Source: Mycobacteroides salmoniphilum (lineage in GTDB: Bacteria > Actinomycetota > Actinomycetes > Mycobacteriales > Mycobacteriaceae). Taken from it: DNA of 64,000 nt. The notes under the pieces were generated by a model. The model ran no database searches, was not told where the DNA came from, and saw only the letters and a program-made list of their open reading frames with translations. Where the stretch lies: assembly GCF_004924335.1 (NCBI RefSeq), contig NZ_CP024633.1, positions 3,224,001-3,288,000 of the forward strand. Direction: 5' to 3'. The translations under genes and the position numbers were made by a program. Shown here piece by piece: positions 1 through 64,000 of the stretch. How positions within the stretch are numbered: position 1 is the stretch's first letter; each line of letters opens with the position of its first letter.

Positions 1-469
1 CGTCGACGCCGTTGAAAGGAGACACGTAAAGCTGTTTGTCCACTTCAGAATCGGCAGTCGGCGGCAGCAGATATGCGTGTCGCCCGCCGTAGGTGTTGTG
101 GACCTCGGCGATTATGTGCGCAAGATTGCCATCGCGGTCGTGGCACCAGTACAGACTCAGCGGGTTGAAGACATGCCCCAACACCCGTGCCTGTAACAGC
201 GCGGTGATCGTACCGCCGCCCAGGTCTACCCCGTGCGAGGCTAAGAATCGGTCCACACGCTGGCGCAGCGTGTCATCGTCATCGCCCCGGAAATGGTCCC
301 GTGCTTGGAAACTGGCGAAGGCACCCAGGCCGAGAGGCAGGCGCGGCGGCTTGTCGATATCGATGTACCAGCAGTAGCCGCGATAGGTGAACCGGTGCGT
401 CACCGGCGAACGCCGCACATGCAAGATCCGGGTGCGGTACAGGCAGGGAACCATCGTCGCCGAATTCAT
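1..469 (-). CDS. DUF1365 family protein (partial, runs off left edge)
   Basis: The reverse strand from an ATG at 469 reads about 156 residues without a stop to the window edge, so the C-terminal part is missing. Visible family features are the opening MVPCLYRTRILHVRR, then HRFTYRGYCWYIDID and the segment VLGHVFNPLSLYWCHD, all typical of DUF1365 (COG3496). The ATG overlaps the stop of the upstream FAD amine oxidase as ATGA, so the two are translationally coupled. DUF1365 proteins commonly sit with a COG2907 amine oxidase and a CFA-type methyltransferase, as here. The biochemical role is not settled; a part in fatty-acid or membrane-lipid modification under photo-oxidative stress is inference from context. 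Confidence 0.88.
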   Translation of the reverse strand, partial: MNSATMVPCLYRTRILHVRRSPVTHRFTYRGYCWYIDIDKPPRLPLGLGAFASFQARDHFRGDDDDTLRQRVDRFLASHGVDLGGGTITALLQARVLGHVFNPLSLYWCHDRDGNLAHIIAEVHNTYGGRHAYLLPPTADSEVDKQLYVSPFNGVD

Positions 470-1785
470 CGTGCTCCCACCCGGTGCTCGCGCCTACCGG
501 CCGCACCGGCCGGCCAGTCCCGGCCCAGTGCTTGTGCTGCGCGTAGGCCCGAGGCCGCGCCGTCCTCATGGAATCCCCACCCGTGGTACGCACCGGCGAA
601 CGCGATGCGGCCGTCGTTGAGACTTGGCAGTCTGCGTTGGGCGGCAACAGATTGCGACGTGTAGACCGGGTGACGGTAGGTCATTTCGGCAAGCAGCGCC
701 CCGGCGTCTACCAGGTGTTCACCGCCCAGGGTGACCAGAAACCTGTGCGGGCCAGGCAATCTCATCAACCGGGTGATGTCATACGTCACCACGACGCCGT
801 GGGTGCCACCCATGCTCAGGTAGTTCCACGACGCACGGGCATGTGCATGGCGCGGCAGCAGCGACTCATCGGTGTGTAGTTGCGCGGAATTGCTCACGTA
901 TCCCATGGCTCCCAGGACCGCACGCTCGGCAGCGGTCGACTGCGCCAGCAGGTCCAGTGCCTGATCGGGATGCGTCGCGATCACGGCGGCATCGAAAACC
1001 GTCGGCGGGTGTCCCGCAGCCGTTACCGCTACGCCCTCGGGGATCCGCTCGATCTGGGTGACCGGGGCATCGGTGAACGCCTCGTGCAGACCGCGCACCA
1101 CAGCGTCGACATACGTGTGCGAGCCCCCTGTGACTGTTTTCCACTGCGGCGACCCGAACACCGACAGCATGCCGTGATGGTCCAGGAATCTGAACAAGTA
1201 CTGCGCGGGGTACGCCATGGCCTGCCCGGGCGGGCAGGACCACACGGCGGCCACCAGTGGTGTCAGGAAGCGGTCAAGGAAGAACTGCGAGAAACCGGAC
1301 TGCTGAACAAAATCCCCGAGACTCAGGGCTTTGTCGTCTGCGTCGGGGTCAGCGAGCAGTCGGCGCGCGCGGCGGTGAAACCGCTTGATCTCTGCCAGCA
1401 TCCACAGATAGCGAGGACTCGCTGCGGCGGGTGAGGCGAAAAGGCCGCGCACACCCCGTGCACCGGCGTACTCCAGGCCAATGCAGTCGTCGCGTACCGA
1501 CATCGACATATCCGTGTCGGCCGTCTCGATACCGAGTTCGTCGAACAATCGGCACAGTGTGGGGTAGGTCCGGTCGTTGTGCACCAAGAACGCGGTGTCG
1601 ACCGCGGTCAGTGCACCTTGGCCGGCATCGACGAACTGCGTATGAGCGTGGCCCCCGAACCGCCCATCGGCCTCGTACAAAGTGACCCGGTCGTAGGCAG
1701 AAAGCACGTACGCTGCGGTCAGTCCGGCCACGCCACTCCCGATGACGGCGATGGACCGTGTGCCGGGGCCAGATATTGCACTCAC
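466..1785 (-). CDS. FAD-dependent amine-oxidase-like protein (COG2907)
   Basis: A protein of about 439 residues if it starts at the GTG at 1785. The reading frame stays open further upstream, but that extension has no recognisable sequence. The dinucleotide-binding motif IAVIGSGVAGLTAAYVLS lies almost at the N-terminus from this start, as expected, followed by LYEADGRFGGHAHT. The C-terminal FAD-contact region reads IAFAGAYHGWGFHEDGAASG. This is the NAD/FAD-binding amine-oxidase family found next to DUF1365 and CFA synthase genes in many bacteria. It overlaps the downstream DUF1365 gene by four bases. The substrate is unknown; an oxidoreductase acting on modified membrane fatty acids is a reasonable inference. 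Confidence 0.85.
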   Translation of the reverse strand: MSAISGPGTRSIAVIGSGVAGLTAAYVLSAYDRVTLYEADGRFGGHAHTQFVDAGQGALTAVDTAFLVHNDRTYPTLCRLFDELGIETADTDMSMSVRDDCIGLEYAGARGVRGLFASPAAASPRYLWMLAEIKRFHRRARRLLADPDADDKALSLGDFVQQSGFSQFFLDRFLTPLVAAVWSCPPGQAMAYPAQYLFRFLDHHGMLSVFGSPQWKTVTGGSHTYVDAVVRGLHEAFTDAPVTQIERIPEGVAVTAAGHPPTVFDAAVIATHPDQALDLLAQSTAAERAVLGAMGYVSNSAQLHTDESLLPRHAHARASWNYLSMGGTHGVVVTYDITRLMRLPGPHRFLVTLGGEHLVDAGALLAEMTYRHPVYTSQSVAAQRRLPSLNDGRIAFAGAYHGWGFHEDGAASGLRAAQALGRDWPAGAAGRREHRVGAR

Positions 1786-2013
1786 ACCCCGTATTCGGAG
1801 TAAACCGGCCCACGGATGGGTATTGCCTGTTATCAGGCGGCGTCCGGCACGGGCCCGGCTTTTTACACAACAGACCCATCCGGATGACGTTCGGCACCGA
1901 ATGACAACAGAGCTGCGCACACATGCCCCCCGAAGTACGGCCGCCCCCGTACACCGCAGAGAAAAGACCGCCAGGTCGACGTCCCCGTACCGCCTATGAA
2001 AGGTTTCGCCCAG

Positions 2014-2907
2014 ATGTCAGAATCACCGCGCCTGCGCCCGCATTTTGCCGATGTTCAGGCCCATTACGACCTGTCGGATGACTTCTTCCGGCTCTTCCTG
2101 GACCCGACCCAGACATATAGCTGTGCCTACTTCGAGCGCGACGATATGAGCCTCGAGGAGGCGCAGATCGCCAAGATCGACTTGGCGCTGGGCAAGTTGC
2201 ACCTGGAGCCCGGGATGACGCTGCTGGATGTGGGGTGTGGTTGGGGTGCCACCATCAATCGCGCATTGGAGAAGTACGACGTCAACGTCATCGGTTTGAC
2301 GTTGAGTAAGAACCAGAAGGCGCACGTCGAGGAGCTTTTGGCGGCATCGTCGAGCACCCGGTCAAAGACCGTCCAACTACACGGCTGGGAAGAGTTCGAC
2401 GGCAAGGTTGACCGGATCGTCTCGATTGGTGCGTTCGAGCATTTTGGCTTCGACCGCTACGACGACTTCTTCAGGTTCGCCTATAACGCGCTACCCGATG
2501 ACGGCGTGATGCTGCTGCACACCATCACCGGACTGCACCCGAAGGAGATCGTGGCCAATGGCCTGCCGCTGAGCTTCGAGCTGGCGCGCTTCATCAAATT
2601 CATGGTCACCGAGATCTTCCCCGGCGGGCGAGTGCCCTCCATCGACATGGTGCGAGAGCACGCCGAGCGGGCGGGTTTCAGCTGCACGCGCATACACCAA
2701 CTGCAGCCGCACTATGCCAAGACCCTGGACCTGTGGGCGGCGGCGCTCGAGGAACACAAGGATCAGGCCATCGCCATCCAGGACGAGGTTGTGTATGAGC
2801 GGTACATGAAGTACCTCACCGGATGTGCGAAGTATTTCCGCGTCGGCTACATCGACGTCGCCCAGTTCACCCTCCCCAAGCTGCACCTCCCATATCTCGA
2901 GAAGTAG
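2014..2907 (+). CDS. Cyclopropane-fatty-acid/mycolic-acid methyltransferase family protein
   Basis: A protein of 297 residues from the ATG at 2014, chosen because GAAAGG lies about 9 bases upstream; an in-frame ATG at 1996 is less well placed. It has the hallmarks of the CmaA/MmaA/PcaA family: HYDLSDDFFRLFLDPTQTYS, CAYFERDDMSLEEAQ.AKID, and the SAM-binding motif LLDVGCGWGATI. Later segments GAFEHFG and YFRVGYIDVAQFTL also fit. Family members use S-adenosylmethionine to add a methylene or methyl group to a double bond of a fatty acyl or meromycolate chain. It is divergent from the amine oxidase and sits in a photo-oxidative-stress-like block, so membrane fatty acid is as likely a substrate as mycolate. 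The exact paralog is not assigned. Confidence 0.9.
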   Translation: MSESPRLRPHFADVQAHYDLSDDFFRLFLDPTQTYSCAYFERDDMSLEEAQIAKIDLALGKLHLEPGMTLLDVGCGWGATINRALEKYDVNVIGLTLSKNQKAHVEELLAASSSTRSKTVQLHGWEEFDGKVDRIVSIGAFEHFGFDRYDDFFRFAYNALPDDGVMLLHTITGLHPKEIVANGLPLSFELARFIKFMVTEIFPGGRVPSIDMVREHAERAGFSCTRIHQLQPHYAKTLDLWAAALEEHKDQAIAIQDEVVYERYMKYLTGCAKYFRVGYIDVAQFTLPKLHLPYLEK

Positions 2908-2929
2908 CGACTGTCGAAAGGAGCAAGAA

Positions 2930-3565
2930 ATGAGCGCCATCGTGCCGCTCTGGACCCTGGGTGTCGAACTGCTCAAAGCCGCGGGCAATATCTTCGGGGT
3001 CCGTACGGGCACCGAAGAACCGCAATACTCGTCACGGCCACTGACCGGTTCGGTGCAGATCAGGCAGTACGGCAGCCGAATCGCGGCAGAAACGATCGTC
3101 TTGGCCGATGATGACCGGGCACGCAGCGAAGGCTTTCGCCGCCTTGCGGGTTATATATTCGGCAAGAACCACCGGCAGGCCACGATCGCCATGACCGCAC
3201 CGGTAGCCCAACAAAACGACACCATCGCCATGACGGCACCTGTTGGCCAATTATCAAGCGGTACTGGCGGTTCAATCATCCGGTTTTACATGCCGGCGAC
3301 ATGGACACTGGCAAGCCTGCCCACTCCCGGCGATGACAGCATCCGGCTTACCGAAGTGCCCGCCGAAACGCTCGCAGTGCTGCGCTTCAGCGGTGACCGA
3401 TCGGCGGCTACCGTCACCAAACGCACCAATGAATTGCTCAATACCCTGCGCGACAACGGCATAAAGATCTCGGGCGATCCCCAAGCCTGGTTCTACGACC
3501 CGCCGTGGACACTGTCGTGCGCTCGACGCAACGAGGTCGCAGTTCCGATCCAGGCTAAGGGTTGA
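2930..3565 (+). CDS. SOUL/HBP-family heme-binding-like protein
   Basis: A protein of 211 residues. The start at 2930 is supported by GAAAGGAG about 7 bases upstream and lies 22 bases after the methyltransferase stop, so the two are probably cotranscribed. SOUL-family features are QIRQYGSRIAAETIV, then GFRRLAGYIFGKN, the repeated segment IAMTAPV (seen twice), IRFYMPATWTL and RNEVAVPI at the C-terminus. SOUL proteins bind heme or porphyrin in some members. In bacteria they often accompany CFA-type enzymes and photolyases, which fits a role in photo-oxidative stress. No signal peptide is evident, though the N-terminus is moderately hydrophobic. Confidence 0.88.
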   Translation: MSAIVPLWTLGVELLKAAGNIFGVRTGTEEPQYSSRPLTGSVQIRQYGSRIAAETIVLADDDRARSEGFRRLAGYIFGKNHRQATIAMTAPVAQQNDTIAMTAPVGQLSSGTGGSIIRFYMPATWTLASLPTPGDDSIRLTEVPAETLAVLRFSGDRSAATVTKRTNELLNTLRDNGIKISGDPQAWFYDPPWTLSCARRNEVAVPIQAKG

Positions 3566-3628
3566 CGACGCCTTCTGAAGGGCCACGTAGAGGGCAGTGG
3601 AACCAGCCTTCCCGATGATCGGAGACTT

Positions 3629-4987
3629 ATGGGTATCAGTGGTTCGGTGATTGTCGACGCGCCCATCGAGGATGTGTTCGCCTGGTATTCCAGACCGGGC
3701 GCGTTCAGTCGCTTGGCTGCACCGTGGGCGCCACTCGAGCTGCGTACCGAAGCGGCCTCGCTGTGCGACGGGACTGCCGTCCTGGACTTGCCGGCAGGCC
3801 TGCGCTGGGTCTCCCGCCACGATCAGGATGCTTTCCTGCCCGGCAGACGATTCGTCGACGAAGGCGTCACGACGGGACTGCGGTCGGCGGTAAGCGGTTT
3901 GTTGCCGTGGCGGCATGTCCACGAGTTCGAGCCACTCGGCGCCGGCAGCACCCGGGTACGCGACACGATCGAAACCCCTATTCCCGGAAGGTTTCTGGCC
4001 GAGCTCATCGCATACCGTCACCGGCAGCTCACCGGGGATCTGGCCGCACACCGCAGGGCCGCCGACCATGGAATGCATGCCTCGACAGTGGCAATCACCG
4101 GCGCATCCGGCCTGGTCGGTACCGCGCTTGCCGCCTTCCTGAGCACGGGTGGGCACCGGGTGATCCGCCTGATCCGCGGAGAGCCAATGCACCGTACCGA
4201 GCGGAATTGGGAACCGGACGATCCGGACCCGGCCGCACTGGAAGGCGTCGATGCCGTCATCCATCTGGCGGGTGCCACCATCGCCGGACGCTTCACCCAG
4301 CGGCACAAAGAGCTCATCGCCTCCAGCCGAATCGAGCCCACTCGCCTGCTTTCCCGAGCTGCCGCATCCGCAGGTGTAAGCACCTTTGTCAGCGCCTCAG
4401 CGGTGGGGTACTACGGAAAGAGACGAGACGACGAAACCCTCACCGAGACAAGCCCACCCCCGCAAACGGCAGACTTTCTTTCCAATGTGGTCGCTCGCTG
4501 GGAGCAGGCAGCATTAGCAGGCGAGAGCGCCGGGACCCGGGTTGTCACTGTCCGAACCGGCATTGTGCAGTCACCACGCGGCGGAACCCTCAAGCTCCTG
4601 CTCCCGCTTTTTCGGGCGGGCCTGGGCGGGCGACTGGGCTCCGGTACCCAGTGGCTGCCCTGGATCGGAATCGACGACTTGGTAGACATCTATCACCGCT
4701 GCCTGTGGGACCTTTCACTATCGGGCCCCCTTAACGCCGTGGCACCCGGCGTGGTTCGCAACGTCGAATACACGCGCGCGCTGGCCCAGGCGGTCCACCG
4801 CCCCGCGGTCATACCCGTGCCTGCCTTCGGCCCCGCACTGCTGCTCGGACGCGAGGGAGCCGAAGAGCTCGCGATGGCAAGTCAGCGTGTCTCTCCCGCA
4901 ACACTATTGGACCGCAAACACGTGTTCCGGACTCCCAGCATCGGTCCGGCCTTGGGTCATCTCTTGGGAAGTCATATCCGCTCGTGA
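3629..4987 (+). CDS. SRPBCC domain fused to TIGR01777-family epimerase
   Basis: A protein of 452 residues with two domains. Residues of roughly 1-145 form an SRPBCC/polyketide-cyclase-like fold, beginning GISGSVIVDAPIEDVFAWYS. The rest is an atypical short-chain dehydrogenase/epimerase starting at STVAITGASGLVGTALAAFL, with DAVIHLAGATIAGRF and FVSASAVGYYG, characteristic of the TIGR01777 (YfcH) family. GGAGA precedes the ATG. The last four bases overlap the photolyase start, so the two are coupled. The substrate is unknown; the family is annotated as NAD(P)-dependent epimerase. The fusion of a ligand-binding SRPBCC domain to the epimerase recurs in actinobacteria. Confidence 0.88.
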   Translation: MGISGSVIVDAPIEDVFAWYSRPGAFSRLAAPWAPLELRTEAASLCDGTAVLDLPAGLRWVSRHDQDAFLPGRRFVDEGVTTGLRSAVSGLLPWRHVHEFEPLGAGSTRVRDTIETPIPGRFLAELIAYRHRQLTGDLAAHRRAADHGMHASTVAITGASGLVGTALAAFLSTGGHRVIRLIRGEPMHRTERNWEPDDPDPAALEGVDAVIHLAGATIAGRFTQRHKELIASSRIEPTRLLSRAAASAGVSTFVSASAVGYYGKRRDDETLTETSPPPQTADFLSNVVARWEQAALAGESAGTRVVTVRTGIVQSPRGGTLKLLLPLFRAGLGGRLGSGTQWLPWIGIDDLVDIYHRCLWDLSLSGPLNAVAPGVVRNVEYTRALAQAVHRPAVIPVPAFGPALLLGREGAEELAMASQRVSPATLLDRKHVFRTPSIGPALGHLLGSHIRS

Positions 4988-6351
4988 CCGTTATCTGGTG
5001 GGCCCGCCGCGACTTGCGGTTGGCCGACAATCCCGCGCTCCAAGCCGCGGCCGCGCGCAGCGACGTACTTGCCGTGTTCGTCCTGGACCCGCAGTTGCTT
5101 AGCGGCGCACCGCGTCCACGGGATGCGTGGCTTGCCGCCAACGTTCTTGACCTTGATAACCAACTCGACGGGCGGCTCTGCCTCCATTCCGGTGCACCGG
5201 AACAGGTCCTTACAGAGCTCGCCCAACGTGTCGGCGCAACTGAGGTGCACGTAAGCCGGGAGACGACCCCCTTCGGTAGGCGCCGCGATACTTCGGTATC
5301 GGCCGCGTTGGCCGAGATCGGCGTGGACTGGATCGAGACGGGCTCACCCTACGCAGTGACGCCGGGAAGAATCCTCAAATCCGACGGGTCCCCGTACCGG
5401 GTATTCACCGCATTCGAACGCGCCTGGCGCGAGCACCACTGGCCGCGCCCCGCCCACCTGAAAACCAGGCCTTCCTGGACCAAGCCTCCCGAGCCCGCGC
5501 AATCAGACTCCGCCAGGTCGTTACTCACCGAACTGACCCAAAGATGCGGCATCACCATGCCGCCCGCGGGCGAGGTAGCGGCCCGCATGTTGTGGGAACA
5601 CTTCCTCACACACGACCTCACCGGGTATGCCGTACGTCGCGACCGCGCCGATCTGGACGCCACATCCAGGATCTCGCCCTATCTGAAAGTCGGGGCGATC
5701 CATCCCCGCACCCTCCTCGCCGACCTGGCGGCCATCGCAGGCCAAGACGGCGCCAAGTTCGTTTCGGAGCTGGCCTGGCGAGACTTCTACGCCGACGTGC
5801 TCTACCACCAACCACACTCCGCGCACGCCGACTTAACCGACGCCCTAGCACATTTGGCCTATACCGAACCCGGCGAAGGCTTTACAGCCTGGCAACGCGG
5901 AGAAACCGGATACCCATTGGTTGATGCAGGTATGCGGCAACTACTTGCCGAAGGCTGGATGCATAACCGAGTGCGGATGGTCACCGCGAGCTTCCTTACT
6001 AAGGATCTCCACGTCTGGTGGCCGCACGGAGCCAAGCACTTCATGAACCACCTCATCGATGCCGACAGTGCCTCCAACACACACGGCTGGCAATGGGTCG
6101 CAGGAACGGGCACCGATGCCGCCCCGTACTTTCGAGTCTTCAACCCCACGGCTCAGGCACAAAAGTTTGACCCCAACGGCGATTACATCCGCAAATACAT
6201 CCCGGAACTACAGCACCTGCCCGGTGCCTCAGCCCTCACACCCTGGAAGCACTCCGACGGCCACAGTCGCGGATACCCGGCTACCATCATCGATCACGCA
6301 GAGGAAAGAAACATCGCGCTGCACCGTTACCGGGCAAGGCAAGACCACTAG
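4984..6351 (+). CDS. phr: Deoxyribodipyrimidine photolyase
   Basis: A protein of 455 residues starting at a GTG that overlaps the preceding stop. The N-terminal half opens with TVIWWARRDLRLADNPALQ, the Rossmann-like antenna domain. The C-terminal FAD-binding half contains ELAWRDFYADVLY, GYPLVDAGMRQL, WMHNRVRMVTASFL and the signature segment WQWVAGTGTDAAPYFRVFNP, all diagnostic of CPD photolyases. It repairs UV-induced cyclobutane pyrimidine dimers using blue light and FADH-. It ends the plus-strand operon CFA-SOUL-epimerase-phr, and its stop overlaps the stop of the convergent tspO-like gene. Confidence 0.95.
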   Translation: MTVIWWARRDLRLADNPALQAAAARSDVLAVFVLDPQLLSGAPRPRDAWLAANVLDLDNQLDGRLCLHSGAPEQVLTELAQRVGATEVHVSRETTPFGRRRDTSVSAALAEIGVDWIETGSPYAVTPGRILKSDGSPYRVFTAFERAWREHHWPRPAHLKTRPSWTKPPEPAQSDSARSLLTELTQRCGITMPPAGEVAARMLWEHFLTHDLTGYAVRRDRADLDATSRISPYLKVGAIHPRTLLADLAAIAGQDGAKFVSELAWRDFYADVLYHQPHSAHADLTDALAHLAYTEPGEGFTAWQRGETGYPLVDAGMRQLLAEGWMHNRVRMVTASFLTKDLHVWWPHGAKHFMNHLIDADSASNTHGWQWVAGTGTDAAPYFRVFNPTAQAQKFDPNGDYIRKYIPELQHLPGASALTPWKHSDGHSRGYPATIIDHAEERNIALHRYRARQDH

Positions 6352-6842
6352 CTATTCAGCTGCCACACCGAGAAATTCAGCACCGCCGCGAATGTCGTCC
6401 ATGCCACGTAGGGAAGCAACAAGATTGCGGCCCAACGGCTTCTGTGCCAGAACAGCGCCACCGTTGCGGCAATGAACCCCCACAGCACGAGGATCTCGAT
6501 GAATGCTATTCCCCGCCAGCCAAGCCCGAAGAACAGCGGTGTCCAGGCCATGTTCAGGACGAGTTGTACGCCGTACACCGCCAGAGGCAGTCGGTTCTCC
6601 CGCGAGGGGTGTGATCGCCATACCAGCCATGCAGATACCGCCATCAACGCGTACAGCACCGTCCACATGGGGCCAAATAGTGCGGCCGGTGGGGCCCAAC
6701 CGGGCTGCTGCAGACGCCCATAGCTTTCCGCAGCACTGGCTGCGGCCGCCCCGCCGACTCCAGCGGCGATCGTCACCGCAATGGCAGAGACGGCAAGCCC
6801 GGCCCATTCTCTGGGCCACCGGCGCGAAATCCCTTGAGTCAT
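6348..6842 (-). CDS. TspO/MBR family tryptophan-rich membrane protein
   Basis: A membrane protein of 164 residues with five predicted helices. Family motifs are QQPGWAPPAALFGPMWTVLY, LVLNMAWTPLFFGL and PYVAWTTFAAVLNFSVWQLN. TspO proteins bind porphyrins and modulate tetrapyrrole levels and stress responses; in Rhodobacter TspO works in the light/oxygen response. Its position beside a photolyase and a SOUL protein suits a shared tetrapyrrole or photo-oxidative function. It is convergent with phr, with a four-base overlap at the stops. Confidence 0.92.
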   Translation of the reverse strand: MTQGISRRWPREWAGLAVSAIAVTIAAGVGGAAAASAAESYGRLQQPGWAPPAALFGPMWTVLYALMAVSAWLVWRSHPSRENRLPLAVYGVQLVLNMAWTPLFFGLGWRGIAFIEILVLWGFIAATVALFWHRSRWAAILLLPYVAWTTFAAVLNFSVWQLNS

Positions 6843-6997
6843 ATCGACATAGTAGTCAAAATCGCACGTCAGTCATACGGTCATGGCCAAATTGCGACAC
6901 CGACAATGTCGTTGAATCCAGACGGGCAGGACGTGATCCCCTGGCATGCTTGTTTGTCCGGAATACGCCCCTACCGCATGCAAGAGACGCGGCCCTC

Positions 6998-7150
6998 GTG
7001 ACGGGGATTCGGTTGCCGCACGGCGCTGAATATGTCAGCTACCCCGAGGTTTTCAACTCCGAAGAAGCCGCTGACATCTTCATCTACCATTACGCGACAG
7101 GGCATATCCCCGGTGGCTACATGCTTCGTCCGATCGAGGGCTACACGTGA
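6998..7150 (+). CDS. Small hypothetical protein (about 50 aa)
   Basis: The frame ending at TGA 7148-7150 reads as a natural acidic/aromatic protein near its end, with segments GIRLPHGAEYVSYPEVFN and YHYATGHIPGGYMLRPIEGY. Further upstream the frame is open but looks like antisense noise from the tspO-like gene, so a GTG at 6998 is proposed as the start. This is uncertain and there is no strong ribosome binding site. It has no match I can name. It could be a small stand-alone protein linked to the toxin locus on its right or the tail of a decayed gene. Confidence 0.45.
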   Translation: MTGIRLPHGAEYVSYPEVFNSEEAADIFIYHYATGHIPGGYMLRPIEGYT

Positions 7151-7330
7151 GACCAACGGTCACTAGTCCGATCATGTTCCTCGTTTGAACGCCCCTCGTC
7201 AGTTGGAACGCAGGACCAGAGTCGTACCCCGAACGAGAGTACGCGCGATCAGCACTCAGTTATCGAGTGCAGCAAGCCCGAACTGCTCCACTGCCGCGAG
7301 ACACGACTTGGATATCTCCAGGGCTGGAGG

Positions 7331-7576
7331 TCACCATCCAGGCGGACGTTCATAGCCCACCAAGGTGCCATCTTTCAGAACTTTGATAGGAAGATTCCCC
7401 GCCAATGCCGCTGAAATATTACCATTCACAAGATAGTCCGTACCATCATACGGAAAATACCAGGCGTCGCCAGCTTCTACGACAGCGTCATCCACGATCG
7501 TGACATCGCCAAGGCCTTCTAGATTGATAAATTCGACAGCAATTCTGTGCGCGTCTGCCCTCTGAATCAAGTTCAT
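7331..7576 (-). CDS. Imm35/YrhB-like small immunity-type protein
   Basis: An acidic protein of 81 residues. The core pattern is DAWYFPYDGTDYLVNGNI followed by LAGNLPIKVLKDGTLVGYE. It resembles the YrhB/Imm35 family, in which an aromatic strand 'W.F.Y....YL..G' is followed by 'L.GN.P..V....G'. Imm35 proteins are immunity proteins in polymorphic toxin systems. It lies 208 bases downstream of, and in the same orientation as, a 345-aa gene and the large toxin-like gene. A short inverted repeat, GTGCCC/GGGCAC, lies in that gap at about 7609-7628. The family call is by pattern, so moderate confidence. Confidence 0.6.
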   Translation of the reverse strand: MNLIQRADAHRIAVEFINLEGLGDVTIVDDAVVEAGDAWYFPYDGTDYLVNGNISAALAGNLPIKVLKDGTLVGYERPPGW

Positions 7577-7784
7577 CGCTACCCCATAGATTGAAAGGTC
7601 TTGTGCCCATCAGAACGGGCACCTCGTTGGGCGGTGTCGCCGAAGAACTCTTCAGAGGTTTTGGTAACGAGCTGGGCAGGGCCAGTACCGTGCTCGTAGA
7701 CCGAGTCCAATGCCATGCCACCACATGTGTCCCGGCTGCCTGCCCCGGAAGGCGGCCTGCACAGGCCGCGCAGACGAGCCTTGC

Positions 7785-8822
7785 TCAGACTTCTTCTTCT
7801 TCTACTTGACTTAGTGCTTCACGTAATTCCGCGGATGGCTCAAATTTCGGTGCAGGCTCGTCCTTCTTGTTGATCAGATCGGAAAGGAGTGTCTTTCTCC
7901 GGGCCGATACATCTGGCCGCGCGTTGCCCGTACCTGGGGTTATGTCCAATTCTGTGGCACCCCCTATGAACGCGACCGCAGTGAACACGTCAAAGGTTGG
8001 AGAGAGGGTTTTGGTGAATCCTCCGATAACGGTGCCTTGGTAGTTCTCGACGGTGCGTCGCGAACCTTTAGCAACGAAAGTCCATTTCAGGTAGGGAATC
8101 CGTTGGATGAGGGATTTTCCAACGAAGATCGCTACGTCATAGAGCACCGATTGCCAGTAGGCACGCAGCTCGCCATGACCTGCATCTTCGATGCTGCCGA
8201 TAACCCAGTTGGTGAGTTGTTCGATGTGTGCCGGGCTGTTGACGAGCTCAAATCCGTGTGTGCGGGTGAGTTTTCCGAGTTCGTTAATGCGTTCGTCAAT
8301 GCTGCTGGCGACCTGCTCAAACCGCGCCTGGGCGTCTTCCTTGGAGAGGTCTTCACTCGGTATGAGGCCGCCGATGCGCCCGAAGGGGATGTAGCCGTCC
8401 CAATTGACTGGCCACGGCACTCGGTCGGTATCCACCGGGCCCAGTACGTCAGGAACCGGGGATTTGGATTTCTCGATTTGGGTGGCGAATTCGCGGGTGG
8501 GGGCATCCAGGCCAGCGGTGTCGCTGACTGGGGTGCCCAGTTCGCGGTCGAAGCCGTGCATGCCGAGGCTGTCAAGGTCACGGGCCAATAGATACAGCCG
8601 CTCGATGGCAACGTCAGGATCGGCCTCTGGGCGCGTCGGGATGGACAGGTGGACTTGCCAGTCCACATCGAGGGTGATGTCCCACGGCTCGATCCGGTAG
8701 CGGCCTACCCGTTCCTCGAACGCGGGAATCACCTGCGCGCCCGCATCAGTCACCGTCGACATCAATTCCGCGACCATGGCCTCCTCGTCGGGGGCTTTGT
8801 CGAAATCAATCCGATACACCAT
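7785..8822 (-). CDS. Hypothetical protein, candidate immunity partner of the adjacent toxin
   Basis: An acidic protein of 345 residues that I do not recognise. It starts 15 bases downstream of the large toxin-like gene with a GAGGG site about 8 bases before the ATG, so the two are surely cotranscribed. The N-terminal half is soluble and mixed alpha/beta (WDITLDVDWQVHLSIPTRPE). The middle contains YWQSVLYDVAIFVGKSLIQR and IPYLKWTFVAKGSRRT, followed by GFTKTLSPTFDVFTAVAFIGG. The C-terminus is charged and ends in a run of Glu. There is no signal peptide or clear membrane segment. Position directly after a toxin-tipped gene makes immunity or chaperone function the leading inference; the sequence itself does not prove it. 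Confidence 0.7.
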   Translation of the reverse strand: MVYRIDFDKAPDEEAMVAELMSTVTDAGAQVIPAFEERVGRYRIEPWDITLDVDWQVHLSIPTRPEADPDVAIERLYLLARDLDSLGMHGFDRELGTPVSDTAGLDAPTREFATQIEKSKSPVPDVLGPVDTDRVPWPVNWDGYIPFGRIGGLIPSEDLSKEDAQARFEQVASSIDERINELGKLTRTHGFELVNSPAHIEQLTNWVIGSIEDAGHGELRAYWQSVLYDVAIFVGKSLIQRIPYLKWTFVAKGSRRTVENYQGTVIGGFTKTLSPTFDVFTAVAFIGGATELDITPGTGNARPDVSARRKTLLSDLINKKDEPAPKFEPSAELREALSQVEEEEV

Positions 8823-8837
8823 AAGAATCCCTCACTC

Positions 8838-11800
8838 TTACCGGTAGAGAACGCTGATACCGGCTTTGGTCAACGCGTTCAACAGATTCGCGGTCGGCCC
8901 GCCGTTGGCAGCCGAGGCCACCTTCGTCGGATCGGCCAGCTTGAACACCCACGTCACACTCGTGAGCTGGCCGTTGCCGAGTAGCTCGGCGTCTTTGGCT
9001 ACTTGGGCCTGGATTCTACTGCCGAACGACGTGCGGCCCACTTTGGTCTCGAACGCTGCCAAAGTTCTGGGATTCAGTACGTCGATGTAGCGGGCGCCGA
9101 GGCTGGTCGGGCGGAACGCTTCAGTCGCGATCCCTCGTGTTGCTCCTCCGAGGCTTTGGGCGAAAGCGTCGCGGAAGGCGTTGCCGGCGGCTTGGTTGGC
9201 CGCGAGCCGAGTGGCCGCGCTGGAGGCTTGAGCGCCTGCTTGGGTGCCAGCACGGGTGAGCACGTTTTCGGCGGTGATGGTGGCGATCTCGGCGGCGCCC
9301 TCACGTGCCAGCAGTGCCCCGATACCTCTGATGAGGCCAGGAGCGCCGGTGATACCAGTGATCGCCGACAGCAGGGGCTCGGCCACAGCCTGAACCTGCC
9401 CCGGATCAAGATAGTTAATGCTGGTCAGGGCACCGTCGGTGAATCTGTACTCGAACATGTTCGACGGGTCGAACACCCTGCCCGCCCCATCGACCACACC
9501 GCCTTGCAGGGTGTTTACTGAATCGGCGGACTGCGACAACGCACCAATGTCCCCGTAGAGCTGGGCGAGCTGGCTGCGCAGCTGCTCGGCGCGGGCATTG
9601 GCCGACACGAAGCCGCTGCCCGAGCGCTCTACATACGCCTGCGCGGCGGCTTTATCCAGCGCCTGTTGTAGCGGTGCGGCCTGTTGCTGCCTATCAACAA
9701 TGGCCCGATCCAGCGCATCCTGCGTCTCATTCAGGCTGCCCAAATCGTCAGCGTCATCACCAGGGACCGGCCCGTTTTGCAGCTCGTACGGGAGTTTGTC
9801 TCCGCCATCAGTGGGCCCGTCCACGGCCGTCGCCGTGCCATCGGGTACTTCCCCAGATTGCAGGTCCACCGGCTGTGCATCGGACGGCAGCCCGCCCGAG
9901 CCCATGCTGCTCACCGAATTCACCACGCCGGACAGCTGGGAGACACCGGCGGCGACCTGGCCGACACCGTCTGTGCCCTTCGACACGGTGTCGTTGAGTT
10001 GGGTGAACTGCTCGGTTTGCGGTTTCAGTTGTGGGTTGGCGTCCCCGACCGCCTGGGCGGCCTGATCGGCTTCTTTCTGACCTGTTTTCACGATCTGCGA
10101 GCCCGCGTTGACGGCATCTGCGGTGCCTTGGATGCCTTGCGAGACACCCTGCACCAGCGTGATGGCGTCCTGCGGATTCACCGCACCAGATTGCGCCGAC
10201 GACGCCAGCGAGGCACCGGCCTGGGCGGCGGAGCCGAAGCCTTGCGCGGCCTGACCCGACGACTGTCCGATCTGTTGGCCGGACTGCACATATGTCTGCA
10301 CATCACCCGGAAGACCTTGCACCGCTTGGGATGCATCCTGCCCAAGGGCTTGCGTATCCGGGCCTTGTGGTTCTTGTTCGTCTTGCTTACGGCGCCGCGT
10401 CGAGGCCGCACCCATCAACAGCGCCGCCAAATCGTTGTCACCGGACTGCTTATCGCGGTCGTCCTGCTCGTCCTTATCGTCCTTCTTCTTGTCCTTCGAC
10501 GGGAACTTCGGCAACTGCTGCTGCTTCTGGTTCTGCTTGTTCTGCTGCAACTGCTTAGTCAGATCATCAGCACGCTGACGATCCTGAACGGACTGCTGCT
10601 GTTTCTCCTGCAACTGCCGCGTCAAATCATCGATCTTCTGCTGATCCGACGACTGGTTCGGCTGCTGATTAGGCTCCTGCCCGGTGTTCTGCTGTGGCGG
10701 CTGATTCTGGGGCGCCTGTTGTGGCTGTTGCGCCGGCTGCTGCACACCCTGATTCGGTTGACCCCCTTGCGATCCCGGATTTGCTTGTCCGCCGTTGAAA
10801 TCTGGATTGGGCCTGCCTGGTCCTTGGGTATACGGCGTCGCGTTCTGATAGTCCGGGGGTTGGGTGCCGTGTGCGGGCTGATCCCACCCTTGCTGAGGCC
10901 CCTGCTGCGCGCCTTGGGAGCCAGTGCTGTTACCCGCCGAGGGTGCCTGAGTGTTATAGATCGATACCGAGCCGTTTTGATCCATCGGCGGCTGATTAAT
11001 ACCGCCCTGATAATCGGGCATCTGCGGCCCACCTTGACTCGGCGGCTGAAATATCTGCCCGCCCCCGGGAGGACCGTCACTACCGCCCGGACCACCACAA
11101 TCCGGCGGGCACGCCGCCCGCGCCACCGGCACCGTGGCCGGAGTGAACCAGCCCAAACCCAGTCCCCCAGCCGAAAACATCAGCACCCCCACCACACCCG
11201 CGGTCGCGGTAGCTTTCTGCGAGGCGTCGGTGGCCCATTTCCACAGACCGGCAAGGCCTTTCCACCAGCCCAGATTGGACCCGATCGCCCACACCAGGAC
11301 TGCGGCGATAGAGGCGATAGCGGGCAGCACGTCGGGGCCGGTGATCCACACATACAACCGCGGAGTAATCCCGGCGGTCAGCAGCACCAACCCCAAACCA
11401 CCAGCGATCAAGGCCGCCACCAGGCCGGGATGCCACAGCCCTTCCTGCGCACGGCGCTTGCCGGTCGCCCGCTCACGCTCAATGAGCAGACCCGAGTCAG
11501 TGAGCACTTCCTTGGCCAATCCAGTGAGGTACTTGCCACCGGTGAACAGTGCAGCGCCTGCCAGCACCGCGACCAGCATCTGGCCGACTCCAAGCGATAG
11601 CGTCCACTGGCCCTCACCGGTGACCGACCGCCACCAGATGGCGTACCCACCGCGGAACGTCCACCACATGCCCAGTGCCCCGGCGATCACCGCGGCGGCC
11701 GCAACAACCGCCAACACAGGTTCAGGCAGGCGTGTCTTCACTTCGTCGAACAACGCCGTGGTTACCGGCCGGGCAGCCCACATCGCGAGCTTCACACCGC

Positions 11801-12083
11801 CACTAAGCGCAGTCAGTGCAAGCAGCAACAACCCAGCCCAACCAACCAACTCGGACGCGCTATCGCCGCTGCGGTACAGATTATGCAACGCGGCCACCGC
11901 ACCAACCACCAGGACACCCCCAGCAGCGAAAGCAGCCAACCGACGACCGGCATCGACTTCGACACCGCGTCGCTGTTCAGGATCACATGCAGGCAACTCT
12001 TGCGTAGCCGCAGCAGAATGCGCCATATCGCGGCAGTCCGATACAGCTGTCAGCTGTTTAGTCGATCGATCGTTCCCCGCCAC
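8838..12083 (-). CDS. Large membrane protein with C-terminal nuclease-like polymorphic toxin domain
   Basis: A protein of 1081 residues from a GTG at 12083 with GGAGG 5 bases upstream. Roughly residues 45-320 hold about seven hydrophobic helices (for example LAAFAAGGVLVVGAVAAL and VLPAIASIAAVLVWAIG). Then comes a long Pro/Gln/Asn-rich linker, a Lys/Asp-rich stretch (KKKDDKDEQDD), an Ala/Gln-rich repeat-like region and a helical segment. The final 100 residues read GARYIDVLNPRTLAAFETKV, GRTSFGSRIQAQVAKDAELL and a terminal LTKAGISVLYR. That end matches the layout of restriction-endonuclease-fold toxin tips (D...E.K plus a conserved AKDAELL). The membrane part could anchor or export the tip. A conjugation-type (TrbL-like) membrane protein is an alternative reading of the N-terminal half. 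Confidence 0.75.
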   Translation of the reverse strand: MAGNDRSTKQLTAVSDCRDMAHSAAATQELPACDPEQRRGVEVDAGRRLAAFAAGGVLVVGAVAALHNLYRSGDSASELVGWAGLLLLALTALSGGVKLAMWAARPVTTALFDEVKTRLPEPVLAVVAAAAVIAGALGMWWTFRGGYAIWWRSVTGEGQWTLSLGVGQMLVAVLAGAALFTGGKYLTGLAKEVLTDSGLLIERERATGKRRAQEGLWHPGLVAALIAGGLGLVLLTAGITPRLYVWITGPDVLPAIASIAAVLVWAIGSNLGWWKGLAGLWKWATDASQKATATAGVVGVLMFSAGGLGLGWFTPATVPVARAACPPDCGGPGGSDGPPGGGQIFQPPSQGGPQMPDYQGGINQPPMDQNGSVSIYNTQAPSAGNSTGSQGAQQGPQQGWDQPAHGTQPPDYQNATPYTQGPGRPNPDFNGGQANPGSQGGQPNQGVQQPAQQPQQAPQNQPPQQNTGQEPNQQPNQSSDQQKIDDLTRQLQEKQQQSVQDRQRADDLTKQLQQNKQNQKQQQLPKFPSKDKKKDDKDEQDDRDKQSGDNDLAALLMGAASTRRRKQDEQEPQGPDTQALGQDASQAVQGLPGDVQTYVQSGQQIGQSSGQAAQGFGSAAQAGASLASSAQSGAVNPQDAITLVQGVSQGIQGTADAVNAGSQIVKTGQKEADQAAQAVGDANPQLKPQTEQFTQLNDTVSKGTDGVGQVAAGVSQLSGVVNSVSSMGSGGLPSDAQPVDLQSGEVPDGTATAVDGPTDGGDKLPYELQNGPVPGDDADDLGSLNETQDALDRAIVDRQQQAAPLQQALDKAAAQAYVERSGSGFVSANARAEQLRSQLAQLYGDIGALSQSADSVNTLQGGVVDGAGRVFDPSNMFEYRFTDGALTSINYLDPGQVQAVAEPLLSAITGITGAPGLIRGIGALLAREGAAEIATITAENVLTRAGTQAGAQASSAATRLAANQAAGNAFRDAFAQSLGGATRGIATEAFRPTSLGARYIDVLNPRTLAAFETKVGRTSFGSRIQAQVAKDAELLGNGQLTSVTWVFKLADPTKVASAANGGPTANLLNALTKAGISVLYR

Positions 12084-12247
12084 GCCGCCTCCGTTGAATC
12101 CCGCAAAGCCCTCAGGGACCTGACACTACGCCCATCTTGGGACAGCTGTCCATGCGGGTAGCAAACATTCATGCGCCGCCTATAGACAAAGGAACTCATC
12201 CGCGCGCCGCTCTGGTGAGTTGTCAGTGAACGCACTGGAAGGCATAA

Positions 12248-12285
12248 AGAAGCGGGCCAGGGAAAATTCTCCCTGGCCCGCTTCT
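12248..12285 (-). terminator. Strong hairpin terminator after nrdE
   Basis: A perfect 16-bp stem (12248-12263 with 12270-12285) around a 6-base loop starts 15 bases after the nrdE stop. On the reverse strand it is followed by TTTATGCC, a weak T-tract, which fits a mycobacterial intrinsic terminator. The stretch from 12084 to 12299 otherwise holds only the leader of the toxin-like gene. Confidence 0.8.
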
Positions 12286-12299
12286 CGTCTAGAACACTC

Positions 12300-14468
12300 C
12301 TACAGCATGCAGGAGACGCAGCCCTCGACCTCGGTGCCTTCCAGCGCCATCTGCCGTAGCCGGATGTAGTACAGCGTCTTGATTCCCTTGCGCCAGGCGT
12401 AGATCTGCGCCTTGTTCACGTCGCGCGTGCTGGCGGTGTCCTTGAAGAACAGCGTCAGCGACAGGCCCTGGTCCACGTGCTGCGTGGCCGCGGCATAGGT
12501 GTCGATGATCTTCTCGTACCCGATCTCGTACGCATCCTGGTAGTACTCCAGGTTGTCGTTCGTCAGGTACGGCGCCGGGTAGTACGCGCGCCCGATCTTG
12601 CCTTCCTTGCGGATCTCGATCTTCGAGGCCACCGGGTGGATCGATGACGTGGAGTGGTTGATGTAAGAGATCGAACCGGTCGGCGGCACCGCCTGCAGGT
12701 TCTGGTTGTAGATGCCGTGCTGCTGCACCGACTCCTTCAACCGCTGCCAATCATCCTGTGTCGGAATGCGAATCCCGGCATCGGCGAAGAGCTGGCGGAC
12801 CTTCTCGGTCGCCGGTTCCCACACCTGCTCGGTGTACTTGTCAAAGAACTCGCCGCTGGCGTACTTCGACTTCTCGAAGCCACCGAAGCTCTTGCCGCGC
12901 TCGATGGCAATACGATTCGACGCCTTCAGCGCGTGGTACAGCACCGTGTAGAAGTAGATGTTGGTGAAGTCCACACCCTCTTCGGAGCCGTAGTAGATCC
13001 GCTCGCGAGCCAGGTAGCCGTGCAGGTTCATCTGCCCCAGCCCAATGGCGTGAGAGTCGTTGTTGCCCTGCTCGATTGAGGGCACCGACCAGATGTGCGT
13101 CTGATCCGATACCGCGGTCAGCGCGCGAATCGACACCTCGATGGTCTGCGCGAAATCCGGGGAGTCCATCGTCTTGGCGATGTTCAGCGAGCCCAGGTTG
13201 CACGAAATGTCCTTGCCCACCTTGGCGTACGACAGGTCATCGTTGAACAGCGAGGGCGTCGACACCTGCAGGATCTCCGAGCACAGGTTCGAGTGGGTGA
13301 TCTTGCCCTCGATGGGGTTGGCCCGGTTCACGGTGTCCTCGTACATGATGTACGGGTAACCCGACTCGAACTGCAGCTCGGCGAGGGTCTGGAAGAATTC
13401 GCGCGCCTTGATCTTCGTCTTGCGGATCTGGCCGTTATCGACCATCTCGTAATACTTTTCGGTGACGTTGATGTCGGCGAACGGCACCCCGTAGGTGCGC
13501 TCGACGTCGTACGGCGAGAACAGGTACATGTCCTCGTTCTTCTTCGCCAGCTCGAAGGTGATGTCCGGAATCACCACGCCCAGCGACAGCGTCTTGATGC
13601 GGATCTTCTCATCGGCGTTCTCCCGCTTGGTATCCAGGAAACGGAAGATGTCCGGGTGATGCGCGTGCAGGTACACGGCCCCGGCACCCTGACGAGCACC
13701 CAGCTGGTTGGCGTAAGAGAACGAGTCTTCGAGCAGTTTCATGATCGGGATGACACCCGAACTCTGGTTCTCGATGTTCTTGATCGGCGCGCCGTGCTCA
13801 CGAATGTTGGTGAGCAGCAGGGCCACACCGCCACCGCGCTTGGACAGCTGCAGCGCCGAGTTGATGGAGCGCCCGATGGACTCCATGTTGTCCTCGATGC
13901 GCAACAGGAAGCAGGACACCGGCTCGCCGCGCTGCTTCTTGCCCGAGTTGAGGAAGGTGGGGGTAGCCGGCTGGAAACGTCCGTCGATAATCTCGTCGAC
14001 GAGTTTCTCGGCCAGCGTGGTGTCACCCGAGGCCAGGGTCAGCGCCACCATGACCACACGGTCTTCGAAGCGCTCCAGGTAACGCTTTCCGTCAAAGGTC
14101 TTCAGCGTGTAAGAGGTGTAGTACTTGAAGGCGCCCAAGAACGTCGGGAACCGGAACTTCTTGGCGAAGGCCCGGTCCAGCAGCGACTTCACGAAGTTGC
14201 GCGAGTACTGATCGAGTACCTCGCGCTCGTAGTACTCCTTCTCGATCAGGTAGTCGAGCTTCTCGTCCTGATTGTGGAAGAAGACCGTGTTCTGGTTGAC
14301 GTGCTGCAGGAAGTACTGCCGCGCCGCCGCGGCATCCATGTCGAACTGGATCTTGCCGTCTGCGTCATACAGATTGAGCATCGCGTTGAGGGCGTGATAG
14401 TCCAGCTCGCCGTGAGCCGAGCCGTGCGCAGAGGTCACAGGTTCTGCAGTTGTCGCGGTTGGCGCCAC
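12300..14468 (-). CDS. nrdE: Ribonucleotide reductase class Ib, alpha subunit
   Basis: A protein of 722 residues from the GTG at 14468, chosen because GGAAGG lies 7 bases upstream and the N-terminus then matches mycobacterial NrdE; an upstream in-frame TTG at 14483 would add five residues. Features include [20 protein letters not shown], the substrate-site segment [40 protein letters not shown], the active-site NLCSEI segment and the C-terminal redox pair EGCVSCML. It reduces ribonucleoside diphosphates together with NrdF, which is not in this window. It overlaps the end of nrdI by 34 bases and is the last gene of nrdHIE. Orthologous to Rv3051c by context. Confidence 0.97.
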
Positions 14469-14875
14469 GGTGTGTCCTTCCAAAATTCGTCGAGTCCAGC
14501 GAGCACCTGCTGCACGTCTTCTACGGTGCCCATAAGTTCAAAGCGGTACAGATATGGCACGTCGCACTTGGCCGCGATGACCTTGCCGGCGTAGCAGTAC
14601 TCCGCACCGAAATTGGTGTTCCCGGCCGCGATGACCCCGCGGATCAGGGACCGGTTGTGTTCATTGTTGAGAAACTTCACGACCTGCTTGGGGACGTATC
14701 CCCCGGCCTGACCGGGAACCGGATGCCCACCGCCGTACGTCGGCACGACCAAGACATAGGGGGCGTCAACCTCGATGTCGCCGCGCAGCGGGATCCGGGT
14801 GGCGGGAACATCCAGCTTCTGAACGAAGCGGTGGGTGTTCTCCGACACGCTGGAGAAATAGACCAGATGGGCCAT
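14435..14875 (-). CDS. nrdI: Flavodoxin-like NrdI protein
   Basis: A protein of 146 residues with the flavodoxin-like FMN-binding start [19 protein letters not shown], then [12 protein letters not shown] and [20 protein letters not shown], all typical of NrdI. It supplies oxidant for assembling the manganese-tyrosyl radical cofactor in NrdF of class Ib ribonucleotide reductase. It lies between nrdH and nrdE in the standard nrdHIE order. Its ortholog in M. tuberculosis is Rv3052c. Confidence 0.96.
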
Positions 14876-14903
14876 GCCCGGCTCCCGTACTACTTACTAC
14901 TTA

Positions 14904-15146
14904 TTAGGCAGAGACTGCGACTGCGCCCGCGAGCGCCTTGATGCGGTCCGGACGGAAACCCGACCAGTGATCGTCACCGGCCACGACCACGGGCGCCTGC
15001 AGGTAGCCGAGCGCCATCACGTAATCGCGCGCCTCGGGAACCTCACTGATGTCCACGATGCTGTACTCGATGCCCTGCTTGTCGAGGGCCTTGTACGTCG
15101 CGTTGCACTGTACGCAAGCGGGCTTGGTGTAGACGGTGACGCTCAT
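14904..15146 (-). CDS. nrdH: Glutaredoxin-like NrdH-redoxin
   Basis: A protein of 80 residues, VTVYTKPACVQCNATYKALD at the N-terminus, with the redox motif CVQC and the C-terminal WSGFRPDRIKAL typical of NrdH. It donates electrons to NrdE and is reduced by thioredoxin reductase. First gene of the nrdHIE operon; a candidate NrdR operator lies about 170-190 bases upstream. Counterpart of Rv3053c. Confidence 0.96.
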   Translation of the reverse strand: MSVTVYTKPACVQCNATYKALDKQGIEYSIVDISEVPEARDYVMALGYLQAPVVVAGDDHWSGFRPDRIKALAGAVAVSA

Positions 15147-15593
15147 GCGTAGCTCCTCAGCGAATCGATCGTGTACATCTCAACAAAGTTTTCAGCAGTC
15201 AAGCACCCCGGAAAATTCCGTGTCGCCCGTGGTGGCTGAGCGCCAGAATCGGCCAGAAGATCTGGCGAGAATCCGGGCCGTTCGGCCCGGATTGGTTCCC
15301 GGCCTTTCGGTGTTCCAGACACTACACCTAGTGTCCGACAATCGGAACCTATACAAGATGTTCTGAACAACATTCATGAAATTCCCTGGTCGTGAGACCT
15401 GACACCCGTGAAATTCGGGCGTGTCGTATGCGCGGCGTGTCCAGGCGTCCGGCGGTGGCTAGACCACATCTGGTGTCCACCACCGGGCACCCACACCGGC
15501 TAGCAGATCACCCACCGCCGGGCAAACCCTGTAGCCCGGCGAGTCTGTGGAAACTGTGGAGTTCTGTGGACGAATCTGGGGACAGATTCCGAT
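15147..15593. other. 447-base intergenic region between nrdH and an NmrA-like gene
   Basis: No gene is supported here. It contains the nrdHIE promoter region with the candidate NrdR box, a 7-base inverted repeat GCCGGGC/GCCCGGC at 15517-15540 that could terminate the leftward NmrA-like transcript, and three CTGTGGA-type direct repeats at 15545-15570 resembling DnaA half-consensus boxes. Confidence 0.6.
15319..15334 (-). promoter_or_regulatory. Candidate NrdR box upstream of nrdHIE
   Basis: The 16-base sequence ACACTACACCTAGTGT has perfect 6-base inverted arms (ACACTA/TAGTGT), matching the ends of the NrdR box consensus, although the centre is CACC rather than AT-rich. A second, weaker half-similar element (ACCTATACAAGATGTT, from 15347) and a palindrome ATGTT-N6-AACAT (15358-15373) lie beside it. 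NrdR boxes usually occur as pairs upstream of nrd operons. Confidence 0.55.
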
Positions 15594-16394
15594 CTAACGG
15601 AAGAGTCCCACGTTGTCGGCCACCCACTGCGCGAAAGTGGTACCCGGGTACCCGGTCAGATCTGCCACCAAAGTGTTCGCCGGCTGCTCGAAAGCAGGGT
15701 CGGTCAGGGTATCGACGTACCACTGGGCCCGATCTCCCATCGTCGGCCTCAGCTCCCGCACCGCCTCTTCGGGTGAGCTGATCACATAGCGCACCTCCAC
15801 GCCCGCCACATCGGCGATGGTCTGCACCAGCTGCTGCCGGGTCACCGCCTCCGGACCGGTAATCGGATACCTCTTACCCAGGTGCTCATCGCCCGAACCA
15901 AGAACCACCGCGGCCACCCGCGCGATGTCATCCATGGCGATGGGCGATTGGGCCGCGTGGCGCTCCGGTTCGTGGACCGCGCCGGTGCGGTTGATCTGTT
16001 CGGCCCACATCGCGTAGTTCTCCATGAACTCCCCGGGACCCAGCTGCGTCCAGCCGACGCCGCTGTTCTCGACCGCCGCGGCCTGCTCGGCCCACCACGA
16101 CGCATCCCCTGCCAGCGCCACCACATACCCCACCCCAGCGGCGCGCGCCAACTCCAGCACGTCCACGGCCGTGGACGGCAGCGGCGCCAAATACATCCGT
16201 TCGACGCCGTCGAACACCCCCTCGAGGCTCTCGGGCTTGCCCAGATATCCGAGGACCGGCGTCACCCCATCCGGCAGTGCCGCCTTCTCCGGCGAGGTGG
16301 TCAAGGCTCGAATATCGCCGACACCCAAAGCAACGAGATGATCCACGACCTTCCGGCCGATGTTTCCGGTGGCGCCAGTGACGAGAACGGTCAT
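15594..16394 (-). CDS. NmrA/NAD(P)H-binding SDR-type protein
   Basis: A protein of 266 residues from the ATG at 16394; upstream in-frame codons read through a repeated hairpin and look non-coding. It begins MTVLVTGATGNIGRKVVDHL, the atypical-SDR nucleotide-binding motif, and continues with GVERMYLAPLP, GWTQLGPGEFMENYAMW and IAMDDIARVAAVVL, as in NmrA-like and quinone-reductase-like (YtfG) proteins. The substrate is unknown; an NAD(P)H-dependent quinone reductase or redox sensor is likely. Its start codon lies inside the first copy of a 40-base hairpin repeat. Confidence 0.82.
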   Translation of the reverse strand: MTVLVTGATGNIGRKVVDHLVALGVGDIRALTTSPEKAALPDGVTPVLGYLGKPESLEGVFDGVERMYLAPLPSTAVDVLELARAAGVGYVVALAGDASWWAEQAAAVENSGVGWTQLGPGEFMENYAMWAEQINRTGAVHEPERHAAQSPIAMDDIARVAAVVLGSGDEHLGKRYPITGPEAVTRQQLVQTIADVAGVEVRYVISSPEEAVRELRPTMGDRAQWYVDTLTDPAFEQPANTLVADLTGYPGTTFAQWVADNVGLFR

Positions 16395-16420
16395 GCCCGG
16401 CAAGCTACCGGGCATGACCG
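16381..16420. repeat. Hairpin repeat, copy 1
   Basis: A 40-base segment containing 13-base inverted arms (CGGTCATGCCCGG at 16388-16400 and its complement at 16408-16420). It overlaps the start codon of the NmrA-like gene. A near-identical copy in the same orientation lies at 17852-17890. Confidence 0.85.
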
Positions 16421-16535
16421 ACAGTTCCGCGCTCGTGAGACTCACCATTGGCCGCAGTCAGGATCCGTAGGTTCAGGGCACAACGGCGCTGCACCCTAAG
16501 CTGCCACGCATGGAACTGAGCCGGATCGCTCCGCG

Positions 16536-17852
16536 ATGACGTCATCAGCCGCGGAGCCGCAGCAGCACATGACGGGCGCAGATGTCAGCCCCCGCAGAGT
16601 GTTTATGGCCAGCGCGGTCGGCTCGGCCATCGAGTTCTACGACTTCTATATCTATGGCACGGCGGCCGCACTCGTCTTCCCGGCCGTCTTCTTCCCGAAT
16701 CTCAGCCACTCTCTGGCGTTCTTCGCCTCCATAGCCACCTTCAGCACCGCGTTTCTAGCGCGGCCGATTGGCGCCGCCCTGTTCGGCCACTACGGAGATC
16801 GCTTCAGCCGTAAAGGCACTCTGGTGGTCACCCTCATCACCATGGGGCTCGCCACCATGGCGGTCGGCTTGGTTCCCGGCGCCGCCTCGATCGGGGCGGC
16901 CGCCCCGACAGCCATCGTCTTGCTGCGACTCGTGCAAGGCATTGCAGTCGGCGGTGAATGGAGTGGGGCGGCACTGCTCTCCTCCGAGTACTCGCCAAGC
17001 GGCGTCCGCGGTCGTGCCGCGACCGCCGTGCCGATCGGGAGTTCAACCGGGCTACTGCTCAGCAGCCTGGTCTTCCTCATCGTCAGCGTCACGGTCGGGG
17101 AAGACAGCCCGGCATTCCTGTCGTGGGGATGGCGAGTGCCCTTCATCGCCAGCGGGCTCCTGGTGGCGGTCGGTCTGTACATCCGGCTCCACATCGCCGA
17201 GACGCCAGAGTTCGCCCAGGCGAAAGCTCAGGACAAGCTGGTGAAATCACCTCTGCGGCATGTGATGACGGAGAGCCCGCGCACCCTGGTACTGACCTGC
17301 GGGACGATGCTGATCATCTTCACGCTGTCCTTCATGACCAACACCTACTTCCCCGGATTCGCGAGATCGGAGTTGCACTTCTCCCGCGCGGCCATACTCA
17401 CCGCCGGTGTGCTCGGGGCCGTGGTCCTCATGGTGTCCGCCGCTGTGGGCGGAATCCTCAGCGACCGGCTGGGCCGGCGCCGGGTGATCTTGACCAGCAT
17501 GGCGCTCATACTGCCGTGGACGCTCCTGGTCACTCCCCTGCTGGCCAGCGGTCCGTTCTGGGCCTATCTGGCTGCCATGGTGCTCACCTATGTACTGTTC
17601 GGGCTCGCATTCGGACCGATGGCGAGCTTCCTTCCAGAGTCCTATCCCGTGGGCACCCGCTACAGCGGCACCGGCGTGGCGTTCAACGTGGCCGGCGTGT
17701 TCGGCGGCGCCATCCCGCCGTTGATCGCCGGCCCGCTGCAGAGCACTCTGGGCAGCTGGGCCGTCGGACTGATGCTGCTGGCGATATGCGCCATCAGCGT
17801 CGCCTCGGTCTCCGCCATGAAGGAAACATGGGCCGGATCAACACAGCAGTAA
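16536..17852 (+). CDS. MHS-family MFS transporter
   Basis: A membrane protein of 438 residues with about twelve helices. Family signatures are SAVGSAIEFYDFYIYGTAAA near the N-terminus, FGHYGDRFSRKGTLV in the first cytoplasmic loop, RLVQGIAVGGEWSGAALLSS and FGPMASFLPESYPVGTRYSG. These place it in the metabolite:H+ symporter family (ShiA/ProP/KgtP relatives), which imports organic acids, betaines or related solutes. The substrate cannot be told from sequence. The gene is bracketed by the two copies of a hairpin repeat. The second copy starts at its stop codon. Confidence 0.92.
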   Translation: MTSSAAEPQQHMTGADVSPRRVFMASAVGSAIEFYDFYIYGTAAALVFPAVFFPNLSHSLAFFASIATFSTAFLARPIGAALFGHYGDRFSRKGTLVVTLITMGLATMAVGLVPGAASIGAAAPTAIVLLRLVQGIAVGGEWSGAALLSSEYSPSGVRGRAATAVPIGSSTGLLLSSLVFLIVSVTVGEDSPAFLSWGWRVPFIASGLLVAVGLYIRLHIAETPEFAQAKAQDKLVKSPLRHVMTESPRTLVLTCGTMLIIFTLSFMTNTYFPGFARSELHFSRAAILTAGVLGAVVLMVSAAVGGILSDRLGRRRVILTSMALILPWTLLVTPLLASGPFWAYLAAMVLTYVLFGLAFGPMASFLPESYPVGTRYSGTGVAFNVAGVFGGAIPPLIAGPLQSTLGSWAVGLMLLAICAISVASVSAMKETWAGSTQQ

Positions 17853-17890
17853 CGAGAACGGTCATGCCCGGCAAGTACCGGGCATGACCG
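17852..17890. repeat. Hairpin repeat, copy 2 (probable bidirectional terminator)
   Basis: A 39-base near-copy of 16381-16420, differing by one deleted C in the loop. Inverted arms lie at 17859-17871 and 17878-17890. Here it sits between the convergent transporter and FMN-reductase genes, where the hairpin can serve as a terminator in both directions. Confidence 0.85.
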
Positions 17891-17908
17891 TCAATCGACC
17901 GCGACAAA

Positions 17909-18469
17909 TCAGCTGTCAGAATCGGCCGTCAACGCGTCCAACGCCTTGGTCAGCTCGGCAACCGTCTCGGCGTGCTCACGCGGGTGCTTACCGTCGAAGG
18001 CCGAGGAGGCCACCGCGAGCTTGACGTCCTCAATCACATTCGCGGTCGCAATCCCGGCCGCCTTGCGGGTCTCGTCGATCGCCCAGATGCCGCCGTAGCG
18101 GCCCGCCGAGGTCCCGATCACGATGGTCGGCTTGCCCTTGAAGACGCTAGAACCGAAGGGGCGCGACAACCAGTCGATCGCGTTCTTCAGCGAGCTCGAG
18201 ATGGTCCCGTTGTTCTCCGGGCTGACCAACAGCACCGCATCGGCGCCAGCGACAGCCACCCGCAGGGCCTCGGCGGCCGCAGGTGCACCACCCTCACCGT
18301 CGATGTCCTCGTTGTAGTGCGGGAGATCGCCCAACCCCTCGTAAATGCTCACACTCACACCGGCCGGTGCGTTCTCAGCAGCGGCCTCGGCGAGCTGCCG
18401 ATTGAGCGATGCCTTACGCAGGCTTCCGACAATTGCCAGCACGTTCTTCTCTGCCACTTTCTCGGCCAT
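17909..18469 (-). CDS. NADPH-dependent FMN reductase
   Basis: A flavodoxin-fold protein of 186 residues from the ATG at 18469, supported by GAAAGG 8 bases upstream; an in-frame GTG at 18478 is an alternative. It has the FMN-phosphate loop GSLRKASLNRQLAEAA and the signature LVSPENNGTISSSLKNAIDW, with GTSAGRYGG further on. This is the family of Rv3054c, which occupies the same position beside a divergent TetR gene (Rv3055). It reduces FMN, quinones or azo compounds with NADPH. Probably controlled by the divergent TetR through the palindrome at 18538-18557. Confidence 0.92.
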   Translation of the reverse strand: MAEKVAEKNVLAIVGSLRKASLNRQLAEAAAENAPAGVSVSIYEGLGDLPHYNEDIDGEGGAPAAAEALRVAVAGADAVLLVSPENNGTISSSLKNAIDWLSRPFGSSVFKGKPTIVIGTSAGRYGGIWAIDETRKAAGIATANVIEDVKLAVASSAFDGKHPREHAETVAELTKALDALTADSDS

Positions 18470-18537
18470 GGGGAACACCTTTCATCAGAACGGCACGTTT
18501 GTCGCACCTACATCCTGTGTCTCTGTCACGTTCTACA

Positions 18538-18557
18538 ATACGGACTGCGGTCCGTAT
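18538..18557. promoter_or_regulatory. TetR-type operator palindrome
   Basis: ATACGGACTGCGGTCCGTAT has 8-base inverted arms around a 4-base centre. It lies between the divergent FMN reductase (start 18469) and TetR (start 18586) genes, the classic place for autoregulation plus control of the neighbour. Confidence 0.75.
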
Positions 18558-18585
18558 ATTTCCCCGGCGCTATTATCGAGGTGTT

Positions 18586-19200
18586 ATGCCTGGTCAAGAA
18601 ATACCCCTGCTTTCTGTCGACCTTGCGCAGAATCCCACCCGGGAACGTGCCGTTGCCACGCGCAACCGCGTTCGCCTCCTGGATGCCGCACGACAGATCC
18701 TCGATGAAGTCGGTCCGGACAACATGTCCATGGATGCCGTCGCCAACGCGGCCGGCGTGGGCAAGGGGACCCTCTTCCGCCGATTCGGCAGCCGCACCGG
18801 ACTACTGCTGGCACTGCTGGACCACGAAGAGCACATCGAGCAGCAGGCATTCATGTTCGGTCCACCGCCCCTGGGTCCCGATGCACCTCCGCTGACCCGG
18901 CTCATCGCATTCGGGCGAGCCCGCCTGGCCTTCCTGGAACGGCACCTCGACCTCGCACGCGCCACCACCGCCAATGCCGACGCCTGGCACAACGCACCGC
19001 CCACCCTGCTGGTCCGCGCACACATCCGGATGCTGCTGAGCCAGCTCGAATGCACCGGAGACCTCGACGCACAGACCCATGCCCTGATGTCGATCATCGA
19101 TCCCGGCTACGTGCACTTCGCCACCAACGCCAACGGCCAGACGCTGACAGGGCTCGGCGACGCGTGGGAGGACCTGGTGTGCAAGGTGTGCGCACGCTGA
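18586..19200 (+). CDS. TetR/AcrR family regulator (Rv3055-like)
   Basis: A protein of 204 residues, equal to the usual length of its Rv3055-type counterpart. The N-terminal helix-turn-helix reads [20 protein letters not shown], then [24 protein letters not shown]. The C-terminal ligand domain is alpha-helical. It is divergent from the FMN reductase with a clear 20-base palindrome between them. The TetR helix-turn-helix spans about residues 35-70. Open frame continues upstream of 18586 but runs over the operator and promoter, so that start was rejected. Confidence 0.9.
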
Positions 19201-19222
19201 CCGAGCGTTCTACAGTCGGGCA

Positions 19223-20044
19223 ATGAGCACCCTTCGCGAAGAGATCCGGTCCGCCCTCGACGTCTCCCCCACGATCGATCCGGCCGCCGAGGTCTCGCGA
19301 CGGGTGGGGTTCCTCAAGGACTATCTAAGAGTCAGCGGGACAGCGGGATTCGTGCTCGGTATCTCCGGCGGACAGGACAGCGCCCTGGCCGGGCGCCTGT
19401 GCCAGCTGGCAGCACAGGAGTCACGACTCGAAGGAACAGAGGCCGAGTTCATCGCCGTGCGGTTGCCCTACGGCGTACAGGCCGACGAGAACGATGCCCA
19501 GGTGGCCCTTCGGTTTATCGACCCTGACCGCTCTATCGTCATCAACGTCAAAGACGCCTCCGACACCGCGGTGGACGCGGTCGCCGACGCACTCGGCGAG
19601 ACACCGTCCGACTTCGTGCGCGGCAACATCAAGGCCAGGGAACGCATGGTCGTCCAATACGCCGTGGCCGGTCAGCACCGGCTACTCGTGGTCGGCACCG
19701 ACCACGCCGCCGAGGCCGTGACGGGATTCTTCACCAAGTTCGGCGATGGTGGCGTCGATGTCACCCCACTCACTGGACTCACCAAACGCCAAGGCGCACA
19801 GATTCTTTCCCACCTCGGCGCCCCGGAGAGCATCTCACACAAGGTGCCCACCGCCGATCTTGAAGATGACCGGCCCGCGCTCCCTGACGAGGTCGCACTC
19901 GGCGTCACGTACGCGCAGATCGACGATTACCTGGAGGGCAAGGCGGTCACCGTCGAGGCCGCCGAACGTATCGAACGGTGGTACCTGCAGACCCGGCACA
20001 AGCGGACCGTGCCCGTCACCCCGTTCGACGGCTGGTGGCGCTAG
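19223..20044 (+). CDS. nadE: Ammonia-dependent NAD+ synthetase
   Basis: A protein of 273 residues, the length of the E. coli-type NH3-dependent enzyme. It has the ATP pyrophosphatase P-loop [20 protein letters not shown], then [38 protein letters not shown] and [20 protein letters not shown], with [16 protein letters not shown] at the end. It amidates deamido-NAD to NAD+. It lacks the glutaminase (nitrilase) domain found in the large glutamine-dependent NadE of M. tuberculosis. It follows the TetR gene by 22 bases and overlaps the stop of the convergent SDR gene. In the tuberculosis gene order this slot is occupied by a DinB-type polymerase (Rv3056). Confidence 0.95.
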
Positions 20045-20925
20045 GAATCCGTCGACGGCGGATTCGACCCCGACTTCTGAAAGCCGGGACGCAGCGCATT
20101 GGTGAAGGCGTGATTGACGAGCCGCATCGCGACGCTATAGGGCCACCACAGCGTGCGCTTGAACAGATAGAGCGCGCGGATATCCACCCCCGTGTAGACG
20201 AGATAGCGGTTGCGGCGGATGCCGTGCAGGATCCGGTCGGCCACCTTCTCGGGCGAGGTCGCGTGCCCCACGAACCGGTTTACCCACTTACTGACGTCAG
20301 GGTTCTCACGGTCCACTCCGGCGATATCGACGGTGCGCACCAGCGGAGTGTTGACGGCGCCCGGCACCACCACGGTGACGCCGATCTTGTAGCGAGCCAG
20401 ATCGAAGCGCAGCACCTCCGAGACGCCACGCAGCCCGTACTTGCTGGCGCTGTACGCGGCATGCCACGGCAGGGCCACCAGCCCCGCCGCCGACGACACA
20501 TTCACGATCTGGCCACCGCCGCGCGCCTTGATCATCGCGGGCACAAAACTCTCGATGACGTGGATGGGTCCCATCAGGTTGATATCGACCACCGAGCGCC
20601 ACTGCTCATGGGAGAGCCTGTCCACGGATCCCCACACGGATATGCCCGCGATATTGAGCAGGACGTCCATGCTCGGATGCGTCTCCAAGATGTCGGCCGC
20701 GAAGGCGGCCACCGCGTCATAGTCGGAGATATCGAGCGCCCGGTAGGCACTGACCTTCCCTCCGGCGGCCTTGATCTCCTCGACCACGGACTCGAGTCCG
20801 TCCGCGGCCCGATCGGTCAAAAACAGCTCGGCGCCCTCGCGCCCCAGACGCAGCGCGGTGGCCCGTCCGATCCCGCTGGCGGCCCCGGTGACGAAGCATC
20901 GCTTACCGGTGAAGTCGTATGCCAT
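20041..20925 (-). CDS. Short-chain dehydrogenase/reductase (Rv3057c-like)
   Basis: A protein of 294 residues from the ATG at 20925; the longer frame upstream runs through the promoter region. It shows the classical SDR pattern: [20 protein letters not shown] for the cofactor, [11 protein letters not shown], then [20 protein letters not shown] followed by the YSASK active site. The extended C-terminal part ([18 protein letters not shown]) matches the membrane-associated actinobacterial subgroup of Rv3057c. Substrate unknown. Confidence 0.9.
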
Positions 20926-20993
20926 CACTGAACCGTACCGGCCGTCATTCTTGAATTTCTGCGCGGTCCAATAGCAAACGGTACCTTCGGAAT

Positions 20994-21950
20994 ATGACGA
21001 TTGAGGGCACGCAATCTCGCTGCGGTTGGTTACCTTGGGCAACTACAATTGCAGTAGTGCTGATAGCCACCACGGCATGCGCGGGCGGAACCTCCTCCCA
21101 CCTTTCACAAGGTGCAGACGACGCCCCCGCCGCCACCGGAACCCCTATCGGGGCGCCCACCTACACCCAGCCCCCTGCGGCCCCCATGCGCGAGTCGATG
21201 CAACAGGCCCCGCAGTACGGCCCGCCGCCGGAGGCCAAACGAGACATCATCAAGACCGGGACCATGACGATCACCGTGTCCAACCCGTCCGAAGCCGCGG
21301 ACAAGGCGGCCGGGTTCGCCGAATCGGCCAATGGCCGGGTGGAGAGCCGCTCGGAGGATGCCGGATCCGGATCAGGCCGTGCGCATACCGCCATCGTGCT
21401 GCGGGTACCGGCAGCCAAGCTTGACGGCGTTCTTCGCGATCTCAAGGAGCTGGGCAAGGTCAAATCCGCCGACACCAAGAGCGATGACGTGACCGCGCAG
21501 CGGGTCGATCTGGATGCCAGGATCGCCGCGCTGCAGACCTCCGTCGACCGACTCCTGGGGATCATGCGCGATTCCAAGGACACCGAGGCCTTGATCCAGG
21601 CCGAGACCGAGTTGTCCAAGCGCCAGGCCGACCTCGACAGTCTGCGGGCACAGCGCAACGAGCTCGGCGAACAAGTCGCCTACAGCTCGGTCACCGTCAC
21701 ATTCCTCGCCGAACAAGCGGGCCTGCCGCCGACACCGCCCAAGTACCAGGGGTTCTTCGGACAGATCGAGCGTGGTTGGGATGGACTCGTCGCGGCGGGC
21801 AACAACGTGCTGCTGCTGTTCGGCCTGCTACTCCCCTGGCTCGGCGCGTTCGCGGTCCTCGGCGGAATCGGTTACGGCGTTCGCCGAGTGGTGCGGCAGC
21901 GTCGATCCGAGGCGTCGCAGCTATCGACCCAAAAGGCTGACACGCCATAG
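20994..21950 (+). CDS. DUF4349 lipoprotein
   Basis: A protein of 318 residues with a lipoprotein-type signal (TIAVVLIATTACAGG, lipidation Cys at about residue 29), a Pro-rich spacer, then the DUF4349 body: RDIIKTGTMTITVSNPSEAA, VLRVPAAKLDGVLRDLKELG and a coiled coil QAETELSKRQADLDSLRAQR. A C-terminal membrane helix, NNVLLLFGLLLPWLGAFAVL, is followed by an Arg-rich cytoplasmic tail. It is therefore probably held at the outer face of the membrane. Function unknown. The 3' end overlaps the end of the convergent TetR gene by 30 bases. Confidence 0.85.
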   Translation: MTIEGTQSRCGWLPWATTIAVVLIATTACAGGTSSHLSQGADDAPAATGTPIGAPTYTQPPAAPMRESMQQAPQYGPPPEAKRDIIKTGTMTITVSNPSEAADKAAGFAESANGRVESRSEDAGSGSGRAHTAIVLRVPAAKLDGVLRDLKELGKVKSADTKSDDVTAQRVDLDARIAALQTSVDRLLGIMRDSKDTEALIQAETELSKRQADLDSLRAQRNELGEQVAYSSVTVTFLAEQAGLPPTPPKYQGFFGQIERGWDGLVAAGNNVLLLFGLLLPWLGAFAVLGGIGYGVRRVVRQRRSEASQLSTQKADTP

Positions 21951-22559
21951 GGTCTCGATAACCCCAAGCGCCCGCGCGGGATCGGTTTCACGCCCGACGA
22001 ATGAGCTGTCGCCGGACACGGTGGACGCGGTGAGCGCCACCAGTGATCGCACCAAGGCCGGCAGATCATTCGAGATCGGTTGGGCGCCTCGTTCATTCAC
22101 CTCAATCTCGGCGATCTTGATGATCTTCTCGATCACGACGTCGGTGAGGTCGTCGAGCAGACCAGCGATTGTCGGATCGGTGATCCGCGCCTCCTGGCAC
22201 GCCTTCATCAACGGGTCGTTGTGCGCGAAGGAGGCCGCGGCACTGCCCACCATGCGGTTGGCGAACTGTTCGGGAGTCTCTTCCTCACCCCGCGGCGCGA
22301 AGTAGTGCGTGAGCTCGTCGAGTTCCGCGAAGGCGTCGCCAACCATCTGCGCGAGCACCGAGTACTTGCTGTCGAAGTAGAAGTAGAACCCCGATCGGCC
22401 GACGCCGGCCCGCTCACTGATCGCGCTCACCGACAGCTCGGCGAAACTGTGGTTTTCCGCGATCAGCCCGGCAACAGCCGTCATGATCGCGTCGCGCTGA
22501 CGATCACCACGGGTCTGCGTGCCACTGCGCGCTGGACTGACCACCTGCACAGTTTGCAC
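21921..22559 (-). CDS. TetR family regulator divergent from cyp136 (EthR-like)
   Basis: About 212 residues from a GTG at 22559. The frame is open further upstream, but that part crosses a 26-base operator palindrome, so a later start is likely; neighbouring GTGs at 22550 and 22544 are alternatives. The helix-turn-helix reads FAELSVSAISERAGVGRSGF followed by YFYFDSKYSVLAQMV, as in EthR-type regulators. Position next to cyp136 and an SDR matches Rv3058c. It probably represses cyp136 and itself through the palindrome between them. Confidence 0.87.
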   Translation of the reverse strand: MQTVQVVSPARSGTQTRGDRQRDAIMTAVAGLIAENHSFAELSVSAISERAGVGRSGFYFYFDSKYSVLAQMVGDAFAELDELTHYFAPRGEEETPEQFANRMVGSAAASFAHNDPLMKACQEARITDPTIAGLLDDLTDVVIEKIIKIAEIEVNERGAQPISNDLPALVRSLVALTASTVSGDSSFVGRETDPARALGVIETLWRVSLLGR

Positions 22560-22575
22560 TGAAACACCGTACGAA

Positions 22576-22601
22576 CAGAACTTGACACCCGTCAAGTTCT
22601 G
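22576..22601. promoter_or_regulatory. 26-bp operator palindrome upstream of cyp136
   Basis: Perfect 11-base inverted arms CAGAACTTGAC/GTCAAGTTCTG around ACCC, between the divergent TetR and P450 genes. The core ACTTGAC...GTCAAGT occurs again upstream of the FadD gene at 32706-32724. Confidence 0.8.
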
Positions 22602-22660
22602 CGGCGAAGATGATCTAGAGCACACCGAAGTGCTAGTCGCGAGCGAAGGAGCCACGCCCA

Positions 22661-24139
22661 ATGGCGACGATCAGCAGCACCGATTACCTCATAGACCAGG
22701 CCAAACGACGTCTTCCCACCATGAACACCCTTCCGGGTATGGCCTACGTCGAGAACTACCTCAACAATCGCGAGTGGCCACTGACCGAATTAGCGCCGCC
22801 GCCACCCGGAAGCGGTTTGAAGCCCGTGATGGGTGACCAGGGCCTGCCGATGCTCGGGCACATGATCGAGATGTTCCGCGGCGGAATCGACTGGGTGCTC
22901 AACATGTATCAGGAGCGCGGCCCGGTGAGCTGGTCACAGACTCCCATCGGCAAGATTGTCGCCGCGCTGGGCCCCGACGCGACCCAGGCGGTGTTCAGCA
23001 ACGCGAACAAGGACTTCTCGCAGCAGGGCTGGGTTCCCGTCATCGGCCCCTTCTTCAGCCGGGGGCTGATGCTGCTGGACTTCCAGGAGCACCGCGAGCA
23101 CCGACTGATCATGCAGCAGGCGTTCCTGCGCAGCCGCCTGGCCGGCTACGTGGAGCAGATCGATTCGGTGGCAACCGAGATCGTCGCCCAGTGGCCGACC
23201 AACGACAGACGGTTCCTGTTCTACCCGGCCATCAAGGAGCTGACCCTGGACGTGGCCTCGGTGGTGTTCATGGGCAATGAGCCGCATTCTCAACATGAGC
23301 GGCTGGAGAAGGTCAACAAGGCGTTCGTCGCGACCACCCGCGCCGGTGGCGCCATCTTCCGCTTCGGCGTGCCTCCCTTCAAATGGTGGCAGGGATTGCA
23401 GGGGCGCAAGCTGCTCGAGGAGTACTTCGCCGAACGGGTCGGCATTGCGCGCCACAAGGAATCAGGTGCCGACATGTTGACGGCGCTGTGTCACGCTGAG
23501 ACCGACGAGGGCGACGCCTTCACGGATACCGACATCGTCAACCACATGATCTTCTTGATGATGGCCGCGCACGACACCACCACGTCGACCACCACGACGA
23601 TGGCTTACTACCTGGCCGCGAATCCCGAATGGCAAGAACGGGTTCGGGACGAGTCAGACCGTCTCGGTGACGGCCCGCTGGACATCGACGCGCTCGAGAA
23701 GTTGGAAAGCCTCGATCTGGTGATGAACGAAGCGCTGCGCCTCGTCACGCCACTGCCCTTCAATATCCGCTCCGCGGTGCGGGATACCGATCTGCTCGGG
23801 TTCCACATCCCGGCCGGGACGATGATCAATCTTTGGCCCGGCATGAACCACCGGCTGCCCGAATTGTGGACGGACCCGGACAAGTTCGACCCCGACCGCT
23901 TCGCCGAACCGCGAAACGAGCACAAACGCCATCGATATGCGTTCTCGCCGTTCGGCGGGGGTGCGCACAAGTGCATCGGCATGGTGTTCGGCCAGCTGGA
24001 GATCAAGGCCGTCATGCACCGACTGTTGCGGCAGTACCGCTTTGAGCTGGCCCATCCCAGCTACGAGGCCAAGTGGGACTACGCCGGCATGCCGCTGCCG
24101 ATCGACGGCATGCCCATCGTCCTGCGCCCCTTGCGCTGA
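22661..24139 (+). CDS. cyp136: Cytochrome P450 CYP136 family
   Basis: A P450 of 492 residues, the same length as CYP136 of M. tuberculosis and in the same SDR-TetR-P450 context. GAAGGAG precedes the ATG. The I-helix reads MAAHDTTTSTTTTMAYYLAA, the ExxR motif is EALR within LDLVMNEALRLVTPLPFNIR, and the heme-binding loop is FSPFGGGAHKCIGMVFGQLE with the Cys thiolate. The natural substrate of CYP136 is not established; sterol or lipid-type compounds are plausible given its sequence class. Expression is probably controlled by the divergent TetR protein. Confidence 0.93.
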   Translation: MATISSTDYLIDQAKRRLPTMNTLPGMAYVENYLNNREWPLTELAPPPPGSGLKPVMGDQGLPMLGHMIEMFRGGIDWVLNMYQERGPVSWSQTPIGKIVAALGPDATQAVFSNANKDFSQQGWVPVIGPFFSRGLMLLDFQEHREHRLIMQQAFLRSRLAGYVEQIDSVATEIVAQWPTNDRRFLFYPAIKELTLDVASVVFMGNEPHSQHERLEKVNKAFVATTRAGGAIFRFGVPPFKWWQGLQGRKLLEEYFAERVGIARHKESGADMLTALCHAETDEGDAFTDTDIVNHMIFLMMAAHDTTTSTTTTMAYYLAANPEWQERVRDESDRLGDGPLDIDALEKLESLDLVMNEALRLVTPLPFNIRSAVRDTDLLGFHIPAGTMINLWPGMNHRLPELWTDPDKFDPDRFAEPRNEHKRHRYAFSPFGGGAHKCIGMVFGQLEIKAVMHRLLRQYRFELAHPSYEAKWDYAGMPLPIDGMPIVLRPLR

Positions 24140-24150
24140 GCACGCGGAAG

Positions 24151-24633
24151 CTAGCCGCCAAGTCGGTTGGCGCAGGCAGTCACCGCCTTGAGCGATGACG
24201 TCGTGGCATCGTGCGCACGGCCCATCGCCCAGGCGGTGCCGGTGCCGTTGGTGCCGCGCACAAAGGTGCACGTCTGGTCGCCGTCCTGCAGCTGATGGAA
24301 GCTGAGTGTTTCCATCCGTATCCCCCGCTCGGACAGCATCGCGGTGAGCGCCGCCATGGGCCCGCACGCGGCGGCCGTCGACGATTCGGTGCGCTCACCG
24401 ATCGCGAGCGTGGCCTGGTAGATCCCGCCGGCCTCGGACCACTGGCCCAGCCGCAGCGAACCCCCGCTGCGCTCGTACGTCTGACAGAACGAGGCCCAGG
24501 ACATATCGCCGGCCTCTTCGCGCAGACCGCGCGGCAGCGGGACGCCAAAGCGGTCCATGAACGGATCAGGAGCCGCTGACGGAGCCATCTGCGGGGAAAT
24601 TCTTGTTGAGGAGTGCATGTGCCGGTCTTTCAT
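24151..24633 (-). CDS. Stand-alone LeuA-type regulatory-domain protein
   Basis: A protein of 160 residues (ATG 24633; ATG 24618 is an alternative start). The C-terminal 100 residues resemble the allosteric domain of 2-isopropylmalate synthase: YQATLAIGERTESSTAAACG, then PMAALTAMLSERGIRMETLS and GTNGTGTAWAMGRAHDATTS. The catalytic TIM barrel is absent. Such domains bind leucine in LeuA, so a leucine-sensing or LeuA-modulating role is inferred, not shown. The 5' leader carries a Val/Leu-rich mini-ORF inside a long hairpin, which would fit control by branched-chain amino acid supply. Confidence 0.72.
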   Translation of the reverse strand: MKDRHMHSSTRISPQMAPSAAPDPFMDRFGVPLPRGLREEAGDMSWASFCQTYERSGGSLRLGQWSEAGGIYQATLAIGERTESSTAAACGPMAALTAMLSERGIRMETLSFHQLQDGDQTCTFVRGTNGTGTAWAMGRAHDATTSSLKAVTACANRLGG

Positions 24634-24656
24634 CCGAAAGGGAAGGTGACCGACAG

Positions 24657-24720
24657 GTAGTAGCTTCGACCCACAGCGAGGGGTCGGTCTGGATCAGACC
24701 CCGCTGCGGGTTGCTACTAC
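24657..24720 (-). promoter_or_regulatory. Attenuator-like hairpin in leader of LeuA-domain gene
   Basis: An extended inverted repeat with outer arms GTAGTAGC/GCTACTAC and inner complementary blocks CCC/GGG, CAGCG/CGCTG and GGTCT/AGACC (reverse strand) folds into a stem of some 25 paired bases with small bulges. The leader-peptide codons and stop lie within the 5' arm, so a ribosome there would block the stem. Confidence 0.6.
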
Positions 24721-24756
24721 GAGTGGACCGGAGAAGTACTGCACGAGAACAAACAC
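24694..24756 (-). CDS. Putative branched-chain-type leader peptide (20 aa)
   Basis: A GTG-initiated mini-ORF whose residues run VFVLVQYFSG then PLVVATRSGV and stop. Six of twenty residues are Val (one of them the GTG initiator) and two are Leu. The codons CTC GTA GTA GCA sit in the 5' arm of the attenuator-like hairpin. It begins 17 bases after the CobW stop and has no evident Shine-Dalgarno, so it could be leaderless or translated by reinitiation. The composition and position are those of amino-acid leader peptides; this is inference. Confidence 0.55.
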   Translation of the reverse strand: MFVLVQYFSGPLVVATRSGV

Positions 24757-24772
24757 TAGACGCGGCGTCTGA

Positions 24773-25765
24773 TTAGCGCAAATACTTTCCGAGGACCAGT
24801 ATCGATCGTTCGTGATCGGGATCCGGTGAATCGTCGACGAGAGCGTGCAGACGCTCGGTGATGGTGTCGCCGTCCAAGTGGGTGCCGATGAGTACGAAAC
24901 TCGCCCCCGCCGCCAGCCCTGTCCGCCTGGGCGCCTTGTCGATGGTGATGTGATCCCCCACGGTGTGCACGGCGAGTGTCTTGTCGCCGAGCCGAACGAC
25001 ACCCTTGATGCGGTACACACCGGCGGGCTGACTGTCGAGGAACTCGATGAGGCGCCGGGGATGTAGGGCTTGCTCGGTCGCGAACTCGACCGTCTCGTAA
25101 TGGTGATGTGCGTGCTGATGGTGGCTGTGATCCTCGCGAATGAGGTCCTCCAGCGAGAGCTGACCGATCGGTGTCGGGCGTTCCTTCTTGTCGAACAGCA
25201 ACCGGGGGTCGACGTCGGCGCCGGTGGTCTCCACGATCGACGCGCGCGGGTTGCGTTCCTTGACGACGGCGCGCAGGTGGGTGCGATCTGCGGCGTCGGC
25301 CAGGTCGATCTTGTTGAGGACCACCAGATCCGCCAGGGACAGGTGCTGGACGATCTCCGGGTGCCGGGCCGCGACGTCCTCGTACTGGGCGGTGTCGACG
25401 ACGGTGACGAGCCCCCCGTAACCGATCCGGCTATCCCCGGCCGACGCCGCCAGCACCATGCGCACCAGCGGCAAGGGCTCAGCGAGCCCGCTCGCCTCGA
25501 TGACGATGGCGTCGATATCGCGGCCCGCGAGAGCGGTCAGCATGCCACCGAGTTCATCGTCGTCGGCGGTACAACACAGGCATCCGTTGGACATCGTCAT
25601 GGTCGAGTCAACCTGACCGGCGACCAGCATGGCGTCGATGTTGATGGCCCCGAAGTCGTTGACTACTACACCGATTCGCACACCCAAGGTGTTGCGCAAC
25701 AGGTTGTTCAGCAGCGTCGTCTTACCGGCGCCCAGGAAACCGGAGACGATGGTGACCGGGATCAA
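24773..25765 (-). CDS. CobW/COG0523-family G3E GTPase (metal chaperone)
   Basis: About 330 residues from a TTG at 25765, which has GAGGA 6 bases upstream and puts IPVTIVSGFLGAGKTTLLNN at the N-terminus as in the family; upstream frame looks non-coding. It has Walker A GAGKTT, the metal-binding motif GCLCC (SNGCLCCTADDDEL), IEASGLAEPLPLVR, the nucleotide motif LNKID, and a His-rich stretch HSHHQHAHHHYE before the C-terminal CobW_C domain (GVYRIKGVVRLGDKTLAVHT). COG0523 proteins insert or deliver metals such as zinc under limitation. No Zur-like operator was recognised upstream. Confidence 0.9.
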   Translation of the reverse strand: MIPVTIVSGFLGAGKTTLLNNLLRNTLGVRIGVVVNDFGAINIDAMLVAGQVDSTMTMSNGCLCCTADDDELGGMLTALAGRDIDAIVIEASGLAEPLPLVRMVLAASAGDSRIGYGGLVTVVDTAQYEDVAARHPEIVQHLSLADLVVLNKIDLADAADRTHLRAVVKERNPRASIVETTGADVDPRLLFDKKERPTPIGQLSLEDLIREDHSHHQHAHHHYETVEFATEQALHPRRLIEFLDSQPAGVYRIKGVVRLGDKTLAVHTVGDHITIDKAPRRTGLAAGASFVLIGTHLDGDTITERLHALVDDSPDPDHERSILVLGKYLR

Positions 25766-25905
25766 GCTGGGTCCTCGACACTTCTCCGCACGCCACCAGT
25801 GTAGGTAAGACCGGCGACTCGTTGATGGTGGAGATGATCCCCGGAGCGGGAATGCCCGCACTACCGTCGGGGTTATCGGTCGTGGACTTACGAGAGGAAC
25901 CCACC

Positions 25906-26568
25906 ATGCCGCAGAAAGTCGTCATCGCCGGTGGCCACGGGCAGATCGCCGCGCACCTGATCCGTCTGCTCGCGGCGCGTGGCGATGCCGCCGTCGCCCT
26001 GATTCGCAATCCCGACCATGCGGCCGATGTTCAGGCATGGGGCGGGCAACCACTGGTTCTCGACCTGGAATCGGCCGACGTGAGAACGGTCGCCGACGCC
26101 CTGACAGGGTCCGATGCCGCTGTCTTCGCGGCCGGAGCGGGACCGGGCAGCGGTCCGGCACGCAAGGACACCGTGGACCGTGCCGCCGCCGTTCTACTGG
26201 CCGACGCCGCGGAGCATGCGCAGGTGCGCCGGTTCATTCAGATCAGTGCTTTCGGCGCCGGTGAAGCCGCACCGGCCGAGGGCGACGAGTCGTGGATCGC
26301 CTACGTGATCGCCAAGACTGCCGCCGAGGAGGACCTGCGCGCTCGCGACGGCCTGGATTGGACCATCCTGCGCCCCGGTCTGCTCACCGATCAGGAACCG
26401 ACCGGTTCGGTCACCTTGTCGGCCAGCAGGATTGAACGCGGATCAGTTACCCGTGCCGATGTCGCGGCAGTGACTGCCGAACTACTCACCGCCCCCAACA
26501 CGGTGCACGACATCCTGTTCCTCACCGAGGGCGCCATCCCGATCACCCGTGCGGTGCACGCGCTCTAG
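25906..26568 (+). CDS. NAD(P)-binding SDR-like protein
   Basis: A protein of 220 residues starting at 25906 with GAGAGGA upstream. It begins MPQKVVIAGGHGQIAAHLIR, an atypical-SDR nucleotide motif, and continues QISAFGAGEAAPA and LDWTILRPGLLTDQEPTGSV, as in YwnB/YhfK-like NAD(P)-binding proteins. It is divergent from the CobW gene and its stop overlaps that of the convergent luciferase-like gene. Substrate unknown. Confidence 0.85.
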   Translation: MPQKVVIAGGHGQIAAHLIRLLAARGDAAVALIRNPDHAADVQAWGGQPLVLDLESADVRTVADALTGSDAAVFAAGAGPGSGPARKDTVDRAAAVLLADAAEHAQVRRFIQISAFGAGEAAPAEGDESWIAYVIAKTAAEEDLRARDGLDWTILRPGLLTDQEPTGSVTLSASRIERGSVTRADVAAVTAELLTAPNTVHDILFLTEGAIPITRAVHAL

Positions 26569-27581
26569 AGCAGTGCGAAGAGGCGATCAAGCGCGCACAG
26601 CTGCTCATCGAACGGGGTGTCGAGCTTGACCAGCAGCGTCGAGATCCCGGCGGCGCGATAGCGTTCCAGCCGTTCACCGATCATCTCGTCGGTTCCGACG
26701 AGGTTGGTGAGGCGCCCCAGATCGTCGGGCACGGCCTCGCGGGCGGCGTCGCGATCGCCCGCGCGCCACAAGGATTCGACCGCGCGGACACCATCGCCGT
26801 AGCCAAGCCGGGCGAATGCTTCGTTGTAGAAGTTTCGCCCAGAGGCACCCATGGCGCCGATGGTGAATGCGTATCCGGCCGCATGGCGCCTGATGGCGGC
26901 AGCGGCATCGGTTGCGGTGTCCGCGAATTCGAGCGCGACCGGTGCCACCAGATCGATATCCCCCAACTCCCGCCCGGCGGCTACCGCCGCGTCACGAATG
27001 GGCCCGAGAAACACTTCGGCGAGCTCGGGAATGAAGGAGTTGCCAAGCCAGCCGTCGGCGAGCTCACCGGTGAGCGCCAGGTTCGCCGGGCCCATGGCCG
27101 CGACGTAAATGGGCACATTCCGCGGTGCCACCATGGGCCGCAAGGGTTTTCCTGTGCTCCCCGGCAGCGGCAGCGTGTATACCTCGCCCTCGTACTGGAG
27201 CCGCTCACCACGTGCCACCATCCGGACGATGTCGATGGTCTCCCGCGTGGTCTGCACCGGCTTACTGAAGCGCACACCATGCCACCCCTCCATCACCTGT
27301 GGTCCGGAGGCTCCCACACCCAGGATGAAGCGTCCGCCGGAGAGCTGTTGAATGCTCAGCGAGGATGTCGCCAGCATGGCCGGCGATCGCGACCCCAGCT
27401 GAACCACGAAGGTTCCCAGCCCAATGGTGTCGGTGCATGCGGCCAGGTAGGCAAGGCCCGTGAGGGCGTCATACCCCCACACCTCGGGCACCCACAGCGA
27501 GGCGACACCCAGCCGCTCCGCACGCCGTGCGAAGTCGGCGGCGCCCGGCAACCTCGGCTCGATCGTCACACCAATACGCAT
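26565..27581 (-). CDS. LLM class F420-dependent oxidoreductase
   Basis: A luciferase-like TIM-barrel protein of 338 residues from the ATG at 27581, which has GGAGG 5 bases upstream; an ATG at 27593 is possible but poorly placed. Family segments are GVTIEPRLPGAADFARRAER, SLWVPEVWGYDAL, GLGTFVVQLGSRSPAMLA, and SGGRFILGVGASGPQVMEGW. Mycobacterial members use deazaflavin F420. Substrate unknown. Divergent from a small SRPBCC gene 32 bases away. Confidence 0.9.
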   Translation of the reverse strand: MRIGVTIEPRLPGAADFARRAERLGVASLWVPEVWGYDALTGLAYLAACTDTIGLGTFVVQLGSRSPAMLATSSLSIQQLSGGRFILGVGASGPQVMEGWHGVRFSKPVQTTRETIDIVRMVARGERLQYEGEVYTLPLPGSTGKPLRPMVAPRNVPIYVAAMGPANLALTGELADGWLGNSFIPELAEVFLGPIRDAAVAAGRELGDIDLVAPVALEFADTATDAAAAIRRHAAGYAFTIGAMGASGRNFYNEAFARLGYGDGVRAVESLWRAGDRDAAREAVPDDLGRLTNLVGTDEMIGERLERYRAAGISTLLVKLDTPFDEQLCALDRLFALL

Positions 27582-27613
27582 CCGGTCCTCCATCGCATAA
27601 GTAGGATCAGCGT

Positions 27614-28105
27614 ATGCGATACCGCGACTGTCCGACTATCGAAGTGTCCCAACGGATGTCGGGGACCGTGGCGCAGGCCTGGGCTCTTGTCACCGATATT
27701 GCCTTCCCCACCTACTGCACGGGTGAGCTCATCGATGTCCAGTGGCTGGACGGGGCCGACAAGGTTGCGGTCGGCGCACGGTTCAAGGGCACCAACGGCG
27801 GAGACGGCAAGCAGTGGGACACCGTATCGGTGATCACCGAGGTCGAGCCCGAGTCCCGCTGGGTGTGGAATGTGCTCTCCGAGGGCGGCACCTACGCGGC
27901 GAGTTGGGGTTTTGAAGTGGAACCGGCGAGCGACGGAGTGATCGTCCGGCAATGGGGCCGGCTCGGCCCTGGCCCGTCGGGACTGACACCGGCCATCGAG
28001 GCCATGCCCGACAAGGAAGCGCGCATCGTGTCCCGCCGCCTGCAGGACTGGCGCGTGGGAATGGAGGCCAACCTCCAGGAGATCGTCGAGCGCTTGTCGC
28101 GCTAG
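27614..28105 (+). CDS. SRPBCC family protein
   Basis: A protein of 163 residues with the helix-grip layout of the polyketide-cyclase/START-like superfamily: [20 protein letters not shown] near the N-terminus, a run of beta strands ([35 protein letters not shown]) and a long C-terminal helix. AGGATC precedes the ATG. Such proteins bind hydrophobic ligands; the role is unknown. The end overlaps sigC by four bases (convergent). Confidence 0.85.
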
Positions 28106-28653
28106 CCGGTCAGATTCTCGGGCTCGGCCCAGCTGATGAGCTCGTCGCGGGCACGGGCCACGCGGGACCGGATGGTGCCGATCGCGCAGCCGCATACGTC
28201 GGCCGCTTCCGCATAGGACAACCCGACAACCTGGGTCAGCACCAATGCCTCACGCCGATCATCGTCGAGCGCGGCCAGAAGTGCCTTGAGCTCCACCAAC
28301 TCCTCGAACCGGTGTGTCGGGCGGCGCAGCGAGGCTTCTTCCAGATCGGCCCCGTGCGCGATACGCGGCCGGGACTTCAAGTGGCGAATGTGGTCGGCCA
28401 CCACGCGGCGCGCGATCGACAGCAGCCACGTGCGCACTGTCGAGCGCCCGGCAAAACGTGGGAGAGCACCGAGTGCCCTCAGGTACGTCTCCTGGGTGAG
28501 GTCATCGGCGACACCGGTATCGGCCAGGTAGGCGACGAATCGCCACACGTCGGACTGGGTCGCCTTCACCATAGATTCGAGGGCGGATTTGTCACCACGA
28601 CCGGCGGACAGCGCAAGCTCAAGCAGCTGATCGTCGTCGGTGCCGGTGGCCAC
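28102..28653 (-). CDS. sigC: ECF RNA polymerase sigma factor SigC
   Basis: 183 residues from a GTG at 28653 with AGGA 6 bases upstream, close to the 185 residues of M. tuberculosis SigC. Region 2 reads [20 protein letters not shown] and [20 protein letters not shown], then [20 protein letters not shown]. Region 4 reads [20 protein letters not shown] followed by [18 protein letters not shown], and the C-terminus AEPENLTG matches SigC closely. In M. tuberculosis SigC controls copper-acquisition genes. Here it is divergent from a PepSY membrane protein. Confidence 0.92.
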
Positions 28654-28729
28654 GAGTCCTACTCTATGTCGTAGACCTTCCGGGGTGAACAGCGGGAACT
28701 CTTTAGCCGGTTCATCCGACCAATATTTC

Positions 28730-30130
28730 GTGACATATACCGAGGATCGGCCGGAGGCTCGCGAGTCCCAACCTGACACCGTGTGGGGACGATTCGCACC
28801 GATCGTACTGCGTCTGCACTTCTATGCGGGGCTTCTCGTCGGACCTTTCCTCTTGGTCGCGGCGCTGACCGGACTTGCCTATGCGCTGGTGGGACAGGTC
28901 GACGCCGCCGTATACCGACACGAACTCACGGTCGATTCCGTCGGATCCCAGCAGCTGCCACTCTCACAACAAGTGGCGGCGGCGACCGCGGCACAACCGG
29001 CCGGCACCGTGACGTCCATCCGCCCGCCCGCGCGCCCTGACGACACCACGCGGATCGTCTTCGCGACCGAGGACGTTCCCGCCGACTACTCGCGCACCGT
29101 ATTCGTCGACCCCTACAACGGCGAGATCCGCGGAACGTTGACCACCTACGGTGAGTGGCTGCCGGTGCGCGCCTGGTTCGACGAACTTCACCGGAATCTG
29201 CATCTGGGCGCGTTCGGGCGCAACTACAGCGAACTCGCCGCCAGCTGGCTGTGGGTGGTGGCTCTCGGTGGCATGTTCCTGTGGATCGGCTATCGCCAGC
29301 GCACCGCACGGCTGGGCAGGATCGCGCTCCCCGATCGCGACGCCACCCCACGCCGCCGCAGATTGACCTGGCATGGCGCCGTCGGGGTCTGGATAGTCGT
29401 TGGGCTGCTGGCGCTTTCGGTGACCGGGCTCACCTGGTCGCGGTATGCCGGAACCAACATCGGCAACATCACCCAGGCCATCCGGCCGGCACTGTCCACC
29501 GAACTCGATCCGGCCGCCGCCACCCCGATGACCGGGCATGAACATCACAGCGCCGCCCCGACATCGTCGGGAGAGCCGTTGGCGGGCGTCGACACGGTGC
29601 TGCGGACGGTGCGCGACGCCGGGCTGCGCAGCCCGCTGTGGATGACCCCACCGCCGGAGGCCAATACGGCGTGGCTGGTGTCGGAGCGCAAGCGCGATCT
29701 CCCGACGTATCTGGACACCATCACGGTGAACCCGTCCAATGGGCAGATCACCGGGCGCAGTGACTTCTCCGACTGGTCGCTGCTGCAGAAGTCGACCGAA
29801 TGGGCGATCGACGGCCATATGGGCATCCTGTTCGGAATCCCGAATCAGATACTGGTGGCGCTCATCGTGATTGGGCTCATCACCGTCATCACACGCGGCT
29901 ACCTGATGTGGTGGCGCAGGCGTCCGACCAGGAGCGGGCGCCTGCCGGTGCCGCCGAGGAGGGGTGGTCTGCTGGCCCTCAAGCCGCTGGAGCTGTTGGC
30001 ACTTGCCGTGGTGGTCGTCGGGATCGGTTGGTTCACACCGCTGCTGGGAATCTCGCTGGGGGTGTTCCTGGCCATCGACCTCACGTGGGGGCTCGTGGCC
30101 GACCGCCGGGCCGGGGTATCAGGCGGCTGA
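28730..30130 (+). CDS. PepSY-associated transmembrane protein
   Basis: About 466 residues from a GTG at 28730 (GTG 28685 is an alternative). There are four to five membrane helices: [20 protein letters not shown] at the N-terminus, a periplasmic PepSY region, [40 protein letters not shown] and a last hydrophobic pair. The motif [20 protein letters not shown] is typical of PepSY-TM/PiuB-like proteins linked to metal (iron or copper) metabolism. A His-rich loop GHEHHSAAP suggests metal contact. It is divergent from sigC, and its end overlaps the zinc-finger gene. Confidence 0.85.
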
Positions 30131-30838
30131 GTTATCCGCGGAGCGCAGATGCCGCTCCCCCGGAGCCACTTCGTCAAGGAACACGGCACGATGCTGATTG
30201 GGCGGTGTGCGTCCGGCACGGTAGTCGCGCAGGACCAGCAGCGCGAAGATCAATCCGAGTAGCACCGGTAAGTGACTGACGATGCGCGCCAACGTGACCT
30301 GATCATTGACGGCGTCGTTGATGACGTATCCGGTGAGTACGAACGCGAATGCGCCCAGCACCGTCGCCATACCGGCCGCTGCGGCGGGACGGACGCCGGC
30401 GATCACCATGGCCACCCCAAGGGCCACCACCCAGGCGGTGGATTCATTCATCAGGTGCGCGCCGGTCATCGCACCGTGGTGATGCGAGGACACCATTCCG
30501 AAGTCGATTCCGGCAACCTGCATGCCGGCCACGCCCAGCTGGAGCAGCCCGATGAGCACCAACGCACACCGGTTGATGTTGTGACGGGCCCAGTGCGCGT
30601 AGCGGGCCGTACGAGTGAGGGGTTCGACGGCCGCGGCAGCCAGGATCTGTCCGGTCAGGTCGTGGGTCGGAGCCGAACGCGCGTAGGCGAACTGACGGTC
30701 CAGCCCCCGCGCCCGCCCCAGCCATTCCCGGCAGGACGCGCAGGAGAGCACATGCTCATCCAGACGCTTGCGTGCGACGCTCGCCTGCTCACCGTCGACC
30801 CACGCCGACAGCTGCTCGCGCACTTCCTGACAGTTCAC
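30119..30838 (-). CDS. Membrane protein with zf-HC2 domain (Rv0093c-like, candidate anti-sigma factor)
   Basis: 239 residues from the GTG at 30838. The N-terminus is a zinc-finger anti-sigma domain: NCQEVREQLSAWVDGEQASV then LDEHVLSCASCREWLGRARG, giving the HxxxCxxC motif. Five or so membrane helices follow (LVLIGLLQLGVAGMQVAG, VVALGVAMVIAGVRPAA), with a His-rich segment SSHHHGAM. The layout matches Rv0093c, which sits near copper-related genes in M. tuberculosis. Lying within 1.5 kb of sigC, it is a good candidate to bind a sigma factor; that is inference. Confidence 0.82.
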   Translation of the reverse strand: MNCQEVREQLSAWVDGEQASVARKRLDEHVLSCASCREWLGRARGLDRQFAYARSAPTHDLTGQILAAAAVEPLTRTARYAHWARHNINRCALVLIGLLQLGVAGMQVAGIDFGMVSSHHHGAMTGAHLMNESTAWVVALGVAMVIAGVRPAAAAGMATVLGAFAFVLTGYVINDAVNDQVTLARIVSHLPVLLGLIFALLVLRDYRAGRTPPNQHRAVFLDEVAPGERHLRSADNSAA

Positions 30839-30897
30839 CCCTCCATCGTCGCCTATCGCGCAAAGTTGAGTGTAAAGACCCCCAGATCTGCGGGCAC

Positions 30898-31340
30898 CTA
30901 AAGCGCCGCGAGCAGCTGATTCGAGTCTGCAACCGCACCGAACACCCCACCTTGCATGGTCACCATCTTCAGCGCGGCCGCGTGGTTTCCGGGGTCGGTC
31001 GCACCGGTGCAGTCGGACAGGATGAGGCATTCGAAGCCCCGGTCGTTCGCCTCGCGCATGGTGGTGTGCACGCAGACATCTGTCGTGATGCCCGTCAGCA
31101 CGATGTACCGAATACCGCGGGTACGTAACACCACATCGAGGTCGGTCGCGTAGAAGGCACCCTTGCCGGGCTTGTCGATAATGGGTTCGCCCGGCAACGG
31201 GGCGACCTCCTGCACAATCTGCCAGCCCGGTTCCCCTGTACCAGGATCCGCCCACAGGGCCCCGCCCCACCTATCTCGGCACCGATCCGGGCGGACCGCC
31301 ACCGTTTGTTGGCCGGGAGGTCCGACACCCCCGGATCTAT
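30898..31340 (-). pseudogene. Truncated, frameshifted isochorismatase-family hydrolase
   Basis: The C-terminal 120 residues of a biuret-hydrolase-like cysteine hydrolase are clear in one frame: [40 protein letters not shown] with the nucleophile Cys. The preceding homologous part, [20 protein letters not shown], is in another frame, and loss of one G in a run at 31233-31236 would explain the shift. Everything upstream, including the catalytic Asp region, is missing; homology stops at the 3' end of the YeiH gene. The single-base shift alone could be a sequencing error, but the missing 5' third could not. Confidence 0.8.
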
Positions 31341-32467
31341 ACGTGCGCTCCCCACCCGAACACCCGCGAGGTCAACAGAACCAGGCCCAGAGACACCGCC
31401 GCCACGACCACGAGACCGATCACCGCGACCACAAGCGGACGCCAGCCGCTGCGGGCGATCTCCCGAATGTTGGTGTTCAGTCCCACCCCGGCGAAGGTCA
31501 GCAGGAATGCCCACTTGGAGACGTTCACGAGGTTGTTGACTTGGCCCTTGGTCAGCCATCCGAGAGTGACGACGGTGGACACCGCCAGGAAGCCCAGCAC
31601 GAACTTCGGGAACTTGTCCCATACGAACGCGGCCTTGGCCTTGATCCCCGGCGCGAGGGTGTCCGCCTCGCCCCGGGCCGCCCAATACAGCGCGAACCCG
31701 AGCACCACGAATCCGATGAGCGCGTTGCGCGTGGATTTGACCACCGTCGCGATGTCACCGGCATGCTCGGAGTAGAGACGTCCGGTGGCGACGGTCTCGG
31801 CGGTGTTGTCGACGGCCAGGCCGGCCCACAGACCGAACTCGTAGTCGGTCAGGCCGAGCCCGTGCCCGATCGCAGGCAGAGTGAACAGCGCCACCGCCCC
31901 GAGCGCGAGGATAGAGGCGATGGCGTAGCTGACATCCGAATTGCGCGCTCGGATAGCACCTTTGGCCGCAATGATGGCCGACACCCCGCAGATCGAGGTT
32001 CCGATGGCCAGCAGAGAGCCGAGTTTGCCACTCAGACCAAACCACTTGGCCGCCAGCAGAATGATGGTGCCCGCGACCGTCATGTCGATCAGGATCTGCA
32101 CCAGACTGGTACCACCCAATTTGAGGACATCACCCAGGACAAACCGTGCACCCAGCGCGACGATGCCGATCTTGAGCCAGAACTCATACGTCTGCACACC
32201 AGGCCGGAAGATGCGATGCAGCCCGATGGTGTTGGTGATCAGCAGGCCGATCACGATGGCCCACAACACGTATTCGATGTCGGGGACGGTCCAATGCTGC
32301 GCCTTGGCCAGGTCCTTCCACCAGATCTGCGCGTACTTGCCCAGCAGGCCCACACCGATGAGCAGCAGGATGCCGGGTACGTAGTCGAGAGGACGGGTGG
32401 AGGTGAAGCTCGCCTCGGGGTTGTCGTAGGCCTCATCGGCGGTCTGTGTCTCGGTCTGTGAAGTCAT
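31337..32467 (-). CDS. YeiH-family (UPF0324) putative sulfate exporter
   Basis: A membrane protein of 376 residues with about ten helices. Family segments are [60 protein letters not shown] and [20 protein letters not shown]. The YeiH family is annotated as putative sulfate or sulfonate exporters; substrate evidence is limited. It is preceded by a small membrane-protein ORF and its 3' end abuts the decayed hydrolase. Confidence 0.88.
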
Positions 32468-32471
32468 CGGG

Positions 32472-32627
32472 TCACCACGGAATCTTGGGCAGCACGTTGG
32501 CCACCGCGAGTAGGGCGATCGCACCGGCGATGATGGTTGCCCACCAGTCGACGCCGATGCGCGCGATGAGAGAGGTCGGGGGCTGGCCGTCGGCGGGTGC
32601 CGCGGCGCCGGGCTGTTCGTCGGTCAC
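32472..32627 (-). CDS. Small single-helix membrane protein upstream of yeiH-like gene
   Basis: About 51 residues from a GTG at 32627 (ATG 32669 would add 14). A Pro/Gly-rich start is followed by [20 protein letters not shown] and [11 protein letters not shown], one membrane helix ending four bases before the YeiH-like start. It is probably coexpressed with, and perhaps part of, the transporter. No family recognised; start uncertain. Confidence 0.6.
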
Positions 32628-32705
32628 GGACCAGAATCTTCGTGGGGCGCCACCAGGCTCACAAGACATCCGCTCGTATTGAGTCGAGGCGGGGTGCGGC
32701 ATCAA

Positions 32706-32724
32706 ACTTGACACCCTGTCAAGT
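32706..32724. promoter_or_regulatory. Operator palindrome upstream of fadD-like gene
   Basis: ACTTGACACCCTGTCAAGT has 8-base inverted arms around CCC. It shares the core ACTTGAC...GTCAAGT with the cyp136/TetR operator at 22576-22601. It lies between the leftward yeiH unit and the rightward FadD gene. Confidence 0.7.
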
Positions 32725-32770
32725 ACAGTCAACGACGCCCGCAGACAACGCCGTCGGAAGGTCTTCGTCC

Positions 32771-34309
32771 GTGTATCCAGGTACCCACGCTGCCCAGTTC
32801 CCCGACAAACCCGCCGTCGTGATGGCGGGCTCCGGGACCACGCTCACCTACGGAGAATTGGACGAGCAGTCCCTACGGCTGGCCCGGCATTGGTACGACA
32901 GCGGCCTGCGCACGGGCGATCATGTTGCCCTGCTCAGCGACAACGTCCCCGAGGTGTTTGTCGTGTACTGGGCCGCCCTGCGATCAGGCCTCTACATCAC
33001 CGCGGTAAATCATCATCTGGCTCCCGCGGAAATCAGCTACATCATCAACGACTCGGGATCCAGCGCACTCGTCGCCGCCGCCGGTGTGCGTGAACAGGCC
33101 GCGGCGATTCTCGGGGATATCCCGGCGGTAACGCTGCGCCTCGTTTTCGGCGGCGAGGTGACCGGCTACGACTCATACGAAGCCGCCCTCGCCGGCGCCG
33201 CACACGAACCGCTGCCCTCCCAGCCCGCGGGATCGGACATGCTGTATTCCTCGGGAACCACTGGGCGCCCCAAGGGAATCAAGGTGCCGCTGACGGACCG
33301 GCAGGTCGACGAACCCAACCCGCTGTCCATGCTCTTCGCGCACCTCTACGGCTTCGACGCCGACACGGTGTACCTGTCCCCCGCTCCCGCGTATCACGCG
33401 GCCCCGCTGCGCTTCTCCGGTTTTGTGCAATCGATGGGCGGTACCGTGGTGGTGATGGAACGTTTCGATCCCGAAGCGGCCCTGGCCGCGATCGAGCGGC
33501 ATCGCATTACCCACAGCCAATGGGTGCCCACGATGTTCGTGCGGATGCTCAAGTTGCCCAAGGTAATCCGTGACCAGCACGATGTCTCCACTCTGAAGGT
33601 CGCAATCCATGCCGCCGCGCCCTGCCCGGTCGAGGTGAAGCATTCGATGATCGACTGGTGGGGGCCGATCCTCTACGAGTACTACTCGTCGACCGAAGGC
33701 AATGGCGTCACCTTCATCGACTGCGAGAACTGGCTCAAACGCCCGGGCTCGGTCGGCAGCCCCGCGCTCGGAGTGCTGCATATCTGCGACGAAGAAGGTG
33801 CCGACCTGCCGACCGGCGAGGCCGGGCTGGTGTACTTCGAACGCGACGAGCTGCCGTTCGCGTACCACAATGACGACGAAAAGACCCGTAGTGCTTGCCA
33901 TCCCACGCACAGCACGTGGACGACGACGGGCGATATCGGGTACATCGATGACGACGGATTCCTGTTTCTCACCGACCGCAAGGCGTTCATGATCATCTCC
34001 GGGGGTGTCAACATCTATCCCCAGGAGATCGAGAATTCCCTGGCGCTACACCCTGAGGTGTTAGATGTCGCCGTCATCGGGGTGCCCGACGTCGAGATGG
34101 GCGAATCGGTCAAGGCCGTGGTGCAGCCCGCCGACTCGTCTGCAGATCAGGAGGCGCTCGCCGCCGAGCTCACCGAGTTCCTGCGCGAGCGCATTGCCCG
34201 ATACAAGGTGCCTCGCAGCTTCGACTTCACCGATACCCTTCCACGCACCCCCACCGGTAAGCTGGCCAAAGGACTGTTGCGCCAGAAGTATTGGGAAGGG
34301 GCTCGATGA
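32771..34309 (+). CDS. Acyl-CoA synthetase (FadD4-like)
   Basis: 512 residues from a GTG at 32771 with GGAAGG 10 bases upstream; the longer frame runs through the operator. The adenylate-forming motifs are DMLYSSGTTGRPKGIKVPLT (P-loop), YEYYSSTEGNGVTFIDCENW, TTGDIGYIDDDGFLFLTDRK and the catalytic Lys in PRTPTGKLAKGLLRQKYW. It activates a carboxylic acid to its CoA thioester; the overall pattern resembles FadD4 of M. tuberculosis. Followed immediately by a lipoprotein gene with a start/stop overlap. Confidence 0.92.
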   Translation: MYPGTHAAQFPDKPAVVMAGSGTTLTYGELDEQSLRLARHWYDSGLRTGDHVALLSDNVPEVFVVYWAALRSGLYITAVNHHLAPAEISYIINDSGSSALVAAAGVREQAAAILGDIPAVTLRLVFGGEVTGYDSYEAALAGAAHEPLPSQPAGSDMLYSSGTTGRPKGIKVPLTDRQVDEPNPLSMLFAHLYGFDADTVYLSPAPAYHAAPLRFSGFVQSMGGTVVVMERFDPEAALAAIERHRITHSQWVPTMFVRMLKLPKVIRDQHDVSTLKVAIHAAAPCPVEVKHSMIDWWGPILYEYYSSTEGNGVTFIDCENWLKRPGSVGSPALGVLHICDEEGADLPTGEAGLVYFERDELPFAYHNDDEKTRSACHPTHSTWTTTGDIGYIDDDGFLFLTDRKAFMIISGGVNIYPQEIENSLALHPEVLDVAVIGVPDVEMGESVKAVVQPADSSADQEALAAELTEFLRERIARYKVPRSFDFTDTLPRTPTGKLAKGLLRQKYWEGAR

Positions 34310-34611
34310 GAATAGTGGCCGCGATCTGCATCGCCGGGGGGCTGCTCGCAGGATGCTCGACACCCGCCACTCAGGAAGGACCATCGAGTACCACCGCCCC
34401 GTCGATTCAACCGGGTGTCATGCCTCAGCTGGTCGGGTTGCAGTGGACCGACGTGAACCCGATTTTGCGCAAATTGGGCCGAGTGAGCGTCGCGACCAAA
34501 GAGATTCCCGTCGACGACGCCAATCAGAAATCCCGGATCGTCACCCAAGATCCCGCGGCCGGCGCTCACCTTGAGCCGGGCGCCAAGATCACCCTGACCT
34601 TCGGGATCTAG
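34306..34611 (+). CDS. Small PASTA-domain lipoprotein
   Basis: 101 residues. The ATG at 34306 overlaps the FadD stop as ATGA. The signal sequence RIVAAICIAGGLLAGCS carries a lipobox LLAGC. The mature part contains one PASTA-like domain: MPQLVGLQWTDVNPILRKLG ending in DPAAGAHLEPGAKITLTFGI. It should be anchored to the outer face of the cell membrane. PASTA domains often bind muropeptides or act as protein-binding modules; linkage to an acyl-CoA synthetase is unexplained. Confidence 0.85.
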   Translation: MRIVAAICIAGGLLAGCSTPATQEGPSSTTAPSIQPGVMPQLVGLQWTDVNPILRKLGRVSVATKEIPVDDANQKSRIVTQDPAAGAHLEPGAKITLTFGI

Positions 34612-34643
34612 TGCGCGGCAACACTATTTAGGCGTTGCCGCAC
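34611..34643 (+). terminator. Hairpin after PASTA lipoprotein gene
   Basis: GTGC-GCGGCAAC and GTTGCCGC-AC form a bulged stem with an 11-base loop starting at the stop codon of the lipoprotein gene. There is no T-tract, which is common for mycobacterial terminators. Confidence 0.5.
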
Positions 34644-34817
34644 TCGCCGCGCCTTGGCGGGCGCGGGATGACATACATTGCCCGGTGGTCTGTTGCCTGA
34701 CCATTCGGTCCCTCGTGGCTAGCTGCCGAGGGAGCCTCAGACTGACGGCCCGCCGTCCAACGCGAGCAGCGCCCTGTGGCTCCATCAGCGCGCTCTTGAC
34801 ACGGCAGCCACCAGTTG

Positions 34818-34858
34818 GAATGCTCACAGCATTCACATGCTCTCTGCATTTGAATGCA
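34818..34858. promoter_or_regulatory. Paired palindromes in SDR promoter
   Basis: GAATGCT-CAC-AGCATTC (34818-34834) and TGCATT-TG-AATGCA (34845-34858) share a GCATT half-site and lie 26-66 bases before the SDR start. A TTGACA at 34796 is a possible -35. The 34612-34883 gap holds nothing else recognisable. Confidence 0.5.
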
Positions 34859-34883
34859 AGGCGTTCACTCAACGAGGAGGGTC

Positions 34884-35771
34884 ATGAGCACATATCCAGA
34901 TCGCCCCATCGCCGGCTCGCGGATCGTCATCACCGGTGCGACCAATGGGATCGGGAAAGAGATTGCCCGTGCGCTGGTGCGGCGCGGGGCACTGCTGACG
35001 TTGCTGGCCAGGGACCCCGACAAGGCGGCCCACACCGTCCGCGAGCTGGCGGCCGAGAATGGCGCCATCACGGCACCTGAGTACATCCAGGCCGACCTTG
35101 CCGACCTCGATTCGGTGCGGACGGCTGCCCGCGAGATCGCCGCGACGCACCCCCGGATCAACACACTGGTGAACAACGCCGGCATCCACTCGCTATCGAG
35201 CAAGCCCAGCGTGGACGGCTTTGACCTGATGACCGCGACCAATCACCTTGGGCCGTTTCTGTTGACCAACCTGCTGCTCGAGCCAATCATCGCCGCAGGC
35301 CAGGCGCGGATTGTCATCACCGCGTCCGAGGCCCACCGATCGTGGCCACGCATTGACCTGGACCGATTCGCAGAGCCACGTCCCTACAACGCGATCGGCT
35401 CCGAGGTCCGGTACGGACAGTCCAAGCTGATGAACATCTTGTTCACCCAGGAACTCGCGCGGCGGCTGGAGGGCACCGGTGTGACGGCCAATTGCTTTTG
35501 CCCGGGCATGGTCTCGAGCGGCCTGGTTCGGGACAGCCGCATCCTTACCACCGCAGCAGGTCTGGCCTCACGCACACCGTTCGTGCGCCGTCCCGATCAG
35601 GGAGCCCGGATGGGCATCCGGTTGGTGCTCGATGATGACCTCGCGACGGTCAGCGGACAGTTCTTCACGTCGACCCCGGGCCTCGGTGTGTTGCCCGCCG
35701 TCCGGATCCGTGCGAACCAGCAGGCACAAGAAGAGCTGTGGCAGCGGTCGCGTGAGATGGTGAATCTGTAG
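34884..35771 (+). CDS. Short-chain dehydrogenase/reductase
   Basis: 295 residues, start supported by GAGGAGG just upstream. It has AGSRIVITGATNGIGKEIAR for the cofactor, LVNNAGIHSLSSKPSVDGFD, and an active site with Tyr and Lys in EVRYGQSKLMNILFTQELAR. This is the retinol-dehydrogenase/WW-oxidoreductase-like SDR group common in mycobacteria. Substrate unknown. It probably has its own regulated promoter (paired palindromes upstream) and is the last intact gene before the biosynthetic island. Confidence 0.9.
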   Translation: MSTYPDRPIAGSRIVITGATNGIGKEIARALVRRGALLTLLARDPDKAAHTVRELAAENGAITAPEYIQADLADLDSVRTAAREIAATHPRINTLVNNAGIHSLSSKPSVDGFDLMTATNHLGPFLLTNLLLEPIIAAGQARIVITASEAHRSWPRIDLDRFAEPRPYNAIGSEVRYGQSKLMNILFTQELARRLEGTGVTANCFCPGMVSSGLVRDSRILTTAAGLASRTPFVRRPDQGARMGIRLVLDDDLATVSGQFFTSTPGLGVLPAVRIRANQQAQEELWQRSREMVNL

Positions 35772-36199
35772 GACCGCCACCTCGATGCCAAGGGGCTGGT
35801 CGCGTGCTGGCGGGAAACACTCCTGGCTCAAAGGTGCTGCAAGGTCGAACGCGCGGATACCGTAACCATCCGCAGCTGCACAGGTTCACATCGTTGGAAC
35901 AGCCACTTGACGGGATCGGCGCGTACCTGGTGGGCCTGGCCGATGAGGCCGACCGGCGCGGTCATCGGTTCAACCGCGAACTGATCGGCGTGCCCACCGC
36001 CGCACTCGAACCGTTAACCAATGTTCATCGCGGACAGCTCTCCTACGAACGATGACTTCTGGATGCCACACTGAGACAACGTGATCCGGCGCTTCTCGCG
36101 GCCGATAACCCGTCGAAGCTACGCCCGCATCCCATCTTCCGGCCGGCACGTGGCGAGATCGAGAGTTGGGAGAAGATCCTGCCCTCCTACCCCGCCTGA
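35772..36199 (+). pseudogene. Decayed pyrimidine dimer DNA glycosylase
   Basis: The sequence reads DAKGLVACWRETLLAQ, then after a one-base deletion GRTRGYRNHPQLHRFTSLEQ, PLDGIGAYLVGLADEADRRG and HRGQLSYER, an in-frame TGA, and LRQRDPALLAADNPSKLRPH to a final stop at 36197. This matches the endonuclease-V-type pyrimidine dimer glycosylase family (PF03013), but the first residues of the family (about MRLWSLHPR) are lost at the SDR stop codon. Thus there is a 5' truncation, one frameshift and one nonsense codon. It sits at the left edge of the island. Confidence 0.8.
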
Positions 36200-36223
36200 G
36201 GCATCGCCGGCATGCCAAGGAAT

Positions 36224-38143
36224 TCACGTGCAGAAGACACCACCCGGCTCTGCCGCTACACAACCCGCTGCAACACCGGCGTAGGGCACATCACCAAAAT
36301 TGGCGGTCACAGTGAGCTTCTTGTCGCCGAAGACTGTCCGCTGGACTAGTCGATCTGGAGTGAGCCATTCGAACGTGGACATGGGCTCAGTCCCCGCGAT
36401 GTCGCTCAGCGTGGAATAGAACGCCTGCAGGGCCGCCAAATCCGGCCCTTCACGGTCGAGTGTGTCCGTATTCAGCGCGTACATCATCGGAGTCACATTG
36501 AGCAGCGTGAGAAGGGCCCGACTTCGCTTCTCGGCGGGAAGTTTGTTGAAAGGTAGCTCCCACCTATCAGTACTGATCAATGAGTCGTGAAACACGCTCT
36601 CATATAGCGGAATTCGATACTTCGGATTGAACATGGTGTCGTGCAGTACCGGTGGGAGCTGAACTTGCTTGAAGAAGAACTGAGGTCCGTCTTCCCCCCA
36701 ATACTCTCCCCAGGTTCCTTTGTCTCGCTCGAGAGGCCACAAGGCGGAAATGATGGGTGTGCTGGATCCGTGACTGAACGCGACGGCGCTCGCGGCCCAG
36801 GAACCGACCGTTTCGGAACCCAGCACATACTGTTTGCCAATCTCATCGAGCCGTTTCAGGCGGTTCTGCCGGTCCTGGGCCTGTGTCATCGGGTGGCCCG
36901 GCGTGTAGTCATCGAATGTCGTACCGGTCGCGTCGACGTCCACAAAGACACTGTTCACACCGTTGGCCGTGCGTGACCGAACTCGCGCTGGCACGAGGTC
37001 GGGTATCTGGGCTAAGGCTTGCGAGCTGAGGTAGCAGCCGCGGGCTTGAAAACCGTTGACGGTCTTTCCTTCTGCGGTGTGGACGCAGGCATCGGGGTAG
37101 ATACCCGCCGACCAGCGCGACCCGGGATTATCGATCTCCCCGGCTGGGTCTTGGGCATTGTCAAAGGACACATATGGCCCTACCAGATACCCGGCGTCCT
37201 TCGCGGCCTGGACCGCCGCGGAGTTCGCTGGCGGGTCCCCGTCGTCGTCATATCCGAGCCACATTCGCCGGACCCCCAACGCATGCAGTCGCAGCACTGT
37301 TTCAGCTCGACGCCCGCCCGCCCACGTGTATGCGTGAAAAGCGCCGATGAGCTTTTGTACGTCCGGATTCGCCTTAATCTTGTCGGCCAGGGTGACGAAC
37401 TTGTTCTCCGCTTGGAGCAACGTACGGTAGTTCCGTGCCGCGGCTGTCGGCGATCCATCGGTTATCGCCATAGACACGGAGTAGTTCTGAGTACCCCGGC
37501 TCTTGCTGAATGTGTGAGACACCGTGCCCACGAGATTCGAGTCCAGCGTCAGCGTCGAGCCCAGGTCCGTGGGTACTACATAGCTAGCCCCGGTACCCAC
37601 GTAGGAGTAGCCCAAGATTGGCATGGCCAATTCCTGCATGGAATGGTCGCCCACGACACCCACCTCGGGGCTGGTCCAGATGTGATCATGAACTGGGATG
37701 CTCACGCCCTCCCCAAGAGGCAATTGCAGTTCAGTGGCATCGGCACCCGCAATGGGCCATGCCAAGTTCTGCTCGCGGTCACTCGTCACATCGATAACGA
37801 GCCCCGCACCGCGGGCAGCCGCGGTAAACGTGAATCCGCTTTCTGGATAGCTCCAGTTCACGGAACCTCGATCGTCTATCTGAACTGCGCCCGGCACACC
37901 GATACGTGTCGCGGTCGGGCGTGAAAGCTCCGCCGCTCCGTTCACGCGGAGGTCCCTGAGGTCCAACTGCAAAACGCCTTCCGCGACAGGGAAAGTAACC
38001 ACCGATCCATCACCGGTAATGGTCGGTTTTCTCGAACGCGGGCCCGGAGAGACACACGCTACGGCCGCAATCAGCACGACAATTGCGACAACAAGTGCGC
38101 CATCCCGCGCCGCCGCACCACGTGCGCGTGGATCAGAGATCAT
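36224..38143 (-). CDS. Secreted/lipoprotein glycoside-hydrolase-like protein
   Basis: 639 residues. A signal or anchor helix DGALVVAIVVLIAAVACVSP ends in a possible lipidation Cys. A beta-rich N-terminal domain follows, then a TIM-barrel-like region with GVRRMWLGYDDDGDPPANSA, NGVNSVFVDVDATGTTFDDY and a C-terminal beta region. The pattern is like GH101/GH129-type and DUF5696 glycosidase-like proteins, but I cannot assign a family. Its ATG lies within the last bases of the LAL regulator gene, so the two are coupled. In the cluster it might process a glycosylated precursor outside the cell, confer self-protection, or be unrelated cargo. Confidence 0.65.
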   Translation of the reverse strand: MISDPRARGAAARDGALVVAIVVLIAAVACVSPGPRSRKPTITGDGSVVTFPVAEGVLQLDLRDLRVNGAAELSRPTATRIGVPGAVQIDDRGSVNWSYPESGFTFTAAARGAGLVIDVTSDREQNLAWPIAGADATELQLPLGEGVSIPVHDHIWTSPEVGVVGDHSMQELAMPILGYSYVGTGASYVVPTDLGSTLTLDSNLVGTVSHTFSKSRGTQNYSVSMAITDGSPTAAARNYRTLLQAENKFVTLADKIKANPDVQKLIGAFHAYTWAGGRRAETVLRLHALGVRRMWLGYDDDGDPPANSAAVQAAKDAGYLVGPYVSFDNAQDPAGEIDNPGSRWSAGIYPDACVHTAEGKTVNGFQARGCYLSSQALAQIPDLVPARVRSRTANGVNSVFVDVDATGTTFDDYTPGHPMTQAQDRQNRLKRLDEIGKQYVLGSETVGSWAASAVAFSHGSSTPIISALWPLERDKGTWGEYWGEDGPQFFFKQVQLPPVLHDTMFNPKYRIPLYESVFHDSLISTDRWELPFNKLPAEKRSRALLTLLNVTPMMYALNTDTLDREGPDLAALQAFYSTLSDIAGTEPMSTFEWLTPDRLVQRTVFGDKKLTVTANFGDVPYAGVAAGCVAAEPGGVFCT

Positions 38144-40907
38144 CGTTCACCCGTTCGCCACCTAACACGTCGCATACATCGGGTGGCGCGATTCTTGCCA
38201 GATCCACCCGCGACCGAATCTCCAGCTTGCGGTATATCTGGCGTAGATGGAACCCCACAGTGTGGGCAGAGATGAAGAGCTCTCGCGCAACCTGGCGATT
38301 GGTGAGACCTCCGGCAGCCAGGCGCGCCACTTTCTCCTCTGCAATGGTCAGACTCGCCCAACCCGTGGATGCACGCGTCGTATGACTCCAATGCCGCCGT
38401 CGAACACCGAGATCACGCAGCTGATGCCGAACCCGGGCAGCGTCCCAGTCCGCGCCCAGCTCCACATAACCTGCCATCGCAGCACTGAGTTCAGATACCG
38501 CGGTCGCGCGATCCACTTCTGCCAGCAACACACCGAGGTCCTCTGTTGCCGAAGCGTGCAACCAGGGGTCTATGTATTGTCCCGCAAGTGATTTGACAGC
38601 ATTGGCATCACACTCCATCAGGGCCCGGCAATGGTCCGCAACTACCGCCAAAAATGGTTGATCCGGGTTCATATCGCTGAGCGTCCGGGAGGTCCGCACG
38701 ACATCCCGAGCGAAGGACTCGTGCCCGACACTCCGCGCTAGCCGCACGCACCACACGGCAGACGCAGGGTCTGCGATCATCAGTTCCAGGCTGTCGGCAG
38801 CGTCGAGCAGAGCTCTCAGCGCCGTCCCAGGCTCACCACCGGCCGCATTGACCTGAGCACGGATCAGGCAGCGCAGCCCCCACAATGGATGTTGTTGATT
38901 GTGCGGGAGACATTCGTCGAGGCGTTGCACGCACTCTGATGCCGACCCTAGCTCGCCACGGCGCAGCGCGGCCCATGCCAACAACGCGTGCAGCCATGGC
39001 ACGGGCAATTGCATCCGGTAGCGATAACACAAACTCAACGCATCGGAACCGTCCACTTCCGCTCCGGCCATATCACCCCTGGCAAGTCGATACCATCCAC
39101 GCAGCGACAAATACACCGGGACCAACACTTCAGTCTTGCTGGACTCGATGACCCGGCCAAGGGCCTCGATCGCGCTGACGGCGGCGTCCAATTCCTGCAT
39201 CCTCAACAGCATCCAGGCCTTCTGCCATAGCGGGTAGGAATCAAAGGAATCCCCAGATTGGCGTTGCCACATGCCAACCGATTCCTCGATAGCACATAAC
39301 GCATCGGAAACCTTGCCCCGACGCCAGGACGACGTTGCACGTATTGACATCGCCGCCATCGTCATAGAGGCAGGGCACGACGTCGAATCGGAGAGGATCC
39401 CCTCCGCGGTTGCCTCGACGGTCTCGATGTGCGAAAAGAAGGAAAGCGCAAGACGCACCAGCTGGGTACGGCGTTCGGCCCGCCCCTCAACAGGACCTCG
39501 CGAATTCGATGCCAGCACAAACGCTCCATCCGTCTCGCCGCGCAGCGCCATCGCCGTAATCAGCCCAGCCCGAACCCGGTCAACCATGACGCCAGCTCCC
39601 TCCCACGGGTGGCGCATGACTTGCTCAGCGATTTCGGCCGCTCGAGCTAGGCTCCCGGACCGGAGCAATCCAACCACCGCAATGCCCGCCATCCTTAGGT
39701 GCACACGACTGCCCTTCGGCGCCTGCTCCATTCCTCGTAGCGCCAAGGCTGCGGCCGACTCCGGCGCAGACGACATCAATCGTTCAGCGATCCGGGCGAT
39801 AATCCCAACCGCCTCCGCATCGTTCGCGTGTCCGTGTAACAAATGGACAGCGGACCTCTCTGTATGCCCACCGTTTCGCTCGACCAGCATGGCCGCCGCC
39901 TGACGATGCAGTAGCGGGACCAAAGGAGCCGGCACGCTTCCTAGCACCGCGCGCCGGATCAGATCATGCGGAAAGGCGAAGTTCACCGCTTGAGCGACGA
40001 GCGAACCTGCGGCCACGGCCTCCGACAGCGGTGCCACCAACTCCGCGGGAGAACATCGGAGCATCTCCGACAAGTCCTCCGGGCAGAAAACCCGGCCCAG
40101 AACGGCAGCCACCTGCAACGCCTCCCGACTTACTCCCCGCAGCCTGGAAAGGCGATCTGACACCAGAGATGCCAAACATGCTGGTGCCATGATGGTTTCA
40201 CCCGCAAAGGGGTCAGGCTTCTCGGGTATCAGCTGCGCAACACCATGATTGACCTCGATCGCGCCGTCCTCTTTCAAGCCCTGAATCAGTTGCACCGTGA
40301 CCTGCGGAGTGGCATCAAAACACTCGCACAACCTGACAAGATCCTGACTGGGCTCCGCCCCGAGCAGATCACCGATGACTTCGGCAATCGCCGACTCGGA
40401 TAGCGCACCCAGTGGCTGGAGCCACTCGGCCCGCCCATCTCGGCTCATGGCTTTGAAGAAGTACCCGCCTAGATCATCCAAACCGCCTGGCCTCAGCGCA
40501 AATTCCCACACCAACGGGACACCGGCAAACCTATCAACCAAACCTAGTAGCGCTTCCACGCTCGGGGTGTCGACCCATTGGAGATCATCGACGGCCACCA
40601 AAACCGGTCCCCGCCTCAGTAGATCCTTGATTTGAGACTCGAGCTGACAGGCTCGCGTCATCGACGACGTCATAACCCGGGGCCGTTCCGGGAGCCCATC
40701 GACCACGGCGAAACCGCGGCGGTCGGCTAGCACCATTGACTCGAGCAGTAGCCGACTCTTGCCGCTGCCGACCGGCGACTCCAAGAGAAGTATTTTGCAG
40801 CGCCGTGTCTTTGCCGCAGCATCGAGTATGTCGACGATGCGCCTTACGTGATCATTGCGACCGCGCAGCGGCCGTAACGACTGTGAACTCCATCTAACCG
40901 TCTCCAT
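38133..40907 (-). CDS. LAL-family LuxR transcriptional regulator (RebR-like)
   Basis: 924 residues with an N-terminal AAA ATPase domain: Walker A ESPVGSGKS at about 43-51 and Walker B VLVAVDDLQW at about 102-111. A long TPR-like helical middle follows, and a C-terminal LuxR helix-turn-helix: LTIAEEKVARLAAGGLTNRQ, VARELFISAHTVGFHLRQIY, RKLEIRSRVDLARI. Large LAL regulators activate many actinobacterial clusters, including RebR in the rebeccamycin cluster. It lies 199 bases downstream of the NRPS gene on the same strand and is coupled to the glycosidase-like gene. It is the only regulator in the island and therefore the likely pathway activator. Confidence 0.92.
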   Translation of the reverse strand: METVRWSSQSLRPLRGRNDHVRRIVDILDAAAKTRRCKILLLESPVGSGKSRLLLESMVLADRRGFAVVDGLPERPRVMTSSMTRACQLESQIKDLLRRGPVLVAVDDLQWVDTPSVEALLGLVDRFAGVPLVWEFALRPGGLDDLGGYFFKAMSRDGRAEWLQPLGALSESAIAEVIGDLLGAEPSQDLVRLCECFDATPQVTVQLIQGLKEDGAIEVNHGVAQLIPEKPDPFAGETIMAPACLASLVSDRLSRLRGVSREALQVAAVLGRVFCPEDLSEMLRCSPAELVAPLSEAVAAGSLVAQAVNFAFPHDLIRRAVLGSVPAPLVPLLHRQAAAMLVERNGGHTERSAVHLLHGHANDAEAVGIIARIAERLMSSAPESAAALALRGMEQAPKGSRVHLRMAGIAVVGLLRSGSLARAAEIAEQVMRHPWEGAGVMVDRVRAGLITAMALRGETDGAFVLASNSRGPVEGRAERRTQLVRLALSFFSHIETVEATAEGILSDSTSCPASMTMAAMSIRATSSWRRGKVSDALCAIEESVGMWQRQSGDSFDSYPLWQKAWMLLRMQELDAAVSAIEALGRVIESSKTEVLVPVYLSLRGWYRLARGDMAGAEVDGSDALSLCYRYRMQLPVPWLHALLAWAALRRGELGSASECVQRLDECLPHNQQHPLWGLRCLIRAQVNAAGGEPGTALRALLDAADSLELMIADPASAVWCVRLARSVGHESFARDVVRTSRTLSDMNPDQPFLAVVADHCRALMECDANAVKSLAGQYIDPWLHASATEDLGVLLAEVDRATAVSELSAAMAGYVELGADWDAARVRHQLRDLGVRRRHWSHTTRASTGWASLTIAEEKVARLAAGGLTNRQVARELFISAHTVGFHLRQIYRKLEIRSRVDLARIAPPDVCDVLGGERVNDDL

Positions 40908-41106
40908 CGCAACCTCTTGTCATGATCAACGTGAAGCAAGTAGAACAAGGCTGCAATCCGCCCTACCCTACAGAAAGAGGCCATGATCAACCGTAATCGC
41001 AAAATCGGGGGCCTGGCTTACAGCAAGTTAAGAAGGTCACCAGACCGCGCAATTCAACCCAGCTGTGCACCTTGTCAACTCATCGAACAAGGGCTCGTGC
41101 CCTTCG

Positions 41107-44100
41107 TTACCTACTACTCACTGTTACGACGAAACTGGACACCACATCGGCCCACAATTCGGCCAACTCTTGCACCTCCCTCACCTCAAACAGCAACGCG
41201 GGGAATCCGAAATCACCAATCATTCGACCGTTGATCACAACCACGGTGATGTCCAAGGCCGCGGCAGCGGGTAGCGCTGGGTCCGGCATGGATTCATACA
41301 GTCCCTCGACAATTGGCTTCCACGCGCCGGCATCCTTTGTGTCGGTCTGTATTTGACCGAGATAGTTAAAGCAGATCCGGCCCGGCATTTCATCGGGCAA
41401 CTCCTGTGCGGTGTCTCGGTTCATATACCGAAGTAGCCCATACCCAACACCGCCGTCCGGGACCCTTTGCACCCGCTGGGCGACGGCCGATACCACGGCG
41501 GCGAGGTCGGCACCATCCACTGAAATGTCCTCTAAACCGCTGTCGGATAAGGTAACCCGCAACGGATATATCGAGTTGAACCAGCCGACAGTCCGCGATA
41601 AGTCGGCCCCGGCGAGTTCCTCTCGGCCATGGCCTATCAGCCGCAGAAGTACCGAGGGCAGTACCACACCTCTGCGGCCCTGCCATCGCGCCACAGCGAC
41701 CGCCAATGCGGCTATCAAAATCTCGCCAATTTGAGTCTTCGACACCATCGGCACATAGCCAAGAACTGCCGAAGTCGTATCGACATCAATGAAGCTTTGC
41801 ACCCGCTGGATTTTCGAGGTGGTGTCGGCCGTCGGATCGAGCGCCCGAACCCCCGGCAGCGGGTCCGGTCCCTCAATCATCGACTTCCACATCGCAAGTT
41901 CCGCCACTCGAGACGCGGAGTTCGCCTCAGCATGCAAGGCGTGCAACCAGGTTCGCATCGAGGTACTGCCGGGCGCCGGGGCCGCCGGTCGTCCCGCCTC
42001 GACATCCACCCATGCCGCCGCCAGGTCCTCCATCACGATCCGTGATGACACTCCATCGAAAATCAGATGGTGCGCCACCAGCAACAGACTGCCCGCGCAA
42101 TCAGATCCGAAGTCAAGCCACACCGCTCGAATAACCTCGCCCGTAAAAGGATTCAACTCGCTTACAGCCGCTTCCCATGCGTCCTTCGGGATGCCTTGAT
42201 CACTCTCGACGTGGACCCGGCTCAGCAATGCGTCAACATCTATCGAGTCTGCCGCCTCGGCAATCATGCGCCATTCCTGATGAGACCCAACCTCTATGCG
42301 GCACAACCGCGCCCGCAGCATATCGTGCCGCTCGATGACCGCCGCGAGCACTGACACGAGCGAGCGCCGATCGATACCTTTGGGCAATCTGATGAGCGTG
42401 GATAGATGGAAACGGCTACAGCCGTTGCCGCCCAACTCCATTAACCATCCGGCCGCGGGCGACAACTCCATCTCACCCACACCCCCGCCAGAGACTTCTT
42501 GCAGAGCCGGGACTGTTGCTTCACTCGTGATGAACTGAACCAATCGCTTTACTGTGCGTTTCTCGATCACGTCGCGAGAAGTGAACACCATGGAGAGCTT
42601 GCGTGCCCGCGCCACGATCTGAGTCGAGAGAATGCTGTCTCCGCCAAGTGCGAAGAAGTCATCGTCGATACCGACCCGATCCACTCCGAGCACTTCGGCA
42701 AATACACCGCCCAGAACCCGCTCGGCTTCGGATGTGGGAGCACGATATGTCTTCTGCACCATCGACGGAGCGGGCAGTCCGGCTCTGTCCAGCTTTCCAG
42801 ACGCGGTCAACGGCCACTCATCGAGCACCACAATCACCGACGGCGCCATGTACTCGGGCAGCCGCGCCCGGGCGAACTCGCGAACCGCGTCAGCTAAGAC
42901 GCCAGCCATCGGCTTGTTCGACGACGGTGTGACAGAGCGACCGGACGCGCCGGGGACGTAGGCGTCGACGATGCATCGTGCACTCAGCGCAGACTTCTGC
43001 ACGAAAACGGCCTCCATGCATCCCCGTCGCGCAGACCACGTGACCGCGCAGGAGTAGCCGCTGTCGGCCGCCACGGTATGGAGATCGTCCGGCAGCATCC
43101 CTTCAGCACGTCCGTACGCGAGGCCGTCCTTGCGATCTGGCAGTCCCGCTACCCCTTTCGCGTTCTTCGCGAGCTCCTCGACCGCGCGGACCTCGGTCAA
43201 CAGCCCCCGATGCGGAATGCCTGCCACTCGGACGCATTCCATACTTCGCCCGAGGAGTAGCGCTCGGATGGTATCCACGTCGACATACTCGACGTTCGTC
43301 GCCTTCCTCACGGACACAGTAGGTTTAGGTAACTTATGCAGGACCACGTCGTATCTGTAACGCGTCAGTTCGTTGATCGAGCTGCCCCGTTTGAGTTGGA
43401 TGTCGTGCTCGATAACGCCGGGGAACTCATGGGCAATGTCGGAGAAGAAGTGCGGTTCCACCAACAGTTCGCGCTGGTTCGACAATCGCCTCCGCACGCG
43501 CCGACGTACATCGCCGAAATCACCATCATTTCCCCGCGTCAGTTCCACTCCGGTCTCGAGCTCCTCTAGGTATCTCAGACTTCGCACGTCACCGAGGAAT
43601 AGCGCACCTCCTGGCGCGAGGAGCCGAAGAGCCTCATCGATGACACGCCGGAGGTAACACGCACTGGGGAAATACTGCACTACTGAATTGAGTATGACCG
43701 TGTCAAAGGATCCGGTGGCGTAGTCACCCAATTCGTCTGCCGCACCGACAATGAGATGGACATGTCTCGCCCAACCCTCGTTCACATCGCGCAGCCACTC
43801 CTCAAGGCGGGCAACGGTTACGGGAGAGAGATCCGAGCCACAGTAGACCTCACACAGGGGGGCAATCTTCGACAAAATCAGTCCCGAGCCAACGCCGATC
43901 TCCAGTACTCGCCGCGGGCTGAGCTCGCGAATGCGGTCCACCGTTAGGTCGCGCCATTCACGCATCTGATCCAACGGGATCGGAGCTCCCGTGTAGCTGC
44001 TGGTCCAGCCCGTGAAATCGTCGTCGGCCGCTGAGCCGAATCGTGGCGACTGATGTTGTGTCCCATTGCCATACAACTCGTCGTAGACGTCACGCCAACG

Positions 44101-46872
44101 ATGCACCGTATCGCGCTCATGCGTCGCGCCGAAGTCGCCTGATGCCGAGACGTATCCCACCAGCCTGGAATCTTTCGCCGGGCCCTCCGCATGCGCTATC
44201 ACTACGGCACGGTCGACAGCAGGATGATCAGTCAGTACGGCTTCTATCTCACCCGGCTCAATGCGTACACCGTGGACTTTCATCTGAAAATCCTTGCGGC
44301 CCAGATATTCCAGGTACCCCGATGCATTCCACCGCACTACATCACCAGTACGGTACATGCGTTCCCCTGCCGCGGTCGGGCAGGCTACAAAGCGCTGTGC
44401 GGTCAGTCCCGGGCGGTTGACGTAACCACGAGCCAGTTGGATTCCGGCGATATACAGTTCACCCGCCACTCCCGGTGGCACCGGCCGCAGCCATCCATCC
44501 AGAACGAAGAGCCGGGTACCCGCAACCGGCACGCCGATCGGTACCGTGTCCGTATCCGTCTCTGAAACTTGGTGCGAAGTAACATCAATGGCTGTTTCCG
44601 TGGGCCCGTATAGGTTGTGTATCTCGACACCAGCTGCACGTACACGGACGGCCAGATCGGCAGGCAGTACTTCACCCGACGAGATGATCATCCTCAAGCC
44701 CCGGCATGCCGATAGATCGGCTTCGGCCGCGAACACCTCCAACACCGAAGGAACGAAGTGGGCAATCGTAATCTGCTCGGTGCGTATGAGAGTCTCCAGA
44801 TAAGCATGATCGGTATGCCTGTCTGGAGAGGCGATGACCAATCGCGCTCCACATAGAATGGGCCACAACATCTCCCACATCGAGACATCAAAAGTAGCAG
44901 GAGTCTTGTGCAGCACCACATCGCTGGAACCCATGTGGTATCGCGCTTGCATCCATCCCAGATGGGCGGTAATGGCCGCGTGATCGACCATCACCCCCTT
45001 GGGCCGTCCGGTTGAACCAGAAGTGAAGATTATGTAGGCAATGTGGGCTGGCTGAAGTAGACACGTACGGTCGGCGTCACTGACTGGACTCCCAGAGAAC
45101 CCCGACAAGTCAATCTTGTCGATCGCGATGACGGGGACAGACGCCGGCAGCCCTTGGATATGCGGGTCACCACTCCTCGTAAGAACAAGACGCGGTGTGG
45201 TCACCTCTGCGATATGTGCGTTGCGGTGTTCCGGCGACGCCGGATCGATAGGCAGGTAGGCGCCGCCCGCGACAATCACCGCGTACATACTCACCAACAT
45301 GTCCACCGACCGCACCATCGCGACCCCTACGACGGTCTCGGGCCCGACACCCAGTTCAATCAACTGTCGCGCCAGCCGATTGACCCCGCGTGCGAATTCT
45401 CGGTACGTCCACGAAATGCCGTCACTGCGGACAGCCACTTCGCCTCCGTGATTCGCCATCCGCTCTGCGAAGATCTGCGCGAGTGAGATCTTCTCGGGAA
45501 CAACGGGCGGCTCTGCGAGCTCATTACCATCACCCCACGCAAGTACCTGGCGCCGTTCCTCATCATCGAGCGTGTTGATCTTGCCCAGTGGGGTATCCCC
45601 CGACGCACTCAAGAACTCGTGAAGGTATCTCATACATCGATCGAGCCGTTGCCGGATATCCGCCGCGGTGAAGAAGGCGCCATTCCCCATCAGGTTGATG
45701 CGGATGAGACCCTCAGGCCCAGATCGGTAGACGTCGACATGCAGGTACTCGGTATTTCCTGAGGTGAGAATCTCGTACTTGCCCACGGCCGCACCCAGCC
45801 GCATCATGTTGTCGGCCAAAAGAATATTGACAGTTGGCCCGAACGCATTCCGCCCCTGTCCCACCGCACCGGCGTCACGTCTTATGTCCTCGAACCGGTA
45901 CCGCGCATGCCGCAGGCCGGTAGACACCTCGGTGATGGCGGCTCCAATCAGGCCGTCTCGCGTCACCGGGTATCCGCACGGGAGCCCGATCGGTATCGCG
46001 TTAGAGATCATTCCGCCGGAAAGTTTCAGCGCCGTGGACCGCCGACCTGCAACGGCAAGCGCCACCATGCCCGTCTCCTGGCCCGCCAGCACTGATTCGA
46101 ATCCGCAGAGCGCTGCTGTCAGAACCCTGGCGACGCTTGTGCCCGCCGCCCCGGCAACAGCATCCAGCCGCGCGCTTAAGTCCCCGCTAATCCCATCCTG
46201 TGCGCGGTGCTCCGATATCCCGCGAGCTCCGGCTTCGCGATTATGTACAGCGACTTCCAGCTCGGCTGTCCGCTCGGCCCAGTAGCGCCGGTCCAGCTCG
46301 AAAGCTTCAGAATTCGTGTATTCCTGTTCCAGCGCGATGAGTTCTGACACCGAGAGACCGCGATAGGGAGCTGGCTCGTTCCCTTGAATCCTCGCCGAGT
46401 AGTAGTCGGCGATCCGGGCAGTGATTCCGAGACCGCCATAGCCGTCCACCACGGCATGGTGCGACCGCACGTACCAGAAGTAGTGGTCCGGTCCCACCTT
46501 GATCAGCGCCCACAGCGTGAGCGGACTACACATCATGCGGAGCGGCCCGGTGTAGTCGCCACGCATCCACGAATACGCAGCAGCGACCGGGTCCGCCTCG
46601 TCGCTAAGGTCCACCCACAGTAAGTCTCTGCCTAGGCTCGGAGATAACCATTGGTACGGACGGCCATCGCGTTCAGAGAATCTGATCACGCCGGCACCGG
46701 ACGCCGCGAGCTCGTAATTGCACGCTTGCGCTAGCAGTGGAAAGTCCACAGAGCCCGTGAGTTCTACGCAGTGCGCCACATTGCCTGCGGCCCCATCGGC
46801 AGGATCCACCGCCATCCACTGCTCGGATTGTGCGCGGGTGAGCTCCAGTCTCTGGAGATGCTGCGCATCCAT
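41107..46872 (-). CDS. Single-module NRPS: C-A(N-MT)-T-E, predicted serine
   Basis: 1921 residues. A condensation domain (about 1-440) has an intact active site HHAVVDG at 138-144. The adenylation domain shows [20 protein letters not shown] and [12 protein letters not shown]. My manual reading of the specificity pocket (GrsA numbering) is D V W H I S L I D K, a serine-type code. An N-methyltransferase is inserted between A8 and A10 ([20 protein letters not shown]). The carrier protein has [13 protein letters not shown]. The C-terminal domain is an epimerase: [41 protein letters not shown]. There is no thioesterase or reductase. It overlaps the RebD-like gene as TGATG, so it is coupled to bisindole synthesis. 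Confidence 0.93.
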
Positions 46873-49800
46873 CAGTGTTGCTCCTTGGCGAAGGCCCGGA
46901 ACTGTTCCCCCAAGAAGGTCAGAACGTCCGGCACCGCAACAGTTGATCCAGGGCAGCGGCGGGCTAGCGTGGCGATCTCGTCTGCTTCACGGGCCATGCA
47001 CTCCATCGCAATTTCGGGACGCGGAATGTACCGCGGCTCTCTTTCCAGCTCGAACGAAGGCCCTGCGGTCCTTCCCGCCAGCCCGGACGGCAGGGTGACG
47101 ATCAGCTCGCCCAATGGGCGCAGCACGGTAACCATGATGTCTAAAGCCCAATTCATCAAGGGAGATCGCCGCAAGTTGCCCGCAGGACAGTAGCCAAAAT
47201 GCTGCACCATAAGCTGCGCGGCCAACTGATAGGAACGGTTGAACGCCGTCATGGCGTCCCGTGCAGGTGCATTGGTGACATGGCACCTTGCGGCGTCAGC
47301 AGTATGCAGCGTTGGGTTGCGCAGAACCGGATACGCCGGGTCCCAGGGAATACGCTCTCCTCGTGAGGTATTCACGCGTTCGTCGACCAAGGATCCAGAA
47401 ATCCTCAGGAAGGTCTCGAAGTGCGATTCTTCGTCTGTATTCGGCAACGCGATCTTTCCGCCCTCTCCGTGTTCGGTAACGAAATCGATCGCAAAAATCG
47501 CACTAGCGACATCGTCTACTTCCAACTGGTAATCAGGGTGGATAGCATTGACGGACTCGCGCATGAACAGGTGATGCCCTCCCCCGCCTTGATACTTCTT
47601 GGCCACCAACGCATCCGGGACTCGCTGAATCCCGGCTCGAATCGCGGCGTAGAGCTCACTCAAGGAGCCATATCGATACGGCCTTTGCGATGTGGGTCGA
47701 TCATCCACCAGGCCGGGCACCAGCTCGTGAGGTCGTTCGAGTTCCACGAACCGCTCTACGGCAGCAAGTCCAAATGGTTCAAGGGAGAATTCGAGTGGAG
47801 TCCAGAGTCTGCCGTTGAGCCGCCCGAAGTCCAACCGCGGTACCTGAAACGGTAGCCCCAATGCCATTCGGATGTTGTTTATGGCGAGGAAGTGAATCAT
47901 CTCCTCTCTTGCCACATTCATGAGGAGTCCTCGGTATCCATTGTCCAGTGTCTCCGGCCCGGAGCCACACGCCAGAGAGGACTGCCGCTCTGTCCAAATC
48001 CCATTTTTTACATAGCATTTCGCAGCGTCGTGAGTCGGGATCGAGTAGGCCGCGTAGAGGTACTGGATCATCACTGCCAGTTCGATCGACAGCGCCTGAT
48101 CCAGGGCGACATGCAGCTCGCTACGTGTAGTGATCGCCTCGAGCGGCGGGCGGTGCCGAGTAGGCATGGGCGGGACCTGTCGCCGTGCTTCACATGCGAG
48201 GAAATACCTGTGCAACAAACGGAGTTGGGGCGCACTTATGTCGCGAGTCGACGGCATGAAGTACGTTCTGTCGCGGTGCACCGGATCGCTGACATGCCAG
48301 ATCAGCCGTGCGTACGGCTCCACCTTGAACTCATCGGCAAGGCTCAATACGTCCGTCCGCATGAACGAGTACAACAGCTCGTAATAGGCGAACACCTCTT
48401 GGTACAGGAGGTCAAAACTGATGGCGCTATCGTGCAATTCGTCGAGGTACCACCGATCCGGGAGTACCCGTAATGAAATACTTCCCGCGGCGGGCCAATA
48501 CCGCAGTTGGTCATCGTTATCGTATGCACCGCAAGCACTCTCCGCCTCAGGCGATGGCGATCCTTCGGGCTGCAGCAGCACCCGGGTGGTGCCGGCGCGC
48601 ATGCCTTTCACCGTGATAACCCCGTGCCCGCGGGCATCTGTGCTCATGATGGCATCCGTCGCGTACTCGGCCGTGTCTGCCCCACGTAGGGCCACGATCA
48701 TCACGTCTTCAGGAAGTGCTCCCGGCGCTTGCGCGACCGTATCCAGTGGCAATGCTCGTGGGTTGAAGAATTGGCGGATGCGTATCCCCCGGACGGCAGC
48801 AGGCTCCCCCCTGAAATACGAACGCACAGAGACGTCGACGGCGAAGTCCTCACCAGTTCGTGAGTTCGGATGTTCGAGGAACAAGCTCGCCTCATCAGAC
48901 TGCACCACCGTTTCAGTCTCTTCCAGCAGGACCCGGCCTGATGCGATGAGGCGCAAAGCAGCGGCCGGATTCCCCTGGCGCTTATCAAGCCTCGGTACTG
49001 TGAGAATGCCAGAAGTCAGGTGATAGCTGTTGTCGAGATACGCGCTTCGTGGCACCACGGCGATGACTTCACCTGTGGTCGTCTGTAGTTCCAAATCCCC
49101 CATATCGGTCATTTGGTCCACGCAGCCGGCGGGCGTGTGACCGTCTTGCACCCCTCGCCGTACAGCGGGAATCGCGGTAACCAAGTTCATCGCTACCTCT
49201 GAGTCCGCCACCTGCACGCTCGCCATATGTGGCAAAGCATCTTCGCCGACAGTATTTTTCGATCGTGGAGTGAGCAATCGGCCAGCAGGGTAGGTGCGCA
49301 ATTCCGTCGTCCGCCAGGGACCTATTGTTCCGCGCAGCCCCCACCGATCGGGGGAGTCGGCGGCGACCGGGGCCGCCATTCCCGTCAACGCGAACTGGAC
49401 CACGAGTCCATCTGCCGCATCAGAATCGATCAGGTCACGCAGCGCCGCAAGGCCCGGCGAGGCCCCAGCGCCTTGCAGCCATTGCAGACCGTCGTCTCGG
49501 CCTATCGCGAACTGGAACAACGTCGAGCGTCGGAACCACTGCGCGAGTGGATGATCTCCGACTTCATTGACATGATGGGAGTTTTGCCAGCGCGGAGGGC
49601 AGTACCCATTGACATCACCGGTCAACAGGTAACCAACATCATGGGAGCGGCCCATGCGCCCAAGGGCCAACTGGCCAATCATCAGTGTTGTGGTCCAGTT
49701 TGACGAAGGGTCTACATCAAAAACCCTTGCGCGATTGGCAGTGCTCGCCGTGTACTCACAGTAGTGCCCCCAGAAGTCCACGGCTCGTCCGACGAGCAAG

Positions 49801-50123
49801 TCATCCGTATCGACCACTCCCGCCACTGACTCGCAAGAGACCACCTTTGCGTCGATCCAAAAGTGCCCATTCCCACCGAAATTCCATCCCTTCACGGTGT
49901 GGAAAGGACCACCGGCCGTCAACGCGCCCGACTGATCGAAACGACTCCCAGCGGCTTCCAGCAATTCATCGTATTCTCGAGCTGGCCGGTCAAGCGGAAA
50001 AGGACCGTCAACGGTGAGCGGTCGGTTGGTAGCGAGGTCCAGCAGCCCGCTACGCGGCCCGGTCGGCAGGCGCGTTACTGCGACACCTGCGAAATGTACT
50101 CTCGGCACGTTCAGCACGCTCAT
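46872..50123 (-). CDS. rebD: Chromopyrrolate synthase (RebD/StaD/VioB family)
   Basis: 1083 residues, slightly longer than VioB or RebD. The N-terminus [20 protein letters not shown] is followed by [40 protein letters not shown] and YLLTGDVNG, as in this family. The C-terminal ferritin-like iminophenylpyruvate dimer synthase domain has [60 protein letters not shown] and [15 protein letters not shown]. It is a heme-containing oxidase that dimerises indole-3-pyruvate imine. With RebO-, StaP- and RebC-type partners the product should be chromopyrrolic acid and not the VioE substrate of violacein synthesis. First large gene after the methyltransferase in the operon. Confidence 0.95.
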
Positions 50124-50147
50124 TCTCAGTACGGTCCGTTCCGGATC

Positions 50148-50867
50148 TCAGGCCGCATCCCAGGCAGCCGCAATCAGAGTGGGTATCAAGTCATGAGTGA
50201 TGCGCACACCGGGTAGCGCAGCGGTGTAGTCGCGGAGAAACTCCGAAACGGTTTGCGGCGTAATGACTGATCTCATTTCCAGCCACCGCGGTTGAAGCAT
50301 CATACGCAGGGCAGAGGCCGCCAGTTCTGCGCTGGCGGATGCCTCGTAGATGATGCGAGCATTGTCGAAGGCATAGGCGTATCCGGCGCCGGTGTCCGCC
50401 TCGCCATCGGGACGTGTGACATCGACAATCAACAATCGTCCACCGGGCGCGACGAGTTCGCGCAATCGCGGTAGCACCGTAGCCGCCGACCCCATGTGGA
50501 ACACCGTGTTCACCGACATCACTAGATCGAACAGGCCATCAACATCTGGGGACAGCTCGAGTGCGCTGCGGCATTCGTACCGGATCGGCACCCGGCTCTC
50601 TTTGACGGCCGCCAAATCGAGCATGCGCTGGGCGACATCCACACCCACCACATCGTCGTAATGTTCAGCCAGCATGACGCAGTTATTGCCGGTACCGCAA
50701 CCAACGTCGAGCGCGCGGCTGCCTACGGGCAGATGCTCGACAAGCCATGCACGAATCGGACTGGTACGTGCGTCCCTTACTGCCGTGAAACTCTCGTACA
50801 TCTCGGCGAGATCATCGAAGTATGGCGTTTCGTCGGGCATCAAGTCCTTGGGATTACCAGCGGTCAT
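50148..50867 (-). CDS. Class I SAM-dependent methyltransferase
   Basis: 239 residues with a canonical SAM-binding fold: GSRALDVGCGTGNNCVMLAE (motif I), VVGVDVAQRMLDLAAVKESR, and LRELVAPGGRLLIVDVTRPD (post-motif). It ends 24 bases before the RebD-like start and leads that operon. It may methylate the bisindole nitrogen or an oxygen introduced by the monooxygenases, as tailoring methyltransferases do in staurosporine-type pathways; the position is unknown. Divergent from the FAD monooxygenase at 51052. Confidence 0.88.
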   Translation of the reverse strand: MTAGNPKDLMPDETPYFDDLAEMYESFTAVRDARTSPIRAWLVEHLPVGSRALDVGCGTGNNCVMLAEHYDDVVGVDVAQRMLDLAAVKESRVPIRYECRSALELSPDVDGLFDLVMSVNTVFHMGSAATVLPRLRELVAPGGRLLIVDVTRPDGEADTGAGYAYAFDNARIIYEASASAELAASALRMMLQPRWLEMRSVITPQTVSEFLRDYTAALPGVRITHDLIPTLIAAAWDAA

Positions 50868-50931
50868 ACCGCGAAGGTACGTCCGGCTTCATCCGATGGC
50901 ACTGAGCTGAGCCCCATCGCGATAGAAACTA

Positions 50932-50964
50932 TGCGTATGCGTGGTGTGTATCGCTCTATACGCA
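50932..50964. promoter_or_regulatory. Inverted repeat in the divergent cluster promoter
   Basis: TGCGTAT (50932-50938) and ATACGCA (50958-50964) lie 19 bases apart in the 184-base gap between the divergent methyltransferase and FAD monooxygenase genes. This could be the pathway regulator's site; the evidence is only symmetry and position. Confidence 0.35.
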
Positions 50965-51051
50965 GGATGAGCGCCTGGGCAACCGTGGGAATACTGGCAG
51001 TACCGCAGGAATCCCCTTACTACACAACAGGTTCAATGGGTGAAATGGGCT

Positions 51052-52698
51052 ATGGAAACTGGCTATGATTGTGACGTTCTCGTCGTGGGGGCGGGTCCGA
51101 GTGGGCTATGCACCGCCTTGCTGCTCGCGCAGCACGGAGTGCGCGTGCGGGTCATTGATCGAAAGCCCGGGCCCGTGCAGCAATCTCGTGCGACCATTGT
51201 GCACGCCCGGACACTTGAGTACTTCGACCGTCTCGGAGTCGCCGAACACGCCGTTACCTGTGGCCTGCCGATAACTCATGTAGCCATTCACGAGAACGGC
51301 CGGCATGTGGGCGAGTTGCCGCTGGCCGGTAGAGGAACAGCGGCTCGGACCAGGTTTCCCTATGCACTCGCCCTAGAACAGTTCGCGACCGAGAGGCTTC
51401 TCGTCGCCGCGCTCGCTAGGCATGGCACAGACGTTGAATGGTGCTGTGCCGTAGAAGATATCGCCGAGATGGCTAACGGCGTGCATGTGGGCATTCAGGG
51501 CCCCACGGGTGTCGGCAGTATTTCTGCTCGCTGGCTCGTTGGCGCAGACGGGGCCAGCAGCACAATCCGGCGTCTTACCGGTCAGGAATTTCACGGCGAA
51601 ACATACACACAGAAGGGGCTTCTCGCCGATGTCGACATGGAGGTTGACCTTGGTATCAAGAAGATGCGCCTGAACCTCACGCGTGGCGGATTCGTGGGGG
51701 TGCTTCCACTCGCGAGTGGGCACTACCGGCTTTTCGGTGTGGTACCGCCAGACTTTCACCGCGGGCCAGAAGCGGAGATCCTGTCACACGATGCCTATGC
51801 GCGACTCGACGACAGCGACCTGCGACACTGGTTCGAGTCCTACTTCTCGGTCGAAGCGAAGTTGCAGACTATCGTGTGGGCGGCCATGTTTCGATTTCAC
51901 AGTCGCATCAGCAAGCGTTTCCGTGTCGACCACTCCTTTCTCGTTGGCGACGCCGCCCACATTCACAACCCTGCTGGAGGGCAAGGGCTCAATCTCGCAG
52001 TCGGCGACGCGGTGAACCTCGGATGGAAGCTCGCACAGGTTGTCAAGGGCGAGGCGCCGGCGTCGCTGCTGGAAACCTATGAAACCGAACGTCGTCCGAT
52101 CGCCGCCGCCGTGTTGGCTCGCACTGATATCGGATTCAAGCTAGAGACATCAACCAGCCCCATGGCGTTGTGGATGCGAACGCACGTGGCAACTCGTGCA
52201 ATCGGCCTTGCCTGCCGCCTGCCGCCGGTACGCAAGTTGTTCTTTGACATGTTCTCTCAGTTATGGATCAATTACCGGACTAGTACTGCCATCGATCGCT
52301 CGGACTCCCCCGGCCGTGGCCCTCACCCCGGCGATCGGGCACCCTATGCGACTCTCATCAGTCCCCGCGGCTCGGCCCGCAGCGTCATGGCGCTTACGCA
52401 TCCACCGAACTATCACGCTCTCTTGATCGGAGCCATCGATCCATGCCAAGCTGCCCACCTGAGGAACCTCTTGACGGCTCGATACACCGCCGAAGTCGCG
52501 ACGCATGTACTTACCGAAAACGAAACCGAGGTCTGCCGCGCATATCGGGTTACCAAGAACCCCAAGCTGGTCCTGGTGCGTCCAGACGGACATATCGCCG
52601 CCATCGTCCATCCATTCAACTGGGACACGCTCACGTATGTGCTACGGCATCTCGACGAGGCGCTGCTCCGCGTCGATCAAGACCGCGGCGAACACTAG
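51052..52698 (+). CDS. FAD-dependent monooxygenase (PheA/MhpA/RebC-like fold)
   Basis: About 548 residues from the ATG at 51052; an in-frame GTG at 51040 is possible. The FAD motif is DCDVLVVGAGPSGLCTALLL, the DG motif WLVGADGASSTIRRLTG, and the third motif HSFLVGDAAHIHNPAGGQGL. A C-terminal thioredoxin-like region (LVLVRPDGHIAAIVHPFNW) is present, as in RebC and phenol-hydroxylase relatives. It differs clearly from the RebC ortholog in this cluster, so it probably performs an additional hydroxylation. It is transcribed opposite to its neighbours and overlaps the P450 stop by four bases. Confidence 0.9.
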   Translation: METGYDCDVLVVGAGPSGLCTALLLAQHGVRVRVIDRKPGPVQQSRATIVHARTLEYFDRLGVAEHAVTCGLPITHVAIHENGRHVGELPLAGRGTAARTRFPYALALEQFATERLLVAALARHGTDVEWCCAVEDIAEMANGVHVGIQGPTGVGSISARWLVGADGASSTIRRLTGQEFHGETYTQKGLLADVDMEVDLGIKKMRLNLTRGGFVGVLPLASGHYRLFGVVPPDFHRGPEAEILSHDAYARLDDSDLRHWFESYFSVEAKLQTIVWAAMFRFHSRISKRFRVDHSFLVGDAAHIHNPAGGQGLNLAVGDAVNLGWKLAQVVKGEAPASLLETYETERRPIAAAVLARTDIGFKLETSTSPMALWMRTHVATRAIGLACRLPPVRKLFFDMFSQLWINYRTSTAIDRSDSPGRGPHPGDRAPYATLISPRGSARSVMALTHPPNYHALLIGAIDPCQAAHLRNLLTARYTAEVATHVLTENETEVCRAYRVTKNPKLVLVRPDGHIAAIVHPFNWDTLTYVLRHLDEALLRVDQDRGEH

Positions 52699-53918
52699 TA
52701 ACGGCAGAGCATTAGCGACGACGGGCCATGAAAGACCATGTCGCCTGGGTACTCCACCGTGTCGACGGCAAACTCGCCGAGTACGTCAAGCAACAGACCG
52801 AGGCCGATCTCAATCTCGGCGCGAGCAAGTGCTGCACCGAGGCAATAGTGAATTCCGTGCCCAAACCCAACACCGCACCCCGCGCCGCGATCGAGGCGCA
52901 GGGCATCCGGATCAGGAAAACGTGCGGGATCGCGATTGGCCGCACCCAGTACCGCCACCACCCGAGTGCCGCGGGGAATGTCGTTCCCTGCCAAGGACAC
53001 GTCGCGGTACGCCCAACGAGTCACCGACTGCACCGGTCCATCGAATCGAACCAGCTCCTCGACCGCTGAGGTCGGAACACCCTCCGAAGCCCGCAGCAGG
53101 CTCAGCGCCTCCCGATCTTCGCCGAGAGCCAGGACCGCCTTGCCGAGTAGATTCGTCGTCGTTTCGTGTCCTGCCGACATGAGATGTACACAGCTAGAGG
53201 AGATTTCATCGGCAGAAAGCGCGCCATCCGACGCCATCAACGACACCAGGTCGTCTTTGGGGGCTCTCCGCCGCTGTCTCGCCTGCGAGGCAAAGTACTC
53301 AGTAAGTTCCGCCGCCGCGGTGTCAGCGAGCCAGAACACTTCAGCGCCACTCGCGAACCTCCGACTACTGCTTACAGCCTGAATAGCTATTACTCTGTCT
53401 CGTAACCACTTCCAGTCCGATGTTGGCACACCTAACAACTCTGAGATCACCAAAATCGGCAACGGTGCCGAAAAAGCCTCTACCAGATCGAATTCCGATT
53501 CATCGGCGCAGCGTGAAAGCAGCGCGACAGCAATCTCAGTAATTCGTTGCCGTAACCCCGCAACTACCGCAGGAGAGAATCGCCCAGCGAGTACAGACCT
53601 TAGTTCGGTGTGCCGGGGCGGGTCGAGAAACACCAGCCAGCTCTCCACCATATTCCGCAGGGCGACACACTCCGCCGGGACCAGGCCGGCGGCCCCGGAA
53701 TGACCCGCCGTGGCCGCGCGGCGCCCAAAACTCCTACTAGAGAGAGCCTTCGCCACCTCGTCGTAGCCGAGTAAATAGTGCGTCCCGTCTGCGCCGCGAT
53801 GGATCGTTGCCACATCACGGTAGCGCCGGTACACCGGATAGGGGTTCGCGACTTCGGCGGCCGACCAGCCGGTTAAGGCAAATGGCGGCAGCGTGTCACG
53901 GTTCACGATTCCGGTCAC
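52695..53918 (-). CDS. staP: Cytochrome P450, StaP/RebP type (aryl-aryl coupling)
   Basis: 407 residues and strikingly StaP-like at the N-terminus: LTGWSAAEVANPYPVYRRYR, then ESWLVFLDPPRHTELRSVLA and APLPILVISELLGVPTSDWK. The I-helix is LMSAGHETTTNLLGKAVLAL, ExxR is in AVEELVRFDGPVQSVTRWAY, and the heme loop is VGFGHGIHYCLGAALARAEI. StaP/RebP catalyse the oxidative C-C coupling and decarboxylation of chromopyrrolic acid to the indolocarbazole core. It overlaps the RebC gene by four bases, so the pair is coupled as expected for partner enzymes. Confidence 0.94.
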   Translation of the reverse strand: MTGIVNRDTLPPFALTGWSAAEVANPYPVYRRYRDVATIHRGADGTHYLLGYDEVAKALSSRSFGRRAATAGHSGAAGLVPAECVALRNMVESWLVFLDPPRHTELRSVLAGRFSPAVVAGLRQRITEIAVALLSRCADESEFDLVEAFSAPLPILVISELLGVPTSDWKWLRDRVIAIQAVSSSRRFASGAEVFWLADTAAAELTEYFASQARQRRRAPKDDLVSLMASDGALSADEISSSCVHLMSAGHETTTNLLGKAVLALGEDREALSLLRASEGVPTSAVEELVRFDGPVQSVTRWAYRDVSLAGNDIPRGTRVVAVLGAANRDPARFPDPDALRLDRGAGCGVGFGHGIHYCLGAALARAEIEIGLGLLLDVLGEFAVDTVEYPGDMVFHGPSSLMLCRY

Positions 53919-55549
53919 CTCGAGTAGACGCCTCGTACTCGTTCGACAAGCTCCTCCGGATTCACCGGAGGCCGCTCGCCGCGCCAGGCGACGTGACCGT
54001 CTGGTCGGACTAGAACGAACCGCTGCGCATAAAGTTCGGCAATATCCCGCTGCCTCTCAGCGACCACCGTCAACGGGACACGCTTATCTGCGAAAGCCCT
54101 TTCCAGCCGCCGAATTCGACCAGATGGCGCAAAACACAGCAATACGAATCCCTTGCCAAACAGATCCAGCGTCGAGGCTCCCGTCGCCAGCCAGGCGTGT
54201 GGAGCGCGTGATCCGGGTCGCGTGCTGGGCCGCATGTCGTCTACGCCGGAAGATGAATGCACCGCAGGGCACACCTCCGAGTCTGGAATCACCAACGGAG
54301 AGTTCTCATATCTGAAACCAAGATGGATATCGGGGGCGTCAAATTCCCTGGCCAGCCCACTGTCAGCGAGTGCGTCCCGGGCACGCGCACGCAACCACTC
54401 ACCGTGTGCGGAGTCATCCCCGAGCCCGTCCGGAACCGTGCGTTTCATTGCCCGGACAAGATTGTGGTTGGCCTCCTCCACTCCCCTGAGCGCGACCGGC
54501 CTACGCTCAACGGCGTAGCTATCGAGTAGGTGGGGCCCGGCCCATCCATCCAATGTGGCGGCTATTTTCCAACCAAGGTCGGCGGCGCCACAGATTCCGG
54601 TGTTCATGCCGAAACCACCAGACGGCGAGAGTGTGTGTGCAGCATCACCGACCAAGAACACTCTGCCGTGACGGAATCTCTCGGCCACGCGATGCACCAA
54701 ATGCCACTCGTTGTCCGACAACACCTCGACCGGAGTGCTAAACGCAATTGCTCTCCTTACCAACGCGTCAGCGTCGTCCATCGCCTCCCGGTCACCCTGG
54801 AGCCCAACGGTCAACCGATAGAGCTCCCGACCGTCAAGCGCTCTCACAGGGAATCTCAGTGCGGAGGACATCATCAGGTAGTAGAAACCCGCAGCAGACT
54901 CCCCCAGCTGCATGCCTAGCTTGGGCGCACGGAACAGAATGTTGCGAAAAGTCTGTGTGCGGTGCAACGGCGGCGCCGAGATACCACACGCATGCCTGAC
55001 GTATGAAGAAGTGCCGTCACACGCGACCATGTATCGCGCATGGATTGTCGATTGCACACCCGTCACGAGGTCAGTGACCCGGCCGAATACACCTTCGTCG
55101 TCCTGATCAAAGCTATCGAGCCGAGTACGTGTCAATATAGGACCCGCGGGAGCGATGCCGAGGTCGGCGTAAAGCAATGGCGCCAGCCAATGCTGCGGAC
55201 AGATCGCATCCGGTTCTGGCGTGTGTTGGTAGTCCGGTCGCGTGTCCATGGTGAATCTACGAACCCGGAACAACTCATGGCCGCCGATCTTGGTGACCCA
55301 CGCGCAATCCAGTGAATGGTCGCCGGGCCAACCGGACTTGCGGATCTTCTCCGCGACCCCCCAGCGGCGGAACAACTCCATCGACCGCGGACCAATGCCA
55401 CTCACTCTCGGATGAGTGACCGTACCGTCGCCAGACTCAACGATCACGAAGTCCACACCGCGCGAGCGTAATTCCATCCCCATGGCCAGTCCTGTAGGCC
55501 CACCACCGACGATCAACACATCGACAGAACGTTCCGCATCCGCAGTCAC
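53915..55549 (-). CDS. rebC: RebC-type flavoprotein monooxygenase
   Basis: 544 residues matching RebC segment by segment: VTHPRVSGIGPRSMELFRRW, WPGDHSLDCAWVTKIGGHEL, HTPEPDAICPQHWLAPLLYA, GRVFLVGDAAHTLSPSGGFG, and FVLVRPDGHVAWRGERPPVN in the C-terminal thioredoxin-like domain. RebC works with the P450 to direct the coupled product to the lactam (arcyriaflavin-type) oxidation state. Whether this enzyme behaves like RebC or like StaC, which give different lactam oxidation, cannot be read here. It overlaps both flanking genes by four bases. Confidence 0.95.
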   Translation of the reverse strand: MTADAERSVDVLIVGGGPTGLAMGMELRSRGVDFVIVESGDGTVTHPRVSGIGPRSMELFRRWGVAEKIRKSGWPGDHSLDCAWVTKIGGHELFRVRRFTMDTRPDYQHTPEPDAICPQHWLAPLLYADLGIAPAGPILTRTRLDSFDQDDEGVFGRVTDLVTGVQSTIHARYMVACDGTSSYVRHACGISAPPLHRTQTFRNILFRAPKLGMQLGESAAGFYYLMMSSALRFPVRALDGRELYRLTVGLQGDREAMDDADALVRRAIAFSTPVEVLSDNEWHLVHRVAERFRHGRVFLVGDAAHTLSPSGGFGMNTGICGAADLGWKIAATLDGWAGPHLLDSYAVERRPVALRGVEEANHNLVRAMKRTVPDGLGDDSAHGEWLRARARDALADSGLAREFDAPDIHLGFRYENSPLVIPDSEVCPAVHSSSGVDDMRPSTRPGSRAPHAWLATGASTLDLFGKGFVLLCFAPSGRIRRLERAFADKRVPLTVVAERQRDIAELYAQRFVLVRPDGHVAWRGERPPVNPEELVERVRGVYSR

Positions 55550-57165
55550 GCCGCACCCCCCTCGCGGCCGCCGCCACGAGCCACGGCTCCCACGCCGATC
55601 GACTGCAGGTAGGCGTCTATCTGGTTCACGGCTTCCAAGCCCGACTCCACCGCACCCTCGATCCAGGCCGGGACAGACGAGCAGTGCTCACCGGCGAAGA
55701 ACAACGCACCCTGGGACGCTGCCGCCAGCACGCGCTCCTCCTCCGCCGTATCTGAATCCTTGCCCCACCTGACCGAAGCCGCGCCCATGCTGAGCGGATC
55801 CTCACCCCATGCCCGCATTACCCTGCCGCACACCATGCTTGGTTGACTGAGCTCTGGATGGATCTTGCAGAGTTCCGCACGGACCATTGCCAAGCGTTGC
55901 TCCCTCGGAATTTGCGCCAGCAAGTCTGCGTCCGGGCCAATGGTGTAGCTGGCCAGTAATGTCGCACCCAGACGAGGATCGCTCTCGACAGGTGGGTAGT
56001 AGGTCTGGCGTACCAGGCCGCCGGTAAACGAACCGCCGCCGCTAATCCCGTCGCGCTCCCAGAAGGCCTCACGGCAATGCAGAGCGATCTTGGTCGCTGC
56101 CCAGTAACGCATATCTCTGATCACCGCCATCTTGTCTGCGGTCATGCCGGACAACCGAATTCTGCGTAGAACCGAGAAGGGCACCGTGCACAGGACGCAG
56201 TGACGTCTGATCAACTCGGTCGCCGTGCCGCGATGTGTCTCTACAAGCACTCCATCGCGCACCACATGCAGGCCGGTGACCCGGCTCCCCCGGTGGATGG
56301 GACCGCGTAACTGCGCCGACAAGCGGAGGGCGATCTGATCGATTCCACCTTCCAGGCGGAACAATGCCGATGATGTTTCGGTGACGACGTCGGCGAAGAA
56401 AAGCTGGAGCCTGGTTCCACATGCGAAGTTCGGATGGTTGGCGAAGAATCGGTTGAGATCAACACGTTCTACGCCACCTCGTGTGACGATGAACGGCGCC
56501 AGATCGATGCGGCGCAGTAGATCGAGCAGCTCGACATTGAGATCCGAGCCAAGACCACGGCGGAACCTATCAGGCGCAATGGCGTTGACACTTGCGGCCA
56601 GCCAAGACGCGCACAACACCGCATCATCTGGATAACGCTGTCTTAGAGAGCTTTCCGCAAGAAATTTAGCTACCAGTATTGGTGATGCGTCTCGCACTCG
56701 TGCGTGACCATCGGGCGTCGCGAGGTACGTGGAATCATCGGAGAACAGGGTCCGGAATTGCCGTACCCGATCGGACAGCCCAAGCTGATCGACCAATTTC
56801 ATTGTTCGGCAGTGCCGGGCCGGGATCCGCATCGCACCAAGTTCGGCGATTGGCCCCTTTCGATCCGACGAGAAACTATGCGTGTGTAAGCGCCCGCCCA
56901 CAGTCGGACGCGCCTCGAGAAGCTCGACATGATGGCCACGCTGTTCCAGCTCATACGCCGCGACAAGTCCGGCGACACCAGCGCCAATAACAGTGACACC
57001 CTGTGACCGGACGATTCCCTTCTTCCCATGTGTTTCACTCGGCGCCAATGTCATCCGCGCATACTCCTCGGGGTTTGGTTTCTTATCCACTTCCCATCCT
57101 CTGTCCAGGCCGGCAGTCTCCACATCACTCATCTGCCCAAACATCCGAGTGGTAGTCGACCGCAA
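55546..57165 (-). CDS. rebO: L-tryptophan oxidase, RebO/StaO/VioA-type flavin amine oxidase
   Basis: 539 residues with an N-terminal extension of about 55 residues; ATGs at 57144 and 57132 are alternative starts. The FAD motif is VTVIGAGVAGLVAAYELEQR, followed by LLEARPTVGGRLHTHSF and IAELGAMRIPARHCRTMKLV. The C-terminal region is GALFFAGEHCSSVPAWIEGA. RebO oxidises (chloro)tryptophan to its imine for RebD. The gene lies 83 bases after the halogenase and overlaps rebC by four bases. Confidence 0.93.
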   Translation of the reverse strand: MRSTTTRMFGQMSDVETAGLDRGWEVDKKPNPEEYARMTLAPSETHGKKGIVRSQGVTVIGAGVAGLVAAYELEQRGHHVELLEARPTVGGRLHTHSFSSDRKGPIAELGAMRIPARHCRTMKLVDQLGLSDRVRQFRTLFSDDSTYLATPDGHARVRDASPILVAKFLAESSLRQRYPDDAVLCASWLAASVNAIAPDRFRRGLGSDLNVELLDLLRRIDLAPFIVTRGGVERVDLNRFFANHPNFACGTRLQLFFADVVTETSSALFRLEGGIDQIALRLSAQLRGPIHRGSRVTGLHVVRDGVLVETHRGTATELIRRHCVLCTVPFSVLRRIRLSGMTADKMAVIRDMRYWAATKIALHCREAFWERDGISGGGSFTGGLVRQTYYPPVESDPRLGATLLASYTIGPDADLLAQIPREQRLAMVRAELCKIHPELSQPSMVCGRVMRAWGEDPLSMGAASVRWGKDSDTAEEERVLAAASQGALFFAGEHCSSVPAWIEGAVESGLEAVNQIDAYLQSIGVGAVARGGGREGGAA

Positions 57166-57248
57166 TGTGAGCGGTGTCTGGACCTTGAACCCACACGTAT
57201 GGAGTGAATCGCTCTCTCACAGCGAGCAGGTGCGTCGGCTCATGTTGT

Positions 57249-58802
57249 TCAGTACATCTGAGCGAGATACTCATGGTGAGTGGGTAATGAATCCCGCAGA
57301 CGTGATGCCTGTTGTGCAAGCAGGTCAAACTCGCGCTGTGCGCGCGTCGCATCGAGATGCCGCATGGCCGTCGACGCCCGCCCCGGAATTCCACCAAGCC
57401 CGAGGAACATGCATACGTACGAGTAGGGCTCGAATCCGTGATAATGAGGGTAGACAGATCCAGCGTCAGGCAGCTTGCTCCGCCATTGCTCGATCCGCTC
57501 CGAGAGAGCAGCGGGAAGCTCGACGCACTTCGTGTCGCGCCAGTACTGGGTGTCCGTACGCGCGGCCAAATAGTAATGAAGAACAAGGAATTCGCGAACA
57601 CCATCCATACATCGATTGATCACGCGGTTGTAGGAATCTCGCAGGCTCTCCTCCCAGTTCTCGTCAGGGAAGTGCTTCACCAACTGCTCTATGCCATGCT
57701 GAATAAAGAAGATCCCGGTTGATTCGAGAGGTTCAACGAACCCACTGGCCAGCCCAATTGCCACACAGTTCCGCGCCCAGCTTCTTCGGCTACGCCCGAT
57801 GCGCATCCGAATGTGATCGGCCTCCAACCCTTCTGCTGCCGGACCGACGAAGTCACGCAGAGCACGCTCCGCGTCCTCGGGACTGCAGTAATCCGCGGCG
57901 TACACATAGCCGGAACCGATCCGACCAAACAGGGGGATGCTCCAGATCCATCCCGCGTCTCGAGCCGTCGCGGTGGTGTATGGCGGCAGATGCCTGCGGT
58001 CCTGGTCGGTTGGGACGCGCAAGGCAACCGCCCGATCATTGAGGAGACTCCCCTGATACGACTCAAATGGCTCCCCCATGGCACGACCGAGCAGCAGGCC
58101 GGCAAATCCTGTGCAGTCGATGAAGAGATCACCCCCGATGCCGCCATGCGCGCGCGTACGCACGTGACTGATCCAGCCACGATCGTCCTGTAGGACATCC
58201 ACGACGTCATCGACTACATGGCGGACACCACGCCGAACCGCAAAGTCTCGCAAGAAATCTGCAAGCAGCGATGCATCAAAGTGATACGCGTACGGAAACT
58301 GCTCCTCCTGTTCGGACAGTGTCGTTCGATATGCGGCGCCCTCCCCGCCAGTGGCCATGTACAACGAGCCATCGAGGCGACGCGGCGATTTCTCGTTGTC
58401 GCACAAGGTACCTGTCAAAAAGCAATCGCGATCGAAGCTATCGGACCTCGGATTGTTCAGCCACCAGTCGGTGAGACTGAATCCGTCGACGACACGCTGT
58501 CGTTCGAAGGGGTGATAGAAATGATGACCCGGCTGGCGCCAGTCCTGAAACCGGATACCCAGTTTATATGTGGCGCAGCATGATGGCATCCACTCGTGCT
58601 CCTCCAGGCCGAGATATTCGAAGAAGTGTCGTATCGTGCTAAATGTTGCTTCGCCGACTCCGATTGCCCCGATCCGCCCCGACTCCACCACTGTCACCGT
58701 GATCCTGTCGCCGAACGCGACCTTCAGATACGACGCAGTCATCCAACCCGCAGTGCCACCACCGACAATCACAACGTCTTCCAGCACAACCATTCTCCTC
58801 AT
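57249..58802 (-). CDS. FAD-dependent tryptophan halogenase
   Basis: 517 residues. It has the FAD motif VVIVGGGTAGWMTASYLKVA, the catalytic Lys at about residue 80 within ATYKLGIRFQDW, the halogenase signature WIWSIP at 285-290 and the segment EPLESTGIFF (Glu at about 360). All residues needed for tryptophan halogenase chemistry are present. It would chlorinate or brominate tryptophan before RebO acts, as RebH does. Regiochemistry (5, 6 or 7) cannot be predicted by eye. No dedicated flavin reductase is nearby. The start overlaps the monooxygenase at 58799 by four bases. Confidence 0.94.
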   Translation of the reverse strand: MRRMVVLEDVVIVGGGTAGWMTASYLKVAFGDRITVTVVESGRIGAIGVGEATFSTIRHFFEYLGLEEHEWMPSCCATYKLGIRFQDWRQPGHHFYHPFERQRVVDGFSLTDWWLNNPRSDSFDRDCFLTGTLCDNEKSPRRLDGSLYMATGGEGAAYRTTLSEQEEQFPYAYHFDASLLADFLRDFAVRRGVRHVVDDVVDVLQDDRGWISHVRTRAHGGIGGDLFIDCTGFAGLLLGRAMGEPFESYQGSLLNDRAVALRVPTDQDRRHLPPYTTATARDAGWIWSIPLFGRIGSGYVYAADYCSPEDAERALRDFVGPAAEGLEADHIRMRIGRSRRSWARNCVAIGLASGFVEPLESTGIFFIQHGIEQLVKHFPDENWEESLRDSYNRVINRCMDGVREFLVLHYYLAARTDTQYWRDTKCVELPAALSERIEQWRSKLPDAGSVYPHYHGFEPYSYVCMFLGLGGIPGRASTAMRHLDATRAQREFDLLAQQASRLRDSLPTHHEYLAQMY

Positions 58803-60034
58803 CTAGCGCAGGCATACAGTGGAGAGCGAACGTGCTCGGGCCCAAACCCGACACCAATCACGTGGCTCATGGACTTTTGCAGTATTTCGAATCGATCGAG
58901 GACTTCCGGGAACCGCGGCTGATGGCTTCCGTTCAAGGCACCATCGATACCGAACCGTTGAACCATGCGTTGCAGCCCTTGGGACAGCACCGTCGGCGCC
59001 CAGCGTCTGTGCTGAACCTTCGCCAAGGCGGCACAGTCAATTTCGATACCAGTAGCCTGCGCCAGCCGTATCGGCTGCCACAGAATATTTGCGGTCGCTA
59101 CCGCGTCCTGTATGGCCAGGTTGACGCCGAGTCCGGCCACTGGCGACATTGCGTGCGCTGCGTCACCGATGAAAAGCAGCCCCGGGACATGCCAGCGTCG
59201 GAGCCGGTCGATACGGCATTGCAACACGCTGACATCTTGAATCCCACGAATATCGTCAACTCGGTCAGCCATGAACGGCACCAACCGCGCCAAGTCCGCA
59301 CGCAATGCGTCTACCCCTTGACGCCGCAGCACGTCGAAACCACCGCGACTGGTCTCATACGACATCTGCCAGTACGTACCGCGATCGGTAGCTCCGAAGA
59401 TCTTTCCCCGCCCTAGACGTACGCAAATGCCCTCTGCGGGGTCTGTCTCCAGCCGGCGGATCCTGAAGAAGACAACATCGAGAGCACACCCGAGATCCTT
59501 GGGTGAGAAGGCAATATCGCGACGCAGCACCGAATGACGACCGTCGGCTGCCACTGTAAGCGCCGCCTCAATGCGAAATTCCCCCGTGCGGTCACGTACC
59601 CTGACTCCCGTAATACGTCCGCGATCGCGGGTCACACCCACCGCCTGAGTCGACATGAGAAGCCGAAAATTGTCGTATCGCTTTGCCTCCCGCGCCAGGA
59701 GCGAAAGAAAATCCCACTGCGGCACCAATGCGATGTAAGGAAAGCGCACGTTCAGCTTATTGAAATCGGCGATGTTGAAACGCTTCCCATTCTGAACCAC
59801 ACCAACGGTCGAGACCTTCTGGTGTGATAGTCGTTCAAATTCTTCGGAGAGACCAAGCTCCGCGATGACTTCCAAAGTAGAGGGATGCACCGTATCGCCG
59901 CGAAAGTCCCGAATGAAGTCTGAATGTTGCTCCAGTACAACTACTTCTATCTCGGCACGGGCCAGCAGTAAGCCCAGCAACATCCCGGCGGGCCCTGCTC
60001 CCACTATGCACACCGTTGTCCGAAAATCGGCCAT
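58799..60034 (-). CDS. FAD-dependent monooxygenase (PHBH/UbiH-like, 411 aa)
   Basis: First gene of the right-hand unit, with GAGGTGGT upstream. The FAD motif is TVCIVGAGPAGMLLGLLLAR, then GDTVHPSTLEVIAELGLS, the DG motif VAADGRHSVLRRDIA and LLFIGDAAHAMSPVAGLGVN. It lacks the thioredoxin-like domain of RebC. It could be a VioC/VioD-like indole hydroxylase or a general aromatic hydroxylase; similar proteins also occur outside such clusters. Coupled to the halogenase by a four-base overlap, so its substrate is probably tryptophan-derived. Confidence 0.88.
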   Translation of the reverse strand: MADFRTTVCIVGAGPAGMLLGLLLARAEIEVVVLEQHSDFIRDFRGDTVHPSTLEVIAELGLSEEFERLSHQKVSTVGVVQNGKRFNIADFNKLNVRFPYIALVPQWDFLSLLAREAKRYDNFRLLMSTQAVGVTRDRGRITGVRVRDRTGEFRIEAALTVAADGRHSVLRRDIAFSPKDLGCALDVVFFRIRRLETDPAEGICVRLGRGKIFGATDRGTYWQMSYETSRGGFDVLRRQGVDALRADLARLVPFMADRVDDIRGIQDVSVLQCRIDRLRRWHVPGLLFIGDAAHAMSPVAGLGVNLAIQDAVATANILWQPIRLAQATGIEIDCAALAKVQHRRWAPTVLSQGLQRMVQRFGIDGALNGSHQPRFPEVLDRFEILQKSMSHVIGVGFGPEHVRSPLYACAR

Positions 60035-60242
60035 CGTTCACCACCTCACCCATGCGACTTCTCAGGTTCCTTGGTAACGATCTTGCGCGCCGCGTCGTGC
60101 GCTCCACATCACGAACATGGTCAGTGGCGTTCCGCTTTTCGCGTCTGTCAATCGCCCAGCACAGTCCTCAAGCCCACGCGATCCGGTAGTAACCGCAGCG
60201 AGTAACCAAACCGATACCAGGTCAGCCGCTCAGCGCCGCGAC
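60035..60242. other. Promoter region at the right edge of the island
   Basis: A 208-base gap between the first gene of the right-hand operon and the end of a leftward SDR gene. It must hold the operon promoter. I see no tRNA, integrase site or long repeat here. Confidence 0.5.
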
Positions 60243-61160
60243 TCACATCGCGGAAAGCTGTGCCGCGTAGAGCGCGAGTTCGTCTCCAACATTGGCGATG
60301 GCGCCAGCGCCGTCCGTTTCCATCGCCGCTTCGAAGGTGTCGCGCACCCCCTCGATGGTGAGCTGCGCCGAGGTCACTCCCTGCGTCTCGCCGAGGAAGA
60401 CCCGCGCGAATCGTCCGCCGCCGGCGCTGAAGCTGACACCGGAACACGGCACATCTTCGGACACCAGGAAGGCCGCGACCGGTGCGACGGCTGCGGCGGG
60501 AAAGGTGTTGCGAAGCCAGCTGAGTGCCGGTTCGGGCATGTTCTCCACCATCCTCGTGAACCCGACCGGAAGCAGCGCGTTCACCTTGATGCCGTAGGCC
60601 GGACCAGCGAGCCCCAGGTTCGTTGTCATACCGATCATTGCGGCCTTGGCGGTCGGGTAGGTGCACGCCTCACCCTGCCCGAACATGCTGCTCGAGGAGA
60701 TGTTCAGTATTCGTCCGTATCCCTGGTCGACCATCGCCTTCCATGCCGGGCGCAACACGTTGAACGGCCCAAGCAGTTGAACGCCGAGCACGGTGTCGAC
60801 GTCCTCATCAGTGAGTTCGGCGAATGCCTTGATGGGCCCAATGATTCCCGCGTTGTTAATGACGATGTCGACCCGGCCCCACGCGTCCAGCGCGGCACCG
60901 ACGATGGCGCGTCCACCATCTCCCGTAGCGACGGTGTTCGTGTCCGCGATCGCTTCACCGCCGAGGGCCCGGATCTCGGCGACCACCGAATGCGCGGGAG
61001 CATCGGAGCTACCTGTGCCGAGAAGCTCATCGGGCGATCCGATGTCGTTGACCACGACCTTGGCGCCTCGGCCTGCGAGCAGCAGCGCGTATTCGCGCCC
61101 GAGCCCGCCGCCCGCACCGGTGACGATCGCCACCTGCCCATCGAATCGGATCTTGTCCAT
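60243..61160 (-). CDS. Short-chain dehydrogenase (FabG/HSD17B4-like)
   Basis: 305 residues from the ATG at 61160; the longer frame upstream is not protein-like. It has FDGQVAIVTGAGGGLGREYA, VNDIGSPDELLGTGSSDAPA, INNAGIIGPIKAF, and the catalytic Ser/Tyr/Lys region SSSSMFGQGEACTYPTAKAA. This resembles the hydroxyacyl-CoA-dehydrogenase SDR type common in mycobacteria (fatty acid or steroid side-chain metabolism). Its more GC-rich sequence suggests it lies outside the island. Confidence 0.9.
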   Translation of the reverse strand: MDKIRFDGQVAIVTGAGGGLGREYALLLAGRGAKVVVNDIGSPDELLGTGSSDAPAHSVVAEIRALGGEAIADTNTVATGDGGRAIVGAALDAWGRVDIVINNAGIIGPIKAFAELTDEDVDTVLGVQLLGPFNVLRPAWKAMVDQGYGRILNISSSSMFGQGEACTYPTAKAAMIGMTTNLGLAGPAYGIKVNALLPVGFTRMVENMPEPALSWLRNTFPAAAVAPVAAFLVSEDVPCSGVSFSAGGGRFARVFLGETQGVTSAQLTIEGVRDTFEAAMETDGAGAIANVGDELALYAAQLSAM

Positions 61161-61201
61161 TGACTGCTCCCATCGGCTCGATGACTTCATGTGCGAATCG
61201 C

Positions 61202-61402
61202 TCAAGGAGCGAGGCGATATGCGCTGCCAAGAGATTCGTCTCCCGGCCGCAACCCACGGGCCCGTGCCATCCATTCCGGGGTGACATCCCGGCCGTTCTT
61301 CGGCATCGAGCGGGCGGGATGCGTGCGGTCCACGACGTACCGGACAGACTGGTCGACCAGTGATACCGCAGCACGGACGGCCTCAAACACGCACGCCTCC
61401 AT
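61202..61402 (-). CDS. Possible small protein (66 aa)
   Basis: An open frame with natural-looking sequence: EACVFEAVRAAVSLVDQSVR, then YVVDRTHPARSMPKNGRDVT. It starts with ATG about 40 bases downstream of an operator-like palindrome and ends 41 bases before the SDR start. No family is recognised. It could be a real small gene at the head of the SDR operon or a remnant. Confidence 0.35.
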   Translation of the reverse strand: MEACVFEAVRAAVSLVDQSVRYVVDRTHPARSMPKNGRDVTPEWMARARGLRPGDESLGSAYRLAP

Positions 61403-61441
61403 CCGAATTCATCTCGACGTTGAGCGGAATCCTCGCCTCGA

Positions 61442-61463
61442 CAGATACGTTATCTGAAATAAC
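61442..61463. promoter_or_regulatory. Overlapping palindromes, probable operator
   Basis: CAGATA-CGT-TATCTG (61442-61456) overlaps GTTAT-CTGAA-ATAAC (61449-61463), upstream of the leftward small ORF and SDR. Consistent with a TetR-type site; no regulator gene is adjacent. Confidence 0.45.
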
Positions 61464-61538
61464 GCAACTGGTGCAAGGGTGCGCTTGGCCTAGCGGGCTG
61501 GAGTCGTCGCTGGCAGCCGGGCGACCCGACGTGCGTGC

Positions 61539-62411
61539 TCAGCCCGAACGAATCGCGCGCGCCACCGCGTCGAGGGCCATCAACCGCACCACATCGACAT
61601 GCGCGGGCACCTGCCCGGTTGCGGCGGCAACGAAGGCGTCGCCGTCAAATCGCGTGTGCGGCGGTGTGATTGCGCGCGATAGTCCGTCGTGCGCGCCCTG
61701 ACTGACAATATGGCAGCCCACCTTGTCGAGCTGAGCGTTGGTGATGACCACACCAATCGTGGTGTGTTGACGTGAATCGCCAAACCCGAAAACCTCGGAC
61801 AGGGCCGCCACCGGATCCAGCGATACTTCCTGCCCACCCGGGTCGATGTCGCCGTAGGCGTTCACGGCCACCAGTGCGCCGACGATCACCCCCTGGGCGG
61901 CAACCTCCGCGTACCGGATACCGCCATGCCGGCGTCCTTCCGCACCACGCCAGTGCGAGGTGTAGGCACCGGTACCCGCGCCCACTCGCCCGACCTGGAA
62001 GTGCTGCCCGTCAGCCGAGTCTCGCGCCGCCGCGTATCCGTCGTCCGCGGTCGGCCGAACCGATGCTTGCCCCACCGCCAGATCGAAGAGCGCGAGCGTC
62101 GGGATCACCGGGACGAGCCCGCCGGGTGTCGGCACCCCCCTGCCCGACTCCTCGAAGAACCGCATGGCGCCGTCGGCGGCCGCGAGCCCGAAGGCCGAAC
62201 CGCCCGTCAGTACCACCGCGTCGATCGCGACAACCGACTTGTCCGGGGCCAACGCGGCGAGCTCGCGGGAAGCGGGTGCACCACCGCGCACCTCACAGGA
62301 CGCGCACGTGCCCGGCGGCAGGGAAACGACGGTACAGCCGGTCTGCACCGCCTCATTGGTCCAGTGACCCACACCTACCCGCGGGATGCCGATGCTTCGC
62401 GTGTTTCCCAT
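61539..62411 (-). CDS. P1-family (DmpA/NylC-type) peptidase
   Basis: 290 residues from the ATG at 62411 (an in-frame TTG at 62420 is possible). Family segments are RVGVGHWTNEAVQTGCTVVS, then IDAVVLTGGSAFGLAAADGA, VGAGTGAYTSHWRGAEGRRH, and TTIGVVITNAQLDKVGCHIV followed by AHDGLSRAI. Members are N-terminal-nucleophile hydrolases that self-cleave and act as aminopeptidases or amidases. It lies 27 bases downstream of the sirtuin gene, in the same direction. The natural substrate is unknown. Confidence 0.88.
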   Translation of the reverse strand: MGNTRSIGIPRVGVGHWTNEAVQTGCTVVSLPPGTCASCEVRGGAPASRELAALAPDKSVVAIDAVVLTGGSAFGLAAADGAMRFFEESGRGVPTPGGLVPVIPTLALFDLAVGQASVRPTADDGYAAARDSADGQHFQVGRVGAGTGAYTSHWRGAEGRRHGGIRYAEVAAQGVIVGALVAVNAYGDIDPGGQEVSLDPVAALSEVFGFGDSRQHTTIGVVITNAQLDKVGCHIVSQGAHDGLSRAITPPHTRFDGDAFVAAATGQVPAHVDVVRLMALDAVARAIRSG

Positions 62412-62438
62412 ACGGGCCAACGGTACTCAGTTCGTCCT

Positions 62439-63188
62439 CTACAGCGAAAGCGCCTCCACCAGCGCCGGCAGCGCGGTGGCGGCGGTGGCCCGCCAGACGA
62501 GATCCGCCCGGTCAGACAGGTCGGTCTCATGCGGGTTGATCTCGACGACCGTCGCCCCGCGGCTCAGTGCCAGCTGCGGAAGCCCCGCCGCCGGATACAC
62601 GATGCCTGAGGTCCCGATGAGCAGCATCAACTCGCAGTTTTGCGCGTGCGCGACGGCATGACCGAACTCGACCTCGGGCAACATCTCCCCGAACCACACG
62701 ATGCTCGGCCGGACTTTTCCGCCACAGTCGCACTCGGGGGGCGCGACCCGCTCGGATTCGGGGGCAGCGACGCTCACGTCGAAACCGGTCTGGCAGGTGT
62801 CGCAATGCGATTTGAGCAAGCTGCCGTGAACGTGCGTGACCTCTGCGCTGCCCGCGCGCTCGTGAAGGTCATCGACGTTCTGGGTGACGATCCGGACGTC
62901 GCGATGAGACCCCCACTGCGCCAACGCACGATGCCCGGCGTTGGGCTGCACGGCCATCAGCTGGATGCGCCGATTCTGATACCACGCCCACACCAGCCCG
63001 GCGTCCTCGTTCCAGGCTTCCGGTGTCGCCAGAGTCATCGGGTCGTACTTCGACCACAGTCCCGTCTGGGCATCGCGGAAGGTGGGCAGCCCGCTCTCGG
63101 CGGACATGCCCGCGCCGGTGAGCACCGTGACGGTGCGCGCCTTCGTCGCGGCGGCCAACAGCTCGTCGGGTACCTGTGCCTGTTTCAT
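62439..63188 (-). CDS. Sir2-family NAD-dependent protein deacylase
   Basis: 249 residues from the ATG at 63188; the upstream frame is not conserved in type. It has VTVLTGAGMSAESGLPTFRD, the catalytic segment RIVTQNVDDLHERAGSAEVT followed by HVHGSL, zinc-ligand cysteines in CDTC and CDCGG, and GTSGIVYPAAGLP. It resembles CobB/SIRT5-type class III sirtuins and removes acyl groups from lysines with NAD+. Confidence 0.93.
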   Translation of the reverse strand: MKQAQVPDELLAAATKARTVTVLTGAGMSAESGLPTFRDAQTGLWSKYDPMTLATPEAWNEDAGLVWAWYQNRRIQLMAVQPNAGHRALAQWGSHRDVRIVTQNVDDLHERAGSAEVTHVHGSLLKSHCDTCQTGFDVSVAAPESERVAPPECDCGGKVRPSIVWFGEMLPEVEFGHAVAHAQNCELMLLIGTSGIVYPAAGLPQLALSRGATVVEINPHETDLSDRADLVWRATAATALPALVEALSL

Positions 63189-63367
63189 CGAACAAATTCT
63201 CACCCATAGGGACTGTTTGGATCGGAACCACGCCCGTACCCGGACGAAGCGGCTGAGACTCAGGATCACTGACTACGGACTACGGACTTCCAAGGGTTCG
63301 CATCGCTGTTCGGGCCGCCAGGCTGATCTTGATCGGAAACCAGCCCATACAGCCAGCAGGAGAAATC

Positions 63368-64000
63368 ATGACCTTGGACAACGCAACACACCTTGGGAGC
63401 CTCGGGGTGGACGAGTTGGTTCCCTCGCGTTACGCGGTAGACGTCGGCGATATCGAGGTGCTGGTGATCAGCGATGGGGTGCTGCCGATTACCGCCTCGA
63501 CATTGGCCACCAACGCCGACCCGGCCGAGCTGGCGGGCTGGCTCGACGGCATGTTCCTACCGCCCGAGGTGGTGGACTGGCCACTCAATGTCGTCGTGGT
63601 GCGCAGCGGCGATCAGACCATTCTCGTCGACGCCGGGCTGGGGCTGGAGTTCCCGGACTTCCCGAGAGCGGGGCAGACGGTCGCGCGATTGGAGGCCGCA
63701 GGCGTCGATCTGGCATCCGTGACTGACGTGGTGCTCACCCATATGCACATGGACCACGTCGGCGGGCTACTCACGGAGGGGCTTAAGGAACGGCTGCGTC
63801 CGAATCTGCGGGTCCACGCGGCAACCGCGGAAGCCGAGTTCTGGGTAGCACCCGATTTCTCCCACGTCACCATGCCGGAGCCAATTCCGGACGTGCTGCG
63901 CAGGGTCGCCACGCAATTCTTGGACCAGTATCACGGCCAGCTGCAGACGTTTGAGACGGAGTACGAGGTCGCACCGGGAGTCCTCATCTCCCGCACTGGT
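63368..64000 (+). CDS. MBL-fold metallohydrolase (partial, runs off right edge)
   Basis: 211 codons are visible from the ATG at 63368, with AGGAGA upstream. The metallo-beta-lactamase motif is VTDVVLTHMHMDHVGGLLTE (HxHxDH), preceded by the beta strands NVVVVRSGDQTILVDAGLGL. The C-terminal part is beyond the window. The family includes quorum-quenching lactonases and many hydrolases; the substrate is unknown. Confidence 0.9.
   Translation, partial: MTLDNATHLGSLGVDELVPSRYAVDVGDIEVLVISDGVLPITASTLATNADPAELAGWLDGMFLPPEVVDWPLNVVVVRSGDQTILVDAGLGLEFPDFPRAGQTVARLEAAGVDLASVTDVVLTHMHMDHVGGLLTEGLKERLRPNLRVHAATAEAEFWVAPDFSHVTMPEPIPDVLRRVATQFLDQYHGQLQTFETEYEVAPGVLISRTG

Follow-up and report, generated by a model that had tools for sequence, protein, structure and literature searches.

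A mycobacterial genomic island with a predicted indolotryptoline pathway and a nonribosomal peptide synthetase in place of ClaM3

The chromosome of the fish-associated Mycobacteroides salmoniphilum carries an island of approximately 24 kb that, judged from its sequence, rather likely directs the synthesis of a chlorinated indolotryptoline of the cladoniamide/BE-54017 kind from two tryptophan units, in which a hydroxyl group would be capped with (N-methyl)serine by a nonribosomal peptide synthetase (NRPS). This NRPS, found in place of the protective O-methyltransferase ClaM3 in an otherwise known indolotryptoline-type cluster, is the main novelty of the island. The island is located in the window, the whole stretch of 64,000 nucleotides that was analysed. 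The first-pass annotation of this DNA had placed RebO, RebD, StaP and RebC types together with a tryptophan halogenase and a LAL regulator, and all of these are present there as full, intact open frames (Table 1). Its description of a tryptophan-to-indolocarbazole gene set with a tryptophan halogenase on a mycobacterial chromosome, between mycobacterial flanks, also holds, and no characterised mycobacterial indolocarbazole was met among the matches listed in the open-licence literature. The inventory itself was incomplete, as the 1921-aa NRPS, two ClaX-type oxygenases, a ClaM1-type methyltransferase and a GH129-family protein had been left out.

Table 1. Location and characteristics of the island and its genes (window coordinates).
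Feature	Position	Strand	Characteristics
Island limits	36202..60244		~24 kb; from empty sites in relatives
GH129-family glycoside hydrolase-like protein	36224..38143	-	639 aa; PF11308 298 bits; island edge
LAL-type LuxR regulator, ClaR/RebR kind	38133..40907	-	924 aa; GerE C-terminal HTH; weak AAA_16 below cut-off
One-module NRPS	41107..46872	-	1921 aa; Pfam, motifs, ortholog alignment, PDB T-E relatives PvdL/TycA/GrsA
RebD/ClaD-type chromopyrrolic acid synthase	46872..50123	-	1083 aa; TIGR04492 745 bits; PF12902
ClaM1/AbeM1-type imide N-methyltransferase	50148..50867	-	239 aa; Methyltransf_25/11
ClaX1/AbeX1-type flavin oxygenase	51040..52698	+	552 aa; FAD_binding_3; 60% to ClaX1
StaP/RebP/ClaP-type cytochrome P450	52695..53918	-	407 aa; PDB 2z3t best match; 57% to ClaP
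RebC/ClaC-type flavoprotein	53915..55549	-	544 aa; RebC 2r0c 677 bits over 8-541; 65% to ClaC
RebO/ClaO-type tryptophan oxidase	55546..57165	-	539-aa frame; PF01593; 64% to ClaO over 478 residues
Tryptophan halogenase, AbeH type	57249..58802	-	517 aa; PF04820 463 bits; 8fov
ClaX2/AbeX2-type flavin oxygenase	58799..60034	-	411 aa; FAD_binding_3; 63% to S. uncialis ClaX2

The limits of the island, as defined by the empty sites, are 22 and 210 bp away from those given earlier (36224..60034). The site is empty in seven of the 11 genomes that share the flank (own genome counted), and the junction letters were checked in six of these seven. The G+C content is 60.0% in the island and 63.5% and 65.8% in its flanks. 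In a search for a target-site duplication, the words common to the two edges (36150-36350 and 60050-60350) were at most 8 bases long. A plasmid origin was considered and dropped: RebD relatives occur in 36 plasmid records, none of them at 60% identity or more, and thus no close mobile source was found. Carriers of RebD and X1 include, among those named, M. salmoniphilum, Mycobacteroides chelonae, Mycobacteroides stephanolepidis, Nocardia crassostreae and Nocardia seriolae. X1 is rare; at E <= 1e-140, and with the query or centre genome counted in every case, it occurs in 2 of 401 genomes of the family, 1 of 392 of Streptomyces and 1 of 394 of the class.

The core enzymes match those of bisindole pathways closely. 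The RebD-type protein is 62% identical to ClaD of Streptomyces uncialis and, compared with VioB of the violacein pathway, scores well under the equivalog cut-off of the VioB model (745 versus 1250 bits), which makes it RebD-like rather than VioB. In the RebD tree, a comparison proposed in the first-pass annotation, the proteins of the window, Nocardia, Kutzneria and S. uncialis (ClaD) form one clade. The P450 matches 2z3t, a record titled Cytochrome P450 which we take to be StaP, with 423 bits, and the next P450 with 188 bits. The RebC type matches 2r0c (677 bits) and 4eip (668 bits), the latter presumably StaC, while the next match has 181 bits; the equivalents of F216 and R239, read by eye in an alignment of the RebC type, are presumably RebC-type residues. 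The true start of the RebO type is probably near residue 38 of its frame.

The solved halogenase nearest to that of the island is AbeH (8fov, 852 bits), followed by the 6-halogenase 5hy5 (763 bits), 5lv9 (746 bits), 6nsd (729 bits) and the 5-halogenase 2wet (673 bits), and RebH is far away (373-378 bits). Experiments have established AbeH as a Trp-5-halogenase (PMC11840605). Chlorination is predicted at the 5-position of tryptophan from the AbeH match only, since the PDB scores are otherwise nearer to the 6-halogenase than to 2wet. The halogenase would form chlorotryptophan, probably 5-chlorotryptophan, which the RebO and RebD types would convert to (chloro)chromopyrrolic acid. Ring closure and oxidation by the P450 and the RebC type would then lead to an indolocarbazole imide.

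Three further enzymes are expected to act on this imide. ClaX1, ClaX2 and ClaM1 take the indolocarbazole to the rearranged N-methyl indolotryptoline of cladoniamide and BE-54017. It has been shown that an abeX1 mutant builds up indolocarbazole and an abeX2 mutant a methylated diol, and that M1 methylates the imide nitrogen and M3 a hydroxyl (PMC3158105). The M1 type of the island shares 65% identity with the protein that S. uncialis has at the position of ClaM1, and in the X1 tree, the proteins of the window, Nocardia, Kutzneria and S. uncialis (ClaX1) again form one clade. By analogy, the X1 type would dihydroxylate the imide, the M1 type would place a methyl group on the imide nitrogen and the X2 type would set off the ring rearrangement. 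The island combines the O-D-P-C core with X1 and X2 types (X1 by tree), an M1 type and an AbeH-type halogenase, as an indolotryptoline pathway should, and a plain indolocarbazole cluster should have neither X1 nor X2. The halogenated arcyriaflavin-like product proposed earlier is borne out as far as the O-D-P-C set and the tryptophan halogenase are concerned, but the pathway seems to run past that core: the X1, X2 and M1 homologs, the RebD and X1 clades and the AbeH-nearest halogenase point away from such an endpoint and towards indolotryptolines, and the product is predicted from these genes to be one.

Comparison with known clusters gives the same picture. All seven proteins compared with the cladoniamide (cla) locus of S. 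uncialis (O, C, P, X1, M1, D and X2) are shared at 57-65% identity, with the halogenase outside the fetched locus, and the LAL regulators are 40% identical. The O-C-P / X1 / M1-D block is common to both, with X1 on the opposite strand in each. Unlike cla, the window has no M3, F, T or Y, and it has the NRPS after D, X2 beside the halogenase and an additional GH129 gene. Rebeccamycin and staurosporine clusters share the O-D-P-C logic and a LAL regulator with the island; to our knowledge, they have no NRPS, and, compared with them, a glycosyltransferase is absent among the 11 genes of the island. These clusters also lack X1 and X2 (PMC3158105). For the BE-54017 (abe) cluster from eDNA, homologous counterparts of the cla enzymes are listed in Table 1 of PMC3158105. 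Unlike the island, abe has M2, M3, F, T and Y, and no NRPS is listed there (PMC3158105). No relatives of ClaF, ClaY or ClaT were found in the window (for T, with the C-terminal part as the query), and in the rest of the genome, the flavin reductase that matches best has 34% identity. Y is counted among three enzymes unique to indolotryptoline pathways, yet abeY is non-essential (PMC3158105).

Close relatives of the island are two loci in N. seriolae and N. crassostreae, for which no description was met in the open-licence literature. Both have the order X2-H-...-O-C-P-X1-M1-D-NRPS, and the eight core and tailoring proteins of the window share 60-73% identity with their counterparts in these two species. 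They differ in keeping F and Y and in having no GH129 gene in the locus. In Mycobacteroides and in both Nocardia species, the NRPS is present and M3 is absent from the locus, whereas S. uncialis, Streptomyces adelaidensis and Kutzneria have M3 and no NRPS in theirs. NRPS and ClaM3 are mutually exclusive in the loci of all six lineages compared, a number that stays at six because X1 is rare. ClaM3 is absent from the window and unmatched in the five Mycobacteroides genomes searched, which are the four carriers and the non-carrier G190. M3-like genes (30-36%) are found outside the locus in both Nocardia genomes, and O-methylation in trans may therefore be possible there. M3 is treated here as a tailoring gene and not as scaffold-defining.

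The NRPS gene starts within the stop of RebD (TGATG), and the two genes adjoin in all three NRPS lineages; the protein is 60% and 56% identical to the two Nocardia NRPSs (the latter over 910 residues). It consists of a C domain (residues ~8-430), an A domain (~468-905), an embedded methyltransferase (~985-1100), a T domain (~1388-1448) and an epimerase-like domain (~1470-1914), with no thioesterase match in the protein. The ortholog set comprises 11 sequences and leaves out P0125 and P0126, which are other NRPSs without an E-type domain. In all 11, the A-domain code, read by eye from the alignment at the PheA positions, is DVWH(I/L/F/V)SLI(D/H), which is of the serine type; serine is the predicted substrate. 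The terminal domain was assigned to condensation by Pfam, which was dropped for epimerase-like on the basis of motifs and PDB relatives: it has the E-fold motifs HHxxxDG, GHGR, VGWF and FNYLG. The Glu before GHGR, presumably the catalytic residue of epimerases, is replaced by Ile or Val in 11/11 orthologs and kept in 20/20 other E domains, which were hand-picked among the matches listed (ten from genome G415, nine from G412 and one from G414). The control motif was seen in 19 of these in tblastn frames, with L105 reading ERHGRE; L114 was read directly (EGLGRE). This Glu-less domain is under purifying selection.

In the capping that we favour, the NRPS would activate serine, N-methylate it and attach it to the hydroxyl that ClaM3 would O-methylate. 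With no thioesterase, serine would pass to the bisindole from the carrier domain, probably through the action of the terminal epimerase fold (Glu lost, HHxxxDG kept) or, alternatively, of the N-terminal C domain. A methyltransferase domain is lacking in the NRPS of N. crassostreae, so that serine would not be N-methylated there; a thioesterase behind this NRPS was considered and dropped, as the frames of 250 and 218 aa at that place match no Pfam family at 1e-5. A point against this reading is that an N-terminal C domain would normally need an acyl donor, and no such donor is provided by the 11 genes of the island.

An unlikely but not negligible alternative retains the chlorinated indolotryptoline and has the C domain condense serine with an acyl group of outside origin, such as an aryl acid supplied by another cluster, after which the acyl-seryl unit is joined to the bisindole or released. 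EntF condenses an aryl acid with serine, and the C-A part of the NRPS resembles it (NF007605, 617 bits over residues 7-910; also 5ja1); the C domain keeps its HHxxxDG in 11/11 orthologs. Against this, neither an aryl carrier or loading gene nor a second NRPS gene is present among the 11 genes of the island, and the serine would be N-methylated and hence a poor acceptor. Annotation of the Nocardia loci covered homologs of known genes and, for six frames, Pfam matches, and an NRPS partner may therefore be present there.

It is very unlikely that the intact island is a relic which is silent in every known condition. The absence of a reported product among the matches listed in the open-licence literature would fit this, as would the empty sites, including that of G190, which groups with carriers yet has no island, and the broken GH129 gene of carrier G092. 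Selection argues against such a silent relic: pairwise dN/dS values are 0.06-0.28 in all genes and NRPS domains between the window and three carriers, which are species-level relatives, and the biosynthetic genes are free of stops in all four mycobacterial carriers, except for the non-conserved upstream part of the RebO frame, which has a stop at residue 24 in G092. That the complete O-D-P-C set makes only a plain halogenated indolocarbazole, with X1, X2 and the NRPS idle or serving another product, is hardly credible when X1, X2, M1 and the NRPS are likewise stop-free in these four carriers, under purifying selection and part of the same gene set in two Nocardia lineages.

For the favoured indolotryptoline pathway, the Glu-less E-type domain and the missing O-methyltransferase predict that the NRPS carries out a tailoring step of a new type and that the scaffold bears a new cap; no description of release by such a 'pseudo-epimerase' acyltransferase was met in the open-licence literature. 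Mycobacteroides and Nocardia have fish, oysters and people among their hosts. The V-ATPase, a proton pump acidifying cell compartments, is blocked by close chemical relatives of the predicted product: cladoniamides and BE-54017 inhibit the yeast and human enzymes according to a preprint citing earlier work (PMC13252584). It is conceivable, though quite doubtful, that these bacteria make an aminoacylated indolotryptoline, with the serine cap added by the pseudo-epimerase, as a small molecule that inhibits the V-ATPase of eukaryotes and is directed at host phagosomes or at protozoa that graze on them. Nanomolar doses of cladoniamide B and of bafilomycins inhibited intracellular Mycobacterium tuberculosis and Mycobacterium abscessus (PMC12691628), a result that does not point straightforwardly to an advantage for the bacterium. 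The intact, conserved pathway in animal-associated mycobacteria and nocardiae raises the question of whether the compound is made and affects acidification of the phagosome or protozoan.

The two remaining genes are a regulator and a probable accessory gene. The RebR-like LAL regulator was recognized correctly at first pass, with a full open frame and a C-terminal GerE HTH, and is 55% identical to the N. seriolae LAL. The GH129 gene is present in all three other mycobacterial carriers, with an in-frame stop in G092, and has no match in the fetched Nocardia loci or in the N. crassostreae genome. A core role for it in the pathway was rejected, since that one carrier has a broken copy and the Nocardia loci have no match. 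An unlinked GH129 homolog with 47% identity is found in N. seriolae.

The first-pass annotation had proposed a complete indolocarbazole-type pathway in this stretch. RebD-, StaP- and RebC-type matches bear out the indolocarbazole core enzymes and confirm the observation; its interpretation stands in part, with the pathway as a whole being of the predicted indolotryptoline type. In the window, 11/11 island genes have open frames. Compared with the cladoniamide locus of Streptomyces uncialis, the 552-aa flavin oxygenase is 60% identical to ClaX1, with both encoded on the opposite strand; identity is 63% between the 411-aa oxygenase and ClaX2 and 65% between the 239-aa methyltransferase and ClaM1. 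The RebD (62%), RebC (65%), RebO (64%), P450 (57%) and LAL (40%) proteins are also similar. Relatives of ClaF, ClaY and ClaT (queried with its C-terminal part) were not found in the window. In the cladoniamide and BE-54017 clusters, X1 mutants halt at the indolocarbazole and X2 mutants at a methylated diol; M1 acts as the methyltransferase for the imide nitrogen and M3 for the hydroxyl (PMC3158105). Midpoint-rooted trees, built from 121 sequences each for RebD and X1, place the window proteins with Mycobacteroides, then Nocardia, and then Kutzneria and Streptomyces, including ClaD and ClaX1. Support along this path is 0.87-1.0 for X1; for RebD it is 0.98-1.0 apart from one node at 0.33. These identities and the tree placement argue for an indolotryptoline-type pathway, which the island is predicted to encode.

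Features and their coordinates (window positions unless labeled otherwise)
Feature	Coordinates	Description
Window	3224001-3288000	genome positions; one-contig genome, 4,776,697 bases
Island	~36202-60244	gene order: GH129-like, LAL regulator, NRPS, RebD type, methyltransferase, flavin oxygenase (plus strand), P450, RebC type, RebO type, Trp halogenase, flavin oxygenase
RebO frame	55546-57165	
Long frame	8838-12083	minus strand, 1081 aa
Long frame	7785-8822	minus strand, 345 aa
GH129-like gene, G092	C1:3487188-3489101	locus L082
Chorismate mutase type II domain protein, N. seriolae	L086:9098-10027	
LAL regulator, N. crassostreae	L087:6199-9018	

The novelty lies in the replacement of M3 by an NRPS, the apparently altered epimerase domain and the hosts; otherwise the cluster is of the indolotryptoline kind. 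The NRPS is found behind RebD, with no ClaM3 in the locus, in Mycobacteroides (4 genomes), Nocardia seriolae and Nocardia crassostreae, whereas ClaM3 is present without such an NRPS in the loci of S. uncialis, Streptomyces adelaidensis and Kutzneria, making the two mutually exclusive in 6/6 lineages. Elsewhere in the latter three genomes, NRPS matches are 33-46% identical among the matches listed and lie in other frames. ClaM3 has no match in 5/5 Mycobacteroides genomes searched, and relatives at 30-36% occur outside the locus in both Nocardia genomes. In the simplest interpretation, the NRPS would install (N-methyl)serine at the position methylated by ClaM3, with acceptor atom and transferring domain both putative.

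The NRPS start overlaps the RebD stop (TGATG), and the protein runs from C and A domains through an embedded methyltransferase and a T domain to a last domain, with no thioesterase domain matched by Pfam. The closest named NRPS (residues 900-1310) and X1 proteins are both from M. salmoniphilum, at 96%. The initial Pfam label of the last domain, Condensation, was replaced by epimerization type based on the epimerization-domain motifs HHxxxDG, GHGR, VGWF and FNYLG and on its best solved relatives, the T-E pieces of PvdL, TycA and GrsA. Eleven orthologs, some of them near strains, were aligned (window, the carriers G088, G092 and G169, both Nocardia species and five database proteins), leaving out two unrelated NRPS rows. 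The A-domain code DVWH(I/L/F/V)SLI(D/H), which we take to be of the serine type, and the intact C-domain HHxxxDG and T motif are common to 11/11, and the embedded methyltransferase is present in 10/11, being absent from the N. crassostreae NRPS. The Glu preceding GHGR is catalytic in studied E domains. In 11/11 orthologs this position is Ile or Val, and the Trp position after VS is Ser, whereas both residues are retained in 20/20 other E domains from N. seriolae, N. crassostreae and Kutzneria. Against the three other carriers, dN/dS is 0.19-0.23 for the E-like domain, 0.20-0.21 for C, 0.15-0.17 for A, 0.19-0.28 for the methyltransferase and 0.08-0.13 for T. Because its constraint is similar to that of the rest of the NRPS, the E-like domain looks altered in function rather than decayed.

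The best PDB match of the halogenase is AbeH (852 bits), followed by a 6-halogenase (763), two others (746 and 729), the 5-halogenase 2wet (673) and RebH (373-378). The product of AbeH is 5-chlorotryptophan (PMC11840605, excerpt). Chlorination at the 5-position is a prediction from this nearest match, since the 6-halogenase and two others outscore 2wet.

A right-flank probe matched 11/396 genus genomes, own included (E <= 1e-200), and full-length RebD was found in 4/297 genomes, all within these 11; a partial match in G246 (27 bits) was not counted. The island block is absent in 7/7 non-carriers, with ~4 to 150 unaligned bases between the joined flanks; for G314 and G326, outside the RebD search set, this is based on the site alone. 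G314 also lacks the adjoining 60262-62443 stretch. The island has a G+C of 60.0%, versus 63.5% and 65.8% in the flanks, and no duplication was found at its ends. In the unrooted flank tree, non-carrier G190 and carrier G169 fall together within the group of the own genome (support 91), and carriers G088 and G092 form a separate group. Since one site is common to all four carriers, the simplest histories would be either one acquisition with later losses or spread of the island via recombination across the flanks. Around the equivalents of 61237-61542, some non-carriers (L059, L062) have extra unaligned stretches of ~1.8 kb, and the site therefore looks generally variable. The GH129-like gene of G092 has one in-frame stop (residue 179) next to open biosynthetic neighbours. 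The RebO frame has ~37 residues upstream of the conserved part; its real start probably lies close to residue 38, because this upstream part carries a stop in G092 (residue 24). Outside the island, the two long frames have no Pfam match at 1e-6.

The cladoniamide family inhibits yeast and human V-ATPase, with the human Vo domain being the binding target of cladoniamide A (PMC13252584, preprint, excerpt), and M. salmoniphilum is an agent of fish mycobacteriosis not implicated in human disease (PMC6418233, in part). A host-directed role of the product is therefore conceivable. However, nanomolar doses of cladoniamide B and bafilomycins inhibit intracellular M. tuberculosis and M. abscessus, which counts against an easy story of this kind; 2 uM has no effect in broth, and lysate of cladoniamide-treated macrophages inhibits M. 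tuberculosis (PMC12691628, excerpt). No literature on such a cluster in mycobacteria or Nocardia appeared among the matches listed; six bisindole terms are absent from the main texts of the Nocardia genome papers examined, as is the word "halogenase" from PMC6418233 and PMC8379129, and no mycobacterium is named in a survey of halogenases.

At E <= 1e-140, X1 was found in 2/401 family, 1/392 Streptomyces and 1/394 class genomes, where the query or centre genome is part of every count. Among the named sources of RebD relatives in the protein database are M. chelonae, M. stephanolepidis, N. crassostreae and Nocardia sp. IFM 10818. Three database relatives (RebD 78%, X1 73%, and NRPS 68% within the part used as query) lie on contigs of equal length (23,996) and therefore probably belong to one further cluster, and related clusters are also present in Streptomyces and Kutzneria. 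In N. seriolae, the chorismate mutase protein adjoins X2 and could provide aromatic precursors or simply be an adjacent gene. The LAL regulator of N. crassostreae lies within the cluster, between a flavin reductase and an alpha/beta hydrolase, an arrangement that differs from those of N. seriolae and the mycobacteria.
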